This document shows, piece after piece, positions 1 through 64,000 of a DNA stretch of 64,000 bases. A model generated the notes under the pieces. The model searched no databases. It was not told where the DNA came from and saw only the letters and a list, made by a program, of their open reading frames with translations. The stretch covers positions 21,170 to 85,169 of the forward strand of contig JAOESH010000004.1 in assembly GCA_028382005.1 (NCBI GenBank), given 5' to 3'. This stretch comes from Pseudomonadota bacterium (lineage in GTDB: Bacteria; Pseudomonadota; Alphaproteobacteria; Puniceispirillales; Marisalimonadaceae). The translations under genes were made by a program, and so were the position numbers. Position 1 is the first letter of the stretch. Every line of letters starts with the position of its first letter.

Positions 1-1445
1 GGCATGATGGTGGCACTGGTGCAAGTCCAATAACGTCTTTGTTAAATGCGGGAGGACCCTGGGAAACAGGTTTAGCAGAAGCTCATCAGACATTGGTAAT
101 GAATGGTTTAAGAGAAAGAATTGCCGTTCAAGTTGACGGTGGTTTAAGAACTGGTCGTGATGTCATTATAGGAGCTATTTTAGGCGCGGATGAGTTTGGT
201 TTTGCAACTGCAGCCTTAATATCTGAAGGGTGTATAATGATGAGAAAGTGTCATTTAAACACTTGCCCTGTTGGTGTAGCTACTCAAGATCCTGAACTAC
301 GCAAAAATTTTACTGGTTTACCAGATCACGTGGTTAACTTCTTTGTGTTTATTGCTAATGAAGTTCGAGAAATATTAGCTGAGTTAGGAATTAAAAACTT
401 CAATGATATAATTGGTAGAAGAGATTTTTTAGATTATGGCAATGCAGATGATCATTGGAAAGCTTATAGTATTGACTTATCAAAGCTTATAGTTCCTTTA
501 AGCGTTGATTCAGGAACAAAATTTTATAATTGTTCGTCTCAAAATCATCAGTTAGAAAAAGCTCTTGATAACATTTTAATAGATAAATGTGCAAACGCTA
601 TCAATAAAAGGCAGGGTGTAGAACTTGCTCTAAAAATTAAAAATACAAATAGAACTGTTGGAGCAATGTTATCTGGTAAAATAGCAAAGAAATACGGTCA
701 TGAAGGCTTACCAAAAGATACAATCAAGGTTAAATTTGTTGGGAGTGCTGGTCAAAGTTTTGGAGCCTGGCTATCAAAAGGAGTTACTTTTAACTTAGAG
801 GGCGACGCCAACGATTATGTTGGCAAAGGGCTATCGGGAGGTAAAATTGCTGTTTATCCTCATGAAAAAAGTTCTTTGGTTCCTCAAGAAAATATTATAG
901 CTGGAAATACACTATTATATGGAGCAATTTCAGGAGAATGTTACTTAAATGGAATAGTTGGTGAGAGGTTTGCTGTTAGAAACTCAGGAGCCACTGCAGT
1001 TGTTGAAGGTTGCGGAGATCATGGATGTGAATATATGACAGGCGGTGTTGTTGTTATTTTAGGAAAAACAGGAAGAAACTTTGCAGCAGGGATGTCTGGT
1101 GGCATAGCTTATATATTAGACGAAGACAAAATATTTGATAGATATTGTAATAAATCAATGGTTGATTTGGAGCTACTTTCAAATAATGATATCGATAACA
1201 CTGACGATGAAGTTGAAATTAATTCTGATTTACTAAATTTTGATGAAGCCCGTCTTAAATTAATTATTAAAAATCATGTAAAATATACTCAAAGTTCAAA
1301 AGGAAAATTAATTTTAAGTGAATGGGATAAATATTTACCTCTATTTCTTAAAATCACACCATTTGAGTATAAAAGAGCTCTGAATGATAGAAAAAATAAA
1401 CTTCAAGCTGATAATAATTTATCAGATAGAATTGCTGGAGAATAA
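1..1445 (+). CDS. gltB: Glutamate synthase large subunit, C-terminal part (5' truncated by window edge)
   Basis: Glutamate synthase (GOGAT) transfers the amide of glutamine to 2-oxoglutarate. This is the C-terminal third of the large subunit. The frame is open from base 3, reading HDGGTGASP before the TTG that the ORF track uses as a start, so that start is an artefact of the window edge. The fragment holds the end of the FMN/2-oxoglutarate synthase barrel, with the 3Fe-4S cysteines in [12 protein letters not shown] (about residues 77-88 of the fragment), followed by the C-terminal GXGXG beta-helix domain (many G-rich turns such as [13 protein letters not shown]). The N-terminal glutaminase domain lies outside the window. 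Two bases separate it from gltD, so the subunits are co-transcribed. Confidence 0.97.
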
Positions 1446-1447
1446 AA

Positions 1448-2890
1448 ATGGGTAAAGCTACAGGTTTTATGGAAATAGATCGTATTGAGAGAGATTACGA
1501 GCCAGTCGAAGATAGAATAAAGCATTTTAAGGAATTCATGGTTCCTTTATCTCCTGAAAAAGTTTCAGAACAAGGTGCTAGATGTATGGACTGTGGTATC
1601 CCATATTGCCATCAAGGTTGCCCCGTTAATAATCTCATTCCTGATTGGAATGAGATGGTTTATAGTGGGAAATGGAGAGATGCGTTAGATTTATTGCATT
1701 CCACTAATAATTTCCCTGAGTTTACTGGTAGAATATGTCCAGCACCTTGTGAATCTTCATGCACTTTAAATATTACTGATAATCCAGTTGCAATTAAAAC
1801 AATAGAGTGCTCAGTTGTTGACAAAGGGTGGGACGAAGGATGGATAAAGCCTCTTTTACCAAGTAAACATTCTGATAAAAAAGTCGCAGTAATAGGTTCT
1901 GGTCCATCTGGTTTGGCTTGTGCGCAACAGCTTGCAAGAGCAGGGCACGCAGTTGTAGTTTTTGAAAAAAATGCAAGAGTAGGTGGTCTTCTAAGAATTG
2001 GTATTCCTGACTTTAAAATGGAAAAGACGTTGATAGATAGAAGAATGGCCCAAATGCAATCTGAAGGAGTTGAGTTTAGAGTTAATAGCCATGTTGGAAA
2101 AAATGTGACTATGGACAGCTTGAATAAAAATTTTGATGCAATTGCATTTTGTGGTGGGTCTGAAATGCCTCGTGATCTTCCTGTTCCAGGTAGAGAATTC
2201 ACAGGAGTTCATTTTGCAATGGAATTCTTATCTCAACAAAATGATAGAGTTTCAGGAAAAGTTGTAAAAGCAGATAATGAAATCATAGCTAAAGGTAAGA
2301 AAGTGTTAGTTATTGGAGGAGGCGATACTGGTTCTGATTGTGTTGGAACTTCAAACCGTCAGGGAGCATTATCTGTTACTCAACTAGAATTATTGGATCA
2401 ACCTCCAGAAAAAGAAGATAAAGCTTTGACTTGGCCAAATTGGCCAATGAAATTGAGAACTTCTAGTTCACATCAAGAAGGTTGTGATAGAAATTGGTCT
2501 GTTTTAACAAAGTCTTTTGAAGGTCATGATGGTAAAGTTTCTAAATTAAATTGTGTAAATGTGGAATGGATTAAAGAGCCAAATGGAAAAATGAAAATGG
2601 TTGAAATAGAAGGTTCAGAATTTTCTTTTGAAGCTGACCTTGTTTTACTTGCAATGGGTTTTATTCATCCAATTCATGACGGTTTGATTAGAGAATTAGG
2701 TGTAAAATTAACTCCATCAGGTAATCTAGAGGCCAGCGATATTAAGTACAAAACATCAATTGACAAGTTATTTACTGCAGGTGATTCACGACGTGGACAA
2801 TCATTGGTAGTATGGGCCATTAAAGAAGGTAGACAATGCGCCCACTCAATAGATGAATATCTCATGGGGAAGTCTGAATTGCCTAGATAA
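1448..2890 (+). CDS. gltD: Glutamate synthase small subunit
   Basis: The NADPH-oxidising beta subunit of GOGAT passes electrons from NADPH through FAD and Fe-S clusters to GltB. The N-terminal Fe-S region has [14 protein letters not shown] (Cys 46, 49, 54, 58) and a second group CPAPCESSC. The FAD fold begins with [12 protein letters not shown] near residue 148 and the NADPH fold with [11 protein letters not shown] near residue 289; a [13 protein letters not shown] segment closes the FAD site. At 480 aa it is full length for the family. It follows gltB by two bases. It is the last gene of the operon, and a 68-70-bp AT-rich gap follows. Confidence 0.97.
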
Positions 2891-2970
2891 CTTGATCTTA
2901 TTTTTTATTTATTTAATTTTTGTTATAAATAAATAGTATGCTGAGTTTTCAATTATAAGTGACTAGTTCT

Positions 2971-3489
2971 ATGTTAACTAATATTAAAATTAGAAAAGAA
3001 ATTACCTCTGATAATTTTCAAAAAACGAATATATTAGATGATTGTTTTGGGGTAAATAGGTTAAATAGAACTGTTTATATGTATAGAAAATCATTGCCTA
3101 TAAAGGCTCTGTCACTAATATCATGTTTTAAAAAACATCCAATGAAAGTTGTGGGAACAATTAGTTTCTATAGGGTTTTTGTTGAAAAAACTGATTGTTT
3201 GTTATTAGGACCTCTAGCTGTTCAAAAAAAATATCAAGGTAAGGGGTTTGGAAAAAAATTAATTGAAATAGGATTAAAAAAAGCTAGATCAAATAATGAA
3301 AAAATTTGTTTTGTTTCAGGAGAGTATAGTTATTATAAGGAGTTTGGATTTGATAGGATAATTAATAAGAATTTGAATATTTCTATTCTAGGACCTTTGT
3401 CTTTTGAAGATTTATTAATCTGTGAGCTAAAAGATCATGCAGCTAGCTTATTGAAAAATAATTCTAAATTACTACCTCTAATAAATTAG
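2971..3489 (+). CDS. GNAT-family N-acetyltransferase
   Basis: Putative acyl-CoA-dependent N-acetyltransferase of unknown substrate. The acetyl-CoA loop (motif A) is clear in LAVQKKYQGKGFGKKLIEIG, followed by SGEYSYYKEFGF, the usual Y-x-x-F-G-F ending of COG3153-type GNAT proteins. The ORF track starts at GTG 2959. I prefer ATG 2971 (172 aa) because an AAGTGA stretch sits a few bases upstream and the residues between are not conserved-looking. It stands alone after gltD and converges with the hydrolase gene. The substrate cannot be read from the sequence. Confidence 0.8.
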   Translation: MLTNIKIRKEITSDNFQKTNILDDCFGVNRLNRTVYMYRKSLPIKALSLISCFKKHPMKVVGTISFYRVFVEKTDCLLLGPLAVQKKYQGKGFGKKLIEIGLKKARSNNEKICFVSGEYSYYKEFGFDRIINKNLNISILGPLSFEDLLICELKDHAASLLKNNSKLLPLIN

Positions 3490-3539
3490 AAATTTTAATT
3501 TATAATTATTGTTTATGTGTAAGACCAAGATTTATGAAC

Positions 3540-4307
3540 TTAGTTGGTTGTTTTCGCTCCTTTAATTTCTCTCAATGTTCTTTTTATAATATCAATGATT
3601 GTAGATAGTTGATCATTTTCAGATAACCTATGGCCTGCTTCCTTATCTAACAATAAACTTACATTTTGAGAACCTTTAATTTTTTTTAATATTTCTATAC
3701 TCATAGTATATGGAACATCTTGATCTTTCATGCCGTGGTATATATTGATAGGTCCTTCAAAGCATATATCTTCAGATAAAGATAAATTCTTAAAGCTATC
3801 TTTAATCAAATTATAAGAAAAAAAAATATTTGATCCGTTTTGATCAATAAAATTAATACTTTTATTTAAAATAAGTTGTCTTCTTTGTGAGGAGTTCATG
3901 TTCTTCCAAATTAAATTTTGAGGAAAATCAGGAGCAGGGGCTAAGCCAATCATTGCTGAAACTTTTTCAGGTAAAAGCTTGCATAACATTAACATTACCC
4001 AACCACCCATTGAAGAGCCTATTAAAATTTGTTTACCAGTAGTAAGTTTTTTTATCAAAAATTCTGCATCGTTATACCAATCTGTAAAACAGGTTGCATT
4101 TAAATTGTTTGAAGAAAGACCGTGGCCTGAGTAATCAAACCTTAAAAAGCTGTAATTGTTATCTTTTGCCCATTTTTCAATAAAAAGTGCTTTTTTACCT
4201 TGCATATCTGACCCAAAACCACTTAGAAAGACAAAACTGTTTTCTTTTCCAAAGCTCTGATTGTATGCTAATTTGCTACCATGTGGAGTTTGTATAAAGT
4301 TTGTCAT
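3540..4307 (-). CDS. Alpha/beta hydrolase
   Basis: A 255-aa serine hydrolase-fold protein. The nucleophile elbow is GSSMGG with Ser99. The acid is probably the Asp in HGMKDQDVPY, and the histidine lies in AGHRLSENDQ near the C-terminus. HG-type oxyanion and FDYSGHGLS segments are also typical. There is no signal peptide, so it is probably cytoplasmic. It resembles the YqiA/esterase-like or palmitoyl-thioesterase-like (ABHD10) branch rather than a lipase. It diverges from the glycosyltransferase with about 32 bp between start codons. The substrate is unknown. Confidence 0.8.
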   Translation of the reverse strand: MTNFIQTPHGSKLAYNQSFGKENSFVFLSGFGSDMQGKKALFIEKWAKDNNYSFLRFDYSGHGLSSNNLNATCFTDWYNDAEFLIKKLTTGKQILIGSSMGGWVMLMLCKLLPEKVSAMIGLAPAPDFPQNLIWKNMNSSQRRQLILNKSINFIDQNGSNIFFSYNLIKDSFKNLSLSEDICFEGPINIYHGMKDQDVPYTMSIEILKKIKGSQNVSLLLDKEAGHRLSENDQLSTIIDIIKRTLREIKGAKTTN

Positions 4308-4339
4308 TTAAAAAATCCATTCGATTTAAGGTTAATAAG

Positions 4340-5485
4340 ATGAGTAAAAAAAAATATACTATAGCCCAAATTTTACCAGCATTAAATACTGGTGGAGTCG
4401 AAAGAGGTGTTATTGAAATATCAGGAGCACTAACAAAAAATGATTTCAGATCAATTGTTATTTCTTCTGGGGGGCATATGGAATCACAGTTAAGAAGAAA
4501 TGGTACTGTCCATTATAAGATAGATGTACACTCTAAAAATCCATTTAGGTGGGTAAAGATAAGAAACCAATTAAAAATAATTTTAGAAAAAGAGAAAGTT
4601 GACCTGTTACATCTTTGTTCTCGAGCTCCAGCATGGATTGCCTTTCCTCTAGGTTCAATTTTAAATATTCCAGTGATTACTTCTGTGCATATGAGATTTA
4701 GAAAAACAAACATCTTTAAAAAAATGTATAATAGTATTTTAACCAAAGGTGACGCAATTATTGCTATTTCAAATCATATAGACAAAAGCATAAAAAGTAG
4801 TTTTCCTAAAGTAGGTTATAAAATTAACATTATTCATAGAGGTGTAGATTTAGATTTGTTTAATACTAATAATATCAAACCTGCAAGAATTATTGCTCAG
4901 TCTAAGTTGTTGAATTTAACAGATAATGTTCCTGTTATTTTAATGGCTGCACGTCCAGCAATGTGGAAAGGTTACATTACATTAATAAGTGCTTTGTCAA
5001 AGGTAAATAAAAACTTTCAATGTGTTCTAATAGGAGCGGGTGATGGTGATGAAAAGTTTCAAAAAGTGTTAATTGATAAAATAATCAAGTTAAAATTAGA
5101 AGCCAAAATTAAATTAGTAAAATCAACCAGAGATATACAGGCATCAATGGTTTTAGGTGATATAATTGTTATGCCGTCTTTAACACCAGAACCCTTTGGT
5201 AGAATAGTCCTTGAAGCTCAGGCTTTAGGAAAAATACCTATTGCATTTGACCATGGAGGAGCTTCTGAAACGATAACCGATGGTAAAAATGGTTTTTTGG
5301 CAGACCCCATAAAAATTGATAGTTTGAGTGAAAAAATTTCACTAGCCCTGTCTTTAAAGGAGCATAAAAGACAAAAAATTGGAGAATATGCTAAAAAAAA
5401 TGTGTCTAAAAACTTTAGCCATGATAGAATGTGTAAGTTAACTTTATCATTATATAAACAATGCCTTGCAGAGCATAAGAGATAA
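4340..5485 (+). CDS. Glycosyltransferase family 4 (GT-B fold)
   Basis: Retaining sugar transferase likely acting on cell-surface polysaccharide or LPS. The N-terminal domain begins LPALNTGGVERGV, the acceptor-side signature of GT4 enzymes; the C-terminal domain carries the donor-binding PEPFGRIVLEAQALG (E-x7-E motif) followed by GGASETI. The track start (TTG 4301) would overlap the divergent hydrolase start. ATG 4340 has an AAGG ribosome site about 10 bases upstream and gives 381 aa, so I use it. No other polysaccharide genes are adjacent; thrS follows after 40 bp. Confidence 0.88.
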   Translation: MSKKKYTIAQILPALNTGGVERGVIEISGALTKNDFRSIVISSGGHMESQLRRNGTVHYKIDVHSKNPFRWVKIRNQLKIILEKEKVDLLHLCSRAPAWIAFPLGSILNIPVITSVHMRFRKTNIFKKMYNSILTKGDAIIAISNHIDKSIKSSFPKVGYKINIIHRGVDLDLFNTNNIKPARIIAQSKLLNLTDNVPVILMAARPAMWKGYITLISALSKVNKNFQCVLIGAGDGDEKFQKVLIDKIIKLKLEAKIKLVKSTRDIQASMVLGDIIVMPSLTPEPFGRIVLEAQALGKIPIAFDHGGASETITDGKNGFLADPIKIDSLSEKISLALSLKEHKRQKIGEYAKKNVSKNFSHDRMCKLTLSLYKQCLAEHKR

Positions 5486-5525
5486 ATTAAAATGAAGTAT
5501 AAAATAAATATAAATACTGGATAAT

Positions 5526-7445
5526 ATGCTTACAATTACATTACCTAATCAAGATAAAAAAAAATATAATCAACCTACAACTTCTATGAAAATAGCTGAA
5601 GATATTTCAAAAAACTTGGCTGCCAATGCCTTTGTTTCTTTAGTAAATGGTGAGCTTTGGGACTTAAACAGATTAATTCAGATTGATAGTTCAGTATCTA
5701 TTTTAACTCAAAAAAATAAAGAAACTCTTGATATTATTAGACATGATGCGGCGCATATAATGGCAGAAGCTGTTTTAGAGCTTTTTCCAGAGACACAAGC
5801 TACCATAGGCCCCTCAATTGAAAATGGTTTCTATTATGATTTCTATAGAGAAAAAAAATTTTCCTTGATCGACTTAGAGATCATAGAAAAAAGAATGCAT
5901 GAAATAGTTAATAGAGACGAGCAAATTTTAAGAGAAGTTTGGTCTAGAGAAAAAGCATTAGATCATTATAAAGACAATAACGAGAAGTTTAAAGTCGAGC
6001 TGGTTAATACTATACCTGAAGACGAGCTTATAACTTTTTATAGGCAAGGTGATTTTCTTGACCTATGTAGAGGTCCTCATTCTCCCTCTACAAAAAGATT
6101 AGGGCATTCTTTTAAACTAACTAAATTAGCAGGTTCATATTGGAGAGGTGATAGTAACAATGCTGTCCTTCAAAGAATATATGGAACTGCATTTTTAAAT
6201 GATAAGGATCTAAAAAACTATTTATTAATGATAGAAGAAGCCGAAAAACGAGATCATAGAAAGCTTGGCAAAGAATTAAACCTCTTCCACCTTCAAGATG
6301 AGGCTGTAGGGTCAGTTTTTTGGCATAAAAAAGGGTGGGCTATTTATCTTGAGATTGAAGCTTATATGAGAAGAAAACTCAATAGCTCTGAATATGATGA
6401 AGTGAAAACTCCACAAGTCATAGATAGATCATTATGGGAGAAATCAGGTCATTGGGAAAAATTCAAAGAACATATGTTTATGGCTAAGGGTGATGACGAA
6501 AAAACTCTTGCTTTGAAGCCAATGAATTGTCCAGGTCATGTTCAAATTTACAAACAAGGTTTGAAGTCATATAAAGACCTTCCTATTAGGATGGCCGAGT
6601 TTGGTTCTTGTCATAGAAATGAACCTTCGGGCGCCTTGCACGGTATAATGAGAGTAAGACAATTTACTCAAGATGATGCGCATATATTCTGTATGGATTC
6701 ACAAATAACTTCTGAATGTGTAAGATTCTGTGAGCTATTACAAGCAATATATAAGGATTTTGGTTTCGCAGACCTTAAAGTTAAATTTTCTGACAGACCA
6801 GAAATACGTGCTGGAGATGATGAAACATGGGACAAAGCTGAAAATGCACTGCTAGTTGCTATTAAAGCAGCAGATATTAGTTACACTTTGAATCCTGGAG
6901 AAGGAGCATTTTATGGACCAAAGTTAGAGTTCGTTCTTACAGATGCAATTGGAAGAGATTGGCAGTGTGGAACACTTCAGGTTGACTTTGTTTTACCTGA
7001 CAGGTTAGGAGCATATTATATTGATGTTGAGGGTCAAAAAAAACATCCAGTAATGCTTCATAGGGCAATTTTAGGTTCTCTAGAACGTTGGATAGGCATA
7101 TTAATTGAACAATATTCTGGTAGAATGCCATTATGGCTTGCACCAGTTCAAGTTATTGTTTGTTCAATTACTGATAATACCAATGATTATATTAAAAAAA
7201 TCAAACAAGATCTGGATGAAGTAGGCGTGAGGAATCAAATTGATTTAAGAAATGAAAAAATTGGTTATAAAATTAGAGAACACTCGAATAATGCGACTCC
7301 AATAATAGTTGTAATTGGAGACAAAGAACAAGAAACAAATAGTGTTGCTATTAGATACTTAGGTTCTAAAAATCAGGAAACTTTAGTATTAGAATCTTTT
7401 ATAGAAAATATTAAAAGAAAATGTTTGCCGCCTGATTTGGCGTAG
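5526..7445 (+). CDS. thrS: Threonyl-tRNA synthetase
   Basis: Charges tRNA-Thr. The 639-aa protein has the expected order: N-terminal TGS domain (residues about 1-60), the editing/SAD domain with [10 protein letters not shown], then the class II core with the zinc cysteine in MNCPGH, motif 2 in [10 protein letters not shown] and motif 3 in [11 protein letters not shown], and finally the anticodon-binding domain with PVQVIV. Length is normal for the family. It heads the thrS-infC-rpmI-rplT-pheS-pheT block, an order conserved in many bacteria. No T-box or operator-like thrS leader is visible in the 40-bp upstream gap. Confidence 0.98.
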
Positions 7446-7514
7446 TTGATTTTTTTTTAAAGTTATTAACAATTATTCTTAAAATAGTGTAATAGTAACC
7501 AAAATGTAATTTTT

Positions 7515-7523
7515 AAGAGGAGA
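7515..7523 (+). promoter_or_regulatory. Strong Shine-Dalgarno that fixes the AUA start of infC
   Basis: AAGAGGAGA is the best ribosome-binding match in this block. Counted from AGGAG (7518-7522), the spacing to the ATA at 7531 is eight bases. No ATG, GTG, TTG or CTG lies in frame near it, so this site decides the start of infC. Confidence 0.75.
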
Positions 7524-7530
7524 TTTTCGT

Positions 7531-8064
7531 ATAGTAGGTTTAAATAATACCCCACCAACTCAAGATGGACCAAGAATTAATGAATTAATTAGAGCTGAGA
7601 ATGTTAGATGTATTGGTGCTGCTGGAGAGCAACTTGGAGTTCTATCAATTAGTGAAGCTTTAAAGATTGCAGAAAATGAAAGTTTAGATCTAGTTGAAAT
7701 TCAACCAAATGTAGATCCTCCTGTTTGTAAAATTTTAGATTATGGTAAGTTTAAATATGAAGCTCAAAAAAGAAAAAATGAAGCTAGAAAAAAACAAAAA
7801 ATAATTGAAGTTAAAGAAATAAAATTAAGACCAAATATAGATAATAATGATTTCACAGTAAAAATGAAACAGGTTAAAAAATTCATTGATAATGGTGATA
7901 AAGTAAAAATAACGTTAAGGTTTAGGGGGCGTGAAATGACACACCAAGCTCTTGGAGTTGCAGTTTTAGACAGAGTTAAAGAAAATACAGAAGAATTATG
8001 TAAGATTGAAACAATGCCTAAGCTTGAAGGAAGACAAATGGTAATGATATTAGCGCCAAAATAA
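7531..8064 (+). CDS. infC: Translation initiation factor IF-3 with a non-canonical AUA start codon
   Basis: IF-3 binds the 30S subunit and rejects non-canonical start codons. The ORF track shows only the last 66 residues (7864-8064). The same frame is open back to a stop at 7507 and encodes the full N-terminal domain ([17 protein letters not shown], then [20 protein letters not shown]), a lysine-rich linker, and the C-terminal domain ([12 protein letters not shown]). The codon at the right distance from the ribosome site is ATA, giving 177 aa, the normal length. IF-3 genes classically use a rare start (AUU in E. coli), allowing IF-3 to repress its own synthesis. An AUA start implies the same control here. 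The next genes are rpmI and rplT. Confidence 0.93.
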
Positions 8065-8115
8065 CAATTTTAAAAATTTAATTGAAATATATTGAACTTA
8101 GGGTTGATAACTTTG

Positions 8116-8137
8116 AAATGCTTATGTATAAGCATTT
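8116..8137. promoter_or_regulatory. Perfect inverted repeat in the infC-rpmI gap
   Basis: AAATGCTTAT-GT-ATAAGCATTT forms a 10-bp-arm inverted repeat (an RNA hairpin with a small loop) in the 109-bp gap before rpmI. It lacks a following long T-run, so it is not a good intrinsic terminator. In other bacteria this gap contains L20-mediated control of rpmI-rplT, so a control or processing role is possible but inferred. Confidence 0.5.
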
Positions 8138-8173
8138 TATAAAAACATTAAATATTATTTTAAAGAGAACGAA

Positions 8174-8371
8174 ATGCCTAAATTGAAAACAAAAAGTGGT
8201 GCAAAAAAAAGATTCAGCCTTACTGCAAAAGGTAAAGTTAGAGGTAGTCCCGCTTTTTTAAGTCACAATTTACGAAAAAGATCTCAAAAGATGAAACGTC
8301 AAGCTCGTGGTACAATGATATTGAAGGACTGTGACGCAAAAATAGTTAAACAGTTTATTCCGTACGCATAG
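8174..8371 (+). CDS. rpmI: 50S ribosomal protein L35
   Basis: Small basic ribosomal protein of 65 aa, full length. It begins [14 protein letters not shown] and contains the conserved [17 protein letters not shown] segment of L35. The ribosome site is AGAGAAC upstream of ATG 8174. It lies between infC and rplT, the universal context. Fifteen bases separate it from rplT, so the two are translated from one mRNA. Confidence 0.97.
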
Positions 8372-8386
8372 ATAAGGAGAAGTTCA

Positions 8387-8743
8387 ATGGCTAGAGTAAA
8401 AAGAGGTGTTACAACTCATGCTAGGCATCAAAAAGTAATAAAAGCCGCCAAAGGTTATTATGGTGCTAGAAAAAACCTGTTCACTGTTGCAACTCAAGCT
8501 GTTGAAAAAGCAAGTCAATACGCTTATAGAGACCGTAGAAATAAGAAGAGAATGTTTAGGGGTCTCTGGATACAAAGAATTAATGCTGGTTCTCGTTTAT
8601 ACGGTATGAATTATTCTAATTTTATGAATGGTCTTAAACTAGCTGGTATAGATATTGATAGAAAAATTTTAGCTGATATAGCAGTCTATGAACCACAGGC
8701 ATTTGAAGAATTAGTATCTAAAGCAAAATCAGCTGCTGCTTAA
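8387..8743 (+). CDS. rplT: 50S ribosomal protein L20
   Basis: Binds 23S rRNA early in 50S assembly. The 118-aa protein has the family start [19 protein letters not shown] and the [20 protein letters not shown] core. An AAGGAGAAG ribosome site precedes ATG 8387. L20 is the usual autogenous repressor of rpmI-rplT, and the inverted repeat upstream of rpmI could be part of such control, though I cannot show an L20 binding-site mimic. pheS follows after about 70 bp. Confidence 0.97.
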
Positions 8744-8814
8744 ACTAAACATCTTTTCGATAATATCTCTAACTCATTATTATTGTTGTTGTAATTTTAG
8801 GTTTTAAAATAAAT

Positions 8815-9930
8815 ATGATTGCTGAATTGAAAGATAAACTTCTAAATTTATCAGATGACATAAGCCTATTAATTTTAGGGTGCTCAAATTTAAATTCTTT
8901 AGATGATATTAGAATTAATGCTTTGGGGAAAAAAGGATCAATTACTTCTCATTTAAAAAATTTAAGAGAATACGACGATGTATCTAAAAGAGAAATTGGC
9001 TCTTTGGTTAATGAAATTAAAGACAAAATAAATCAAGAAATAGTTGTTAAAACTCAATTTTTTAAAAAAGAAATTCTTCAAGAAAAATTAAATATTGAAA
9101 AAATTGATGTTACTTTAACACCTCAAGATAATGATACAGGAACCTTACATCCTTTATCTAGAACAATAGATGAACTGTGTGCTATTTTTGCAGATATGGG
9201 GTTTTCTATTGTAGACGGACCTGATATTGAATCAGATTATTACAACTTTACAGCCTTAAACATTCCAACCGAACATCCTGCACGTCAAGAACATGATACA
9301 TTTTATCTTCAACCAAATAATGATGGTGAAAGAAAAGTCTTAAGGACACATACAAGCCCAGTTCAAATTAGAACTATGGAAAAAATTGATTTAGAAAATT
9401 TTGACGAAATTAGATATATTATACCTGGAAGAACATATAGATCAGATCATGATGCTACTCACTCTCCAATGTTTCATCAATGTGAAGGTTTAGTTCTGGG
9501 TAAGAATATAAATATGGGCCATTTAAAAGGTTGTTTAATTGAATTTTGTAGAAATTATTTTAATGCAGAAAATTTACCTGTTCGCTTTAGACCCAGCTAT
9601 TTTCCTTTCACCGAACCATCTGCAGAAGTTGATATTGGATGTAGAAAAGATAAAGATGGTAGTTTATCCATCGGTGAAGGTGAAGATTGGCTTGAGATAT
9701 TAGGTTCTGGGATGGTTCATCCTCGTGTTTTAGAAGGTGTTGGCATAGACCCAACTGTTTATCAAGGGTTTGCCTTTGGAATGGGATTAGAGAGGTTGAC
9801 CATGTTAAAATATGGAATTCCTGATTTAAGACCATTTTATGATAGTGATTTGAGATGGTTAAAGCACTATGGATTTATACCAGTCGATAACCCAAGTTTA
9901 CACTCTGGTTTAAATGGTGTCTTTTCATGA
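8815..9930 (+). CDS. pheS: Phenylalanyl-tRNA synthetase alpha subunit
   Basis: Catalytic subunit of the alpha2-beta2 PheRS. It has an N-terminal coiled-coil region, then class II motif 2 in GRTYRSDHDATHSPMF and motif 3 in GMGLERLTMLKYGIPDLRPF. At 371 aa it is slightly longer than the usual 330-360. Its stop overlaps the pheT start by four bases (ATGA), giving translational coupling and balanced subunits. No leader peptide rich in Phe codons is evident in the 70-bp gap upstream. Confidence 0.97.
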   Translation: MIAELKDKLLNLSDDISLLILGCSNLNSLDDIRINALGKKGSITSHLKNLREYDDVSKREIGSLVNEIKDKINQEIVVKTQFFKKEILQEKLNIEKIDVTLTPQDNDTGTLHPLSRTIDELCAIFADMGFSIVDGPDIESDYYNFTALNIPTEHPARQEHDTFYLQPNNDGERKVLRTHTSPVQIRTMEKIDLENFDEIRYIIPGRTYRSDHDATHSPMFHQCEGLVLGKNINMGHLKGCLIEFCRNYFNAENLPVRFRPSYFPFTEPSAEVDIGCRKDKDGSLSIGEGEDWLEILGSGMVHPRVLEGVGIDPTVYQGFAFGMGLERLTMLKYGIPDLRPFYDSDLRWLKHYGFIPVDNPSLHSGLNGVFS

Positions 9931-12329
9931 AACTGACATGGAAATGGTTGCTAGACCATCTTGATACAGATTGTAGTCTTGATCAAATAATAGAAACTTT
10001 ACCAAAACTAGGTCTTGAAGTAGCTTCAGTTTTTAATTTAGCAGAGGACCTTAAAGAATTTATTTCTGTAAAATTAGTTGAGGTCTATAAACATCCAGAC
10101 GCAGATAAACTGAATGTTTGTAAAGTTTTTGACGGAAAAAATACATATAGCGTTGTATGTGGGGCTCCTAATGTAAGACAAGGTATGATAGGAGTATTTG
10201 CCAATATTGGTACATTTATTCCTGGTTTAAGCATAATTTTAAAAAAAGGTAAAATTAGAGGTGAAGAGTCTTTTGGAATGCTGTGCTCTGAAAAAGAATT
10301 AACTATATCTGAGAACCATAGTGGAATTATTGAATTACCAGAGGATACACGCATAGGCATATCAATTGCAGAAGTAATGGACCTAAATGATCCAGTTATA
10401 GAAATTGAAATCACCCCAAATAGAGGTGATTGTTTAGGTGTAAGAGGTATAGCAAGAGACTTAGCAGCCTCTGGAATAGGACAATTGAAAGATTTAAAAG
10501 TCTCTAAAGTTAAAGGTGAATTTGATAGCTTTATAAATTGGAAAATAGACCTAAACGATGGTAAGAAAAATCTATGCCCTAAAATTTTTGGAAGATCTTT
10601 CCAAAATTTAGAGAACAAAGAATCACCTGACTGGTTAAAAAACAGATTACTAGCTGTAGATCAAAGGCCAATAACTTCTCTCGTTGATATTACTAATTAT
10701 ATAATGATAGATCTTGGAAGACCTTTACATGCATACGATGTTGACAAGATTGAAGGTGATGAACTTATTGTAAGACAATCTAAAAATGGTGAAGATTTTG
10801 TTGCTCTTAATGGGACTACTTATAAATTAGATGAAGATATGTTGGTTATTAGCGATAAACACGGGGTCGATGACTTAGCAGGCATTATGGGTGGTGAAAG
10901 GACAGGTGTAACAGAAAAAACAACTAAGATGTTTTTAGAAGCTGCTATTTTTGATCCTATTTCAGTTGCAAAAACTGGTAGAAAATTAAATTTACACTCT
11001 GAAGCTAGATATAGGTTTGAAAGAGGTCTTGATTATGATTTACCTGAATTAGTAATGCATTATGCAGCAGCGTTAGTACAAAAAATTTGTGGTGGAAAAT
11101 TTAGTAAAATAGTCAATTTTCAACTAGAAAGAGAAAACAAACATATTAAATTTAATCCTGATATTACGTACAAACTTACAGGTGTAAATGTTGAAAATAA
11201 ATTTTCTGAAACGATTTTAAATAAGTTAGGCTTCAAAATAAATTCTATTGATGCTATTTGGGATGTCATTGTTCCTTCATGGCGTTCAGATATAGATGGA
11301 GTTGCAGATATAGTCGAAGAGATAATAAGGATAAACGGTTACACTTCTATTCCTACAACAAAGTTATCAAGAAATAATTACATAGCTAAGCCAGCTATGA
11401 AAACAAAGCATCGTCAAACTTTTTTCGCCTCTAGAACGTTGGCTAGTAGAGGTTATAACGAGGTAATCACTTTTTCATTCGTAAATAATGTAATGGCAAA
11501 ACAATTTAAAGGTGGTTCTAAAGCTCTTAATTTAGTAAATCCCATATCTTCAGAATTAACAGATATGAGACCGTCAATACTTCCTACCTTATTACAAGCT
11601 GCACAAAAAAATAATAGAAAAGGGATTGAAGATATATCTTTTTTTGAAGCGGGCCCAATTTTCATAGGTGATGATCCTGATGAACAAATTAACACTGTCT
11701 CAGGCATTAGGTTAGGGTATAAAAACAAAAAAGATTGGAAGAATGAACTAGTCAATTTTGACTTTTATGATATTAAACTAGATGTATTAAAGACCTTAGA
11801 AGCGATTGGTTTACCTCAAAACAGTCTTAAAGTTTTTAAAGATACACCAACCTATTACCATCCAGGAAGAAGCGCTGTTTTCAAAATAGGTCAAACTGTA
11901 ATTGCTAATTTAGGAGAGATACATCCTGAGATAAATGATTTTTTTGGCTTTAAAAATCCCGTCATTGGTTTTGAAATTTTTCATGAAAATATTCCGTTTC
12001 CAAAAAGAAATAAAACTTCTAGACCTATGTTAAAGTTGACAACACTTCAGTCTGTTACTAGAGAGTTTGCTTTTATTGTTGATGAATCAATGGATTCCGA
12101 TAAATTAATACAAGTTGCTAAATCGAGTAATAATGATTTAATCAAAGATGTTTTGATATATGATGTCTATAAAGGAAATAAAATTCCTATCGATAAAAAA
12201 TCAATTGCTATCAAGGTTTTTATCCAGCCTATTCATGAAACATTAACAGATACTGATTTAGAAAAAATAAGTTCTGACTTAATAGCAGTTGTTAATAAAA
12301 AGTTATCTGGAATTTTACGAGACGAGTAG
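9927..12329 (+). CDS. pheT: Phenylalanyl-tRNA synthetase beta subunit
   Basis: The 800-aa beta subunit recognises tRNA-Phe and edits mischarged Tyr. Order of domains: N-terminal EMAP-like tRNA-binding domain with KHPDADKLNVCKV near residue 55, B3/B4 editing domain, B5 domain, a catalytically inactive synthetase-like domain, and the C-terminal FDX-ACB anticodon-binding domain. It overlaps pheS by four bases. An AT-rich 130-bp stretch follows, with only a weak TTTGTA/TACAAA hairpin, so no convincing terminator is seen. Confidence 0.97.
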   Translation: MKLTWKWLLDHLDTDCSLDQIIETLPKLGLEVASVFNLAEDLKEFISVKLVEVYKHPDADKLNVCKVFDGKNTYSVVCGAPNVRQGMIGVFANIGTFIPGLSIILKKGKIRGEESFGMLCSEKELTISENHSGIIELPEDTRIGISIAEVMDLNDPVIEIEITPNRGDCLGVRGIARDLAASGIGQLKDLKVSKVKGEFDSFINWKIDLNDGKKNLCPKIFGRSFQNLENKESPDWLKNRLLAVDQRPITSLVDITNYIMIDLGRPLHAYDVDKIEGDELIVRQSKNGEDFVALNGTTYKLDEDMLVISDKHGVDDLAGIMGGERTGVTEKTTKMFLEAAIFDPISVAKTGRKLNLHSEARYRFERGLDYDLPELVMHYAAALVQKICGGKFSKIVNFQLERENKHIKFNPDITYKLTGVNVENKFSETILNKLGFKINSIDAIWDVIVPSWRSDIDGVADIVEEIIRINGYTSIPTTKLSRNNYIAKPAMKTKHRQTFFASRTLASRGYNEVITFSFVNNVMAKQFKGGSKALNLVNPISSELTDMRPSILPTLLQAAQKNNRKGIEDISFFEAGPIFIGDDPDEQINTVSGIRLGYKNKKDWKNELVNFDFYDIKLDVLKTLEAIGLPQNSLKVFKDTPTYYHPGRSAVFKIGQTVIANLGEIHPEINDFFGFKNPVIGFEIFHENIPFPKRNKTSRPMLKLTTLQSVTREFAFIVDESMDSDKLIQVAKSSNNDLIKDVLIYDVYKGNKIPIDKKSIAIKVFIQPIHETLTDTDLEKISSDLIAVVNKKLSGILRDE

Positions 12330-12461
12330 AAAAATTTAATTTTTTTGTATTTGTTACAAATTTAAAAGATATCATCGATAATCTATGTATGTACCTTTTA
12401 TACTCTTTTTGATTATTTAATATTTTTATAAATAAAAAATTGAGTTTATCATGGGGAAAAG

Positions 12462-12537
12462 TGGTGCCGTCAACTGGATTTGAACCAGTGACCTCGTCAT
12501 TACCAATGACGCGCTCTACCGCTGGAGCTATGACGGC
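12462..12537 (-). tRNA. tRNA-Thr (anticodon GGT)
   Basis: On the minus strand the sequence folds into a full cloverleaf: acceptor GCCGTCA/TGACGGC, D arm GCTC/GAGC, anticodon stem CGTCA/TGACG with loop TTGGTAA (anticodon GGT), T arm ACTGG/CCAGT with loop TTCAAAT, discriminator A and an encoded CCA. It reads threonine ACC/ACU codons. It sits in the 325-bp gap between pheT and the small ORF at 12655; the rest of that gap is AT-rich with no other gene that I can support. Confidence 0.97.
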
Positions 12538-12553
12538 ATTATTTCTTAGGGAT

Positions 12554-12581
12554 AACTTAAATATGTTTTCTGTAATGACAA
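12554..12581 (-). promoter_or_regulatory. Candidate sigma70-type promoter for tRNA-Thr
   Basis: Reading the minus strand upstream of the tRNA, TTGTCA (RC of 12576-12581) is followed after 16 bases by TAAGTT (RC of 12554-12559), with the tRNA starting about 17 bases further on. The -35 is good and the -10 is weak; the position fits a tRNA promoter. Confidence 0.35.
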
Positions 12582-12654
12582 GTTTTTTATTATTCTATAA
12601 ACATTAATAGATAAAATTTTTCAGTATAATTAAAATAGGAATACTAAAAAAGAT

Positions 12655-12819
12655 ATGATAAAAAAAGTGAAAGAAAATAATGCTTTATCTGATTTATTAA
12701 AGAAAAATTTAAAATTACGAAAGAAACAGGTATCTGAAAGAGATAATAAAGAAATTATTGGAAAAAGAACTCAAAAGATTGGTGTCTCTAGGCTTGATCT
12801 CAATGATAATAAAAAATAA
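12655..12819 (+). CDS. Small basic protein of alphaproteobacterial type (54 aa), upstream of murA
   Basis: Below the cut-off of the ORF track. The frame encodes a 54-residue lysine/arginine-rich protein beginning MIKKVKENNALSDLLKKNLKLRKKQ and ending IGVSRLDLNDNKK. The pattern L-S-x-L-L-K-K-N-L-x-x-R-K-x-Q resembles small uncharacterised proteins found next to murA in alphaproteobacteria; I recall this pattern but could not search for it. ATG 12655 has a purine-rich stretch (AAAAAAGAT) before it. It lies 14 bp before murA in the same direction, so the two are probably one transcript. No function is known to me; a nucleic-acid-binding or ribosome-associated role would suit the charge but is a guess. 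Confidence 0.65.
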   Translation: MIKKVKENNALSDLLKKNLKLRKKQVSERDNKEIIGKRTQKIGVSRLDLNDNKK

Positions 12820-12833
12820 ATAAAGATATTATA

Positions 12834-14111
12834 ATGAAGAATTTTGTTAATACAGATGTTGAAAAAATCTTTATAAAAGGTGAAAATCAACTTAAAGGAA
12901 ATGTTTTAATTAGTGGTGCGAAAAACGCAGCTTTACCCTTGATGGCTTTATCATTAATCATCAATAAAGATTTTAGATTATCCAACATACCTGATCTGGC
13001 AGATACAAGGCTTATGGGTAGTTTGTTAGCAGATTTAGGTGTGACATTTGAATGGAAAAATGACTGTATTAATTTTGATGGTGGTCCAAAAAAAGATGAA
13101 GCTTCATATGATCTTGTAAAACATATGAGAGCATCAATACTTGTTTTAGGACCTTTATTAGCTTCTAAAGGTTCAGCCAAAGTGCCTCTTCCTGGAGGTT
13201 GTGCTATTGGGACTAGGCCTATTGACTTGCATGTAATGGTTATGGAAACACTTGGAGCTAATGTGTTTTATGATTCTGGGTTTATTATTGCTTCGTTAGG
13301 TCCTGATGGCTTAAAAGGTGGAGTTATTAATTTTCCAAAAATTTCTGTTGGTGCTACAGAAAGTGCCATTATGACAGCTGTGTTAGCAAAAGGTGAAACA
13401 AAAATTTTAAATGCAGCACAAGAACCCGAAGTTGTAGATTTAGGAAAATGTTTAGTCAGTGCAGGAGCAAATATTACTGGATTAGGAACGAAAACAATTA
13501 CAATCAATGGAGTAGAAAAACTAAACTCCGTTAACCATTCAGTAGTGCCTGATAGAATAGAAGCTGGATCGTTTGCAATAGCTGCAAGTATTACTAAGGG
13601 TAATGTTGAAATATCCAATGTAAGGCCAATTGATCTTAATTTATTTTTAGAAGTGTTAAGATCAACTGGAAGTAGTGTTGAAATTTTTGAGAATTCTTTT
13701 AGTGTTTCTTCTTTAAAAAGACCAATATCACATAATATTGTAACTGAATGTCATCCAGGGTTCCCAACTGATTTGCAAGCCCAATATATGGCCTTAATGT
13801 CTATTGCTGATGGAATAACTATTGTTAAAGAAACAATATTTGAAAATAGATTTATGCATGTTCCTGAATTAATAAGAATGGGAGCTAAAATTGTGACTAA
13901 AAGCCAAGAGGCTGCAATTACTGGTGTTAAAAAATTAAAAGGGTCAAAGGTAATGGCCTCTGATTTAAGAGCATCAATGTGTCTAATTTTAGGAGCTCTC
14001 GCAGCTTCCGGAACTAGTGAAATTGATGGTATATTTCATCTTGACAGAGGTTATGAAAAGTTAGTTGATAAGCTATCTAATTTAGGGGCTAATATTAGAA
14101 GATCTTATTAG
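12834..14111 (+). CDS. murA: UDP-N-acetylglucosamine 1-carboxyvinyltransferase
   Basis: First committed step of peptidoglycan synthesis: phosphoenolpyruvate is transferred to UDP-GlcNAc in the cytoplasm. The 425-aa protein has the EPSP-synthase fold, with the SGAKNAALPL start motif and the active-site cysteine in PGGCAIGTRPIDLH, near residue 123. A Cys here predicts fosfomycin sensitivity at the target. Downstream GFPTDLQAQ and the arginine-containing LRASMCLILGAL are also typical. It starts the murA-DUF2948-hisG-hisD run. Confidence 0.97.
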   Translation: MKNFVNTDVEKIFIKGENQLKGNVLISGAKNAALPLMALSLIINKDFRLSNIPDLADTRLMGSLLADLGVTFEWKNDCINFDGGPKKDEASYDLVKHMRASILVLGPLLASKGSAKVPLPGGCAIGTRPIDLHVMVMETLGANVFYDSGFIIASLGPDGLKGGVINFPKISVGATESAIMTAVLAKGETKILNAAQEPEVVDLGKCLVSAGANITGLGTKTITINGVEKLNSVNHSVVPDRIEAGSFAIAASITKGNVEISNVRPIDLNLFLEVLRSTGSSVEIFENSFSVSSLKRPISHNIVTECHPGFPTDLQAQYMALMSIADGITIVKETIFENRFMHVPELIRMGAKIVTKSQEAAITGVKKLKGSKVMASDLRASMCLILGALAASGTSEIDGIFHLDRGYEKLVDKLSNLGANIRRSY

Positions 14112-14141
14112 ATAGACTAGATATTACAATAGGTAAACTTT

Positions 14142-14567
14142 ATGGATGTTGAAAATAAAATTAAATTAAATGCTTTTGGTAATGATGATTTAAAAATATT
14201 TTCTTATTTATGCCAAGATGCAATATTGTCTCAGGATGAATTTTATTTTGATAAGGATCAAGAGTTATTCATAGCTACTTTTTCTAGGTATTGTTGGGAA
14301 AAAGAAGAATTGACTAATAATACGAATAACATAAATTATCGAGTAATATCTGGTTTGCAAATTAAACATGTTAAAAAAGCGTCTTATATAAAACTAAATT
14401 CAAGTGTTCCTTTTTTAAACTTACTTGCTATTTCATATAAAAAGAAGAAAATCACTTTACATTTTTCTTCTTCTGTAGAATTTGTTCTAGAATGTGAAAA
14501 AATTGAGGCTTATCTTGAGGATATTGATATACCTTGGCCAACAAAATTAAAACCTGAACATAAATAA
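14142..14567 (+). CDS. DUF2948 family protein
   Basis: A 141-aa uncharacterised protein. The order LNAFGNDDLKIFSYLCQDAIL followed by F..D.....F....RYCWE and, near the C-terminus, the acidic segment VEFVLECEKIEAYLEDIDIPWPT matches DUF2948, a family known mainly from alphaproteobacteria and usually found between murA and hisG/hisD. There is no signal peptide or membrane helix. It is 30 bp after murA and 22 bp before hisG. Function is not known; constant co-location with murA and his genes is the only hint. Confidence 0.82.
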   Translation: MDVENKIKLNAFGNDDLKIFSYLCQDAILSQDEFYFDKDQELFIATFSRYCWEKEELTNNTNNINYRVISGLQIKHVKKASYIKLNSSVPFLNLLAISYKKKKITLHFSSSVEFVLECEKIEAYLEDIDIPWPTKLKPEHK

Positions 14568-14589
14568 AATAGATAGTTAGGTCGTCAAT

Positions 14590-15255
14590 ATGAGTGGAAA
14601 TCACAATTTTACTATAGCTCTGCCTAAAGGTAGAATTTTGGAGGTAGTTTTACCTATTTTAAAAAAAGTTGGTATACAGCCAGAAGAATCTTTTTTTGAT
14701 GACAAAGATCGTAAACTTAAATTTAAGAGTAATGTAAAAAACATTAATATAATAAGAGTACGTTCTTTTGATGTTGTTACATTTTTAGCATACGGTGCTG
14801 CTCAAATGGCTTTTGTAGGTAGTGATGTTTTAACTGAATTTGACCATTCAGAAGTGTATTCTCCTTTTGACCTTGATATTGGCAAATGTAGAATGGTGGT
14901 CGCTGCTCAAAAGGATATCGCTGCAAATGAAGATCCAAGAACATGGAGTCATGTAAGAGTGGCTACAAAGTATCCAAACATTACTAGGAAACACTTTGAA
15001 TCTAGGGGTGTGCATGCTGAATGTATCAAGTTAAATGGTGCTATGGAACTTGCTCCTTCAATGGGTTTATGTAAAAGAATTGTTGATTTAGTTGAATCTG
15101 GGTCTACTTTACTTGCCAACGATCTTGTTGAATTAGAAGAAATTTGTAAAGTTTCTACTCGATTAGCTATTAATAGAAGTTTCATAAAAACAAACTCACA
15201 CACTATACAACCTTGGATAGATAAGGTTGGAGAAGTTATAAATGACCCTAAATAA
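14590..15255 (+). CDS. hisG: ATP phosphoribosyltransferase, short form
   Basis: Catalyses the first step of histidine synthesis, ATP + PRPP to phosphoribosyl-ATP. At 221 aa it is the short HisG form, lacking the C-terminal regulatory ACT-like domain. Motifs: ALPKGRILE at the start, YGAAQMAFVGSDVL, and the PRPP loop in ELAPSMGLCKRIVDLVESGSTL. Short HisG needs the HisZ regulatory subunit for activity and feedback control; hisZ is not in this window. Its stop overlaps the hisD start by 14 bases. Confidence 0.96.
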   Translation: MSGNHNFTIALPKGRILEVVLPILKKVGIQPEESFFDDKDRKLKFKSNVKNINIIRVRSFDVVTFLAYGAAQMAFVGSDVLTEFDHSEVYSPFDLDIGKCRMVVAAQKDIAANEDPRTWSHVRVATKYPNITRKHFESRGVHAECIKLNGAMELAPSMGLCKRIVDLVESGSTLLANDLVELEEICKVSTRLAINRSFIKTNSHTIQPWIDKVGEVINDPK

Positions 15256-16549
15256 AGTTAAAAAATTAAATATATCTGAAGACAATTTTAAATCTAATTT
15301 AAGTTTATTATTACGTAATAATCAAGAGACAGATCGTGATACTTATAATACCGTTTTAAATATTATAAACAAAATACAAGAACTTGGTAATAAAGCCTTA
15401 CTTGATTTGGTTAGAAAATATGATGGGATAAAAGTTAATAAAGTTGAAGATTTAAAAATAACCCATAAACAACTTAAATTAGCTTATGAAAGTCTAAATA
15501 TACAAGAAAAGCAGGCATTAGAACTTGCCGCTAATAGAATTAAGTCTTTTCATCAACGTCAGATACCAACTGATTTAGAATATCAAGATGATATTGAAAT
15601 AGATCTTGGTTTAAAATATTTGCCAGTAAGTTCAGCTGGTTTTTATGTTCCTGGTGGGAAAGCCATTTACCCATCTTCTGTTTTAATGAACGCAATACCT
15701 GCTAATGTCGCAGGTGTTAATAGAAGAGTCGTGGTAAGTCCAATTTCTGATTTAAAAAAATCTAAAATTGTACTTGCCGCTGCTTATTTAGCAGGTGTAA
15801 CTGATTTTATTTGTATGGGTGGTGCTCACGCAATTGCTGCTTTGGCATATGGGACCGAATCTATAGATAAAGTAGATAAAATAGTTGGTCCAGGTAATGC
15901 ATATGTAGCTGAAGCTAAAAGACAAGTTTTTGGAAAAGTAGGAATTGATTCAATTGCAGGCCCTTCAGAAGTTTTAATTGTATGCGACGAAACTGCTAAT
16001 CCAGATCATATTGCAATTGACCTTTTATCTCAAGCTGAACATGATGAACAAGCACAAGCAATTTTGATAACTGATAGCAAGGAAATTGCTTCTAAAGTAG
16101 AGCTCTCTGTTGAAAATTATCTTAAAAATCTGAAAAGATCAAAAATAGCAAGTTCCTCATGGTATAGTAAGGGAGCTATAATTATTGTAAATGATATTGA
16201 CGAAGCAATAGAGTTGGTTAACTTTATTGCTCCAGAACATTTAGAGTTAATATTTAAAGATGCAAAACAATCAATAAAAAAAATTAAAAATGCAGGAGCC
16301 ATTTTTATTGGTCCTAACACCCCTGAAGCTATTGGAGATTATATTGCTGGTCCAAATCATGTTCTTCCTACAAATGGAACGGCAAAGTTTTCAAGTGGCT
16401 TAGGAGTTTTAGATTTTTATAAAAGGACTACGATAGTTCATTGTAATAAAGAAAGCCTTGGTATAATTGGGAAGCATGCTATAACTTTGGCAAAGGCAGA
16501 GGGTCTTGAGGCTCATGCCATGTCTATTGCTTTAAGAATTGATAAGTAA
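15242..16549 (+). CDS. hisD: Histidinol dehydrogenase
   Basis: Zinc- and NAD-dependent oxidation of histidinol to histidine, the last two steps of the pathway. The 435-aa length is normal. Conserved segments are GFYVPGGKAIYPSSVLMN, GPGNAYVAEAKRQVFG, GIDSIAGPSEVLIV, the zinc/catalytic region LLSQAEHDEQAQ, and FIAPEHLEL. Overlap with hisG shows translational coupling. The order hisD followed by infA-maf is an alphaproteobacterial neighbourhood. Confidence 0.97.
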   Translation: MTLNKVKKLNISEDNFKSNLSLLLRNNQETDRDTYNTVLNIINKIQELGNKALLDLVRKYDGIKVNKVEDLKITHKQLKLAYESLNIQEKQALELAANRIKSFHQRQIPTDLEYQDDIEIDLGLKYLPVSSAGFYVPGGKAIYPSSVLMNAIPANVAGVNRRVVVSPISDLKKSKIVLAAAYLAGVTDFICMGGAHAIAALAYGTESIDKVDKIVGPGNAYVAEAKRQVFGKVGIDSIAGPSEVLIVCDETANPDHIAIDLLSQAEHDEQAQAILITDSKEIASKVELSVENYLKNLKRSKIASSSWYSKGAIIIVNDIDEAIELVNFIAPEHLELIFKDAKQSIKKIKNAGAIFIGPNTPEAIGDYIAGPNHVLPTNGTAKFSSGLGVLDFYKRTTIVHCNKESLGIIGKHAITLAKAEGLEAHAMSIALRIDK

Positions 16550-16575
16550 TTATGAATATAAATTAACAAAAATCT

Positions 16576-16598
16576 TGACTAATTTTTTATATTAGTCA
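16576..16598. promoter_or_regulatory. Inverted repeat in the hisD-infA gap
   Basis: TGACTAAT-tttttat-ATTAGTCA: 8-bp perfect arms around a 7-base spacer, about 30 bases before the infA start and overlapping a TTGACT that could serve as a -35 box. This could be an operator or an RNA hairpin. No T-run follows on the + strand that would make it a convincing terminator. Confidence 0.45.
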
Positions 16599-16626
16599 GA
16601 TTACACTTAATATTAAAAGAGGTTAC

Positions 16627-16845
16627 ATGGCAAAAGAAGGCGTAATAGAATTTTCAGGTATAGTTGAAGAACTGTTACCGAATGCAATGTTTAGAGTAAA
16701 ACTTGATAACGAACATGAAGTTTTAGCTCATACAAGTGGTAAAATGAGAAAAAACAGAATTAGAGTTTTGCTTGGTGACAGAGTTAATGTTGAAATGACC
16801 CCTTATGATTTAACAAAAGGTCGAATTACTTTTAGATCTAAATAG
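16627..16845 (+). CDS. infA: Translation initiation factor IF-1
   Basis: A 72-aa S1-like OB-fold protein that binds the 30S A site during initiation. It reads [20 protein letters not shown] and then [28 protein letters not shown], near-diagnostic for IF-1. A ribosome site AAAAGAGG lies before ATG 16627. maf follows in the usual alphaproteobacterial order. Confidence 0.97.
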
Positions 16846-16869
16846 TTATTATTTTCTAGAGTTTGTTTT

Positions 16870-17472
16870 ATGAACAATTCTAACGTTAACAAGAACTTCA
16901 TATTAGGTTCAGGGTCAGCAAGACGTATTGACCTTTTAAATCAAATTGGTGTTCAGCCAGATCTTATATTAAAATCAAATGTTAATGAATTAAGTCATTT
17001 AAATGAACTACCTATAAATTATGTAAAAAGAATAGCGATTGAGAAAAACAAAGTTTTTCAAAGTAACCATCCTCAATCTATAATATTGACTGCTGATACA
17101 GTTGTGTCTGTTGGAAGAAGGATTCTACATAAAGCGACAGAGATTAAACAAGCTGAAGATTACTTAAAAATTATATCAGGTAGAAGACATAAGGTAATTA
17201 CATGTTTTTGTCTTTTTTCTCCAAACAATCCATTCAAAATCAAAATAGTTCAGTCAGTTGTAAAATTTAAAAGATTAGACACAAAAGAAATATCTTACTA
17301 TCTTGCATCAAATGAATGGCAAGGCAAAGCTGGAGGTTATGCTATACAGGGGATAGCGGCTTCATTTATTAATTTTATATCGGGATCTTATAGTAATGTT
17401 GTAGGCCTACCTTTGGCTGAATTATATAGAATGCTTCTATCTATTGGATATGAATTTAAAAATGACAAATAA
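16870..17472 (+). CDS. maf: Maf-family nucleotide pyrophosphatase
   Basis: Maf/YhdE/YceF proteins hydrolyse canonical (dTTP/UTP) or modified nucleoside triphosphates and are linked to septum formation. The 200-aa sequence shows the N-terminal LGSGSARRIDLLNQIG loop, catalytic Asp in LTADTVVSVG, a GRRHKVIT motif, and GKAGGYAIQG with the second conserved segment. Ser in place of the common Pro in the SxxR loop is a small deviation. Its end overlaps the RNase E/G-like start by 11 bases. Confidence 0.92.
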   Translation: MNNSNVNKNFILGSGSARRIDLLNQIGVQPDLILKSNVNELSHLNELPINYVKRIAIEKNKVFQSNHPQSIILTADTVVSVGRRILHKATEIKQAEDYLKIISGRRHKVITCFCLFSPNNPFKIKIVQSVVKFKRLDTKEISYYLASNEWQGKAGGYAIQGIAASFINFISGSYSNVVGLPLAELYRMLLSIGYEFKNDK

Positions 17473-18490
17473 AATTCCCAATCATTTTATTTTAATAGAT
17501 AGATGTGCAGAGGAAACAAGAATAGTAGAAATTTTAAATAAAAAAATTTTAAAAATTATTTCTTGGTTCGATAATAATCCATCAATTGTTGGCAACACAT
17601 ACGATGCAGTAATCATAAAAATACTACACGGGGGTATTGTTCGTGCTAGGTTACAAAGTGGAACTATAGTAAGTGTTAGAGGCGTCCCAAAGTCTATTAA
17701 AGTTAACAGTCTTGTTAAAATAATTATTATGAGTGATAAATTTGATGATAAGCCTATTCAAGCAAAACTATTGGTTCCAAATTCAGAATTTGAAGAAAAG
17801 TTAAGTTCATTAGATCAAATACAAAAAATAATCTATCTTTATTTTACAGTTGGCATTCCTGTCGTAGAGGACGAATATGCTATATTTTGGCATCAATTAG
17901 ATTTAGATCAATGTTTTCTTGAGGCTTTACAACCAAGAGTTAACATTAAAAACGGTGGATTAATTTGGATTGAAAAAACTAAAGCTGCTACTCTTATAGA
18001 TATAGACACTCAAAAATTAATTATTAATACAGATGAAGACATGTTTGATTTTTGCAGAAAAGCTTATGCTAGATGTTTAGAGGAGATTAAGTTAAGAAAT
18101 ATTGGAGGTATGATATTAATAGACTTTCCAAGAATGTCTGCTGCAAAGAAAAAGTTGTTACATCAAAAAATTATTGAAATAGGAAAAAAATATTTTATTG
18201 ATGGAAGTTTCCTAGGGTTTTCAAAATTGTTGCTTTATGAAATTTATATTCCAAGAAATATAGCTTTATTAGAAAATTTTTATAAAAATATAGATGAATT
18301 AAATTTTCAAAATCATTTAAGATCGCTATGGAGAACATCTATAAAAATAAAATCAAAAACTAAAGTAAAATTTATATGTGGTAAAAGTTTATATAAAAAA
18401 ATTATAAAGAGAAAGTATCCACCTTTTGTTGAAATTATTCCAAGGAATGACCTTCCTAATAACTATGGTGAATTGTCGGAAACAAATTAA
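17462..18490 (+). CDS. Ribonuclease E/G-family protein, short form
   Basis: A 342-aa member of the RNase E/G endoribonuclease family that processes rRNA and mRNA. An S1-like part is followed by the catalytic region: NGGLIWIEKTKAATLIDIDT holds the first metal-binding Asp, and GGMILIDFPRM holds the second. ATG 17462 (not the track start 17444) is chosen because the protein aligns from there and it overlaps the maf end. It lacks the long C-terminal scaffold and the zinc-link cysteine pair CPxC typical of RNase E. Short forms at this infA-maf-yacG locus are usual in alphaproteobacteria. Several family residues look diverged, so activity is likely but not certain. Confidence 0.85.
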   Translation: MTNKIPNHFILIDRCAEETRIVEILNKKILKIISWFDNNPSIVGNTYDAVIIKILHGGIVRARLQSGTIVSVRGVPKSIKVNSLVKIIIMSDKFDDKPIQAKLLVPNSEFEEKLSSLDQIQKIIYLYFTVGIPVVEDEYAIFWHQLDLDQCFLEALQPRVNIKNGGLIWIEKTKAATLIDIDTQKLIINTDEDMFDFCRKAYARCLEEIKLRNIGGMILIDFPRMSAAKKKLLHQKIIEIGKKYFIDGSFLGFSKLLLYEIYIPRNIALLENFYKNIDELNFQNHLRSLWRTSIKIKSKTKVKFICGKSLYKKIIKRKYPPFVEIIPRNDLPNNYGELSETN

Positions 18491-18666
18491 TGAAAAACTT
18501 AGATATAAAACAATTAAAATGCCTTACTTGTAAAAAAGAATTTAACAGTGAAGCGAAAACAAAACCTTTCTGTTCTCAACGATGTAGTTATATAGATTTA
18601 AATAGCTGGTTAGGTGAAAAATACTCAATTCAGGCAAACGAAGAAGATTATGAAAAAGATATTTAA
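18490..18666 (+). CDS. yacG: Zinc-binding protein YacG (DNA gyrase inhibitor family)
   Basis: A 58-aa protein just under the ORF-track cut-off. It has the four-cysteine zinc site: KCLTCKKEF followed by FCSQRCSYIDLNSWL, the YacG signature (C-x2-C...C-x3-C, then I/L-D-L-x-x-W). YacG of E. coli binds GyrB and inhibits gyrase. The ATG overlaps the RNase stop by one base (TAATG). The locus RNase-yacG-tRNA-Phe is conserved in alphaproteobacteria. Confidence 0.93.
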   Translation: MKNLDIKQLKCLTCKKEFNSEAKTKPFCSQRCSYIDLNSWLGEKYSIQANEEDYEKDI

Positions 18667-18683
18667 TTTTTTTTTTTGTTATC

Positions 18684-18712
18684 TAGACATAATCTAAACT
18701 AGGCGTTATAGA
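18684..18712 (+). promoter_or_regulatory. Candidate sigma70-type promoter for tRNA-Phe
   Basis: TAGACA at 18684-18689 and TATAGA at 18707-18712 are separated by exactly 17 bases and lie 16 bases before the mature tRNA end, a good fit for a tRNA promoter. An inverted repeat TAATCTA...TAGATTA (18690-18715) overlaps the spacer and -10. Confidence 0.5.
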
Positions 18713-18727
18713 TTATTAATTCTATTT

Positions 18728-18803
<76 letters not shown>

Positions 18804-18844
18804 CGTTTTTTTGATTTTCCAACTCTAAATAATGATGATTTTTC

Positions 18845-19990
18845 TTAGCCAAAAATACGTTTAGTCATATCTGGAAGATCAGCACCAAAAAAAGCGTTAT
18901 TTACTACCTTTTGATGATCAGTGTCTAAAACTCTAGCAAGAATTGAAGCGTAAACAGCTCTAGCATCTATAGAAGAATTTAAATCGCGTCCTTCAAATAA
19001 ATTCTTTTTTTCCAGGCCTGGCCAGTCACTTATTATTTTAGATTTAGACAATAGACCTCCAGCCATAAGAATAGCAGATCCATAACCATGTTCGGTCCCA
19101 GATCCGCCATTTTGATCAACTGTACGTCCAAACTCTGTTAGCGAAACAACAATTGTATTTTCAAAGGAAGGTCCCATTTGCTTTGCTAACGTACCTACAA
19201 TATCGTCAAATTGTTCTAATTTTCGGGCATGTTGACCATAGTCGCCACCTTGGTCTGCATGAGTGTCAAAGCCTGCTATATCAAAAACAGCAATGCTTGG
19301 TCCATTGATATCATTTAATTGCTGAGAAGCGATTTTAGCTAAGCCTTTAATTTTTTTACCTGTTATATTTTTTGATTGCATCATGGCAATAGGGCGTTTA
19401 CGAATTGTGTTTAAAACTTTTGATAACATTTCGTCATTTTTATAATCAGCAGCTAAAATTTTTAAAGTATCATCAGTAGGTAAGCTATTTCTTGAAGGCA
19501 TAAAATTATCTAGGTTTTGTCCGCCTCTAAGAATTAAGGGCATAGGAAGAGAAATAGACAAGCTTTTTCTACCAGCTCCCTCTAAAGCTCTACCAAGCCA
19601 TCCAGTTTTATCGTAATAGGGCTTAGTTCCTCCACTTTCCATAAGGTATTGCCCCTCGAAGTGGGATCTTCCTATATAAGGAATTGAAGTTGCATGGATT
19701 ATTGAAGCTTTGTCTTCATTCCATAACTTTTTAAATTTTTTAAGTCTAGGGTGTAGTGCAAAATTTGACGTAACCTTTATTGGTTTATCTACTCCTATAT
19801 CAGGTCTAGCCTTTGCAAGAATACCATTACCAATAAATGGAACTGCGGTTAGACCATCCATCCCGCCACGTAACATAACAACAACTAGGTTTTTCTTGGT
19901 TATACCAGATGCAAACCCTTTAGATAACATTGGGGCAGTAACTATTAATGATGCAGAACCTGATAAAAATACTCTTCTTGAAATATTCAT
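18845..19990 (-). CDS. DUF1501 family secreted protein (Tat-type signal)
   Basis: A 381-aa protein with an N-terminal SRRVFLSGSASLIV segment, a probable twin-arginine signal, so it is likely exported folded. The body matches DUF1501, a sulfatase/alkaline-phosphatase-like fold: LRGGMDGLTAVPF near the start, GFDTHADQG in the middle, and EFGRTVDQNGGSGTEHGYG near residue 270. No enzymatic activity is established for the family to my knowledge. The start overlaps the end of the DUF1800 gene by four bases, a pairing common in proteobacteria and planctomycetes, so the two probably act together. Confidence 0.88.
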   Translation of the reverse strand: MNISRRVFLSGSASLIVTAPMLSKGFASGITKKNLVVVMLRGGMDGLTAVPFIGNGILAKARPDIGVDKPIKVTSNFALHPRLKKFKKLWNEDKASIIHATSIPYIGRSHFEGQYLMESGGTKPYYDKTGWLGRALEGAGRKSLSISLPMPLILRGGQNLDNFMPSRNSLPTDDTLKILAADYKNDEMLSKVLNTIRKRPIAMMQSKNITGKKIKGLAKIASQQLNDINGPSIAVFDIAGFDTHADQGGDYGQHARKLEQFDDIVGTLAKQMGPSFENTIVVSLTEFGRTVDQNGGSGTEHGYGSAILMAGGLLSKSKIISDWPGLEKKNLFEGRDLNSSIDARAVYASILARVLDTDHQKVVNNAFFGADLPDMTKRIFG

Positions 19991-21483
19991 GCGTTTAATA
20001 CCTTTCTACTGCATAAGATAGCAATCAGCGGTTCTGAAATCTTTAAAGTAGGAAATTTTGAGTATTTATTCTTAAGATCTAACTCATCTAAAACATTCAG
20101 TAATTCTTGAGGATCGTCAAAATTATTTTTAACTACTTTTTTGGCAATATCCATAAAAGGTGTAGAGTTTTTATATAATCCAATTTGAACAGGGTTATTG
20201 ATCAGTGCAATTCGTCTAACTAGATATTCTTGAGACAACCATTCTGTGGCTGTATCAGGAAACCCATTGGGTTGTTTTGCTCTAAAAGGAAGGTGACCTA
20301 ATTCAGCAAGTATTTTACTTATTTTCTTCTGTTTATAATTTAGACGTGATACGAAGTCATATTCAAAAACCTTAGGATCTCCAGGCCAGTCAGCACCTGT
20401 CATTCTTGCAACTTGTATAAGCCAAGTTTCTGGTGAAAGAAATTTCTTTTCAGAGTTACCATGTTTCCAGGCGGCGTCTAAAACCGCTTTATGAATTTCT
20501 GTTAATATGCCATCAGATTTTACCCAGGCATCAGTGACAATTTTAATCATATCTCTATTTGGATCGTCACATATAAAATGTCTACATAATTTCCATGCAA
20601 TAAAATTCATACAACTTTGACTTGCACATAAGTCGTTGACTAATTGCCGTAATTGTTTTTTACCTTTAGTTTTTGGACTAAAGCCTGATATTTTATATTC
20701 TTTCCCTAGTACTGTGTGTGTTCCTGGTTCATGATTAAAGTGTTCATATCCTGTTTTTTTAAGTTCACCCTTATGTCCTTTTTTCCAACCTGTAAAACCC
20801 CAACCTGTCATGATATATGCGGTGTTAATAACATCTTCTTGAGTATAACCTGCTTTAGGAGAGATTGTATGAAGTTCTAGTAACTCACGTCCATGATTTT
20901 CATTTAGCCCTTTTACACGTTTGTTTTTACGTTTTCTATGCATATTAGTATCTGAATTAGGACCTGCTGATTTAAAATTATCTAAACTCTTTATCATAGG
21001 CCACGTTAATGTCATATCGTAGACCATATCAGCAAACTTACCTGTCATTAATGGACGTAATTGTTCTCTTTGCATTGGACCTGTATTAAATACTGGTAAT
21101 TTATTTTTATCAACAATAGCAAAGTGATTACCCCAAAAATGCCAAAATCTCTCAAATACAGGTTGATTTCCATGAACCGCTTGATGATGTCTAATAGCTA
21201 ATTCGTATTTTTCAAAATATTTACGTCCAGTTCGACGGTATAGTTTTGTTTTCTTTATTTTCGCTTTTGCAGGGTTCTTCTCTGTTTCTTGAATTTTGTC
21301 TTCTTCAAGTTGAAAATCTACTCTTATATCTATCATTTCAGTTTCAGAGTAAAGTTTTCCAGGCCAAATTAACTTAGGTGATACATTCATTTGAGACTTA
21401 GCCCAATTAAGAGGATCTTCCGGGATGTCTTCGTCTGGTCTTAGTCCAAAACCTACACGACGAATGAATGCCTTAGTCATCAT
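19987..21483 (-). CDS. DUF1800 family protein
   Basis: A 498-aa protein of unknown function, co-transcribed with and upstream of the DUF1501 gene. The DUF1800 hallmark is present: ENHGRELLELHTISPKAGYTQEDV followed by the TGWGF segment. The N-terminal FIRRVGFGLRPDED resembles the family opening (L-x-R-x-x-F-G), with no clear signal peptide. The central region is rich in basic residues. A role in envelope or polymer handling is often suggested for the pair, but nothing here proves it. Confidence 0.88.
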   Translation of the reverse strand: MMTKAFIRRVGFGLRPDEDIPEDPLNWAKSQMNVSPKLIWPGKLYSETEMIDIRVDFQLEEDKIQETEKNPAKAKIKKTKLYRRTGRKYFEKYELAIRHHQAVHGNQPVFERFWHFWGNHFAIVDKNKLPVFNTGPMQREQLRPLMTGKFADMVYDMTLTWPMIKSLDNFKSAGPNSDTNMHRKRKNKRVKGLNENHGRELLELHTISPKAGYTQEDVINTAYIMTGWGFTGWKKGHKGELKKTGYEHFNHEPGTHTVLGKEYKISGFSPKTKGKKQLRQLVNDLCASQSCMNFIAWKLCRHFICDDPNRDMIKIVTDAWVKSDGILTEIHKAVLDAAWKHGNSEKKFLSPETWLIQVARMTGADWPGDPKVFEYDFVSRLNYKQKKISKILAELGHLPFRAKQPNGFPDTATEWLSQEYLVRRIALINNPVQIGLYKNSTPFMDIAKKVVKNNFDDPQELLNVLDELDLKNKYSKFPTLKISEPLIAILCSRKVLNA

Positions 21484-21626
21484 ATCAGTATAAATATCCT
21501 TTTTATTAACTATATATTTTGGTCATTTTAATTTAAAAAACAACAATTAATTAAACTATATTTTATTTGTATAATTTATGGTTTTGATTAAAATTAATTT
21601 TTAAATACGCTTTTTGAGGTACTGTA

Positions 21627-22613
21627 ATGGCTAAAGATAAACCAACTAATAAAAAAAAAGTATTAATGGTTCAAGGTCTTCACGAAGAAGGAAAGAAATT
21701 ATTATTAGAAAGAGATGATATTGAGGCAATTACGATTATGTCTGGTGATGAAAATGAAATTATGAAAGCAGCAAAAGATGCTCATGGAATTACTGTTAGG
21801 ACAGCAAATATTTCGAGAAGAATAATTGAGAATTCTAAAAATCTACAAATAGTATCTAGGCACGGTGTTGGTTATGATTCTATTGACGTTAATGCGTTAA
21901 ATGATTGTGGTATTCCCTTGGCAATAGCAGCACATTCAAATATGATTTCTGTTGCTGAACATGCAATGTTTATGTTGTTAGCACTTTCTAAAAATGTTTT
22001 TTATTATGATGAATTTGCTCGAAAAGCCGATTGGACAAGTCGATGGGATATAAGAGCTTGGGATGTTGCAGAAAAAAATTTACTAATTGTTGGATTTGGA
22101 AGAATTGGATCAAAGTTGGTTAAGAGGGCTTTAGCTTTTGATATGAACGTATTTGTATATGACCCTTATATCAATGCTTCTGAAATAAAAAAATCTGGTG
22201 CAAATCATATAGAAAATTATGTCGACATTTTAGGAGATATGGATGCAGTATCATTACATTGTCCAAAAAATGAAGAAACTACTGATATGTTTTCTGAAAA
22301 AGAATTTAATATGATGAAGAAGAGTTCATTTTTAATAAACTGCGCTAGGGGAGGAATAGTAAATGAAAAAGCTCTTTATGACGCATTAACCTCTAAGAAA
22401 ATTCTAGGTGCAGGATTAGATGTATATGATGATGAACCTTCAACATCTTCAAATCCATTGTTTGGTTTGGATAATATCCTACTTTCTCCGCATATTGCAG
22501 GTGTTACACAAGAAGCTACTATTAGAATGTCAAAACAAGCGGTTCAAAATGTGCTTGATATATTTGATAATAAAATAGACCCCGAAGTTATAATCAATAA
22601 AAATGTTTTGTAG
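21627..22613 (+). CDS. D-isomer-specific 2-hydroxyacid dehydrogenase (PGDH/GhrB-like)
   Basis: NAD(P)-dependent reduction of a 2-oxoacid such as hydroxypyruvate, glyoxylate or 3-phosphohydroxypyruvate. The 328-aa protein has the nucleotide-binding GFGRIGSKLVKRAL near residue 156, the catalytic Arg in NCARGGIVNE, the Glu in the DDEPS loop region, and the catalytic His in LLSPHIAG. There is no C-terminal ACT domain, so it is not a regulated SerA. It begins a four-gene operon with an HpcH/HpaI aldolase 10 bp downstream. Gluconate-type, hydroxypyruvate or sugar-acid metabolism would all suit; the exact substrate is unknown. Confidence 0.87.
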   Translation: MAKDKPTNKKKVLMVQGLHEEGKKLLLERDDIEAITIMSGDENEIMKAAKDAHGITVRTANISRRIIENSKNLQIVSRHGVGYDSIDVNALNDCGIPLAIAAHSNMISVAEHAMFMLLALSKNVFYYDEFARKADWTSRWDIRAWDVAEKNLLIVGFGRIGSKLVKRALAFDMNVFVYDPYINASEIKKSGANHIENYVDILGDMDAVSLHCPKNEETTDMFSEKEFNMMKKSSFLINCARGGIVNEKALYDALTSKKILGAGLDVYDDEPSTSSNPLFGLDNILLSPHIAGVTQEATIRMSKQAVQNVLDIFDNKIDPEVIINKNVL

Positions 22614-22623
22614 GAGTAAATAA

Positions 22624-23382
22624 ATGGAACAGCAATCTTTAAGAAACTGTTGGTCAAAAGGTAAGGGAGCCATTAATGCTTGGTGCTCTATTCCAAATGC
22701 AGTTACAGCCGAAATGATGTCAATGAACGATTTTGACTCTATAACAATAGACATGCAACATGGTTTAGTAGATTATCAAACTGCCTTAAACATGCTTCAA
22801 GTTATATCTGGGTCTGGAAAAACACCTATGGTTAGAGTTCCTTGGAATGAACCAGGAATTATTATGAAATCTCTAGATGCGGGTGCTTTAGGCGTAATAT
22901 GTCCAATGATAAATACTCCTGAGGATGCTATCGAGTTTGTTGCTACAACAAAATATGCTCCTGTAGGAAGTAGAAGTTCTGGTCCAACAAGAGCTATGAT
23001 GATACATGGCCCAAATTATCATGATGAAGCAAATGATAATATTATTTCTTTAGCTATGATAGAAACAGTTGAAGCTTTAGGTAATGTTGAAAAAATTGCA
23101 GCAACTGAAGGCTTAACTGGAATTTATATAGGTCCGTCAGATTTAAGTATTTCTATGGGATATAAACCAGGTTTAGATAGAGCAGAGCCAGAAGTAATAG
23201 AAGCTATTCAAAGAATTGAAAAGGCCTGTATTGACAATAATATCAAGGTTGGTATCCACTGCCTTTCCCCTTCATATTTAAAAGATAAATTATCTAATGG
23301 ATATCACTTAGCGACTTTAGCTAGTGATGTAAGGATTTATGCCGAAGGTATAAGTAATAAATTAAAAGAAGCTAGAGCATAA
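22624..23382 (+). CDS. HpcH/HpaI-family class II 2-oxoacid aldolase
   Basis: Metal-dependent pyruvate-type aldolase of 252 aa. Family features: NAWCSIPNAVTAEMM, DSITIDMQHGLVDY (His base), MVRVPWNEPG with the conserved Arg, VICPMINTPEDA, and the metal-binding Glu in MIETVEALGN with the matching Asp in YIGPSDLSISMG. Relatives cleave 4-hydroxy-2-oxoheptanedioate, 5-keto-4-deoxyglucarate or 2-keto-3-deoxyrhamnonate. Placement between a 2-hydroxyacid dehydrogenase and an MDR oxidoreductase suggests sugar-acid or hydroxyacid breakdown to pyruvate plus an aldehyde. Confidence 0.88.
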   Translation: MEQQSLRNCWSKGKGAINAWCSIPNAVTAEMMSMNDFDSITIDMQHGLVDYQTALNMLQVISGSGKTPMVRVPWNEPGIIMKSLDAGALGVICPMINTPEDAIEFVATTKYAPVGSRSSGPTRAMMIHGPNYHDEANDNIISLAMIETVEALGNVEKIAATEGLTGIYIGPSDLSISMGYKPGLDRAEPEVIEAIQRIEKACIDNNIKVGIHCLSPSYLKDKLSNGYHLATLASDVRIYAEGISNKLKEARA

Positions 23383-23412
23383 ATCTACATATTTAATAAT
23401 TGAGGAGATATA

Positions 23413-24384
23413 ATGAGGGCGGTAACAGTTATTGAAGGTGGAGTTAATATTCTAGATGTTGAAATTCCAAAACCTAAAAACAATGAAGTTCTTGTTAAAG
23501 TATTTTCTTGTGGTCTAAATAGAGCGGATCTAATGGTTGCCGATGGGGGGGCACATGGATCTGCAGGTGGTTCAGGTACAATTGTAGGGATGGAATTTTC
23601 TGGCGAAGTTATTGAGTTTGGTAATGATGTAACTAACCTCTCAGTCGGTGATAGAGTTATGTGTTCAGGTACTTCTGCTTGGGCAGAATATGCGGTTACA
23701 GATTGGGGAAGAGTTATTAAGATTCCTGATAATAATATGGATTTGATTACAGCAAGCACTTTACCAATAGCTCTTGGAACTATGCATAATGCAATTGTGA
23801 CTGCTGGCGAGTTTTTAAAGGGACAATCTATTCTTATTCAAGGAGCAAGTTCTGGCGTTGGTTTGATGGGGTTGCAAATAGCAAAAAATTTAGAAGCTAA
23901 AATGATCATTGGAACTTCAACAAAACCTGAAAAGTTTGATAGATTAAAACAATTGGGTGCAGATATTGTTGTTAACTCAAAAGATCCTAAATGGTCAGAA
24001 GAAGTTTTAGATAAAACAAATGGTGAAGGGGTTGATTTAATTATAGACCAATTATCAGGTTATACCGTTAATCAAAATATGTTAGCCACTAAGATAAAAG
24101 GTAATATTATTAATGTTGGAAGATTAGCGGGTGGGCCTTCTGAATTTAATTGTGACATTCATGCTCTTAGGAGAATAAATTATAAAGGAGTTACTTTCAG
24201 AACTAGATCTTTAGATGAAATTAGAAATGTCTTTGCAAATATGTGGAATGATTTAAGTAGCATGGTCTCCAATGGAAATTTATCTATGCCAATTGAAAAA
24301 GTGTTTGATTTTAATGATGTTTCTCAAGCATTATCTCATATGAGAGATAATAAACATTTTGGAAAATTAATTTTAAAATTGTAA
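23413..24384 (+). CDS. Zinc-independent MDR oxidoreductase, NADPH:quinone reductase-like
   Basis: A 323-aa medium-chain dehydrogenase/reductase. The NAD(P)-binding loop is IQGASSGVGLMGLQIAK near residue 142, and the segment GVDLIIDQLSG is typical of quinone oxidoreductases. Cysteine ligands of zinc alcohol dehydrogenases are absent. The ribosome site TGAGGAG precedes ATG 23413. It probably reduces an alpha,beta-unsaturated carbonyl or a quinone produced or used by the neighbouring aldolase/dehydrogenase pair. The ORF on the opposite strand (23385-23759) is a shadow. Confidence 0.86.
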   Translation: MRAVTVIEGGVNILDVEIPKPKNNEVLVKVFSCGLNRADLMVADGGAHGSAGGSGTIVGMEFSGEVIEFGNDVTNLSVGDRVMCSGTSAWAEYAVTDWGRVIKIPDNNMDLITASTLPIALGTMHNAIVTAGEFLKGQSILIQGASSGVGLMGLQIAKNLEAKMIIGTSTKPEKFDRLKQLGADIVVNSKDPKWSEEVLDKTNGEGVDLIIDQLSGYTVNQNMLATKIKGNIINVGRLAGGPSEFNCDIHALRRINYKGVTFRTRSLDEIRNVFANMWNDLSSMVSNGNLSMPIEKVFDFNDVSQALSHMRDNKHFGKLILKL

Positions 24385-24396
24385 AGTTTATTTATT

Positions 24397-25140
24397 TTGT
24401 TTTCTGATCCATTAATAATTACAGCTATATTAGTAGCCTTTTCACTTGGTGGAATTTTAAAGGGTGCTACAGGTGCAGGTGCACCCATAATTACTATTCC
24501 AGTTATTGCAGCTTTTTACGATGTAAGAATAGCAGTGATTATTATGGTGGTTCCAAATTTATTAACAAATATTGGACAATTATATCAATTTAGAAAAACT
24601 ATTTTACCTAAGTTTTTTACATTATCATTTGCTTTAGGTGGTGGGATTGGGGCGTTTTTAGGGACAATTTTACTAGTAAATTTGTCAATAAAAATTTTGA
24701 CGCTATCTGTAGCTTTTATAGTTATCATATACATATTGCTTAAGTTAATAGTCCCTTCTTGGAAATTGACCTATAAAAAAGCAGAGAAATTAGTTTTTTT
24801 AATGGGGACAGGTGGTGGCGTTCTTCAGGGGACTGCAGGGCTTTCTGCTCCAATATCAATAACATTCCTTAATTCTATGAAATTAGAACGAAATCAATTT
24901 ATTCCAACAATTTCTGTTTATTTTGGAGTCATGTCTATTTTTCAAATGCCTACTTTGTATTATTATGATTTTTTGAATTTAGAAATTATTATAGTTAGCT
25001 TTATATCTACATTAGTACTTTTATTATTTATGCCATTTGGATCTTGGATAGCTAAAAGTGTGTCTAAAGAAAGTTTTGACAAGATAACTTTAATACTTTT
25101 AGGATTTATTGCCTTTAGGATAATATATTTAAACTTTTAA
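24397..25140 (+). CDS. TSUP (TauE/SafE) family membrane permease
   Basis: A 247-aa integral inner-membrane protein with about eight hydrophobic helices in two similar halves; each half carries the family G-rich signature (LGGILKGATGAGAPIITIP and MGTGGGVLQGTAGLSAPI). TSUP proteins export or import sulfite, sulfoacetate or organic acids. The start is TTG 24397, twelve bases after the upstream stop; no in-frame ATG precedes the first helix. It closes the 21627-25140 operon, so it may move the substrate or product of that pathway. Confidence 0.87.
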   Translation: MFSDPLIITAILVAFSLGGILKGATGAGAPIITIPVIAAFYDVRIAVIIMVVPNLLTNIGQLYQFRKTILPKFFTLSFALGGGIGAFLGTILLVNLSIKILTLSVAFIVIIYILLKLIVPSWKLTYKKAEKLVFLMGTGGGVLQGTAGLSAPISITFLNSMKLERNQFIPTISVYFGVMSIFQMPTLYYYDFLNLEIIIVSFISTLVLLLFMPFGSWIAKSVSKESFDKITLILLGFIAFRIIYLNF

Positions 25141-25146
25141 TATTTA

Positions 25147-25857
25147 TTATTTATACCTATTTCCACAAACTAATTTTCCATTTTGAGTAATACAACTGTA
25201 TTGCAATTTATTAGAATTATTTTTATTCTCAGTTTTTGAAATTGAGGGGATACATCCTTCTAAAAATTTATTGCTAATATTATCATTATTAAAATTTGTA
25301 TTAGTGTTGATGATATTCCCGCTCTTGGATAGTTTAAAATAAGCAAACGGTGAAACCTTTCTTATCACTTTTTCTTTAAAAAATAGATCTAAATTACTGC
25401 CATAATTAATTAATTCTAATTCATTGTTTTTGGATAAAAAAACATTATTTTTAAACTTCTTAAAGCTATAAGAAAAAAAATTTATATTATATTTATCAGA
25501 TGAATTATTTGGGATTTTTAGGAAAAGGTTACCGTTAATAAATTCAAAAGTAATTTCATAATTTTGTTTCACAAAATTTAAATCACTTACTTTTAAAGAG
25601 GAATTAGGAGATAAACATATTTTTGATTTATTTTTTAAAACAAAACTTGCTGGTAAATTTTTAGTTTTTAAGAAATCACCAATTTTTATTGAATCAGCAT
25701 TTTTAAGATTAAATCTTTTTCCATAAATATCTAAAATAAATATGTCATTATTTACTTTAGTCACATCTATTTTTGAAGAACTAAAGCTAGGAGTATTGAA
25801 AAAAACAAAAGATAATAAGAGGAATACAATTCTTTTTATTTGAAAAGGTGAATTCAT
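25147..25857 (-). CDS. Probable exported FecR-like protein
   Basis: A 236-aa protein starting at ATG 25857; the track start at 25893 lies inside a palindrome and is unlikely. It has a hydrophobic signal segment (KRIVFLLLSFVFF) then polar sequence. The stretch IGDFLKTKNLPASFVLKNKS followed by ICLSPNSSLKV and a later FINGNLFLKI resembles the FecR beta domain (G-D-x-L... S-x-L-x-V ... x-G-x-L-F). There is no HTH or transmembrane anchor after the signal and no sigma-factor gene nearby. The C-terminus has four cysteines (GC, SC, VC type). Very low-complexity, Asn/Lys-rich composition. Assignment is tentative. Confidence 0.5.
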   Translation of the reverse strand: MNSPFQIKRIVFLLLSFVFFNTPSFSSSKIDVTKVNNDIFILDIYGKRFNLKNADSIKIGDFLKTKNLPASFVLKNKSKICLSPNSSLKVSDLNFVKQNYEITFEFINGNLFLKIPNNSSDKYNINFFSYSFKKFKNNVFLSKNNELELINYGSNLDLFFKEKVIRKVSPFAYFKLSKSGNIINTNTNFNNDNISNKFLEGCIPSISKTENKNNSNKLQYSCITQNGKLVCGNRYK

Positions 25858-25864
25858 TATATCA

Positions 25865-25896
25865 AAGGTAGTCACATTATTTAATGTGACCACCTT
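25865..25896. repeat. 32-bp near-perfect palindrome between BMP gene and FecR-like gene
   Basis: AAGGT-a-GTCACATTA-tt-TAATGTGAC-c-ACCTT: 15-base arms with one mismatch. It sits 14 bases after the BMP stop and just before the FecR-like start on the minus strand. As RNA it would be a stable hairpin followed by only three U residues, so it may be a weak terminator, an RNA-stabilising element, or a translation-control hairpin. Confidence 0.65.
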
Positions 25897-25910
25897 GTTA
25901 CTTTATTAAA

Positions 25911-27029
25911 TTATCCAGGAATTTTTCCGTTTACGCCCTTCAGATAATAGTTCATGCCCCAAAGAGCACCATCATCGAGAGTTTTTCCTGCAGGTATAAT
26001 TTCTTTACCTGTATTATCAACTAAAGGACCAGCAAAAATATTGACCTTTCCAGTTTTTACATCATTAACTGCTTTTTGAGCTTTTTTCGCAACATCGCCA
26101 GGCATATTTTGAAACTTAGATATAGTTAACATGTCTGCATCCAAGCCACCCCATACGTTTCCTGCCCAATGATCAGGTCCATCACCAGTGCTCCATTTTT
26201 TATTTCTTAATTGTTCTATTTTTTTAATATAATATGGTCCCCAATTATTAACAGATGCAAATAATTGAGCTTTTGGAGCAAACGCTGACATATCAGTTGA
26301 CTGTCCAAAACCTAGGGCACCTTTTTTTTCAGCTATTTGAAGCATTGCAGGTGAGTCAGTATGTTGTGCTAAAATATCTGCACCTTCTGCAATATGAACT
26401 TTTGCTGCATCGGCTTCCTTAACGGGATCATACCAAGTATTAGCCCAAATAACCGAAATTGTTGCATCTTTATTGACTGATCTTAATCCTTGAGCAAATG
26501 CGTTAATACCCATTATTACCTCTGCAATAGGATATGCACCAATATAACCTATCTTATTAGTTTTAGTCATTAGACCAGCTACTACGCCTTGAATATACCT
26601 ACCTTCATAAAATCTTATGTTACCTGTAGCTAAATTTTTAGACCTTTTGTAACCTGTAATATGTTCGAACTTTATATTTGGAAATTCTTTAGCAACTTTT
26701 AATGTTGGCTCCATGTATCCAAAAGATGTAGTGAAAATAATTTCATTTCCTTGTTTGGCAAGCTCTCTAATTACTCTTGTTGCATCGGGGCCTTCAGGAA
26801 CATTTTCTACTACTGATATCTTAACATCTTTACCAAAACGTTTTTCAACCATTTGTTTTCCTAGCTCATGAGCATATGTCCAACCATGGTCTCCTGGAGT
26901 TGTTAAATAAACAAATCCTACTTTTGTAGTGCCACCATGACCAGACGCAAAGGAACTACTTACTAATAACATAAAAACTGATGCACTTAATGCAAACAGT
27001 GAAAAAATACGCATACAAAATTTTATCAT
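25911..27029 (-). CDS. BMP-family substrate-binding lipoprotein-like/periplasmic protein of an ABC importer
   Basis: A 372-aa periplasmic binding protein with a cleavable signal (FALSASVFMLLVSSSFASG). The BMP/Med family signature is clear: VGFVYLTTPGDHGWTYAHELG, then EIIFTTSFGYMEPTLKVAKEFPNIKFEHITGY and GYIGAYPIAEVIMGINAFAQG. Characterised members bind nucleosides, purines or autoinducer-2-like ligands. ATG 27029 is supported by an AGGAG six bases upstream. It precedes the FecR-like gene, and the two permeases and ATPase lie upstream in the same orientation. With a purine-catabolic island 17 kb away, a nucleoside or purine substrate is attractive but inferred. Confidence 0.92.
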   Translation of the reverse strand: MIKFCMRIFSLFALSASVFMLLVSSSFASGHGGTTKVGFVYLTTPGDHGWTYAHELGKQMVEKRFGKDVKISVVENVPEGPDATRVIRELAKQGNEIIFTTSFGYMEPTLKVAKEFPNIKFEHITGYKRSKNLATGNIRFYEGRYIQGVVAGLMTKTNKIGYIGAYPIAEVIMGINAFAQGLRSVNKDATISVIWANTWYDPVKEADAAKVHIAEGADILAQHTDSPAMLQIAEKKGALGFGQSTDMSAFAPKAQLFASVNNWGPYYIKKIEQLRNKKWSTGDGPDHWAGNVWGGLDADMLTISKFQNMPGDVAKKAQKAVNDVKTGKVNIFAGPLVDNTGKEIIPAGKTLDDGALWGMNYYLKGVNGKIPG

Positions 27030-27137
27030 TTCAAACTCCTAAATTAATAATAAAAGTTTAGAGTGAATCTAAAAAATCACAACAGAAAAAAGATCAATTT
27101 TTAAATTAAATAATTAAAATATATATTTTTAGTGATT

Positions 27138-28049
27138 TTATTGTGAATCTACAAATGGTTTACCAAGTGAAGCCGGAACAATACTTTTGTTTTTTGACAT
27201 TCTTCCAGAAATCATAGTTAAAGCAATGATCGTTGCTAGGTAAGGCATCATTGAAAGTATTTGCGATGGTATTGGCCATCCCCTAGCTTGACCGACTAAT
27301 TGAGCTATCGTTATTCCACCGAATATCAAAGCACCAACAATTATTCTCCATGGTATCCAAGAAGCAAATACTACTAATGCTAGTGCTATCCATCCACGTC
27401 CTGCTGTCATGCCTTCTGACCAGTGAGGTGTTAATACTAGAGGAATGTAAGCTCCTCCAATACCTGCACACATTCCTCCAAAACAAGTTGCAAACCATCT
27501 TATTTTTTTAACTGAGTAACCAATTGAATGAGCACTGTGATGATCATCACCAACTGCTCGTAAAACTATACCAGGTTTTGTATATTTTAGAAAATAAGTA
27601 GCAAATATAATTATAGCTATTGATAAGTAGGCAATTAGGTCTTGTTTAAAAAGAATATTACCAATCATAGGAATATCTGATAATAAGAAAATTTCTATTT
27701 TAGGTAATGAAGGTATCGTTTTTCCCACTAATGGAGCTCCTGCTAAGCCAGTTAATCCAGTTGCAAAAATAGTTAAACCAAGCCCTGTTGCTACTTGATT
27801 TGTCATAAAATTAATTGTAAAAATTGAAAATATTGAAGCCATAAATATACCTGAAAGTCCCCCAGCCAATATCCCAAAGTAAGGGTTTCCTAGCCATAAT
27901 ACGGCACCTAAAGCACCTACTGCTCCACTTAACATCATTCCTTCTACACCAAGATTTAACACGCCGCTTTTTTCAGAAATTAATTCTCCAATTGCAGCTA
28001 GTAACAAAGGTATTGAAGTTGCAATTATAGTTAAAATCAAAGCATCCAT
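27138..28049 (-). CDS. ABC importer permease (nucleoside-type, NupQ/YufQ-like)
   Basis: A 303-aa inner-membrane permease with about eight helices and the conserved [18 protein letters not shown] loop near residue 26, the coupling-region signature of the branched BPD_transp_2 family (YufQ/NupC type). Later segments [15 protein letters not shown] and the end RPxxx-type KPFVDSQ fit. One base separates it from the second permease, so the importer genes are one operon with order ATPase > permease > permease > BMP. Confidence 0.92.
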
Positions 28050-28050
28050 G

Positions 28051-29127
28051 TTATTTAACCTTGTTCCACTTTATTTGATATTTTTGAAGTGTTTCTCCAG
28101 TTAATAAGAAAAACAATAATATTCCTTCAAATAAACCAGTTACAACTTTTGGAATTCCCATAGCCATTTGAGCATTATCCGCACCTAGTTTGACAGTTGC
28201 TATAGTTATACCAGCAAAGAAAATTCCAACTGGGTTTAATCTTCCTAGAAAAGCAACTATAATTGCTGTAAACCCATAACCAAATGAGACTTCAGGTTGT
28301 AACTGACCCATATTTGCGGACACCTCTACTACCCCAGCTACCCCAGCCAATCCACCGGATAACAACAACACTGTTGTTGTAATGGAATTTTCTTTAAAAC
28401 CTGCAAATTTTGATGCTTTTGGAGCGGATCCTAAAACCGTTATTTTAAATCCTCCCAATGTTTTATTAATAAAAATCCAAGATAAAGGGATTAATAAAAG
28501 TATTATAAGAATTCCATAATGAAGTTGTCCAAGAAAGCCTATGCCTGGAAATGGTATTTTATTAATTAATGCCCCTTCAGGATAAGGCTTAGTCAATGGA
28601 AATCCAAAACTCATTGGGTCTCGTAATGGACCTCTTACAATAAAGTCGATAAATAGCATTGCCACGTACACTAACATTAAGCTTACTAAAATTTCGTTAA
28701 CATTTAATTTTGTCTTTAAAATAGCAGGAATAAATGCCCAAAGAGCGCCTCCAATAAAGCCAATTACTAACATAATTAATAATAAGAATTTGGTTTCTAC
28801 GTCTGGGAACAATAAAGCAAATGAGCCTGCTAATAATGCACCCATTATAAATTGTCCTTCAGCTCCAATATTCCATATATTTGCCCTAAAGCACAGCATC
28901 AACCCACAGCCAATAATAATTAATGGACATGCTTTTACAAAGATATCGCTTATCCTGTCAATTCTTGAAAATGGTGACATAAAAACTTGATATAATGTTT
29001 CTAAAGGGTCATATCCGAGAAATGTAAAGATTAATAAACCAAAAAATATAGTAAAAAAAATTGAGACCAAAGGACCAACAATTACCCAATTTTTTGAAAC
29101 TTTATCTCTTGGGACAAATGTAAACAT
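28051..29127 (-). CDS. ABC importer permease (nucleoside-type, NupP/YufP-like)
   Basis: A 358-aa inner-membrane permease, partner of the protein encoded immediately downstream. The conserved loop FRANIWNIGAEGQFIMGALL near residue 83 is the family coupling motif, and the later SGGLAGVAGVVEVS and GYGFTAIIVAFLGRLNP segments match YufP/NupP-type permeases. Start ATG 29127 shares one base with the ATPase stop, so translation is coupled. Confidence 0.92.
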   Translation of the reverse strand: MFTFVPRDKVSKNWVIVGPLVSIFFTIFFGLLIFTFLGYDPLETLYQVFMSPFSRIDRISDIFVKACPLIIIGCGLMLCFRANIWNIGAEGQFIMGALLAGSFALLFPDVETKFLLLIMLVIGFIGGALWAFIPAILKTKLNVNEILVSLMLVYVAMLFIDFIVRGPLRDPMSFGFPLTKPYPEGALINKIPFPGIGFLGQLHYGILIILLLIPLSWIFINKTLGGFKITVLGSAPKASKFAGFKENSITTTVLLLSGGLAGVAGVVEVSANMGQLQPEVSFGYGFTAIIVAFLGRLNPVGIFFAGITIATVKLGADNAQMAMGIPKVVTGLFEGILLFFLLTGETLQKYQIKWNKVK

Positions 29128-30686
29128 TACAGAATTTCCGACTTTTTAAGATTATTTACATTAGCTCCCATTAACAACCCTACATCACTAGCAGACATTT
29201 CATTTACTGATAAAATATCACTTAAAACTCCATTATTTATTACACAAACTTTATCAGATAGTTCAAAAATTTCTTCTAAGTCTTGACTGATCAAAATAAT
29301 TGCTTTTCCTTTCTGAGATAAATTTAATAGCTTTTGTCTTATAGATGTTGCTGCTCCAATATCTACTCCCCATGTTGGTTGTGAGAAAATTGCCACTTTA
29401 GGGTCATTAGCCATTGATCTTCCTAAGATAAATTTTTGAAGATTACCACCGGATAATTGATTGGCAAGAGGGTTTGGTTCTGGGCATCTTACATCATTAT
29501 CTTTTATTATTTTATTACTTTCTTCTAAACTATTTTGTGGATTAATGAGGAAATTAGAAAAAAAGTTCTTCGTATTTTGATATTTATAATAATAAGTCAA
29601 AAATGTATTATGGTTCATTGCTAAGTTAGGAACTGTTGCATGAAGGGTGCGTTCTTCAGGTATTGGCTCAATACCTAATTTTCTTCTTGAAGTAATATTT
29701 GTTGCTCCTATTGGAATGTTATCTAGTAAAATTTCATCGTTATTTTCACAAATTGCTTCACCACTTAACATTTCCATTAATTCAATTTGACCATTACCAG
29801 CAATCCCCGCAACCCCTAATATTTCACCATAATTAATTTTTAAATTTATATTTTTTAGAGTAATTCCAAAATTATTATCTTTAATTTTATTCAAATTTAT
29901 GACTTCTAAAGCCACATTTTTACTGTTGTCAATTACACTGCTTTTTTTTAATTTAATTATTTTTTTGCCTACCATTGTTTCAGCAAGTTCTTTTGTTGAG
30001 GTTGTTTTAGCGTTGAGTGTCGAAACACATTTCCCAGATTTCAATATTGTAACTTGATCGGCTAATTCAATAATTTCTTCTAATTTATGACTAATGTACA
30101 GAATAGAACAACCAGAACTTGAAAGACGCTTCAATATTTTAAACAAGTTTTCTATTTCTTGAGGTGTAAGAACAGAAGTTGGTTCATCCATTATCAATAA
30201 TTTAGGGTTTTGCATAAGACAACGTATTATTTCTACTCTTTGTTGTTCTCCAACTGAAAGTTCACTAACAAGTCTCATTGGATCAATGAACAATTCCCAT
30301 TCTTTAGATAAGCTACTTATCTCTGAAATTAAATTTTTAAAAATAATTTTCTTGTCTAAGGCTATGAAAATATTTTCTGCTACAGTTAGAGCTGGAAACA
30401 AAGAGAAATGTTGAAAAACCATACCAATGCCATTATCTCGCGCTGATTTAGGTGAAGAAATATTTACGATATGATTATTAACTTCAATCGTACCAAAATC
30501 AGGCTTTAATACTCCGTAAAATATTTTTACAAGAGTAGATTTTCCTGCGCCATTCTCTCCTAAGAGTGCATGTATTTCGCCCTTTTTTATAGATATATCA
30601 ATGTCAATGTTAGCCTTAAAATCACCAAATGATTTGCTAATTTTTGTGGCTTTAAAAAGAATATCTAGTTCTTTTCTATTTGCCAT
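29127..30686 (-). CDS. ABC importer ATPase with two ABC domains (NupO/YufO-like)
   Basis: A 519-aa protein with two tandem ABC domains, as in sugar/nucleoside importers (MglA, RbsA, YufO). Domain 1: Walker A GENGAGKST near residue 42, signature LSVGEQQRVE, Walker B LLIMDEPTSVL. Domain 2 has a degenerate Walker A (GVAGIAGNGQ), signature LSGGNLQKF and a Walker B lacking the usual catalytic Glu (FSQPTWGVD), which is typical for this class. First gene of the importer operon. A 66-bp gap separates it from the TRAP genes. Confidence 0.93.
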   Translation of the reverse strand: MANRKELDILFKATKISKSFGDFKANIDIDISIKKGEIHALLGENGAGKSTLVKIFYGVLKPDFGTIEVNNHIVNISSPKSARDNGIGMVFQHFSLFPALTVAENIFIALDKKIIFKNLISEISSLSKEWELFIDPMRLVSELSVGEQQRVEIIRCLMQNPKLLIMDEPTSVLTPQEIENLFKILKRLSSSGCSILYISHKLEEIIELADQVTILKSGKCVSTLNAKTTSTKELAETMVGKKIIKLKKSSVIDNSKNVALEVINLNKIKDNNFGITLKNINLKINYGEILGVAGIAGNGQIELMEMLSGEAICENNDEILLDNIPIGATNITSRRKLGIEPIPEERTLHATVPNLAMNHNTFLTYYYKYQNTKNFFSNFLINPQNSLEESNKIIKDNDVRCPEPNPLANQLSGGNLQKFILGRSMANDPKVAIFSQPTWGVDIGAATSIRQKLLNLSQKGKAIILISQDLEEIFELSDKVCVINNGVLSDILSVNEMSASDVGLLMGANVNNLKKSEIL

Positions 30687-30752
30687 TTAAATACCTTTTA
30701 AAAAATAAACTATATCTCAAAAATCTAATTTACACATAACATTAGCATATAA

Positions 30753-30941
30753 CTAATCAATTTTTTGTTTTGAAGTTTTAAGAATAAAGCCAACTAAAAC
30801 CGCTATTGATATAAACACTATAAAAATAAAAAGATTAAAGTTAGTAACATGCATTTTATTTATACCACATGCAAAAATAATAGAAGCAATAACAACTATC
30901 ATTAGCCAATGACTCGGGAGACCTAAAAAAACTTTATTCAT
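30753..30941 (-). CDS. Small membrane protein (62 aa) of the TAXI-TRAP operon
   Basis: A 62-residue protein with two predicted hydrophobic helices (LMIVVIASIIFACGI and FIFIVFISIAVLVGFIL) and a basic end KTSKQK. Its start codon overlaps the stop of the TRAP permease by four bases (ATGA), which argues that it is translated. I do not recognise the family. Small helical proteins encoded after TRAP permeases occur, but no function is established. It could be an accessory subunit. Confidence 0.6.
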   Translation of the reverse strand: MNKVFLGLPSHWLMIVVIASIIFACGINKMHVTNFNLFIFIVFISIAVLVGFILKTSKQKID

Positions 30942-32950
30942 GTTTGAGCCTTTAAGTTAAAATTTAATTTGCCTTGTAAAAAATAGATAAGAATTAATAG
31001 TAATAGCCCGATTGCATTACAATAAAAACCCTGTATTCCATAAAAAACTTGAAGAGGAGGTATTAAAAGACTTACAGATCCTAACAATGCTATTGATCTT
31101 TTGTACACATTTAATTTACCATTAAACCAACCTTCAAGTCCAAGTGTCATACACCAATAAGCTAATAAAACAGATATAAGGCTATAAAAACTCCAAATCC
31201 GAGGACCTTCCATTAATAAAGATGGATTATAAATAAATGCAAAAGGTACTATATATTTTGCAATTCCTACTTTACTTGATTCAAAAGCGGTTGCCATAGG
31301 AGGAGATTTTGCTATCGCGGCTGCTGCAAAAGACGCCAGCGCTACTGGGGGAGTTATTGTAGAAACAACTCCAAAATAAAAAGCAAACATATGTGCTGCT
31401 ATAGGTATAATACCTGCTTCAATGAGGGAAGGAACTATTAGCGCTGCAACTGTTATATATACTGCAGTAGTAGTCATTCCCATACCTAGGATAATAGCCG
31501 AAATAGCTGTTAAGCATAATAAAGGAAATAGCATGCCACCAGATAGCTCTATAACTGATTGAGTAAACTTTAGACCAAGCCCTGAAACAAATACAGATCC
31601 AATAATAATACCTGCACAAGCACAAGCGATGGTAACAGGCACTGTTGATTTTATACCACTTTCAAATGCACCAAGCAGATCTATAACTGACATACGTGTA
31701 TTTTTTTTATAAAAACTTAATAGAATGACTGATACAATGCTCCAAAAACCAGCGGTCATAGCAGTTTTACCATAAATTAGTAGGCCGATAAGAACCGCTA
31801 GTGAAAGCAACATATGCCAGCCATCTTTAAGAACTTCCCACACATTCGGCAGCATAGATTTATCAATTTTTTCAATTCCATGTTTTTCTGCTTCAATATG
31901 AACCATGAAATATATAGTCACAAAGTACAAGAAGGCTGGAATAATAGCAGCTAAGATTACATAAGTATAAGGAGCTTCAAGAAACTCAGCCATAATAAAT
32001 GCAGCAGCGCCCATTATTGGGGGAGTAATTTGTCCACCTGATGATGCACAGGCTTCAACGGCAGCGGCAAATTTAGCTCTATATCCATAATTTTTCATTA
32101 ACGGAATAGTAAAAGATCCAGTTGTTACTACGTTAGCTACGGCAGAACCGTATACCGTGCCAGTCATGCCAGACGCAACAACAGCTGCTTTTGCTGGTCC
32201 CCCCGTTCTATGACCTGTTAATGAAACTGCTAAATCAACAAAAAATCTCCCAACACCTGATCTAATAAGGACACCGCCGAAGATAATAAATAGTACAATG
32301 TATGTTGATGCTACGTATAAAGGTATTCCGTAAATACCATCTGAAGTCATAAATAGTGTATCGATGTATTTAGATAATCTTGTTGGTGGTCCGTAGAAAA
32401 AACCAAAAAATTTATGAGCGTATAGAGCATGCATCATAAAAAAACCTGCAACGAATACCATAGCCCACCCAACTGCTCTTCTAGTTGCATCTAAGACTAA
32501 AAACATTAATATAGAGCCAGTAATAATATCGCCTATGTATTTATCTCCATATCTCATGGTAAAAGATTCAATATCCCAAAGGGTCCAAAATTGAACAAAT
32601 AATATCAACCCAATGATAATAAAGTCATAACTGAAACCAAATAACCTAAGATAATCAGATGAATTTTTATTCAAGAAAATAGGCTCTTTTAAGCTTGTTC
32701 TATAAGCAGGGTAAATAAAAACAGCTAATATCATCATTATGGAGAGGTGAATTGACCTAAAAGATCTTCCTTCAGGTGTACCATAAACTGCTACAAATAA
32801 ATGATAAAAAGCAAGCCCAATTGATAACCAAGAACATATAATTATTAACCAATATGCTAAAGTTTTATCTTTATTCCATTCTATTAATACGTCTAAAAAG
32901 CTGAGCTCTTTAACTTCATTATAGATTAGTTTTTTTTGATTTTGAGACAT
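30938..32950 (-). CDS. TRAP transporter fused 4TM/12TM membrane protein (TAXI type)
   Basis: A 670-aa membrane protein in which the small DctQ and large DctM subunits are fused, as usual for TAXI-TRAP systems. An N-terminal region of about four helices is followed by some twelve to fourteen more; the DctM-like part has VASGMTGTVYGSAVANVVTTGSFTIPLMK, SSGGQITPPIMGAAAF and MGMTTTAVYITVAAL, all typical of fused TRAP permeases. It uses a sodium or proton gradient to import an organic acid delivered by the TAXI binding protein. The gene follows a hairpin terminator after that binding-protein gene. Confidence 0.95.
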   Translation of the reverse strand: MSQNQKKLIYNEVKELSFLDVLIEWNKDKTLAYWLIIICSWLSIGLAFYHLFVAVYGTPEGRSFRSIHLSIMMILAVFIYPAYRTSLKEPIFLNKNSSDYLRLFGFSYDFIIIGLILFVQFWTLWDIESFTMRYGDKYIGDIITGSILMFLVLDATRRAVGWAMVFVAGFFMMHALYAHKFFGFFYGPPTRLSKYIDTLFMTSDGIYGIPLYVASTYIVLFIIFGGVLIRSGVGRFFVDLAVSLTGHRTGGPAKAAVVASGMTGTVYGSAVANVVTTGSFTIPLMKNYGYRAKFAAAVEACASSGGQITPPIMGAAAFIMAEFLEAPYTYVILAAIIPAFLYFVTIYFMVHIEAEKHGIEKIDKSMLPNVWEVLKDGWHMLLSLAVLIGLLIYGKTAMTAGFWSIVSVILLSFYKKNTRMSVIDLLGAFESGIKSTVPVTIACACAGIIIGSVFVSGLGLKFTQSVIELSGGMLFPLLCLTAISAIILGMGMTTTAVYITVAALIVPSLIEAGIIPIAAHMFAFYFGVVSTITPPVALASFAAAAIAKSPPMATAFESSKVGIAKYIVPFAFIYNPSLLMEGPRIWSFYSLISVLLAYWCMTLGLEGWFNGKLNVYKRSIALLGSVSLLIPPLQVFYGIQGFYCNAIGLLLLILIYFLQGKLNFNLKAQT

Positions 32951-32972
32951 TTTATAAATTTGAAAATTATAG

Positions 32973-33002
32973 AAAAAAAAGGCACATTTCTGTGCCTTTT
33001 TT
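32973..33002 (-). terminator. Intrinsic terminator between TAXI binding protein and TRAP permease
   Basis: On the minus strand AAAAAAGGCACA-GAAA-TGTGCCTTTTTTTT forms a GC-containing stem (six GC-rich pairs extended by A/T pairs) followed by a U8 tract, seven bases after the binding-protein stop. Partial read-through would give high binding-protein and low permease expression. The + strand also has a T-run, so it is bidirectional. Confidence 0.8.
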
Positions 33003-33008
33003 ATTAAA

Positions 33009-33965
33009 TTACATTACACCTTGTTCTTTATAATACTTTGCAGCACCAGGATGAATAGGAACAGCGGCCCCATTAACAGCATCTTTCATCAATACTTTTT
33101 TCCATACACCTTTAACTTTTACAAATTCGGCATGGTTATCCCAAAAAACCTTAGTCATTTTATAAACTAAATCATCAGATAGATCTTTATGAACTATCAT
33201 TGATGTAACAATGCCTAAAGTAGGAATGTCTTTATCAAGGGATTTATAAGCACTAGCTGGGATTTTACCATAGATATATCCAGGATTGTTTTTAACAATT
33301 CTATCAATTCTATCTTTAGGTAATCCAATAAATCTTATACCAGGGCTATTCTCTAGTTCAATAAAGCTTGCTTGTGGTACTGAAGTTGCAGCCATAAATA
33401 CATCAGCTTGTCCATCTTTCATTAAGGCAACTGATTCCTTATAACTAACCATATGCACAACCCCACCATTTTTTTTGATTGTACTAAAATCATAACCATA
33501 ATCTTTTATAATAGATTCACAAAAAGCTGTCCCAGTCCATTTTGGTTTACCCGGGCTGATATTTGCAGATTTCATATCTTCAAAAGTTTTGATTTTTGAG
33601 TCTGCTCTTACTGCAACTTGGAATGCTGCAGGATATAAAGTGGCAAAATATCTTACATTCTTATGAGCTTTCTTAAATTTCCCTTTTCCAGAATATCCAT
33701 TTGCTACTGTATGCGCATATGTCCAACCAATTTCTGCATCACCACCATCAACGGACATTACGTTAGAAATACCACCACCAGAAGTATTGGAAGTTGATAC
33801 ACCTTTTATATTGCTTTCAATCGTTTGCATAACCTTTGCACCTAGTGGATACCAAGAACCACCTGATGGACCTGACACCATTCTTATGAACTGATCTGCG
33901 TTAGCAATTGATGCAGTTGCTAACAAAGAAGAAGCAACCAATATTGCACTTGAAATACGTTTCAT
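33009..33965 (-). CDS. TAXI-family TRAP transporter solute-binding protein
   Basis: A 318-aa periplasmic binding protein. ATG 33965, with GGGGG upstream and a normal signal peptide (MKRISSAILVASSLLATASIANA), is preferred to the track start 34013. TAXI features: GPSGGSWYPLGAKVMQTIE near residue 30 after the signal, TSNTSGGGISNVMSV and GWTYAHTVANG. Known TAXI proteins bind glutamate, glutamine or other carboxylates; this substrate is unknown. It is the first gene of the operon and diverges from the HMG-CoA lyase-like gene across a 180-bp palindromic gap. Confidence 0.94.
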   Translation of the reverse strand: MKRISSAILVASSLLATASIANADQFIRMVSGPSGGSWYPLGAKVMQTIESNIKGVSTSNTSGGGISNVMSVDGGDAEIGWTYAHTVANGYSGKGKFKKAHKNVRYFATLYPAAFQVAVRADSKIKTFEDMKSANISPGKPKWTGTAFCESIIKDYGYDFSTIKKNGGVVHMVSYKESVALMKDGQADVFMAATSVPQASFIELENSPGIRFIGLPKDRIDRIVKNNPGYIYGKIPASAYKSLDKDIPTLGIVTSMIVHKDLSDDLVYKMTKVFWDNHAEFVKVKGVWKKVLMKDAVNGAAVPIHPGAAKYYKEQGVM

Positions 33966-34046
33966 TAAAACCCCCAAATTAATTAAGTTGAATAAGTAAG
34001 TTTCCAATATCACTACTTATTATTACAAAGGTCAAGAAAATGTTAT

Positions 34047-34099
34047 ATTATTTTTTTAATAGCTTATTTTTAAAAAATTTAACTAGTTAAAAAAATAAT
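34047..34099. promoter_or_regulatory. Nested inverted repeats in the divergent TAXI / HMGL gap
   Basis: ATTATTTTTTTAA (34047-34059) is the exact reverse complement of TTAAAAAAATAAT (34087-34099). Overlapping the second arm is a 14-bp perfect palindrome TTTAACTAGTTAAA (34078-34091). Its position between two divergent operons suits a shared operator. AT-rich background makes the long arms less significant than the palindrome with its central CTAG. Confidence 0.4.
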
Positions 34100-34147
34100 G
34101 TTAAATATTATAAAGTTTTTTATTAAATAATTTGAAGGGTTTTATAG

Positions 34148-35086
34148 ATGGATATTAAAGAAGTTAAGATTACAGAAGTAGGCCCAAGAGATGGGTTTCA
34201 ATCAGAAAAAACTGTTCTAAAAACTGAAGATAAAATTGATATAATAAATAATCTTATTGAAGCAGGGTTCCCTAGAATTGAAGTTTCCTCTTTTGTGTCA
34301 CCTAAAGCTATTCCTCAATTAGCTGATGCTGAAATAATATTAAATAAAGTAAATAGAAGTTCCAAAACAACATTAGCTGCTCTAGTTCCCAACGCTAGGG
34401 GAGCTCTAAGAGCAGTTGAAGCTAAACTTGATGAAATTGTTGTTTTCCTTTCTGCATCTGAAAGTCATAATAAAAAAAATGTAAATAGAAGCGTCAAAGA
34501 ATCATTATCAGGTTTTAAAGAGATTGCCGATATTGCTGGAAAAAATAATATACCCATTCAAGGGGACATTGCCACTGCTTTTGGATGTCCTTTTGAGGGT
34601 AATATTTCACCAAAAAAATTAGCTGATATTTCAAAAGAGTACAAACTAATGGGGTTTAAAGGGGTTACTTTAGGAGATACTACGGGAATGGCAACTCCTC
34701 CTGTTGTAATAGATGCAATTAGTGCTATTAGGAATAATGTTCCAGATTTTAATATTACATTACATTTTCATAATACCAGGGGGGTAGGTCTTGCAAATGT
34801 GATGTCTGGTTTAAATTTAGGAATTACTGACTATGAGAGTTGTTTTGGTGGAATGGGTGGTTGTCCGTTTGCTCCAAATGCTACTGGCAATATTTGTTCT
34901 GAAGACCTTATATATTTATTACACGAAATGGAAATAGAGACGGGAATTGATTTAGATAAAATAATATCAATTGCTAAAAAAGTTGAAAATTTAGTTGGTC
35001 ATAAACTTCCTGGTCAAGTAATGAGAGCTGGTCATAGATTATTATCGTATTCTATGGACGAAGTGCCTACAGCAGTTGGTGTTTAG
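34148..35086 (+). CDS. Hydroxymethylglutaryl-CoA lyase family protein
   Basis: Metal-dependent DRE-TIM lyase cleaving a 3-hydroxy-3-methylacyl-CoA, classically HMG-CoA to acetyl-CoA and acetoacetate. The 312-aa protein has VGPRDGFQSEK with the catalytic Arg-Asp, VSSFVSPKAIPQLADA, TLHFHNTRG with the metal His pair, and GGMGGCPFAPNATGNICSEDL with the catalytic loop Cys. It begins the CoA operon; its TAG stop directly abuts the CaiB ATG. In this setting it could also act on a citramalyl-CoA-like substrate. Confidence 0.92.
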   Translation: MDIKEVKITEVGPRDGFQSEKTVLKTEDKIDIINNLIEAGFPRIEVSSFVSPKAIPQLADAEIILNKVNRSSKTTLAALVPNARGALRAVEAKLDEIVVFLSASESHNKKNVNRSVKESLSGFKEIADIAGKNNIPIQGDIATAFGCPFEGNISPKKLADISKEYKLMGFKGVTLGDTTGMATPPVVIDAISAIRNNVPDFNITLHFHNTRGVGLANVMSGLNLGITDYESCFGGMGGCPFAPNATGNICSEDLIYLLHEMEIETGIDLDKIISIAKKVENLVGHKLPGQVMRAGHRLLSYSMDEVPTAVGV

Positions 35087-36238
35087 ATGGCAATACAAAA
35101 TAATAATGGTGCTCTTTCAGGTATAAAAGTTATTGATCTTACAAGAGTTCTCTCAGGACCGTTTTGCACTATGTTGTTAGCTGACATGGGTGCTGAAGTC
35201 ATAAAAATTGAACCACCAAAAGGTGATAATGTTAGAAATCAGGGAGACATGATCGATGGTTATAGCTCATATTTTGCCCAGTTTAATAGAAATAAGAAAT
35301 CAGTAATTTTAGACTTATATAAAGAAACAGATAAAGAAATTCTTAAATCGTTATTAAGTGACGCAGATGTTGTTGTAGAAAATTTTAAAGCCGGGGTTTT
35401 TGCTAAAATGGGTTTTAATGACCAAGTTTTAAAGTCTATAAACTCAAGGCTAGTCAGAGCATCAGTAAATGGTTTTGGTAGTAAAGGGGAAATGAGTGAA
35501 AGGCCTGCATTTGATTTTATCGCTCAGGCTTTAAGCGGATTTATGTCTTTAAACGGAACAGAAGATAGTGGTCCAATGCGAGCTGCTATGCCCATTTCAG
35601 ATTTAGTTGCAGGACTATATTGTTCTTTTGGTATTGTGTGTGCTCTTCAATCAAGGATAAAAAGCAATAGAGGGCAAAGAGTCGAATCAAGTTTGACGTC
35701 TGGATTAATTTCAATGATGGCCTATTTATCATCTGAAAGTTTTGTAAAAGGGACAGCTCCAAAAAAATCAGGTAATAATCATCCTATTTTAGCACCCTAT
35801 GGCTTGTTTAAATCATCAGATGGAGAGGTTGCTGTAGCTCCGGCAAGTGATAAATTTTGTGTAATCTTTTTGGAATGTATTGAATTATCAAGCTTGTTAA
35901 ATCAAGAAATTTATAAAGATAACGAAAATAGAATGAAAAATAGACAAAGTTTAAATGATATAATTAATAATAAAATGAAACAGAAAACGTCTGATTATTG
36001 GATTGAAAAACTAAATTATGCGGGTTGTCCTGCAGCTAAAGTGGCTTCACTTCCAGAAGCTCTTAATAGTCAATTGATAAAAGATACGGAAATGGTGATA
36101 AGCTCATCAGGTCCAGAAGGAAGAAAAATTAAAATGACAGGGTTCCCAGTGAAATTATCCGAAACACCGGCCCAGCTCTATAGATCTCCTCCATTGTTAG
36201 GAGAGCATACAGAAGAAGTTTTAAAAAACATCAAATAA
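35087..36238 (+). CDS. Class III CoA-transferase (CaiB/BaiF family)
   Basis: Moves CoA between acids, commonly from succinyl-CoA. The 383-aa length is normal. N-terminal GIKVIDLTRVLSGPFCTMLLADMGAEVIKIEPP is diagnostic. The catalytic Asp lies in FIAQALSGFMS/PISDLVAG. It starts at once after the HMGL stop. Together with the HMGL-like lyase and the hydratase downstream it would activate an acid, hydrate it and cleave it. Confidence 0.93.
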   Translation: MAIQNNNGALSGIKVIDLTRVLSGPFCTMLLADMGAEVIKIEPPKGDNVRNQGDMIDGYSSYFAQFNRNKKSVILDLYKETDKEILKSLLSDADVVVENFKAGVFAKMGFNDQVLKSINSRLVRASVNGFGSKGEMSERPAFDFIAQALSGFMSLNGTEDSGPMRAAMPISDLVAGLYCSFGIVCALQSRIKSNRGQRVESSLTSGLISMMAYLSSESFVKGTAPKKSGNNHPILAPYGLFKSSDGEVAVAPASDKFCVIFLECIELSSLLNQEIYKDNENRMKNRQSLNDIINNKMKQKTSDYWIEKLNYAGCPAAKVASLPEALNSQLIKDTEMVISSSGPEGRKIKMTGFPVKLSETPAQLYRSPPLLGEHTEEVLKNIK

Positions 36239-36258
36239 TAACATTGAAGGAATTTAAT

Positions 36259-37050
36259 ATGGACCTAGAAACTATTAATTTTAAAATTGAAGATAATATT
36301 GCATTTATTGAACTAAACAGACCAAAACATTATAATTCTTTAAATCAAACTATGGCAGAGGACTTATTTCAAGTCTCATTAGAATGCGACGACAATCCTA
36401 ATATTAGGTCTGTTTTGATGAGTGGAGCAGGAGAAGATGCCTTCTGTGCTGGTGGAGACGTAAATTCTTTTTATAAATATGGTGAGAAGACCTCTAGTCA
36501 TCTAAAAGAAGTTACAACAATCCTTCACGGAGCAATCTCTAGACTTTCAAGAATGAATGCACCTTTAATTGTAGCGGTAAACGGAGTTGCGGCTGGTGCT
36601 GGTTTTTCTTTTGTTGGTTTTGCAGATATGGCAATTGCGTCCTCAAATGCTACATTTGTTTCAGCTTATTCTAAAATAGGATTAACCCCAGATGGATCTT
36701 CTAGTTACTTTCTTCCAAGAATTATTGGTACAAGAAGATACACAGAGCTTTTATTAACAAATAGAGTTTTAAGTGCAAAAGAAGCACTTGATTGGGGGTT
36801 AATAAATAAAGTTGTTGATTTTAAAGATCTAAAAGATGAAGCACATAATTTAGCTAAAAAAATAGCAGAAGGTCCGTCTCTAGCATTTGGTAAATTAAAA
36901 AACTTGGTTCACAACAGTTTCTTAGATTCATTAGAAGGACAAATGGAGTATGAAGCTAGGATGATTGCTGAGTCTGCCAAAACAAAAGATGGAATGAATG
37001 GTATTGAAGCTTTTGTTAATAAAAAATCAGTGTCATTCAAAGGTAAATAA
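36259..37050 (+). CDS. Enoyl-CoA hydratase/isomerase family protein
   Basis: A 263-aa crotonase-fold protein. ATG 36259 has GAAGGA seven bases upstream and is preferred to the TTG 36244 of the track. Family signatures are FIELNRPKHYNSLN, AGEDAFCAGGDVNSF (oxyanion loop) and AVNGVAAGAGFSFVGFADMAIAS. The catalytic Glu region matches isomerase/hydratase proteins of the PaaG/EchA type (KIGLTPDGSSSYFLPR). Third gene in the operon; predicted to act on an acyl-CoA formed by the CoA-transferase. Confidence 0.92.
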   Translation: MDLETINFKIEDNIAFIELNRPKHYNSLNQTMAEDLFQVSLECDDNPNIRSVLMSGAGEDAFCAGGDVNSFYKYGEKTSSHLKEVTTILHGAISRLSRMNAPLIVAVNGVAAGAGFSFVGFADMAIASSNATFVSAYSKIGLTPDGSSSYFLPRIIGTRRYTELLLTNRVLSAKEALDWGLINKVVDFKDLKDEAHNLAKKIAEGPSLAFGKLKNLVHNSFLDSLEGQMEYEARMIAESAKTKDGMNGIEAFVNKKSVSFKGK

Positions 37051-37062
37051 GAAAGTAATTTT

Positions 37063-38154
37063 ATGACAATCAATTTAATAGCTTTTGATGGTGACGGTAT
37101 TGGCCCAGAAATAATGACTTCAACTTTGGAGGTAATTAACCATTTGAACACTAAATTAAGTTTAGACGTCAATATTGAAAAAGAGCTTATAGGTATAAAA
37201 TCTTTAAAAGCTTTGGGAACAACTTTACCAGAAAAAGCTTTATTAAAATCAAAAGAAGCGGATGGAATTATTTTAGGTCCAGTAGACCATAATAATTATC
37301 CTATTAAATCAGATGGTGGAGTTAATCCATCAGGTGTCCTCCGGATTGAATTAGATTTGTTTGCCAATATAAGGCCAGCCAAAAATTATAATAATGTTCA
37401 ATCTCTTTCTAAAAACATGGATTTAGTAATTGTAAGGGAAAATACTGAGGGGTTCTATGCAGACAGAAATATGGTTGATGGTAACGGTGAATTTAGTCCT
37501 GTTGAAGGGGTCGGTCTCGCATTTAGAAAAATTACAAAAAAAGCTTCATTAAGAATTGCTGAAGAAGCTTTTAACATTGCTAATAACATATCCTTATCAA
37601 GAGATAAAAAAATAAAAGTACATGCTATTCACAAAGCAAATGTAATGAGATTAACGGATGGAATTTTTTTAGATGCCTGTCGTCAAATTTCTTCGAAATA
37701 TAATGATATACATTATGAAGAGATGTTAGTTGATGCTTGCGCCGCTCACATTGTAAGGGATTCAAGTCAATTTGATATTATTGTAACTACTAATATGTTT
37801 GGTGATATATTATCAGATTTAGCTACAGAATTATCTGGTTCTTTGGGTTTGGCAGGCTCATTAAATTCTGGTGAAAATTTTGCTATGGCTCAGGCACAAC
37901 ATGGTTCAGCGAATGACATTGCCGGGAAAAACACTGCTAACCCAATATCACTAATTTTATCTGCAAGCATGTTATTAAATTGGTTAGGAGAAAAAAGAAA
38001 GTTGGATAACTTTATTTTAGCATCGAGTTTAATAAATAATTCTGTTATAAAACTTTTAGAAACTGATGAAAACTTAACAAAAGATCTTGGTGGAACAGCT
38101 TCAACTCAAGAAACAACAAAAAAATTAATTAGTATTTTGAATCACTTTATTTAA
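37063..38154 (+). CDS. Isocitrate/isopropylmalate dehydrogenase family protein (tartrate/D-malate dehydrogenase-like)
   Basis: NAD-dependent oxidative decarboxylation of a 2-hydroxyacid carrying a second carboxylate. The 363-aa protein has FDGDGIGPEIM, the catalytic Tyr motif RENTEGFYADRN, the Lys in HKANVMRLTDGIF, and metal Asp residues in MFGDILSDLATEL. RENTEG sets it apart from true LeuB (RELTGG) and points to the isocitrate, homoisocitrate, tartrate or D-malate branch. A leucine-synthesis role is unlikely since leuC/leuD are absent nearby and the operon is catabolic in character. Confidence 0.88.
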   Translation: MTINLIAFDGDGIGPEIMTSTLEVINHLNTKLSLDVNIEKELIGIKSLKALGTTLPEKALLKSKEADGIILGPVDHNNYPIKSDGGVNPSGVLRIELDLFANIRPAKNYNNVQSLSKNMDLVIVRENTEGFYADRNMVDGNGEFSPVEGVGLAFRKITKKASLRIAEEAFNIANNISLSRDKKIKVHAIHKANVMRLTDGIFLDACRQISSKYNDIHYEEMLVDACAAHIVRDSSQFDIIVTTNMFGDILSDLATELSGSLGLAGSLNSGENFAMAQAQHGSANDIAGKNTANPISLILSASMLLNWLGEKRKLDNFILASSLINNSVIKLLETDENLTKDLGGTASTQETTKKLISILNHFI

Positions 38155-38161
38155 TAAAATT

Positions 38162-39262
38162 ATGTCAGATCAAATATCAATACCTACAGTTTATATGCGT
38201 GGAGGCACCTCTAAGGGTTTGCTGTTCAATAAAAAAGATTTGCCTAGTGATCAAACTAGATTAACAAACTATTTGCTTGCAGCCATGGGATCTCCAGATA
38301 CAAGACAAATTAATGGAATGGGTGGAGCCACTTCAGTCACTAATAAAGTTTGCATTATTTCAAAAAGCGAACTTGCTAATGTTGATATTGATTATTTTTT
38401 TGCTCAAGTTTTAGTTGATGAAGCTAAGGTTGATTACGGACCTACATGTGGAAATATGCTCTCTGCTGTTGGTCCTTTTGCTATAGAACAAGGTTTAATT
38501 GAAGCTACAGAAACTTATACAAAAATTGTAATTAGGTCGGTGAATACTGGCTCTATAATTGATGCAACCATTCCTACTCCTAAAAAATTAGTAACTTACT
38601 CTGGTGATTATGAAATTGCAGGGGTTCCAGGTAATGGCTCTCCAATCCTATTAAAATTTAAAAATATTGTTGGAGGAGCTACTGGAAAGCTATTGCCTGC
38701 AGGACACACAACAACAAATATAAAGGGTATTGAAGTCACCTGTTTAGATGTGTCAATGCCAATTGTCATGGCTAAGGCAAAAGATTTTGGTATAGAGGGT
38801 AATGAAACTTCTTTAGTTTTAAATTCTAATAAAAATTTATTAAAAAATATTGAAGAAATACGATTGCTAGCAGGTTTAGAAATGGGCATGGGAAATGTAA
38901 ATGGTAAGGTCTTACCTAAATTTGCATTGCTGTCTAAGCCTTTGCAAGGAGGGACAATTACCTCAAGATATTTTACTCCTAAAACATGTCACGAATCCCA
39001 TGCCGCAACGGGTACTAATTGTGTTGCTTCTGCATGCTTAATTTCAGGAACTGTGGCTTCAAAAATTGCAAATATTAAAGCTACTGGAGAAGATAAAGTT
39101 ATGATTGAGCATCCTTTAGGTTCTATAGATTGTATTGTTGAAACTTCAAGGACAATCCAGGAAACAGATAGTAATTATATAAAATCATGCGGAGTATATC
39201 GAACCTCAAGAAAAATTATGGGTGGAAACATCTATATTCCAAAAGATATTGAAAATGAATAA
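38162..39262 (+). CDS. PrpF family isomerase (4-oxalomesaconate tautomerase / methylaconitate isomerase-like)
   Basis: A 366-aa member of the PrpF/GalD family, related to diaminopimelate epimerase fold. The opening IPTVYMRGGTSKGLLFNKKDLP and later YGPTCGNMLSAVGPFAIEQGL with the catalytic Cys, plus CHESHAATGTNCVASA, are characteristic. Members move double bonds in tricarboxylate-like acids (aconitate, methylaconitate, oxalomesaconate). No prpBCD genes are nearby, so a 2-methylcitrate role is doubtful. It suggests the operon substrate is an unsaturated di- or tricarboxylic acid. Confidence 0.9.
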   Translation: MSDQISIPTVYMRGGTSKGLLFNKKDLPSDQTRLTNYLLAAMGSPDTRQINGMGGATSVTNKVCIISKSELANVDIDYFFAQVLVDEAKVDYGPTCGNMLSAVGPFAIEQGLIEATETYTKIVIRSVNTGSIIDATIPTPKKLVTYSGDYEIAGVPGNGSPILLKFKNIVGGATGKLLPAGHTTTNIKGIEVTCLDVSMPIVMAKAKDFGIEGNETSLVLNSNKNLLKNIEEIRLLAGLEMGMGNVNGKVLPKFALLSKPLQGGTITSRYFTPKTCHESHAATGTNCVASACLISGTVASKIANIKATGEDKVMIEHPLGSIDCIVETSRTIQETDSNYIKSCGVYRTSRKIMGGNIYIPKDIENE

Positions 39263-40325
39263 AATAATTCCTTCTTATTTTGATTTTCTTATTGATTGGT
39301 GGCCTCAGAAATGGAGTTACATATTAAGTTTGATTTTAGCTATAACAAGTAGTTTTATTGCTTATTATCTTGGGTTGCCTCTACCGTGGATGCTTGGACC
39401 TTTATTAGGATGTGGTTTTTTTTCAGCAATTGGTAAACCAGTTATAATAGGAAAAAAACCAAGACCACTTTGTAGAGCACTTTTAGGTTGCACAATTGGA
39501 GCAAATTTTGGACCAGAGATACTGGACAGGATGTCTGAAATTGGAGTGTCTTTATTATTTGTTCCTGGTTTTGTAATGATTATGGGATTTACAACATATA
39601 TATATTTATCCACAATTATGAAACTTAATAAATCCACGTCAATTTATGGATCTATCCCCGGAGGTTTGAACGAAATGGTTATTCTTGGACAAGAAATAGG
39701 TGCTGATCCAAGAACCCTTGTTTTAATTCATGCAACAAGAATAGTGTTAGTAGTTTTTTTAGCTTCTTTGTTAATTTTATTTGTTCCAAATTTAGGAATA
39801 AAGAACATTCCTCAACCTGATTTATTCTATAATTGGCAGCAGCTTCCATTTGTATTTTTAGTTTCAGTTCTTGGCTGGTACTTAGCTGTTAAATTTAAAG
39901 TTCCTGGTCCCACAATAATAGGACCAATGATTTTATCTGCTTTTGTTCATATTTTTGAATTAGTTGAAGCAATGCCAATATATATATTAGTAATTTCGAT
40001 TCAAATTTTGTTAGGTTCAGCTCTTGGGTGTTTGTTTAAAAATATAACATTAAAAGAAATGTCTGGTCCAATTCTGGCAGGAATTATTACAACTTTAATT
40101 TCTATGATCCCACTAGTGATGATTTATTTTATTTTAATAAATTTAGATTACGATCCATTATCAATTTTGTTAGCTTTTTCGCCTGGAGGTCAATCTGAGA
40201 TGAATATTTTAGCTCTTTCAATTGGAGCTGATATGTCATTTGTAAGTCCTCATCATATGTTTAGAGTTTTTCTTGTAATTATTTGCGCTGGAATTTTACA
40301 TAAAATTTTAAAAAAAAATATTTAA
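39255..40325 (+). CDS. AbrB-family (COG3180) integral membrane protein, copy 1
   Basis: A 356-aa protein with about ten to eleven hydrophobic helices in two repeated halves (TIGR03082-like). Each half carries LPLPWMLGPLLG... and GPTIIGPMILSAF elements and an SIPGGLNEMVILG / FSPGGQSEMNILALSIGA motif. ATG 39255 overlaps the PrpF stop and is preferred to ATG 39222. These proteins are annotated as AbrB or ammonia-monooxygenase-like, but transport of an acid is the common inference. Last gene of the CoA operon, so it may be its permease. Confidence 0.85.
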   Translation: MNKIIPSYFDFLIDWWPQKWSYILSLILAITSSFIAYYLGLPLPWMLGPLLGCGFFSAIGKPVIIGKKPRPLCRALLGCTIGANFGPEILDRMSEIGVSLLFVPGFVMIMGFTTYIYLSTIMKLNKSTSIYGSIPGGLNEMVILGQEIGADPRTLVLIHATRIVLVVFLASLLILFVPNLGIKNIPQPDLFYNWQQLPFVFLVSVLGWYLAVKFKVPGPTIIGPMILSAFVHIFELVEAMPIYILVISIQILLGSALGCLFKNITLKEMSGPILAGIITTLISMIPLVMIYFILINLDYDPLSILLAFSPGGQSEMNILALSIGADMSFVSPHHMFRVFLVIICAGILHKILKKNI

Positions 40326-40339
40326 TTAAAGTTTATTAA

Positions 40340-40732
40340 TTAAGCTTTTTTAATATTCTTTACTAAGTTCATTTTGGTGTTGTCTACAAAAGGAGCTTCT
40401 TCAATCCAGGACATCTCAAAGCCTTCTATACAACCAATATTATATCCATACTGATTTGGATCAGATCTTCTTTTATGGTGGGTATTTATACCGCATATGT
40501 TACAAAAATAATGTTCAGCTATTTGTGTATTCCATTTATAGGTGTTTAAAAATTGTTTTCCTGAAGTAATAGTGAATTCATTTATTAGAGCCGTTGCCAT
40601 AACAAATCCTTTTCTAGAACACATGGAGCAATTACATCTTCTTAAATCTCTAATATTTGTGTTTATCTCAAATTTAACAGAGCCGCAGTGACATTTGCCC
40701 TTAAGAGGTAAGGTTATATCTTTTATTTCCAT
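40340..40732 (-). CDS. GFA/CENP-V family zinc protein
   Basis: A 130-aa protein of the glutathione-dependent formaldehyde-activating (Gfa)/CENP-V family. Zinc cysteines are in CHCGSVKFE, RRCNCSMCSRKG and HYFCNICGIN, near residues 15, 34 and 77. The family name overstates function: Gfa's role in formaldehyde metabolism is disputed. It lies 17 bp downstream of the DapA-like gene, in the same direction, and converges closely with the AbrB gene. Confidence 0.88.
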   Translation of the reverse strand: MEIKDITLPLKGKCHCGSVKFEINTNIRDLRRCNCSMCSRKGFVMATALINEFTITSGKQFLNTYKWNTQIAEHYFCNICGINTHHKRRSDPNQYGYNIGCIEGFEMSWIEEAPFVDNTKMNLVKNIKKA

Positions 40733-40749
40733 AAACTCTCTTATGTTAC

Positions 40750-41661
40750 TTACAATATAAATCCAAAGTCATTTCTCAATGTATCAGCTAATTCATCTCT
40801 TTTTTCTTTTGAAATTGATTGGAATGGTGGTCTTAAGTTATTCCACAGAGGATTTTTTGTTTGCAGTGCTAATAATGCTTTCTGTGCTGGAATTGGAGCA
40901 TAATCTTGAAATAATAAACGGACTGACTTAACTTTTTTCTGAAGTTTTTCAGCTTCATCCCATTGTCCTGAGTGGCAAAAATCTATGACATTTGCAATAT
41001 CTTTGCTGTTTAAATTTGCTGTTGCAGATATACAGCCAGGAGCACCAAGCTTGATTGCTTCAATCACAGGCAGTTCTGCTCCTGGATAAACTATTAAGTC
41101 TTTAATTCCCAGTAAAGCCTCTGTGTTATCCCATACACCTGAACTATCTTTTATTCCTATAATAGTTTCAGGGAACGAAGATTTTAACTTTTTAACAAGG
41201 TCTATTGACAAGCCCACTCCGCAAACTTGTGGAATATGGTACAGATATATTTCTAGTTTGTTATCATTTACACCTTCAATTAATTTTTCAAAATAGTTGA
41301 AAAGGCCATTATCACTCATTCCCTTAAAGTAAAATGGGGGTAAAGTCATAACACCTAGACAGCCTAAGTCTATTGCATGTTTAGTTATCTCTATTGTGTC
41401 CGGAAGGTTACATAAACCTGTGCCTGGGATCAATTTTTTAGGGTCAATGCCACTCTTAACCAATCCATCAAGTGCGTTCATCCTTTCTGAATTGCCAACT
41501 GATAGTGCTTCACCAGTCGTCCCAAAGGGTGCAAGTCCTGAACATCCATTGTCCATAAGACTTTTAGCTAAATCATTATACATCCTTTGATCAACTTGAA
41601 GATCATTATCAAAAGGTGTCAATATTGGTGCAATTAGTCCTTTGATCAATTTTATCTCCAT
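40750..41661 (-). CDS. Dihydrodipicolinate synthase/N-acetylneuraminate lyase family protein
   Basis: Class I (Schiff base) pyruvate lyase of 303 aa. Family residues: FGTTGEALSV, Tyr in YLYHIPQVCG, and Schiff-base Lys in IIGIKDSSG. Sequence details (TGLCNLPDTIEITKHA, HxxPQ) differ from DapA proper, so lysine synthesis is less likely than catabolic cleavage of a 2-oxo-3-deoxy sugar acid or 4-hydroxy-2-oxoglutarate. It lies between the two AbrB-type genes and upstream of the GFA gene, suggesting an acid-catabolic role. Confidence 0.86.
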   Translation of the reverse strand: MEIKLIKGLIAPILTPFDNDLQVDQRMYNDLAKSLMDNGCSGLAPFGTTGEALSVGNSERMNALDGLVKSGIDPKKLIPGTGLCNLPDTIEITKHAIDLGCLGVMTLPPFYFKGMSDNGLFNYFEKLIEGVNDNKLEIYLYHIPQVCGVGLSIDLVKKLKSSFPETIIGIKDSSGVWDNTEALLGIKDLIVYPGAELPVIEAIKLGAPGCISATANLNSKDIANVIDFCHSGQWDEAEKLQKKVKSVRLLFQDYAPIPAQKALLALQTKNPLWNNLRPPFQSISKEKRDELADTLRNDFGFIL

Positions 41662-41713
41662 TTATATATTTAATAAAGATATAACTTAACTTAAATTTTT
41701 AAATAATGAAATT

Positions 41714-42763
41714 TCATTTTGAATTTTGTATTAAGATTTTTAACTTTGGGTATATAAATTTTTGAGCCAACCCAAGTATTAAGACAACTATAAATAATCT
41801 AAATAAATGATGAGTAATAACAAATGCTGGTTTTATTCCTAGAGTTGCGGCGACTAAGCCCATTTCATTTATTCCACCAGGAGAGTATGCTAGTATTATA
41901 GCTTCCGGTCTAGCGTCTATTAAATATGTAATTAAAAATATGAAAGGTATCATACACATGCTAAGAAAAATAACGATTCCAATTGCATGGCCTACATAGT
42001 TTTTTGCTGTTTGCCAAGTTAACCCATTCATATTACTTCCAAAGAAACTTCCAGTTATCAGTTGAGCAAAAATGAAAATAATTATGGGAGCATTAAGGTC
42101 TATTGTGTCTGTAATATGAAGTATCGCGCTTACAATTAATGGACCAAATAAACGTCTACCTGGAATTTTAAATATTTTGCCAAATATAAGCCCGATAGGA
42201 AGTATCAATAAAATAATTAAACAATCAACAAGTGTACCTTCAAAATTTGGCCATACAGATTCTCTTTCAAAAGAACCAGGAAATAATACAAAAATTATTG
42301 TTGGTATAGTAAATACAGTCAAAAAAATCCTTATCATATGAACCAATCCTACTAGTTTAGAATTTGCACCACATTCTTCGGCACCTAATACCATTTCTAA
42401 TAAACCACCAGGAGAAGAAATAAAAAATGCTTCAGCTTTCTCTAACTTTCTAATTTTATGAAGGAATAAATAAGTCATTAAATACGAAAAAGGTACATAT
42501 AAAAGGAGTAGTATTATGGATATACCCCAATTATTTAATTCTACAAATACAGATGAAGAAAATGACTGACCTAACCAAATTCCAATAATACCTATAAAAG
42601 GATTTCTAAGTTTTTGAGGTATGTTCACTTCAACCCTAAACAGAGCAAAAATAGCAACAAAGAAAGCAGGTCCTAAAACCCATGGTAATGGAAATAACAG
42701 TATATTAAAAATAGCGCCACCTAACATACCAATTAGTATTGTTCTAAAAATTATTTTTGCCAT
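41714..42763 (-). CDS. AbrB-family (COG3180) integral membrane protein, copy 2
   Basis: A 349-aa membrane protein of the same family as the protein encoded at 39255, with about ten helices. Shared elements are FPLPWVLGPAFF, ISSPGGLLEMVLG and YSPGGINEMGLVAATLG. Similarity is clear in motifs but the rest is diverged, so it is not a recent duplication. It is the first gene of the minus-strand unit with the DapA-like and GFA genes. Presumed permease for an organic acid. Confidence 0.85.
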   Translation of the reverse strand: MAKIIFRTILIGMLGGAIFNILLFPLPWVLGPAFFVAIFALFRVEVNIPQKLRNPFIGIIGIWLGQSFSSSVFVELNNWGISIILLLLYVPFSYLMTYLFLHKIRKLEKAEAFFISSPGGLLEMVLGAEECGANSKLVGLVHMIRIFLTVFTIPTIIFVLFPGSFERESVWPNFEGTLVDCLIILLILPIGLIFGKIFKIPGRRLFGPLIVSAILHITDTIDLNAPIIIFIFAQLITGSFFGSNMNGLTWQTAKNYVGHAIGIVIFLSMCMIPFIFLITYLIDARPEAIILAYSPGGINEMGLVAATLGIKPAFVITHHLFRLFIVVLILGLAQKFIYPKLKILIQNSK

Positions 42764-42883
42764 TTTTATAAAATTTTTTCCTAACAGATATTGATTAGTT
42801 TAAATTTAATGAACAAGGATTTTTATTTTACTTAATATATTAATTAAATTATATCTTAAACCCAATCTTTAAAAAAAATATAG

Positions 42884-44020
42884 GTGGTGCAAGTGTCTTA
42901 TAAAAATAAAAATTCTGAAATTCGAGTTAAAGTCAAAGATGCAATAGAGCTTATATCAGAAATATTTCAAGCTAAATCATGCAGTGATTATGAAGCTAGA
43001 ACAATTGCGGAGAGACTTTGTGGTTCTAATTTAAAAGGTCATGATAGTCATGGAATAGTAAGAGTGCCCAGATATGTTGAGTGGATGGGAGAAGAAAAGG
43101 TATTTGCTAATAGAAAGTCAGAGTTGGTAATAGATGCGGGTGCACTAGCTTGTGTAGACGCAAAACAAGGTTTCGGTCAGATTGCAGGAGAAGTAGCAGT
43201 TGATGAAGGAGTCAATAGAGCAAAAAAACATGGTGTTTCAGTTGTTGGTTTGAAAAATTCAGGACATTTAGGTAGAATTGGTGATTGGGCAGAAAGAGCA
43301 GCAGATGCTGGGTTTGTTTCCTTTCATTTTGTAAATGTAAGAGGAAGTTTGATTGTTGCTCCTTTTGGAGGTACGGGTCGTACTGGTAGTACTTCTCCTT
43401 TGTCTATTGGCATTCCAGTTAAAGGAAAACCACACATAATTTTAGATATGGCTACTTCTACGGTTGCTGAAGGTAAAGTGCTCGTTGCTCAAAAAGGTGG
43501 AAAACCTCTTCCAGATGGTGCATTAATAGATAGCTCTGGTAATTTAAGTGTAGATCCTGAGGTGCTTTATGGGCGAGTTAGAGATGAAGAAGTTCCAGAT
43601 CCATCAAAAGGACCTGGTGCAATCACGGCCTTTGGGATGCATAAAGGATCAGGCATTAATTTTATGATGGAAATGTTAGGTGGTGCTCTAACAGGATCAG
43701 GGGTTTCTGGTGGAATAGATGATAAAGACGTGAGGCTATTCGCAAATGGTATGCTCTCAGTTTATATCTCGGTTGAGAAAATGGTTGATATTGATTACTT
43801 TAGTAAAGAGGTTCAATCATATGTTGATTTTGTTAGGGCCTCTCCAGCATCAGATTTAAATGGAAAAGTTTTAATACCTGGCGACAAAGAGATTATTACA
43901 AATAATGAACGATTAGCTAATGGTTTACCTGTTGCCCCCATGATTTGGGAAAATATTAGGCAAACTGCTGAAAAATTACAAATTTCAAATTTAGAAAGAT
44001 TTGACGAAGCTATAGTTTAA
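42884..44020 (+). CDS. Ldh2/AllD/YlbC-family NAD(P)-dependent dehydrogenase
   Basis: A 378-aa member of the malate/L-lactate/ureidoglycolate dehydrogenase family. Features: HDSHGIVRVPRYVEWM, with catalytic His; NSGHLGRIGDWAERA; and DMATSTVAEGKV. GTG codons at 42884, 42887 and 42893 are all possible starts; AGGTGG before the last makes 42893 attractive. Because the next genes are xdhAB, an (S)-ureidoglycolate dehydrogenase role (AllD) is possible, but the family also oxidises malate, sulfolactate or 2,3-diketogulonate-type acids. Specificity is not decidable here. Confidence 0.85.
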   Translation: MVQVSYKNKNSEIRVKVKDAIELISEIFQAKSCSDYEARTIAERLCGSNLKGHDSHGIVRVPRYVEWMGEEKVFANRKSELVIDAGALACVDAKQGFGQIAGEVAVDEGVNRAKKHGVSVVGLKNSGHLGRIGDWAERAADAGFVSFHFVNVRGSLIVAPFGGTGRTGSTSPLSIGIPVKGKPHIILDMATSTVAEGKVLVAQKGGKPLPDGALIDSSGNLSVDPEVLYGRVRDEEVPDPSKGPGAITAFGMHKGSGINFMMEMLGGALTGSGVSGGIDDKDVRLFANGMLSVYISVEKMVDIDYFSKEVQSYVDFVRASPASDLNGKVLIPGDKEIITNNERLANGLPVAPMIWENIRQTAEKLQISNLERFDEAIV

Positions 44021-44084
44021 TTTTCTTTACTGAATTTATTAGATATAATAATCTTTTATTCATCTTGATGAGTTAGGTAAAAAT

Positions 44085-45500
44085 TTGTTGTATTCAGAAG
44101 ATCTAAATGTCGTTTATGTTAATAATGAGAAGAGATTATTATCTAATATAGATCACGATATCACCTTGCTTGATTGGCTTAGAACAAATCAAAAATTAAA
44201 GGGAACTAAAGAAGGTTGTGCAGAAGGTGATTGTGGAGCATGCTCAGTTCTAGTTCATGACGGTCTTAATTCTGAAGTAAAACCTATTAATTCTTGTTTA
44301 GTTAGATTAGGCCAAGTTGTCGGAAAAGGTATTATTACTGTTGAAGGCGTAGGCAATGAAAAAAAACCTCATCCTCTGCAAACTGCTTTTATAAAAGAAA
44401 ATGCTTCACAATGTGGATATTGCACACCAGGTTTTATAATTTCAGGTATCTCATTATTAAATTCTAAAAAAGATGTGAATGATAATTCAATTAATGATGC
44501 AATTTCAGGTAATTTATGCAGGTGTACGGGTTATTCACCAATAGTAAAAGCATTAAAATCTGTTGCTAATAATAATAAAGAAATTAAGCCTAAACATTTT
44601 GTAGAACAAAATAATGATATCCAATTAGGTATGGTAACTTACTGTAACCCCATAAATTTAGGCGAATTAAAACAACTAACTAATAAAAAAAACTTTAGGT
44701 TCTTAGCTGGCGGAACAGACTTAAACTTACAAAGACCTATTATAAATGAAGTTAAAAATACGATCATTAACTTAAGTAATATAAAAGAATTAAAAGAGAT
44801 AGAAATTCAGGGTAATAACCTTCTTTTAGGCAGTGCTGTAAGTATAGAAGATTTTTTAGAAATTATTAAGGATAAGATACCAGAGTTAATAGAACTTTTG
44901 CAAAGATTTGGGTCACCACAAATACGAAATCAAGGTACTATTGGTGGTAATTTATGTACATCTAGTCCAATTGGAGACATAGCTCCTGTACTTTTGGCTT
45001 TGAATTCAAAATTAAATATTTTTAGTCGTGAAGGTACAAAAAAAGTTTATTTAAGAGATTTTTACACTGGCTATAGAAAAAATATCCTAAATAAAGATGA
45101 GATTATAAGTTCAATTGAAATACCTTTGCCAAAAAAAGATTACAATCTTTTTTGCTGGAAGTTATCAAAAAGATATGACCAAGACATTTCTACAATTTCT
45201 CTTACGGTTTATATTAAAATTAAAGATCAAATTATTGATGACATTCATCTTGCGGCAGGAGGTATTGCTGAAATCCCAAAGACGCTTGAGGGTCTTTGTA
45301 AAGATATGATAGGACAAGAATTAGATAAATCAATTTCATTAGCCATTAATGACATTAAAAGTCATATTAAGCCTATTTCAGATATAAGAGGAACTGCAGA
45401 TTATAGAATTGAAGCCTTTAGAGGACTATTCAAAAGACTACAAAAATGCTTAGTTGATGATGTAAATACTTTGTCAATAATGGAATATAATGATGAATAA
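44085..45500 (+). CDS. xdhA: Xanthine dehydrogenase small subunit (2Fe-2S and FAD domains)
   Basis: Electron-transfer subunit of the molybdenum xanthine dehydrogenase. Residues 1-160 hold two [2Fe-2S] motifs: CAEGDCGACSVLV, and CGYCTPGF with CRCTGYSP. The FAD domain follows (FLAGGTDLNLQRP, then GSPQIRNQGTIGGNLCTSSPIGD). 471 aa is normal for XdhA. TTG 44085 is taken as start with TTAGGT upstream. The stop overlaps xdhB by 11 bases. The insertion chaperone gene xdhC is not in the window. Confidence 0.94.
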   Translation: MLYSEDLNVVYVNNEKRLLSNIDHDITLLDWLRTNQKLKGTKEGCAEGDCGACSVLVHDGLNSEVKPINSCLVRLGQVVGKGIITVEGVGNEKKPHPLQTAFIKENASQCGYCTPGFIISGISLLNSKKDVNDNSINDAISGNLCRCTGYSPIVKALKSVANNNKEIKPKHFVEQNNDIQLGMVTYCNPINLGELKQLTNKKNFRFLAGGTDLNLQRPIINEVKNTIINLSNIKELKEIEIQGNNLLLGSAVSIEDFLEIIKDKIPELIELLQRFGSPQIRNQGTIGGNLCTSSPIGDIAPVLLALNSKLNIFSREGTKKVYLRDFYTGYRKNILNKDEIISSIEIPLPKKDYNLFCWKLSKRYDQDISTISLTVYIKIKDQIIDDIHLAAGGIAEIPKTLEGLCKDMIGQELDKSISLAINDIKSHIKPISDIRGTADYRIEAFRGLFKRLQKCLVDDVNTLSIMEYNDE

Positions 45501-47775
45501 AGTTGCTTTTCATGACTCCTCTATCAGGCACACCACTGGTCAGGCAATTTATATTGATGATATTCCAGATCAAGAAAACTTGTTACATGGAGGACTTGTT
45601 CTTTCTAAGTGTGCTTTCGGAAAAATTAAAAAAATAAATTATAGTAAGTTAAGTAATTTACCATTTTATACAAAAATTATAATGGCAAAAGATATTCCTG
45701 GTGAAAACGAGATTGGTCCCATTAAAAATGGAGAACCTATTCTTGCTGAAGATATAATTACATATTACGGTCAACCAGTTGCAATAATTCTAGCAAATAC
45801 GCATCAAGAAGCAATATACGCTGCAAATCTAGTTGAAGTTGAAATAGAGTTTATAGATGATCCAATTCTTACACTTGACGAGGCGTACTCTAAAAAATCA
45901 TTTTTGGATGATCCCATTATTTTAGAAAAGGGTTCAGTTGAAAATGAAATGGATCGTTCTAAGTTTAAAGTATCGGATAGTTTTGAAATTGGTGGTCAGG
46001 ACCATTTTTATTTAGAAACACATGTTGCACTAACTTTTCCAGGTGAAAATAATGAATACACGGTTTGGTCAAGTACGCAACATCCAACTGAGGTACAGCA
46101 TGGAGTTGGAAAGGTTTTAAAAGTTCCGTCAGCTAAAATCGATAGTAAAGTTCGAAGGTTAGGAGGAGGTTTTGGGGGTAAAGAAAGTCAGGCAACAATA
46201 TTTGCAGCAATGTCTGCTTTGTGTGCATTTGTTACTCAACAACCTGTAAAAATCCGTCTTAATCGGCATGATGATATGACTGCATCAGGAAAAAGACACA
46301 ACTTTAAGATATATTTTACAGTTGGTTTCTCAAGTAAAGGAAAGATAAATGCTCTTGATTTAAAGCTATTAAGTAATGGTGGAAATGTTTTGGATCTTTC
46401 AGGCCCAGTTATGACAAGAGCTTTAACCCATTTAGATAATTGTTATTTTATAAAATCCATTAAGGCTATTGGGTATATTTGTAAAACAAACACAGTTTCC
46501 AATACAGCCTTTAGAGGATTTGGTGGACCTCAAGGTATGCTTGCTATTGAAAATATTATTTATAGTGTGGCCCAGTTTTTAAAAAAACCGTTAGATGAAA
46601 TCAGGCACGTTAATTATTATTCCAAGTCAAATGGTCTTACCACACCTTATGGGCAAGTTGTCACAAAACCAAGAATTGATAGAGTTATTAAAGAAATTTA
46701 TGAATTCAGTGATTATCATAAAAGATTGCAAACAATAAAAAAATTTAATTTAGATCAAACAAGAAACAAATTACCTTTTAGAAAAGGACTTGCTCTTATG
46801 CCTGCAAAGTTTGGCATATCATTTAATAAGCCTTCTTTTAATCAGGCAGGAGCGTTAGTTCATATATACTCTGATGGATCGGTTCGATTAAATCATGGTG
46901 GAACAGAAATGGGGCAGGGGTTATTCGTTAAGGTAGCTCAAGTTGTTGCAGAATGTTTTAAAATTCCACTTGATCAAATACATATCACCTCTACTAATAC
47001 AGCTGAGGTTCCTAATACATCTGCAACGGCGGCCTCATCTGGTTCGGATTTAAACGGAATGGCTGCTTGGGATGCTGCATCTAAAATAAAAAATAGAATG
47101 ATAAATCATGCCTCTCAATTATTTCAGAAGCATAAGTCAGAGATAATTTTTGAAAATGGTAGAATATTAGCGGGTAATAAAAGTTTGTCATTTTCAGAAT
47201 TAACATTTTCTTGTTGGGAAAATAGAATTTCACTTTCCTCAACAGGTTTTTATAAAACTCCAAAAATACATTGGGATCAAGGTAAGTTAAAAGGTCATCC
47301 TTATTTTTACTTTACGTGGGGAGCTGCTGTATCAGAAGCTTTAATAGATATTAATACAGGAGAAAGTAGAATACTTCAGGCAGATATTATTCAAGATTGT
47401 GGTAATTCACTTAATGAAAATATTGATATTGGTCAAATTGAAGGTGGTTTTATTCAAGGTCTTGGTTGGTTGACATGTGAAGAGCTTCATTTCTCTCAAG
47501 ATGGAAAGTTACTAACTACAGGGCCTTCAACTTATAAGTTACCTGGTAGTAGAGACGCCCCACCAAAGTTTAAAGTCAAATTACTTGAAAATGCAGATAA
47601 TGATGAAAAAACTATTTTTAGATCTAAGGCTGTTGGAGAGCCACCAATATTATTAGCTATTTCACATTTATTAGCTCTGAAGGACGCTATTAAAGCAGCT
47701 AATCCATTATCAAGACCAGAATTGTTAAACTCACCAGCTACTCCTTCAGAAATTTTAAAAGTTATTAGAGCTTAA
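45490..47775 (+). CDS. xdhB: Xanthine dehydrogenase large (molybdopterin) subunit
   Basis: Hydroxylates hypoxanthine or xanthine to urate. The 761-aa subunit keeps all three purine-site residues of true xanthine dehydrogenases: Glu in LGGGFGGKES, Arg in NTAFRGFGGPQG, and the base Glu in KAVGEPPILLA near the C-terminus. Other cofactor loops: GGTEMGQGLFVKVAQV and ATAASSGSDLNG. So it is more likely XDH than an aldehyde or CO oxidase. It overlaps xdhA and is followed after 81 bp by the purine permease. Confidence 0.96.
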   Translation: MMNKVAFHDSSIRHTTGQAIYIDDIPDQENLLHGGLVLSKCAFGKIKKINYSKLSNLPFYTKIIMAKDIPGENEIGPIKNGEPILAEDIITYYGQPVAIILANTHQEAIYAANLVEVEIEFIDDPILTLDEAYSKKSFLDDPIILEKGSVENEMDRSKFKVSDSFEIGGQDHFYLETHVALTFPGENNEYTVWSSTQHPTEVQHGVGKVLKVPSAKIDSKVRRLGGGFGGKESQATIFAAMSALCAFVTQQPVKIRLNRHDDMTASGKRHNFKIYFTVGFSSKGKINALDLKLLSNGGNVLDLSGPVMTRALTHLDNCYFIKSIKAIGYICKTNTVSNTAFRGFGGPQGMLAIENIIYSVAQFLKKPLDEIRHVNYYSKSNGLTTPYGQVVTKPRIDRVIKEIYEFSDYHKRLQTIKKFNLDQTRNKLPFRKGLALMPAKFGISFNKPSFNQAGALVHIYSDGSVRLNHGGTEMGQGLFVKVAQVVAECFKIPLDQIHITSTNTAEVPNTSATAASSGSDLNGMAAWDAASKIKNRMINHASQLFQKHKSEIIFENGRILAGNKSLSFSELTFSCWENRISLSSTGFYKTPKIHWDQGKLKGHPYFYFTWGAAVSEALIDINTGESRILQADIIQDCGNSLNENIDIGQIEGGFIQGLGWLTCEELHFSQDGKLLTTGPSTYKLPGSRDAPPKFKVKLLENADNDEKTIFRSKAVGEPPILLAISHLLALKDAIKAANPLSRPELLNSPATPSEILKVIRA

Positions 47776-47856
47776 CAAGTTAAGTAACTTTAGTTTGTGT
47801 TCATCTATATATTGTGATTTGATTTTATAGTTTAACAACATATAGGGGAGGTAAAT

Positions 47857-49185
47857 ATGAGTACCTTAGAAAATGTTTCTAAAGAAGATCTTAAAAATCC
47901 TGATTATGTTCCACCTTTACAAGTTGGAATAATACTCGGTTTACAACATGTTTTAGCAATGTTTGTAAGTAATGTAACTCCATCAATTATAATTGCTGGT
48001 GTTGCAGGATTTGCATTTGGAAGTGCCGATACTGTCTTTTTAATACAGATGTCGATGCTATTTGCTGGTATAGCAACTTTAATGCAAACAATAGGTTTTG
48101 GTCCAGTAGGGGCTAGACTTCCAGTTATGCAAGGTACTAGTTTTGCCTTTGTACCAGTTATGATTGGAGCCGCTAAAATGGGTATGGGAACCCTGTTTGG
48201 TGGAATAGTCATTGGAGGTTTGTTTCACGCTTTTATGGGGTTGTTCATTGGCAAAATAAGACATTGGTTTCCTCCGCTCGTATCTGGAATAATTATTTTG
48301 GCAATTGGTATTTATCTAATCCCAGTTGGTATTCAATATGCTGCTGGTGGGGCAGGCGATTTTAATATGTCGAAACCGACCTGGGGAGGTCTAGGCAATT
48401 GGAGTCTAGCAATAATTGTTATATTAGTATCTTTTGGATTAAAATTTTGGACAAAAGGTATTATTTCAAGCTCATCAGTACTTTTAGGAATGATTGTAGC
48501 TTATATCATCGCTATTTTAATGGGAGACGTAAACTTCTCTGGTGTTAGTAAAGCTGCATGGTTTGCCTTGCCAGAACCATTTAAGTATGGTTTTGATATT
48601 AACTTGACTGTAATTATAGCCATGTGCCTTATGTCTATTGTAAGTGCAATTGAGACCGTTGGAGATATCTCAGGTATAGCCAAAGGTGGAGCCAATCGAG
48701 AAGCTACAGACAAAGAACTTCAAGGTGGTACCTACGCTGATGGAATAGGTACTGCAGTTGCTGGAATTTTTGGAGGTTTACCAAATACTAGTTTTAGCCA
48801 AAATGTTGGTTTAATTTCTATGACTGGTGTAATGAGCAGATCTGTTGTTACTATAGCAGCCATTTTTCTAATACTTTGTGGTCTCGTTCCTAAAATAGGC
48901 TCACTAGTTTCTTCTATGCCAATAGCCGTGTTAGGAGGGGGAGTTATTGTCATGTTTGGTATGGTTGCATCTGCAGGTATAAATATGCTTAGTAGTGTAA
49001 ATTGGAATAGAAGGAATATGATGATATTTGCTATTTCTTTATCTATAGGTTTTGGATTACAAAAAGTTCCTGCTTCTGTTCAAGGATTAGGAGGAGATCT
49101 TCAAATGCTTATGACATCTGGCTTATTACCAGCTGCTTTTTTAGCTGTTTTATTAAATATTATTTTACCAGAGGAAGATAAATAA
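47857..49185 (+). CDS. NCS2-family xanthine/uracil permease
   Basis: A 442-aa inner-membrane permease with about 14 helices. The NCS2 signature regions are FGPVGARLPVMQGTSFAFVP, and near residue 290 GIFGGLPNTSFSQNVGLISMTGV, close to the XanQ/UapA purine-specific pattern. It brings in xanthine, urate or uracil with protons; position after xdhAB makes xanthine or urate most likely. A GGGGAGG ribosome site precedes the ATG. It ends with a strong terminator. Confidence 0.93.
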   Translation: MSTLENVSKEDLKNPDYVPPLQVGIILGLQHVLAMFVSNVTPSIIIAGVAGFAFGSADTVFLIQMSMLFAGIATLMQTIGFGPVGARLPVMQGTSFAFVPVMIGAAKMGMGTLFGGIVIGGLFHAFMGLFIGKIRHWFPPLVSGIIILAIGIYLIPVGIQYAAGGAGDFNMSKPTWGGLGNWSLAIIVILVSFGLKFWTKGIISSSSVLLGMIVAYIIAILMGDVNFSGVSKAAWFALPEPFKYGFDINLTVIIAMCLMSIVSAIETVGDISGIAKGGANREATDKELQGGTYADGIGTAVAGIFGGLPNTSFSQNVGLISMTGVMSRSVVTIAAIFLILCGLVPKIGSLVSSMPIAVLGGGVIVMFGMVASAGINMLSSVNWNRRNMMIFAISLSIGFGLQKVPASVQGLGGDLQMLMTSGLLPAAFLAVLLNIILPEEDK

Positions 49186-49216
49186 TAATTTTAAAATTTT
49201 TATAAATACTGTTATG

Positions 49217-49251
49217 TTACACCGCTAAACTATAAGCGGTGTAATTTTTTT
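49217..49251 (+). terminator. Intrinsic terminator after the purine permease gene
   Basis: TTACACCGCT-aaactata-AGCGGTGTAA-TTTTTTT: a perfect 10-bp stem, 8-base loop and T7 run 31 bases after the permease stop. It ends only 8 bases before the start codon of the deaminase, so that gene needs its own promoter within or upstream of the hairpin, or depends on read-through. Confidence 0.85.
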
Positions 49252-49259
49252 ATCATATC

Positions 49260-50612
49260 ATGTCTAATATCTTAATAAAAAATGCTAAAATTATAGCAAC
49301 TATGGATGACAATCAAAATGAAATTGTTAACCAATCTATTTACTGTGAAAATGGAAAAATTATCGAAATTGGTGAATGTAACAACGAAAATTATGATAGT
49401 AAGTATACCATAAATGCCTCAGAAATGGTTGTAATACCAGGTCTCATTAATACACATCATCATTTATTTCAAAATTTAACTCGTTGCTATACAAACGCTC
49501 AAAATGAATCATTGTTTGGTTGGTTAACAAGTTTATATCCAATTTGGAATAAAATAATTCCTTCTGATATTTATATTTCATCTTTAATAGGCTTATCAGA
49601 AATGGTAATGAGTGGGTGTACCACTTCAAGTGATCATCTGTATCTTTTTCCTAATGGTTCTAAACTTGAAGACCAAATTGAAGCCGCTAAAAATGTAGGT
49701 TGTAGGTTTCATGCAACTAGAGGTTCAATGAGTATTGGGGTTAGTAAAGGAGGGTTGCCACCTGACACTCTTGTAGAAGAAGAAAACTTTATATTAAAGG
49801 ATTGTCAAAGAGTTATTGAAACGTTTCATGATGATTCTGACTTATCAATGTTAAAAATAGCTTTAGCTCCATGTTCACCATTTAGTGTGAGTCAAAATTT
49901 GATGAGAGAGACAGCAATTTTAGCTAGAGATTTTTCTGTGGGAATGCATACCCACTTAGCAGAAAATAAAGAAGATATAATTTACACCCAGGAAAATTTT
50001 GGTATGCGACCAGGGCAATATATTGAAGAATTGGGATGGCTTGGAAATGACGTTTGGCATGCTCATTGTGTTCAATTAGATCAAAGTGAAATAAGTTTGT
50101 TTGCAAACACAGGTACAGGAATAGCTCATTGTCCTTGTTCGAATATGCGTTTAGCAAGTGGTATTGCTCCTTTACGAAACTGGATTGATTCAGGTGTTAA
50201 TGTTGGATTAGGTGTTGATGGATCAAGTTCTAATGATAGTGGCCATCTTTTAAATGAAGCTCGTCAAGCTATGCTCTTACAAAGAGTTAATCTTGGAGCA
50301 GATAAATTTTCTGCTCGAGAAGCACTATATACTGCTACAAGAGGTGGAGCCAAGGTTCTTAATAGAAATGACATAGGACAAATTGCGGTCGGTAAGGCTG
50401 CAGATTTTGCTATTTACGATCTTAATCAAATTTCATTGTCTGGAACTTGGAGTGATCCATTAGCTGGTTTAGTGTTTTGTTCACCTATGCATACAGCGTA
50501 TACGATATGTAATGGAAAAATCATTTCTGAGACAGGTAATATGTGTAATTTTGATATAGGTATTTCACTTGATGAACATAAGTCGGCATCAAAAAGATTG
50601 CTAGATTTATAA
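49260..50612 (+). CDS. Amidohydrolase, guanine/8-oxoguanine deaminase type
   Basis: A 450-aa zinc amidohydrolase of the cytosine/guanine deaminase superfamily. Metal ligands and catalytic residues are in LINTHHHLFQNLTR, MHTHLAENKED, WHAHCVQLD and GVDGSSSNDSG. QNLTRCY and GCTTSSDHLYLFPNG fit the 8-oxoguanine deaminase/hydroxydechloroatrazine hydrolase branch, so it probably converts 8-oxoguanine to urate or guanine to xanthine. Either product enters the island. No Shine-Dalgarno is visible before ATG 49260 because the terminator T-run fills the region. Confidence 0.88.
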   Translation: MSNILIKNAKIIATMDDNQNEIVNQSIYCENGKIIEIGECNNENYDSKYTINASEMVVIPGLINTHHHLFQNLTRCYTNAQNESLFGWLTSLYPIWNKIIPSDIYISSLIGLSEMVMSGCTTSSDHLYLFPNGSKLEDQIEAAKNVGCRFHATRGSMSIGVSKGGLPPDTLVEEENFILKDCQRVIETFHDDSDLSMLKIALAPCSPFSVSQNLMRETAILARDFSVGMHTHLAENKEDIIYTQENFGMRPGQYIEELGWLGNDVWHAHCVQLDQSEISLFANTGTGIAHCPCSNMRLASGIAPLRNWIDSGVNVGLGVDGSSSNDSGHLLNEARQAMLLQRVNLGADKFSAREALYTATRGGAKVLNRNDIGQIAVGKAADFAIYDLNQISLSGTWSDPLAGLVFCSPMHTAYTICNGKIISETGNMCNFDIGISLDEHKSASKRLLDL

Positions 50613-50615
50613 GTA

Positions 50616-51131
50616 TTAAAAAATTAAATGTCTTATTTGATTTTCTTTGAAATGATATTCCTTTAAATTAATTGAAGGATTTTCATTTTTTTTAATCCTA
50701 TCAACAATCCAAAAATCTTGATTTTTTCTAACTAATAAAGGGTGATGCCAAATATTCTTTTTATAAGTTATACCAACGTCACCTTTTATGTGAAAACATC
50801 TCATAGTATCTAAATCTGGCATATCGTTTTTTTCCTTAGATACAACTATTAACCAATCTATATTTTGAATAGGTAAAAAGCTTTGAGAAGCAATAGGGTG
50901 TTTTTCCATTATTTTTATTTCAACAGGTATATTTCTTGGAGATCCTGAAAAAATTGAAATTGCAGAAATTCCATCTTCATTGTTTAATTCTAAATCTGAA
51001 ATATTGTGATGTCTGACTGTAGTACCTTGATTTATAGAAATTTTTTTAAAAGCTGATTCTTTAGATATTAAATGTCCAAATTCAGAAAAATTATCTAAGT
51101 TTATATTTTCAATTTTAATCTTGTTAATCAT
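50616..51131 (-). CDS. allA: Ureidoglycolate lyase
   Basis: Splits (S)-ureidoglycolate to glyoxylate and urea. The 171-aa cupin-like AllA family protein has FSEFGHLIS at the start, VEIKIMEKHPIASQSFLPI, FHIKGDVGITYKKNIWHHPLL in the core, and WIVDRI. Length is normal. It overlaps the allantoicase gene by eight bases and is the last gene of the minus-strand operon. It converges with the deaminase gene, only three bases apart. Confidence 0.93.
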   Translation of the reverse strand: MINKIKIENINLDNFSEFGHLISKESAFKKISINQGTTVRHHNISDLELNNEDGISAISIFSGSPRNIPVEIKIMEKHPIASQSFLPIQNIDWLIVVSKEKNDMPDLDTMRCFHIKGDVGITYKKNIWHHPLLVRKNQDFWIVDRIKKNENPSINLKEYHFKENQIRHLIF

Positions 51132-52119
51132 CTAACTTTGTCCCAAATATTCTTAGTCTGGAAACTCCTCCATCTGGGTAAATATTCAATCTAATATGTG
51201 TGGCTTCATTTTTTGAATTTGAATTAATTTTATATTTATGGATATTGTCTGCACTTAACTTTGTTTCATTCAATATGATATTCCAATTCTCTGAGTTTTG
51301 AATAAGGTCTTTCGTTGTTATATTTTTATCAATAGATGTCGCTTGAATTGATGCTCGATCAGGATAATTGCCTTTAAAATGGGCCGTATCAATTTCAATT
51401 TTTTCAATATTACCTTTTTGAGCTAATTTGATAATGATCCAATCATTACCCGGTTCACGTCTTCTTCTTGTTTCCCAGCCATCACCCATTGTCTTTCCTC
51501 TTCCATCTGAAAGAAGTGCAGAAACGTCACCATAATGAGCATTATTATAAGCTAGAATAGATCCGCCTAGTTTTAAGGAAGATAATTCTATTATTTCATC
51601 ACTATTGAATTGCTTCCAGTTATATTTAACTTCTCCAAATAACCTAATTCTAGCAACACCGCCGTCGGGAAATATTTGTAATCTTATAAAATTAAGTGTT
51701 TCTTTTAAATTTAATTCAAAATTATTCTTACAATCGCCAATTAAGCTAGTTTTATCTATTAAAGTCGTCCAATTAGAATCTTTATCTGGTTCAGTCTCGC
51801 TATATATTCCTTCTAAAGAAAAAAAAGGAGGAAAGTTTCCAGTAAAATAACTCGTATCTATTTCTATCTTAGATATTATACCAGCTGAACCAAGTTTTAT
51901 AATTGCCCAGTCATTTCCTCCATCACGGCGTCTTTTACTTTCCCATCCATCCATCCACTTTCCATGATTATCATATTTATCTTCGATAAATATTGGGTCT
52001 TTATCATTTAACATTCTTGTAACTTCACCAAAAAAGTCGTCAGAAAAGGCTAATATTTTTGTTCCCATTTTAGGAGAAGCAAGATTAACTAAACCCTTAA
52101 TTGCACTATCTATAGTCAT
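51124..52119 (-). CDS. alc: Allantoicase
   Basis: Hydrolyses allantoate to ureidoglycolate and urea. Two homologous beta-sandwich repeats, as in the known enzyme: DGWESKRRRDGGNDWAIIKLG near residue 65 and DGWETRRRREPGNDWIIIKLA near residue 223; each is followed by a KIEIDT(S/A)(Y/H)F segment. ATG 52119 (331 aa) has AGGA nine bases upstream and is chosen over 52152. It follows the hydantoinase-like gene in the operon. Confidence 0.94.
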   Translation of the reverse strand: MTIDSAIKGLVNLASPKMGTKILAFSDDFFGEVTRMLNDKDPIFIEDKYDNHGKWMDGWESKRRRDGGNDWAIIKLGSAGIISKIEIDTSYFTGNFPPFFSLEGIYSETEPDKDSNWTTLIDKTSLIGDCKNNFELNLKETLNFIRLQIFPDGGVARIRLFGEVKYNWKQFNSDEIIELSSLKLGGSILAYNNAHYGDVSALLSDGRGKTMGDGWETRRRREPGNDWIIIKLAQKGNIEKIEIDTAHFKGNYPDRASIQATSIDKNITTKDLIQNSENWNIILNETKLSADNIHKYKINSNSKNEATHIRLNIYPDGGVSRLRIFGTKLDD

Positions 52120-52139
52120 AATTAATAATCCTGAATTAT

Positions 52140-53546
52140 TTAGAGTAAACAAAAATCTCTTGAAACATATTTACCAAGGTTCTTTTGTGTAATAAATTTA
52201 TTTTGTTCGTATATTTTTTGACCCCTTAACCAGGTTTGAATTGGCCAACCTTTAATTTCTAAATTTTCGTATGGAGTATAGTCTGATCCGTGATGAAGGT
52301 CAGCTTGTTTAATTTTTTTTACCTTGTTTGGATCCCAAACAGTTAAATCTGCATCACCACCTATTTTAATAGAACCTTTTTGTGGATATAATCCATACAT
52401 CTTTGCAGGGTTTGTAGAAGTTAACTCAACAAATCTTTCAATTGAAATTCTATTTTTACTAACGCCTTCAGAGAATAAGATTGGAAGCCTAGTTTCTACA
52501 CCAGGTATTCCATTAGGAACCCATTTAAAAGAAGTTCGTGCTCCTGGCCGATCTTTTCCTTTTTTATCTTTAAATTTAAAAGGGCAGTGATCTGAAGAAA
52601 AAATATCAAAAGTTCCATCAATTATTCCTTCCCATATTGCTTCTTGACTTTCTTTATCTCTTGGAGGTGGAGAGCATACATATTTAGCGCCCTCAAAGTC
52701 CATATTAAGTCCTTTCATATCATCTTCAGTTAGGCAGATATATTGAGGACATGTTTCTGAAAAAACCTTAATACCATTTTCTTTAGCCCATTTTATTTGA
52801 GAGAGAGCTTCATTTCCTGACACATGAACTATTACTATTGGTATATCAACAATTTGTGCATGACTGATAGCTCTGTGAGTGGCTTCTCGTTCCACTATCT
52901 GAGGTCTTGATAATCCATGATAGTAAGGAGCTAATTTACCCTCATCTTCTAATTTTTTAGTTAAATATCTTATAGCATCATAACCTTCTGCATGAACCAT
53001 AACCAATGTTTTTTCTTTTTTTGCAACTTCAAAAACTTTTAATAGTTCTTCATCATTTAATACAAGGTCATCGTATGTCATGAAAACTTTGAAAGAAGTA
53101 TATCCATCTCTAGCTAATGCAGGAAGCTCTTGTCCCAAAACTTGCGGTGATGGATCACTAATTATCAAATGAAAAGAAGTATCCACAAATAAATTATCCT
53201 TAGCTTTTGCATGATAATTTTCTACACATTCTCTTAAGGACTGACCTTTTTCCTGCATAGCAAATGGTAATACTGTTGTTGATCCACCAGCTGCTGCAGA
53301 CATTGTGGCGCTTTGAAAGTTATCAGCCATTTCGACATCAGGTCCTGAAGGTTGATCGATATGTACATGTGCATCTATTCCACCCGGAAGAATAATTAAA
53401 TCCGAAGCATCTTCTATAACTTTGGCATTTTTATTTAATTGACCTAATGCACAAATTTTTCCATCAGAGATACCAATGTCACAATTTTCCGTACCCTTTT
53501 CAGTAACCACTCTACCGTTAGTTAGAATAATATCTAGATTTTCCAT
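52140..53546 (-). CDS. Dihydropyrimidinase/D-hydantoinase family amidohydrolase, probable allantoinase
   Basis: A 468-aa zinc cyclic-amidohydrolase. Metal ligands: DAHVHIDQP, carboxylated Lys in SFKVFMTYDD, MVHAEG, IVIVHVSGNEAL, and Asp in FSSDHCPF. By sequence it looks like HydA/dihydropyrimidinase more than AllB. Yet it lies between puuD and alc in an operon that otherwise encodes every step from urate to glyoxylate, and no AllB or PuuE is present; allantoin is itself a hydantoin. I infer that it opens allantoin to allantoate. Dihydrouracil hydrolysis is the alternative, less likely as no preA/preT or beta-ureidopropionase gene is nearby. Confidence 0.88.
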   Translation of the reverse strand: MENLDIILTNGRVVTEKGTENCDIGISDGKICALGQLNKNAKVIEDASDLIILPGGIDAHVHIDQPSGPDVEMADNFQSATMSAAAGGSTTVLPFAMQEKGQSLRECVENYHAKAKDNLFVDTSFHLIISDPSPQVLGQELPALARDGYTSFKVFMTYDDLVLNDEELLKVFEVAKKEKTLVMVHAEGYDAIRYLTKKLEDEGKLAPYYHGLSRPQIVEREATHRAISHAQIVDIPIVIVHVSGNEALSQIKWAKENGIKVFSETCPQYICLTEDDMKGLNMDFEGAKYVCSPPPRDKESQEAIWEGIIDGTFDIFSSDHCPFKFKDKKGKDRPGARTSFKWVPNGIPGVETRLPILFSEGVSKNRISIERFVELTSTNPAKMYGLYPQKGSIKIGGDADLTVWDPNKVKKIKQADLHHGSDYTPYENLEIKGWPIQTWLRGQKIYEQNKFITQKNLGKYVSRDFCLL

Positions 53547-53561
53547 ATCTATTTTCCGTTA

Positions 53562-54788
53562 TTATTTATTTTTTGTTAAATTCAGTATTGTTAAGTAAAG
53601 CTTTTCAATCTCAGCTCTTTCATGATTTTCTAAAAATGACACATTGCCTGGTGGCATTGCAAATGAAGCAACTGATTGAGAATATATATTTTCAATATTA
53701 ACTATTATGTCTTCAGCAGTCTCCAGTATTAGTTGCTTTGGAGGGTTATGCATATTGTCCCATAATGGTTCTTTGGCATGACACATTGAACATTTTGAAA
53801 CTATGATTTCCTGAGCACTACTTAAAATAGGTTTAGGTATATCTTTAATTAAATGAACATTTTGATTTAATTTAGTAAGTTGTGGTTTACCATAATCAGA
53901 AATAAATATTGATAAAAACAATAAAATTATTACTGGAAAAATTATCCAATATGGCGGCTTTAGCCCAGTATGTTTTATGTTAAAAAAATGTCTTATTAAT
54001 GCACCGATGATTAATATAATAGGAATAACCATCCAAGAATATGTTGTTGCATAAATTATTGGATAATGATTTGAAACCATAATAAAAATTACTGGTAGCG
54101 TTAAGTAATTATTATGAAGAGAACGTTGCTTAGCGATCATGCCGTATTTTGCGTCAGGAGTTTCATTTTTAATAAGGCTGGCGACTACTTTTTTTTGTCC
54201 TGGAATAATAACCATTAAAACATTAGCGACCATTATTGTGCCCAATACTGTTCCAATTTGCATGAAAGCACCTCTATAACTAAATAGCTCTGAGTAGGCC
54301 CATGACATCACTGTAATTAAAATAAAAATAGATAGAATTAAGGTATAAACATTTGTTTTTAATGAAATCCTGCACATAATATCATATACCAACCAACCAA
54401 AAATAATTCCAAAAATAGAAATTAATATAGCTTCATATTTTTCAAAATCGTATTTAATCATATCAATCAAATACAATTCTGCTCCCGCATAGTAAATAAG
54501 TGCTAATAAAGCGAAGCCTGAAACCCATGTAGCGTAGGCCTCCCATTTAAACCACGTTAATTCAGAAGGAAGTTTAGAAGGGGCGACTAAATATTTAACT
54601 AGGTGATAAAAACCACCGCCATGCACTTGCCAAGCTTCACCATATGATTTTGGAGGTAAACTTTGATTCTGTTTTAAACTGAGATCTAGAGCTATGAAGT
54701 AAAAGCTAGATCCAATCCAAGCAATTGCAGCAATAACATGAAACCATCTCAAGACAAGCTCTAGCCATTCATGCATAAGAAACATCAT
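53562..54788 (-). CDS. puuD: Membrane-bound urate hydroxylase with C-terminal cytochrome c
   Basis: Oxidises urate to 5-hydroxyisourate at the inner membrane. The N-terminal part of about 300 aa has eight or so helices, starting LRWFHVIAAIAWIGSSFYF, then LPVIFIMVSNHYP, the urate-oxidase DUF989 segment. The C-terminal periplasmic domain has heme motif CSMCH near residue 336 and probable Met ligand in AMPPGN. Electrons should go to the respiratory chain, not directly to O2 to make peroxide. It sits 3 bases after uraH and 15 before the hydantoinase-like gene. AGGGGAAG precedes the start. Confidence 0.94.
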   Translation of the reverse strand: MMFLMHEWLELVLRWFHVIAAIAWIGSSFYFIALDLSLKQNQSLPPKSYGEAWQVHGGGFYHLVKYLVAPSKLPSELTWFKWEAYATWVSGFALLALIYYAGAELYLIDMIKYDFEKYEAILISIFGIIFGWLVYDIMCRISLKTNVYTLILSIFILITVMSWAYSELFSYRGAFMQIGTVLGTIMVANVLMVIIPGQKKVVASLIKNETPDAKYGMIAKQRSLHNNYLTLPVIFIMVSNHYPIIYATTYSWMVIPIILIIGALIRHFFNIKHTGLKPPYWIIFPVIILLFLSIFISDYGKPQLTKLNQNVHLIKDIPKPILSSAQEIIVSKCSMCHAKEPLWDNMHNPPKQLILETAEDIIVNIENIYSQSVASFAMPPGNVSFLENHERAEIEKLYLTILNLTKNK

Positions 54789-54791
54789 ATT

Positions 54792-55145
54792 TTAACTTCC
54801 CCTATAAGTACTGTAACCAAAAGGTGATAAAAGTAATGGGACGTGATAATGCTCAAGTTTATTAATTACATTAAACCTAATAGGAATTTGATTTAAAAAT
54901 AAATTTTTATCTAAATTTATATATTCTTTTTTTAAATAATCACCTGCAAAAAATAATAGCTCATAGTTTATTTCTTCTAAATTTTCTGCTGATATTAATG
55001 GTCCTTCAACTCTACCGTCTTCATTAGTTACAAATTTTCCAATTAAAAACTTTTCTAATTTGTTTATTTTGAATAATTGAATTTTAACTTTTGAAGCAGG
55101 TTTGCCTTTACTAGTGTCAAGAACGTGTGTAGTTAATCCAGCCAT
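54792..55145 (-). CDS. uraH: 5-hydroxyisourate hydrolase (transthyretin-like)
   Basis: Hydrolyses HIU to OHCU. The 117-aa protein has catalytic His in GLTTHVLD, Arg in EDGRVEGPL, His in HYHVPLLLSPFGYSTYRGS, and ends in the diagnostic YRGS tetrapeptide. ATG 55145 (MAGLTT) is chosen over 55160. It is the first gene of the operon uraH-puuD-hyd-alc-allA and diverges from uraD over 70 bp. No signal peptide: cytoplasmic. Confidence 0.95.
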   Translation of the reverse strand: MAGLTTHVLDTSKGKPASKVKIQLFKINKLEKFLIGKFVTNEDGRVEGPLISAENLEEINYELLFFAGDYLKKEYINLDKNLFLNQIPIRFNVINKLEHYHVPLLLSPFGYSTYRGS

Positions 55146-55174
55146 AAATTTCTCTATCAAAAGTTATATGAAGT

Positions 55175-55196
55175 ATGTTTAAGTAAATATAAACAT
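55175..55196. promoter_or_regulatory. Inverted repeat in the uraH/uraD divergent promoter gap
   Basis: ATGTTTA-agtaaata-TAAACAT: 7-bp perfect arms, 8-base spacer, midway between the two divergent start codons. It is placed where a shared operator for urate catabolism would be expected. No regulator gene is nearby to assign it to. Confidence 0.4.
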
Positions 55197-55215
55197 AATA
55201 ATATTAGGTGATGCA

Positions 55216-55737
55216 ATGTCCAATAAAACTTTTACATTCAATTCCAAAACAATAAATCAAGATGAACTTATAGATTTACTTGAAAGTATTTATGAACATT
55301 CACCGTGGGTTCCTCTAAGGCTTTTTTCTGGTAAAATCAATAAGACTATAGATAAAGAATATTTGTATGAAAAAATGAAAGTTGTTGTTAATAATGCAAG
55401 TAAAACAGAAAAATTGAATTTAATTAGGTCTCATCCTGAATTAGGAAACAAGCTACAAAAAACAGATGAATTAACTAAATTTTCGAAGGACGAACAAAAA
55501 TCTGCTGGATTAGATCGGTGTAATGAAGAAGAATTCAAAATTTTAACTCATCTCAATCAACAATATAGAGCTCAATTTGAGTTTCCGTTTATCATTGCTG
55601 TAAAAGGCTTGTCAAAAAATAACATTATAAGTGAAATGAAAATAAGAGTTAATAGTACAAAACAAGAAGAGTTTGAAACTGCAATAAACGAAATTCATAA
55701 AATAGCCAAGTTAAGGATTTATGATCTAAATTATTGA
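55216..55737 (+). CDS. uraD: OHCU decarboxylase
   Basis: Decarboxylates 2-oxo-4-hydroxy-4-carboxy-5-ureidoimidazoline to (S)-allantoin. The 173-aa protein has YEHSPWVPLRLF and the catalytic SHPELGNKL near residue 76 (His and Glu), followed by FKILTHLNQQYRAQFEFPFIIAVKG. An AGGTGAT ribosome site precedes ATG 55216. It is the only plus-strand gene of the urate-to-allantoin steps, divergent from uraH. Confidence 0.94.
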   Translation: MSNKTFTFNSKTINQDELIDLLESIYEHSPWVPLRLFSGKINKTIDKEYLYEKMKVVVNNASKTEKLNLIRSHPELGNKLQKTDELTKFSKDEQKSAGLDRCNEEEFKILTHLNQQYRAQFEFPFIIAVKGLSKNNIISEMKIRVNSTKQEEFETAINEIHKIAKLRIYDLNY

Positions 55738-55768
55738 ATACTAAACTTTTTCCAACAATTAAATAATT

Positions 55769-56473
55769 CTAAATTGGAATTCCATAATTTTTATTAGGTG
55801 GATTAGTAATTTTTTTTATTTTTAAGTCTTGTTTTGAGAGAGCTTCTAAAAGTGTTGCCGCTGCAGTAACACCTTCAACTATTGGAATATTAAATCTATC
55901 ACTAAAAATTTTTGTTAAATTAAGAATTCCTGGGCTAGTTATTATTATTGCTTCTGGGTTATCCTCAACTATAGTTCTATTAATTTCACTCTCTAATTTT
56001 TTTATATTCAATTTTGACATCGTTTCCATATCCAATATTGGTACTTCAATTGATTTCAAAGAGACGCATTTATTATCAAGATCATATTTTATCAAATTAT
56101 TTTTAAGTGCTTCATGAGATGTAGATAAGTTTGTGATAATTGAAAACTTATTTGCAATAATGTTAGCAGTGTAAAATGCTGCCTCACCTATCCCTATGAC
56201 AGGCCTAGAAGTAATTTTTCTAATAACATCTATTCCAATGTCTTCGTAGCAAGCTATGATGAAGGCATCTGAAGAATTGTTACTCTCTATCTCTTTAACA
56301 ATTTTTGAAACATTAGCTGTTTCTAGGTAATAGCTATAATAATCCTCAAAAATAGAATTTTGATTCAGGTAAACTGTTGAATTTTTGTCAATTACTTCAG
56401 AAACACATTTTTTAAGCTTGGCATTCGATTTATCTGTTGCGTATGGATTTATAATACATATTTCAATACTCAA
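55769..56473 (-). CDS. Hydantoin/Asp-Glu racemase family protein with one catalytic Cys replaced
   Basis: A 234-aa protein of the hydantoin/allantoin racemase (HyuE/HpxA) family. The first catalytic cysteine is intact in FIIACYEDIGID (Cys75). The second, usually in a GCAGM context near residue 180, reads ITSPGIL here, with Ser180. Family racemases use two opposed thiols, so racemisation by the usual two-base route looks impaired. It could use Ser180 weakly, act on one face only, as related maleate isomerase/arylmalonate decarboxylase proteins do, or bind ligand only. Eleven bases separate it from the molybdo-reductase. Confidence 0.82.
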   Translation of the reverse strand: MSIEICIINPYATDKSNAKLKKCVSEVIDKNSTVYLNQNSIFEDYYSYYLETANVSKIVKEIESNNSSDAFIIACYEDIGIDVIRKITSRPVIGIGEAAFYTANIIANKFSIITNLSTSHEALKNNLIKYDLDNKCVSLKSIEVPILDMETMSKLNIKKLESEINRTIVEDNPEAIIITSPGILNLTKIFSDRFNIPIVEGVTAAATLLEALSKQDLKIKKITNPPNKNYGIPI

Positions 56474-56484
56474 GATGAATAACT

Positions 56485-58830
56485 CTATTTATTAATTATA
56501 TTTGGTTTATCAAATATAGTAATGGGAGGTAATTCTTTAGTGAATTTTTTAATTTCAACTAATGTTGAATGAGCTGAAGGGCCTTGAGCAAGTGAAGAAG
56601 TTCCAATATCTTCAGTTAAGACATTTGGATTTCCATGAACACAAAAACTTCCGTCATCTAGTGGATCATACCATGCACCCACAGGCAAAAAAACTATACC
56701 TGGCATTACTTCATTACTTATAATAACACCGGCAAGACATTTACCTCTTTTATTAAAAATTTCAACTATGTCACCATTATTCAAATTTCGAAAATTAGCG
56801 TCTTTTATATTAATTTTTATGGGTTCTCTTCCATTAATTTTAAATTTTTGACTTTCTGATCCGTTATCAAGTTGGCTGTGTAGTCTGTTATGTGGTTGAC
56901 CAGAAATAAGTTGAAGAGGAAATTGTTTGGTAAGAGCTGATCCTAACCATTCATCTTGTTCTAACCAAGTAGGATGCCCAGGGCAGTCATCATAATTAAA
57001 ATCAGCAACAGTCTTAGAAAATATTTCAATTTTACCTGATGGTGTTGGTATAGGGTTATTTATGGGATCTTTTCTGAACTCTTCTAGAAGAATAGTTTGT
57101 TTCGTGGGAGATAAAACTTCTTGAAATCCATTTTTCCAAAATTTATCAAATTCTTGTAGATTGAAATCAGCTTGGCTAGCACTGTCTCTTGCTTCTTCCC
57201 ATAAATGTCTTAGCCATTGGTCTTCATTACGGTTTTCAGTAAATTTTTCATTAATATTTAGTTTTGCTGAGATAGCAGAAAAGATTTCATAATCAGATTT
57301 AGATTCACCTATTGGCTCAATGACTTTATGCATTGGAGATATTGTTTGGTCCCAATGTCTTATACCAATATCATTTCTCTCTAAAGAGGTAGTTGCAGGC
57401 AAAACTATATCTGCATGTCTTGCCAAGCTATTCCACCAAATCTCATTAACTATAATACTATCTGGTTGTTTAAAGGCCTTCACAAGTTTTTTTAAATTCA
57501 TCTGATGATGAAAAGGATTTCCACCAGCCCAATATACTAGCTTAATGTCAGGATATTTTAGTTCTGTGCCATTATATGTAAAACCTTTTCCTGGCTCTAG
57601 AAGCATATCGGACACTCTTGCAACTGGTATAAAATCACTTACTGGATTTTGAAATTGTTCTAAGGCTGGCCATTTATGATAATTTACAGGATTACCTATA
57701 CCATTTTCGGCACTATAGCCTAGTCCAAATCCTCCGCCAGGAAGACCTATTTGTCCTAACATGCAAGCTAAAACAGTAATCATCCAATGAGATTGCTCTC
57801 CATATTGTTGTCTTTGTAAGGCCCATGCTCCTGTTATCATGGTTCTTTTTTTAGACATCTGTTTTGCTAAATCATATATAGTATTACTTGGTATTCCTGT
57901 AATTTTGGAGGCCCAAAAGGGCGTTTTTGCTTTCCCGTCTGTTGTTCCTTTTAAGTAGTTACAAAAAATTTTGTAACCAGTACAATATTTATTTAGAAAA
58001 TCTTTATCTACCAAACTTTCAGTTTCGAGTATAAAAGCTACACCAAGCATAAAGGCTGTGTCTGTACCAGGTCTGATTTTAATCCAATCTGCTTTACTAA
58101 TAATATCAGCTTCCATTTCCATTGGGCTAATATTAATAAATTTAATTCCTTTTTTTTCACAACTTTTAATAAATTCTTTAGTTGTGTGTTTACCCACACC
58201 ACCTGATGTTACTTGTGAGTTTTTTAAAGGTAATCCGCCAAACATAACCATTAGCTCAGAATTATCTTTAATGTTATTCCAGTCAGTGTGTGTATCCAGA
58301 AACTTTCTGTACGATAAACCGATGACATGAGGCATAATTGTTTCGCTTGCAGCATAAGAATAAGTGTTAACCGATTTGGTGTATCCACCGTAAGAGTTAA
58401 AAAATCTATGAAGTTGACTTTGTGCATGGTGAAATCTACCAGCCGAAGCCCAACCATAGGAACCTGCATAAAAAGATTTATTTTTGTATTTCTTTTTAAT
58501 TCTGTTCATTTCAAATGACACTATGTCAATAGCTTCTTCCCATGAGACAGGAACAAAGTTATCAGATCCACGCTTTTCTCTTGATCGTTTGCCTGTAATA
58601 GACGTTTTGCTATTAGCTAATTCTTTTCGAATTTCTTTAAGGTAACCTTTACGAATATGCGGAACTTTAATTCTTAATTCATCGTCTATACTGTCTAAAA
58701 TACCATTTGCAATGGAAGATGGATCTCTATCTTTTTCATATGGCTTTATGCCAACAAGTTTTTCGTTCTCGGTCTCGGCATAATAGCTTCCCCAATGAAA
58801 AGCAGTTGGTTTTTTAATTTTATTTGGCAT
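56485..58830 (-). CDS. DMSO reductase-family molybdenum enzyme, BisC/TorZ type
   Basis: A 781-aa molybdopterin-guanine-dinucleotide oxidoreductase. Opening TAFHWGSYYAE resembles BisC/DorA; the Mo-ligand serine is probably that of GSYGWASAGRFHHAQSQLHRF near residue 130; ALQRQQYGEQSHWM and RLHSQLDNG are further family segments. No N-terminal 4Fe-4S cysteines and no Tat signal are visible, so it is likely cytoplasmic as BisC is. Relatives reduce biotin sulfoxide, methionine sulfoxide, TMAO or DMSO. Its coupling to a racemase-like protein beside purine genes is unusual and gives no clear substrate. Confidence 0.9.
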   Translation of the reverse strand: MPNKIKKPTAFHWGSYYAETENEKLVGIKPYEKDRDPSSIANGILDSIDDELRIKVPHIRKGYLKEIRKELANSKTSITGKRSREKRGSDNFVPVSWEEAIDIVSFEMNRIKKKYKNKSFYAGSYGWASAGRFHHAQSQLHRFFNSYGGYTKSVNTYSYAASETIMPHVIGLSYRKFLDTHTDWNNIKDNSELMVMFGGLPLKNSQVTSGGVGKHTTKEFIKSCEKKGIKFINISPMEMEADIISKADWIKIRPGTDTAFMLGVAFILETESLVDKDFLNKYCTGYKIFCNYLKGTTDGKAKTPFWASKITGIPSNTIYDLAKQMSKKRTMITGAWALQRQQYGEQSHWMITVLACMLGQIGLPGGGFGLGYSAENGIGNPVNYHKWPALEQFQNPVSDFIPVARVSDMLLEPGKGFTYNGTELKYPDIKLVYWAGGNPFHHQMNLKKLVKAFKQPDSIIVNEIWWNSLARHADIVLPATTSLERNDIGIRHWDQTISPMHKVIEPIGESKSDYEIFSAISAKLNINEKFTENRNEDQWLRHLWEEARDSASQADFNLQEFDKFWKNGFQEVLSPTKQTILLEEFRKDPINNPIPTPSGKIEIFSKTVADFNYDDCPGHPTWLEQDEWLGSALTKQFPLQLISGQPHNRLHSQLDNGSESQKFKINGREPIKINIKDANFRNLNNGDIVEIFNKRGKCLAGVIISNEVMPGIVFLPVGAWYDPLDDGSFCVHGNPNVLTEDIGTSSLAQGPSAHSTLVEIKKFTKELPPITIFDKPNIINK

Positions 58831-58871
58831 TCTTACCTCATATTGGATTTATATTAAATCTAAATTGAATT

Positions 58872-61826
58872 TTAGTAAATTATATTATCATCTAGAAATT
58901 TAGCAACATGCATGGCTTTCCTATTCATACCGTCTTTTATTTGACATCTACACGATGTTCCATCAGCAATGATTTTAATATCTTTTGAATTTTTTTTAAT
59001 TGCGGGGAATAATCTTTCTTCAGCCATCTTCATTGATATATCATATGTATCCTTTCCATATCCAAATGCACCAGCCATTCCACAACAACTTGTTTCAATT
59101 GTTTCAACTTCTAAACCCTCAATTTTACTTAAGATCTGCTCAATTGGTTTTACTACGTCAAATGCCTTTTGATGGCAATGTCCGTGCAGTAAAATTTTTT
59201 CATTTAATTTTTTAAACTTAATTTTTTTATTTTGCGTAGCCAATAATTCTTCGAATGTAAAAGAGTTATTTTTTAGTAGGTCAGTGTTCTTACCTTTCAA
59301 TAAAGCTGGTAATTCGTCTCTAAACGATAAGATACATGAGGGTTCTAATCCAACTACTTTAACACCCTGTAATAGGAAAGGTAAGAAAGTATCAAAAACA
59401 TTATTTGCCTCAATTTTTGCGTTTTTAATTAAGCCATTACTTAGATATGTTCTTCCACAGCATAATGAATTTTTAGTGTTTTTTGACTTTGGAATAAAAG
59501 GCGAAAAGCCGGCGGCTTTTAATACTTTTATTGCAGATCTTATATTCTCGGGTTCGTAGTATCGATTGAATGTATCAACAAATAAAATAACTGGTTTCTT
59601 ATTTCTATTTTTGTCGATTGTGTCTAATAATTCATTATCTTTAAAGTAATCACTTCTCCATTCTGGAAGAGGTCTTTTAGCAGTAAAGCCAAAAAATATT
59701 TCACTTATTTTTGCTAAGCCTGGAATTTTATCTCTAAGATTCATAATTTTAGAAAACTTTGAAGCAAATGGTGCATATTGAGGTAAGAATGCAACAAGTT
59801 TGCTATTAATATCTAAGCCATATTTTTTAGCTTTTAAATAAGACAGTTCAATTTTCATTTTTGACATGTCTACACCTGTGGGACATTCTCTTTTACAGGC
59901 TTTACATGAAACACATAGCTTCATTGTATCAGTCATATCATCGCTAATTAAAGCATCTTTCCCAAGTTGTCCTGAAAGAGCTAACCTAAGAGAATTAGCT
60001 CTTCCTCTAGTGGAATCTTTTTCATCTTTAGTAACTCTAAAAGATGGACACATTACACCGCCATCTAATTTTCTACATGATCCGTTATTATTGCACATTT
60101 CAATTGCACCCTGAAACCCACCAGCTTTACCGGGCCAATCAGACCAGTCTAAAAGTGTGTTGATATTCTCAGCGTTATATGAAGGTGCATACCTAAAAAG
60201 TTCTCTTGTATCCATTTTAGGCGAGTTAATAATTTTTCCTGGATTAAAAATATTATAAGGATCAAATGATTTTTTGACAGTTTTAAAAAAATCAATCATT
60301 TTTTTGCCAAACATCACTTCATTGAATTCGGATCTAACTATTCCGTCACCATGCTCACCGGAATAAGATCCGTTGAATTTTTTAACTAGAGCACTCGTTT
60401 CATTAGCAATATCTCTCATTTTTGAAACATCTTCATTTAGTTTCATATTTAGAACAGGTCGTACATGAAGACATCCAACAGATGCATGAGCGTACCAAGT
60501 ACCCTTAGTATTATGTTTATTAAAAATTTTATTTAATCCGTCAGTATATTCTGCCAAGTCTTTCAATTCAACAGCACAATCCTCGATAAAAGAAACTGGC
60601 TTTGCTTCTTGTTTCATAGACATCATTATGTTTAGACCTGATTTCCTCATTTCACTTACTTTTGATTGGAGGCTATCTTCTATCACATCTACAACTCCTC
60701 CATTTTTTTTATTATCTTTCCAAGAGTATCCAAGATCTCCAATTAATTGATGAAGTTTTTTTAACCTGTGAAAGTTTTCATTCATATCTTCTTCTGCAAA
60801 TTCAACTATAAGTAAAGATTTTGGATTCCCTTTTACGACTGCTTCAACTGTCGGCTTAAACATATCAATTTTTCTTGCAAGACTTAACATAGTATCATCA
60901 ACCAATTCTACTGCTACTGGGTCTAATGGAACTATATGCTGAGCTGCATCCATAGCTTCATAAAATGAAGGAAAATGACAAATACCCATAATTTTTTTAG
61001 ATGGAAGCGGTGATAACTTAAGAGTAATTGAAGATGAATAGGCTAAAGTGCCTTCAGAACCAACTAGTAAGTGTGACAAATTAATACCATCTCCTATTTT
61101 GCCATTGGGTCTACTTGCCATTGCATCTGGGATTAGTGCATCAATATTATAACCACCCACTCTTCTAAGAACTTTAGGAAATTTAGAAAGAATTTCGTTT
61201 TGATTATCTTTAGCTAATTTTAGAAGATCTACAATAATTTTAGTAGCTCCACCACTACTTGAATTAATATGATTGTTTTCTATTTTCCCAAAATTATATG
61301 TTGAACCATCAAATAATATTGCTTCTATATCAAGGACATTATCTCTCATCATTCCATATCTAATTGATCTACCACCACAACTGTTATTTCCAGCCATACC
61401 TCCAATTGTAGCCCTACTTGAAGTTGAAACGTCTACTGGAAACCATACTCCAAAAGGCTTTAAAAATCGGTTTAGCTCATCAAGCACTATTCCGGGCTCC
61501 ACTATGCATGTCATTTTATCTTTATTAAAATCTAATATTTTATTTAAAAACTTTGAATTATCTATGACTATTGCTTCATTAACTGTTTGACCACATTGAG
61601 AAGTACCTCCTCCTCTAGCTAAAAGTGGGATTTTGGCTTCTCGAGCATAATTTATAGTTTCTATTAGATCAGACTTAGTTTTTGGTATTAAAACACCATA
61701 AGGCATGATTTGATAAATTGATGCGTCTGTAGCGTATCTACCTCTGGTAAAATTATCGTAATGAACTTCAGCTGTTGTGTTATTTTTCAATTTTTTTAGT
61801 AATTGGTTTGAACTACCGTCTGGCAT
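58872..61826 (-). CDS. Fused FAD-linked oxidase and Fe-S/CCG oxidoreductase (YdiJ-like D-2-hydroxyacid dehydrogenase)
   Basis: A 984-aa two-part enzyme. Residues about 30-530: FAD-linked oxidase (GGGTSQCGQ, NNSCGGRSIRYGM, GSEGTLA), like GlcD or D-lactate dehydrogenase. Then Fe-S cysteines (CNNNGSCRK...CP, CVSCKACKRECP). C-terminal part: CCG domains with LCCGRTYL and SCCGMAGAFGYG, as in GlcF. YdiJ-type fusions oxidise D-2-hydroxyglutarate or D-lactate and pass electrons to quinone. Near genes producing and using glyoxylate, glycolate is a further candidate. A palindrome sits before its start. Confidence 0.92.
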   Translation of the reverse strand: MPDGSSNQLLKKLKNNTTAEVHYDNFTRGRYATDASIYQIMPYGVLIPKTKSDLIETINYAREAKIPLLARGGGTSQCGQTVNEAIVIDNSKFLNKILDFNKDKMTCIVEPGIVLDELNRFLKPFGVWFPVDVSTSSRATIGGMAGNNSCGGRSIRYGMMRDNVLDIEAILFDGSTYNFGKIENNHINSSSGGATKIIVDLLKLAKDNQNEILSKFPKVLRRVGGYNIDALIPDAMASRPNGKIGDGINLSHLLVGSEGTLAYSSSITLKLSPLPSKKIMGICHFPSFYEAMDAAQHIVPLDPVAVELVDDTMLSLARKIDMFKPTVEAVVKGNPKSLLIVEFAEEDMNENFHRLKKLHQLIGDLGYSWKDNKKNGGVVDVIEDSLQSKVSEMRKSGLNIMMSMKQEAKPVSFIEDCAVELKDLAEYTDGLNKIFNKHNTKGTWYAHASVGCLHVRPVLNMKLNEDVSKMRDIANETSALVKKFNGSYSGEHGDGIVRSEFNEVMFGKKMIDFFKTVKKSFDPYNIFNPGKIINSPKMDTRELFRYAPSYNAENINTLLDWSDWPGKAGGFQGAIEMCNNNGSCRKLDGGVMCPSFRVTKDEKDSTRGRANSLRLALSGQLGKDALISDDMTDTMKLCVSCKACKRECPTGVDMSKMKIELSYLKAKKYGLDINSKLVAFLPQYAPFASKFSKIMNLRDKIPGLAKISEIFFGFTAKRPLPEWRSDYFKDNELLDTIDKNRNKKPVILFVDTFNRYYEPENIRSAIKVLKAAGFSPFIPKSKNTKNSLCCGRTYLSNGLIKNAKIEANNVFDTFLPFLLQGVKVVGLEPSCILSFRDELPALLKGKNTDLLKNNSFTFEELLATQNKKIKFKKLNEKILLHGHCHQKAFDVVKPIEQILSKIEGLEVETIETSCCGMAGAFGYGKDTYDISMKMAEERLFPAIKKNSKDIKIIADGTSCRCQIKDGMNRKAMHVAKFLDDNIIY

Positions 61827-61842
61827 AAAAAAACCTCTATGT

Positions 61843-61858
61843 TTGAATTTAAATTCAA
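61843..61858. promoter_or_regulatory. 16-bp perfect palindrome in the divergent oxidase / aminotransferase gap
   Basis: TTGAATTTAAATTCAA is its own reverse complement and lies 17 bases upstream of the fused-oxidase ATG, in the 128-bp gap to the serine-glyoxylate aminotransferase gene. Position and symmetry suit a dimeric repressor site. Confidence 0.45.
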
Positions 61859-61954
61859 TATGGAAAATTTGTTATTTAAAGTGTATACGTAAAGTAATTT
61901 ATAAATAGTTTATTTTCAATGACAGATATCAAGTAAATAAGGAAATTTTTAAGT

Positions 61955-63130
61955 ATGAATAAAAAATATATGCCAGGGAAACATTTTTTACAATTGCCTG
62001 GACCTTCAAATGTACCCGATAGAATTTTACGTGCTATGGATTATCCTACTATAGATCATCGTGGCCCAGATTTTCCTTATTTAGCGAATGATTGTCTTAA
62101 TGGAATGAAAACAATATTCAAAACAAAATCAGATGTAATAATTTTTCCAGCTTCTGGAACAGGTGCATGGGAAGCCGCCCTAGTAAACACAATTAAGGCG
62201 GGAGATTTAGTCCTTATGGTAGAAACTGGTCATTTTGCAACTTTATGGAAGAAAATGGCTGATAAACTTGGTGTTATTACAGAGTTTTTAGAAACTGACT
62301 GGAGAAGGGGAGTTGAACCAGAAAAATTGTTAGATAGATTAAAAAAAGATACAGAAGGAAAAATCAAGGCTGTATGTGTAGTTCACAATGAAACATCTAC
62401 AGGGAGCATCTCTAGAATAAAAGAAGTAAGAGATGTAATGAATTTAGCTAATCATGAATCTTTGTTAATGGTTGATACTATTTCAGGGTTAGCTTCTATG
62501 GAATATAAACATGACGATTGGGGAGTTGATGTTACGATTTCAGGATCCCAAAAAGGCCTAATGCTACCTCCAGGGTTATCATTTAATGCAATATCTGAAA
62601 AAGCTGTTATTACTTCAAAAAAATCAGGGATGCATAGGTCCTATTGGGATTGGCAAGAACAAATAGAGGCTAATAAATCAGGCTCTTTTCCCTATACTCC
62701 GGCTACAAATCTATTGTATGGCTTAAAAGAAGCAATAAATATGCTTCACGAAGAGGGTTTAGAGAATGTTTTTAAACGTCATGATAGGCATGCAAAAGCG
62801 ACTAGGGCAGCAGTGCAAGCATGGGGATTAGAAGTTCTTTGCCAAGAAGAAAAAGATTACTCCAATGTCCTGACTGCTGTAAAATTGCCAGACGGTCATA
62901 ATGCTGATGAATTAAGAAAAATTATATTGGAAAACTTTAATATGTCTCTTGGTAACGGGTTGTCTAAACTTGCTGGAAAAGTTTTTAGAATCGGTCATTT
63001 AGGAGACTTTAATGACTTAATGTTAATGGGGACATTAACTGGTATAGAAATGGGCTTATCTTTAGCTGGTGTTCCTTATCAAAAGGGGGGAGCAGCAAGG
63101 GCTTCTGAATTTTTAATAAGTAGAAATTAG
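61955..63130 (+). CDS. Serine-glyoxylate aminotransferase family protein
   Basis: PLP-dependent class V aminotransferase converting glyoxylate and serine to glycine and hydroxypyruvate. 391 aa, normal length. N-terminal LQLPGPSNVPDRILRAMDYPTIDHRGPDF is characteristic of SgaA/AGXT; the PLP lysine is in ISGSQKGLMLPPGL near residue 200; ASGTGAWEAAL binds the cofactor phosphate. The ribosome site ATAAGGAAA precedes ATG 61955. Next to a pathway ending in glyoxylate it gives a direct route to glycine. It is followed by the malonyl-CoA decarboxylase gene after 27 bp. Confidence 0.93.
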   Translation: MNKKYMPGKHFLQLPGPSNVPDRILRAMDYPTIDHRGPDFPYLANDCLNGMKTIFKTKSDVIIFPASGTGAWEAALVNTIKAGDLVLMVETGHFATLWKKMADKLGVITEFLETDWRRGVEPEKLLDRLKKDTEGKIKAVCVVHNETSTGSISRIKEVRDVMNLANHESLLMVDTISGLASMEYKHDDWGVDVTISGSQKGLMLPPGLSFNAISEKAVITSKKSGMHRSYWDWQEQIEANKSGSFPYTPATNLLYGLKEAINMLHEEGLENVFKRHDRHAKATRAAVQAWGLEVLCQEEKDYSNVLTAVKLPDGHNADELRKIILENFNMSLGNGLSKLAGKVFRIGHLGDFNDLMLMGTLTGIEMGLSLAGVPYQKGGAARASEFLISRN

Positions 63131-63157
63131 ACTCAAAAAAACCATGGGCAAAGAAAT

Positions 63158-64000
63158 ATGAACAAAATTAAGTTTTTTCAAGAGTTAATAAATACTCTTT
63201 TTGATAAACCTATTAAGAGCAAGTCATTTATTTTTTTTTCAGACACAAAAAAATCCATTACTACTAAAGAGTTTATTGATAATGTAGCGTCTGCAAAGGG
63301 CGAGGTTTCTGCCCTTGGTTATGCTGAGTTACTAATGCAACATTGCGAACAATTAAATGAAAAAGAATTAATCAAATTTTTTAAGTTAATCAGAGATAAT
63401 TTTGAAATCACTTCTGAAGAACTATTCCGCGCTACTGAAAAGTATAAACTAGAAAAGAATTCTGAAAATTTGATACAATTAATGAAAGTTTCTGAACCTA
63501 AACGACGTGAAATTTTTAGAAGATGTAACGGAATATCCAGAGGAACCATAAGATTAGTTAATCTTAGAAAGAGACTTTTAATTATTTTAAATAAAAATCC
63601 TCAACTTAAAGCTGTAGATTATGACTTGGTTTACTTATTTAAAAATTGGTTTAATAGAGGGTTTCTTATTTTAAGGCCAATTAATTGGGAAACGCCAGCT
63701 CACATATTAGAAAAAATTATAGCCTATGAAGCTGTACATGAAATAAATTCGTGGGATGAATTAAGATCACGCTTAGCTCCTAAAGATAGAAGGTGCTTTG
63801 CCTTTTTTCATCCTGCAATGCAAGACGAACCAATTATATTTGTAGAGGTAGCTCTTATGAAAGACGTACCTTCAAAAATTGAAGACGTTCTTAAAGAAAA
63901 AAGAGATATTTTTGAACCAGAAGAAACCAGTGTTGCCGTTTTTTACTCAATATCTAACTGTCAAAAAGGCTTGGCAGGTATCTCTTTTGGTAATTTTCTT
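63158..64000 (+). CDS. Malonyl-CoA decarboxylase (3' truncated by window edge)
   Basis: Converts malonyl-CoA to acetyl-CoA and CO2. The track misses it because the frame runs off the window without a stop; 281 codons are visible. Conserved segments are LLMQHCEQLNEKELIKFF, LRPINWETPAHILEKIIAYEAVH, then DRRCFAFFHPAMQDEPIIF and VFYSISNCQKGLAGISFGNF, the last being the MCD catalytic-region signature. The nearer ATG at 63144 is closed after five codons, so ATG 63158 is the start. The missing C-terminus is about a third of the protein. Confidence 0.95.
   Translation, partial: MNKIKFFQELINTLFDKPIKSKSFIFFSDTKKSITTKEFIDNVASAKGEVSALGYAELLMQHCEQLNEKELIKFFKLIRDNFEITSEELFRATEKYKLEKNSENLIQLMKVSEPKRREIFRRCNGISRGTIRLVNLRKRLLIILNKNPQLKAVDYDLVYLFKNWFNRGFLILRPINWETPAHILEKIIAYEAVHEINSWDELRSRLAPKDRRCFAFFHPAMQDEPIIFVEVALMKDVPSKIEDVLKEKRDIFEPEETSVAVFYSISNCQKGLAGISFGNFL

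Follow-up and report, generated by a model that had tools for sequence, protein, structure and literature searches.

Genes for the catabolism of purines have been described in SAR116 and SAR11 bacteria, with urea as the main nitrogenous product; many SAR11 genomes are devoid of urease, for which release of urea has been inferred, and SAR116 variants with or without an allantoin racemase are mentioned (Braakman et al., 2025, PMC11698098). In Pseudomonas aeruginosa, purine-derived glyoxylate is reported to be converted to pyruvate via a dedicated, allantoin-inducible gene cluster (PMC12694930).

The stretch of DNA analysed here (the window; 64,000 nucleotides) is part of a genome assembly of 1.81 Mb in 65 contigs (G000; 80.7% complete). 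The named relatives of the host family form the SAR116 cluster, which identifies the host as a marine SAR116 alphaproteobacterium. Comparison within the family covered 58 genomes from four genera, and purine loci of 13–20 kb each were compared in 20 relatives. The nearest relative is G017, the PuuD of which is 88% identical; two genomes of sister genera, G004 (95% complete) and G005 (85% complete, with locus L084 assigned to it by contig coordinates), proved informative. The type of purine island found in the window is already known in SAR116 (PMC11698098).

The purine gene block and its boundaries

A preliminary description of the window had placed a purine-to-glyoxylate island at positions 44085–63130. 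All genes that it named there are intact open reading frames with a family match. The purine genes proper and the gene that bounds them on the left are:

42884..44020, plus strand: Ldh2-family dehydrogenase, bounding the purine block on the left (Pfam/NCBIfam matches)
44085..45500, plus strand: xdhA, xanthine dehydrogenase small subunit with two [2Fe-2S] clusters and FAD (Pfam/NCBIfam matches, both Fe-S motifs)
45490..47775, plus strand: xdhB, xanthine dehydrogenase molybdenum subunit (TIGR02965, 985 bits, cut-off 849.5)
47857..49185, plus strand: NCS2 xanthine permease (TIGR03173, 433 bits, cut-off 414)
49260..50612, plus strand: 8-oxoguanine/guanine deaminase (PRK08203, 643 bits, cut-off 532)
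50616..51131, minus strand: allA, urea-releasing ureidoglycolate lyase (PF04115, 153 bits)
51124..52152, minus strand: alc, allantoicase (TIGR02961, 409 bits, cut-off 278)
52140..53546, minus strand: hyd, hydantoinase/dihydropyrimidinase-family enzyme, putative allantoinase (PRK13404, 686 bits, over cut-off)
53562..54788, minus strand: puuD, membrane urate oxidase with C-terminal cytochrome c motif (PF06181, 411 bits)
54792..55160, minus strand: uraH, 5-hydroxyisourate hydrolase (TIGR02962 over cut-off; C-terminal YRGS)
55216..55737, plus strand: uraD, OHCU decarboxylase, with which the purine block ends (TIGR03164, 177 bits, cut-off 96)

Read from the sequence, the active-site motifs are intact across the pathway enzymes, with catalytic roles that we take to be those known for the respective families. 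XdhA comprises the Pfam domains Fer2, Fer2_2, FAD_binding_5 and CO_deh_flav_C, and scores 405 bits with TIGR02963, under the cut-off of 467. Its reading frame overlaps that of xdhB by 11 bp, and XdhB carries the motifs GGGFGGKE, FRGFGGPQ and GEPP. The pair displays the layout of XdhAB, with separate Fe-S/FAD and molybdenum subunits and a molybdenum site of the xanthine dehydrogenase type. The deaminase scores only 153 bits with the model of the classical guanine deaminase (TIGR02967). PuuD has the structure of the described membrane-bound type (PMC4562309), with PF06181 at residues 5–296 and a C-terminal haem motif CSMCH at residue 333. The intervals between successive minus-strand genes from uraH to allA are 3, 15, −13 and −8 bp, and uraH-puuD-hyd-alc-allA look like a single transcription unit; uraD is divergent from uraH, with 55 bp between the two.

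The preliminary description had named missing molybdenum cofactor genes as a way in which xdhAB might be without function. Such genes are present in the host genome: on contig C1, moaA scores over cut-off at 171202–172185, and an XdhC/CoxI protein is followed by a MobA-like protein at about 178842–180396. XdhC/CoxI is recognized by its Pfam domains, though TIGR02964 remains under cut-off. Two such XdhC/CoxI and MobA-like pairs are found, the second beside CO-dehydrogenase-like subunits, and both cofactor synthesis and an XdhC-type insertion factor are represented in the genome. The second pair belongs to a locus at C1:158500–166300 (L150), where CO-dehydrogenase-like molybdenum subunits have XdhC/CoxI and MobA-like genes of their own.

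A survey of the island in relatives had also been proposed. The order of the purine genes is repeated in the loci of relatives, with variants, and PuuD is present in 40 of the 58 family genomes, in all four genera and in five of the six most complete ones. Because the order recurs, the clustering of these genes is not due to chance. In the genera g2 and g4, puuD-uraH-uraD directly adjoin bisC (see below), mostly without hyd-alc-allA.

The boundaries of the block are indicated by G005, where PuuD was not found anywhere in the genome. In its locus L084, the Ldh2-family gene faces rac (see below) across about 270 bp; both flanks align to the window at 74–75% DNA identity, and window positions 44022–55859 have no counterpart there. 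This arrangement, without an intervening block, delimits the purine block as xdhA to uraD and sets rac-bisC-fad-agt-mcd apart as a separate module. As judged from gene order, the purine unit is 44085–55737 and not 44085–63130. What had been called a large investment for the genome is a modest one: some 11.7 kb out of 1.81 Mb, in an assembly of 80.7% completeness.

In most genomes of the genus, uraD and rac are set apart by an additional block, about 11 kb long (L034:10711–19901, L065). It encodes a DHDPS-like protein, a racemase-like protein without catalytic Cys, PuuE, a TRAP transporter (DctPQM), HyuA and HyuB. This block is missing from the window and from several relatives; locus L036 retains HyuAB alone.

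The neighbouring rac-bisC-fad-agt-mcd module

Three open reading frames between uraD and the aminotransferase gene (55769–61826) were not listed in the preliminary description. The module reads as follows:

55769..56473, minus strand: rac, Asp/Glu/hydantoin-racemase-like protein (PF01177)
56485..58830, minus strand: bisC, BisC/DMSO-reductase-family molybdoenzyme without Tat leader (TIGR00509, 959 bits, cut-off 1017)
58872..61826, minus strand: fad, FAD + Fe-S + CCG 2-hydroxyacid dehydrogenase, YdiJ/D-LDH/GlcD-like, 984 aa (Pfam/NCBIfam)
61955..63130, plus strand: agt, class-V glyoxylate aminotransferase, serine-glyoxylate/BhcA type (solved-relative and model scores)
63158..64000, plus strand: mcd, malonyl-CoA decarboxylase, cut by the contig end (PF05292, PF17408)

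The rac protein aligns to allantoin racemase (5lfd) and hydantoin racemase (3qvj). Of the two catalytic Cys residues of such racemases the first is kept (IIAC), while the second is replaced by Ser (IITSPG), and we reject rac as an active racemase on account of this missing residue. Alignment of the orthologues in three near relatives (L033, L035, L036) displays the loss of both. The racemase-like gene of the PuuE block is likewise without both Cys, and only a third type, found in g2 and g4, retains both.

The BisC-like protein scores under the cut-off of the BisC/S-oxide reductase subfamily TIGR00509. Its best solved relatives are the Haemophilus TorZ/MtsZ-type enzyme and the Rhodobacter DMSO reductase, with which the stretches SYGW and NTYS align. 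The FAD/Fe-S dehydrogenase scores 547 bits with the YdiJ model, the cut-off of which is 1350.

The position of these genes might suggest that purine or ureide catabolism also includes rac, bisC and fad, acting for example in allantoin racemization or in the oxidation of ureides or hydroxy acids. Consistent with this, puuD-uraH-uraD have bisC and fad next to them, or one block off, in all four genera wherever the contig continues, G005 excepted, and bisC adjoins uraD in the g2 and g4 relatives. However, G005 has all of the module but no purine block beside it, the racemase-like protein is without its second catalytic Cys here and without both in near relatives, and no purine genes adjoin the BisC relatives outside SAR116, the loci of which extend to up to 22 kb, save weak matches in two. 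We thus consider a role of the three in ureide catabolism very unlikely, and a role of BisC as a purine enzyme is rejected. The simplest reading of the BisC-like protein is a housekeeping S-oxide reductase, predicted to be cytoplasmic. One may also speculate that rac-bisC-fad-agt harbour a redox pair of a kind as yet undescribed, in which the FAD/Fe-S enzyme would oxidize a hydroxy acid of the glyoxylate node and pass the electrons to a cytoplasmic oxide reductase of the BisC type, with rac having acquired a new, non-racemase activity; we regard this as most improbable. A BisC relative with 61% identity occurs in locus L101 without fad and agt, in a record titled Hydrogenophilales, possibly a misnamed bin.

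The aminotransferase scores 352 bits with a solved serine–glyoxylate aminotransferase, versus 164 with PucG and 130 with ureidoglycine–glyoxylate aminotransferase. Ureidoglycine–glyoxylate aminotransferase of the PucG type was hence rejected as its best family. Assignment as BhcA of the beta-hydroxyaspartate cycle was also discarded (429 bits, cut-off 650), and no bhcBCD were found among the window ORFs scanned. The preliminary description had taken the aminotransferase as the glycine outlet of the island. It belongs to the module that is present in G005 at a site from which the purine block is missing, and the gene is not specific to the island. It may well receive purine-derived glyoxylate, but does not testify to an outlet of the island's own; another glyoxylate sink is malate synthase G, which scores over cut-off in the host genome.

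The route from purines and the fate of urea

Based on this dataset, we hypothesize that 44085–55737 encodes a complete, self-contained aerobic route from guanine, 8-oxoguanine and xanthine to glyoxylate and two urea. We consider it quite probable that this route operates, that urea is most likely exported, and that nitrogen is kept solely from the amino group of guanine. The NCS2 permease would bring in xanthine, while guanine or 8-oxoguanine would be deaminated to xanthine or urate. XdhAB would convert xanthine to urate, and PuuD would oxidize urate and hand the electrons to its own cytochrome c domain. UraH and UraD would then yield S-allantoin, which the hydantoinase-type enzyme may open to allantoate. 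Allantoicase and ureidoglycolate lyase would liberate two urea and one glyoxylate, the latter passing to malate (malate synthase G) and/or to glycine (aminotransferase of the neighbouring module). With urea as the exported end product, the gain to the cell would consist in electrons, two carbons and the amino nitrogen of guanine. A complete purine-to-glyoxylate/urea route had been proposed in the preliminary description, and the family matches and intact motifs bear this out, with the allantoinase step assigned from context.

This step deserves comment. The hydantoinase-type enzyme is over cut-off with the hydantoinase models PRK13404 and TIGR02033, and scores 282 bits with the AllB allantoinase model TIGR03178, under the cut-off of 358. 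By sequence it thus appears nearer to dihydropyrimidinase/hydantoinase than to AllB, which is a point against an allantoinase role. On the other hand, alc and allA follow the gene in the 20-kb loci wherever the contig continues, and most g2 and g4 loci have none of the three at puuD. This joint presence and absence suggests that the enzyme acts as allantoinase, its substrate being deduced from gene context.

By the known chemistry of this path, the four nitrogens of the xanthine ring all pass into urea, and the exocyclic nitrogen of guanine alone leaves as ammonia. The block has the urea-producing version of the pathway, with allantoicase and ureidoglycolate lyase and without ureidoglycine aminohydrolase (TIGR03214); the latter, an ammonia-yielding alternative, was not found in the five genomes searched. 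Urease elsewhere in the genome had been suggested as a check, and the outcome was negative: no match over cut-off was found in the 80.7%-complete host assembly. Urea carboxylase was not over cut-off either in the host genome, G004, G017 or G039, and the matches obtained in that search look like ordinary biotin carboxylases in extent and frame length. Neither enzyme for recovery of purine nitrogen from urea was thus detected in G000.

The position at which urease is usually found is informative. In G017, urtABCDE-ureDABCEFG are followed by genes of the sucrose-phosphorylase-like, glucosyl-3-phosphoglycerate-synthase-like and mannosyl-3-phosphoglycerate-phosphatase-family types. UrtA and UreC are over curated cut-offs, and the other urt and ure genes are named by position, size and sequence reading. 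This 20-kb locus, through which UrtA was also sought in G000 by DNA similarity, aligns to contig C11 of the host genome as two abutting flanks (17097–19728 and 19712–22234, overlapping at 19712–19728). The intervening 14.9 kb are missing in G000, the missing stretch beginning right behind one gene and ending right behind the following one. A search with the flank of G000 gave 23 genomes of the same genus that have both flanks on one contig; in all 23 the flanks are apart, with urease between them. In G004, which is of another genus and has the same purine island, the flanks are contiguous, the site is empty and no urease is over cut-off; the same flanks are also close together in g4 genomes. 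An assembly gap hiding urease at the usual site is rejected, as the flanks abut inside contig C11, and a chimeric junction in one assembly is unlikely in view of the same arrangement in G004 and the closeness of the flanks in g4. Absence of the urease/urea-transporter locus from its usual site in G000 is real, and not a contig-end artefact. The 14.9 kb missing from G000 also contain the genes of glucosylglycerate type (sucrose-phosphorylase-like, GpgS-like, MPGP-like; L152:13531–17354).

These data bear on whether the locus is an island for acquisition of both nitrogen and carbon, in which a urease elsewhere completes nitrogen recovery and the aminotransferase serves as dedicated glycine outlet. 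Urease alpha is widespread in the family (over cut-off in 36 of 58 genomes, G000 and G004 not among them), the nearest relative G017 has urease, and the aminotransferase lies near purine genes in all genera. In several g4 genomes the urease operon stands beside puuD (L050, L051, L097, L098, L108, L109), at some of these loci together with an ABC transporter, a two-Cys racemase and uracil phosphoribosyltransferase. With an assembly of 80.7% completeness, a urease outside the known contigs is conceivable. However, the usual place of the urease locus lies within a contig and is empty, G004 at 95% completeness shares both the island and the empty site, and persistence of the aminotransferase module in G005, without a purine block at that site, argues against the dedicated outlet. 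We consider this combined reading unlikely.

An empty site where the genus conserves urease points to urea as the most likely exported end product. With no urease at the site, and neither urea carboxylase nor ureidoglycine aminohydrolase found, the nitrogen of the ring would be lost from the cell as urea. Unless urease sits in the missing 19% of the assembly, the amino nitrogen of guanine alone would be recovered and urea released, as proposed for SAR11. The earlier view of purines as a nitrogen source is doubtful. For the bacterium, purines are probably a source of carbon and energy, most of their nitrogen being discarded.

Two further loci are recorded here. The host genome contains a second ureide-like cluster (C64:45000–64990; L159) with a short Urate_ox_N paralogue (204 aa), a PuuE-like deacetylase (under cut-off), two amidases, an amidohydrolase and an ABC transporter. 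In the window, positions 25147–30686 encode a BMP-type (PnrA-like) ABC transporter operon, possibly for nucleoside uptake, and beside it a 248-aa protein (25150–25893, minus strand) with no Pfam or NCBIfam match.

Comparison with known systems

For SAR11 a cryptic nitrogen cycle has been proposed, in which purine exudates of Prochlorococcus are consumed and urea is returned to phytoplankton. The empty urease site together with a complete purine-to-urea pathway would extend this logic to a second abundant group, SAR116. In the SAR116 lineages of this genus, the occupied or empty state of the site may serve as a simple predictor of whether purine nitrogen is kept or released. The residue failure of the apparent allantoin racemase is a warning against taking such a gene as evidence for the pathway.

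The BisC-like enzyme resembles the BisC/TorZ-MtsZ/DMSO reductase subfamily (TIGR00509) in fold family and in the S/N-oxide-reductase motifs SYGW and NTYS, and differs from it by the missing Tat leader, a score below the curated cut-off and linkage to an FAD/Fe-S dehydrogenase. The P. aeruginosa pathway likewise leads from purines to glyoxylate through urate and allantoin; in place of the inducible glyoxylate cluster reported there (PMC12694930), malate synthase G and the glyoxylate aminotransferase are candidate sinks here. Closest are the SAR116 and SAR11 operons (PMC11698098), which share with the present block the NCS2 permease, xanthine dehydrogenase, PuuD, uraH/hiuH, uraD, allantoicase and ureidoglycolate lyase, and urea and glyoxylate as end products. 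Unlike in those operons, the presumed allantoinase here is of the hydantoinase type and not PuuE. Added to that account are evidence from position that the urease site of a SAR116 genome is empty, the failure of the adjacent racemase-like gene in the catalytic-residue comparison, and the demarcation of the purine block from the aminotransferase module.
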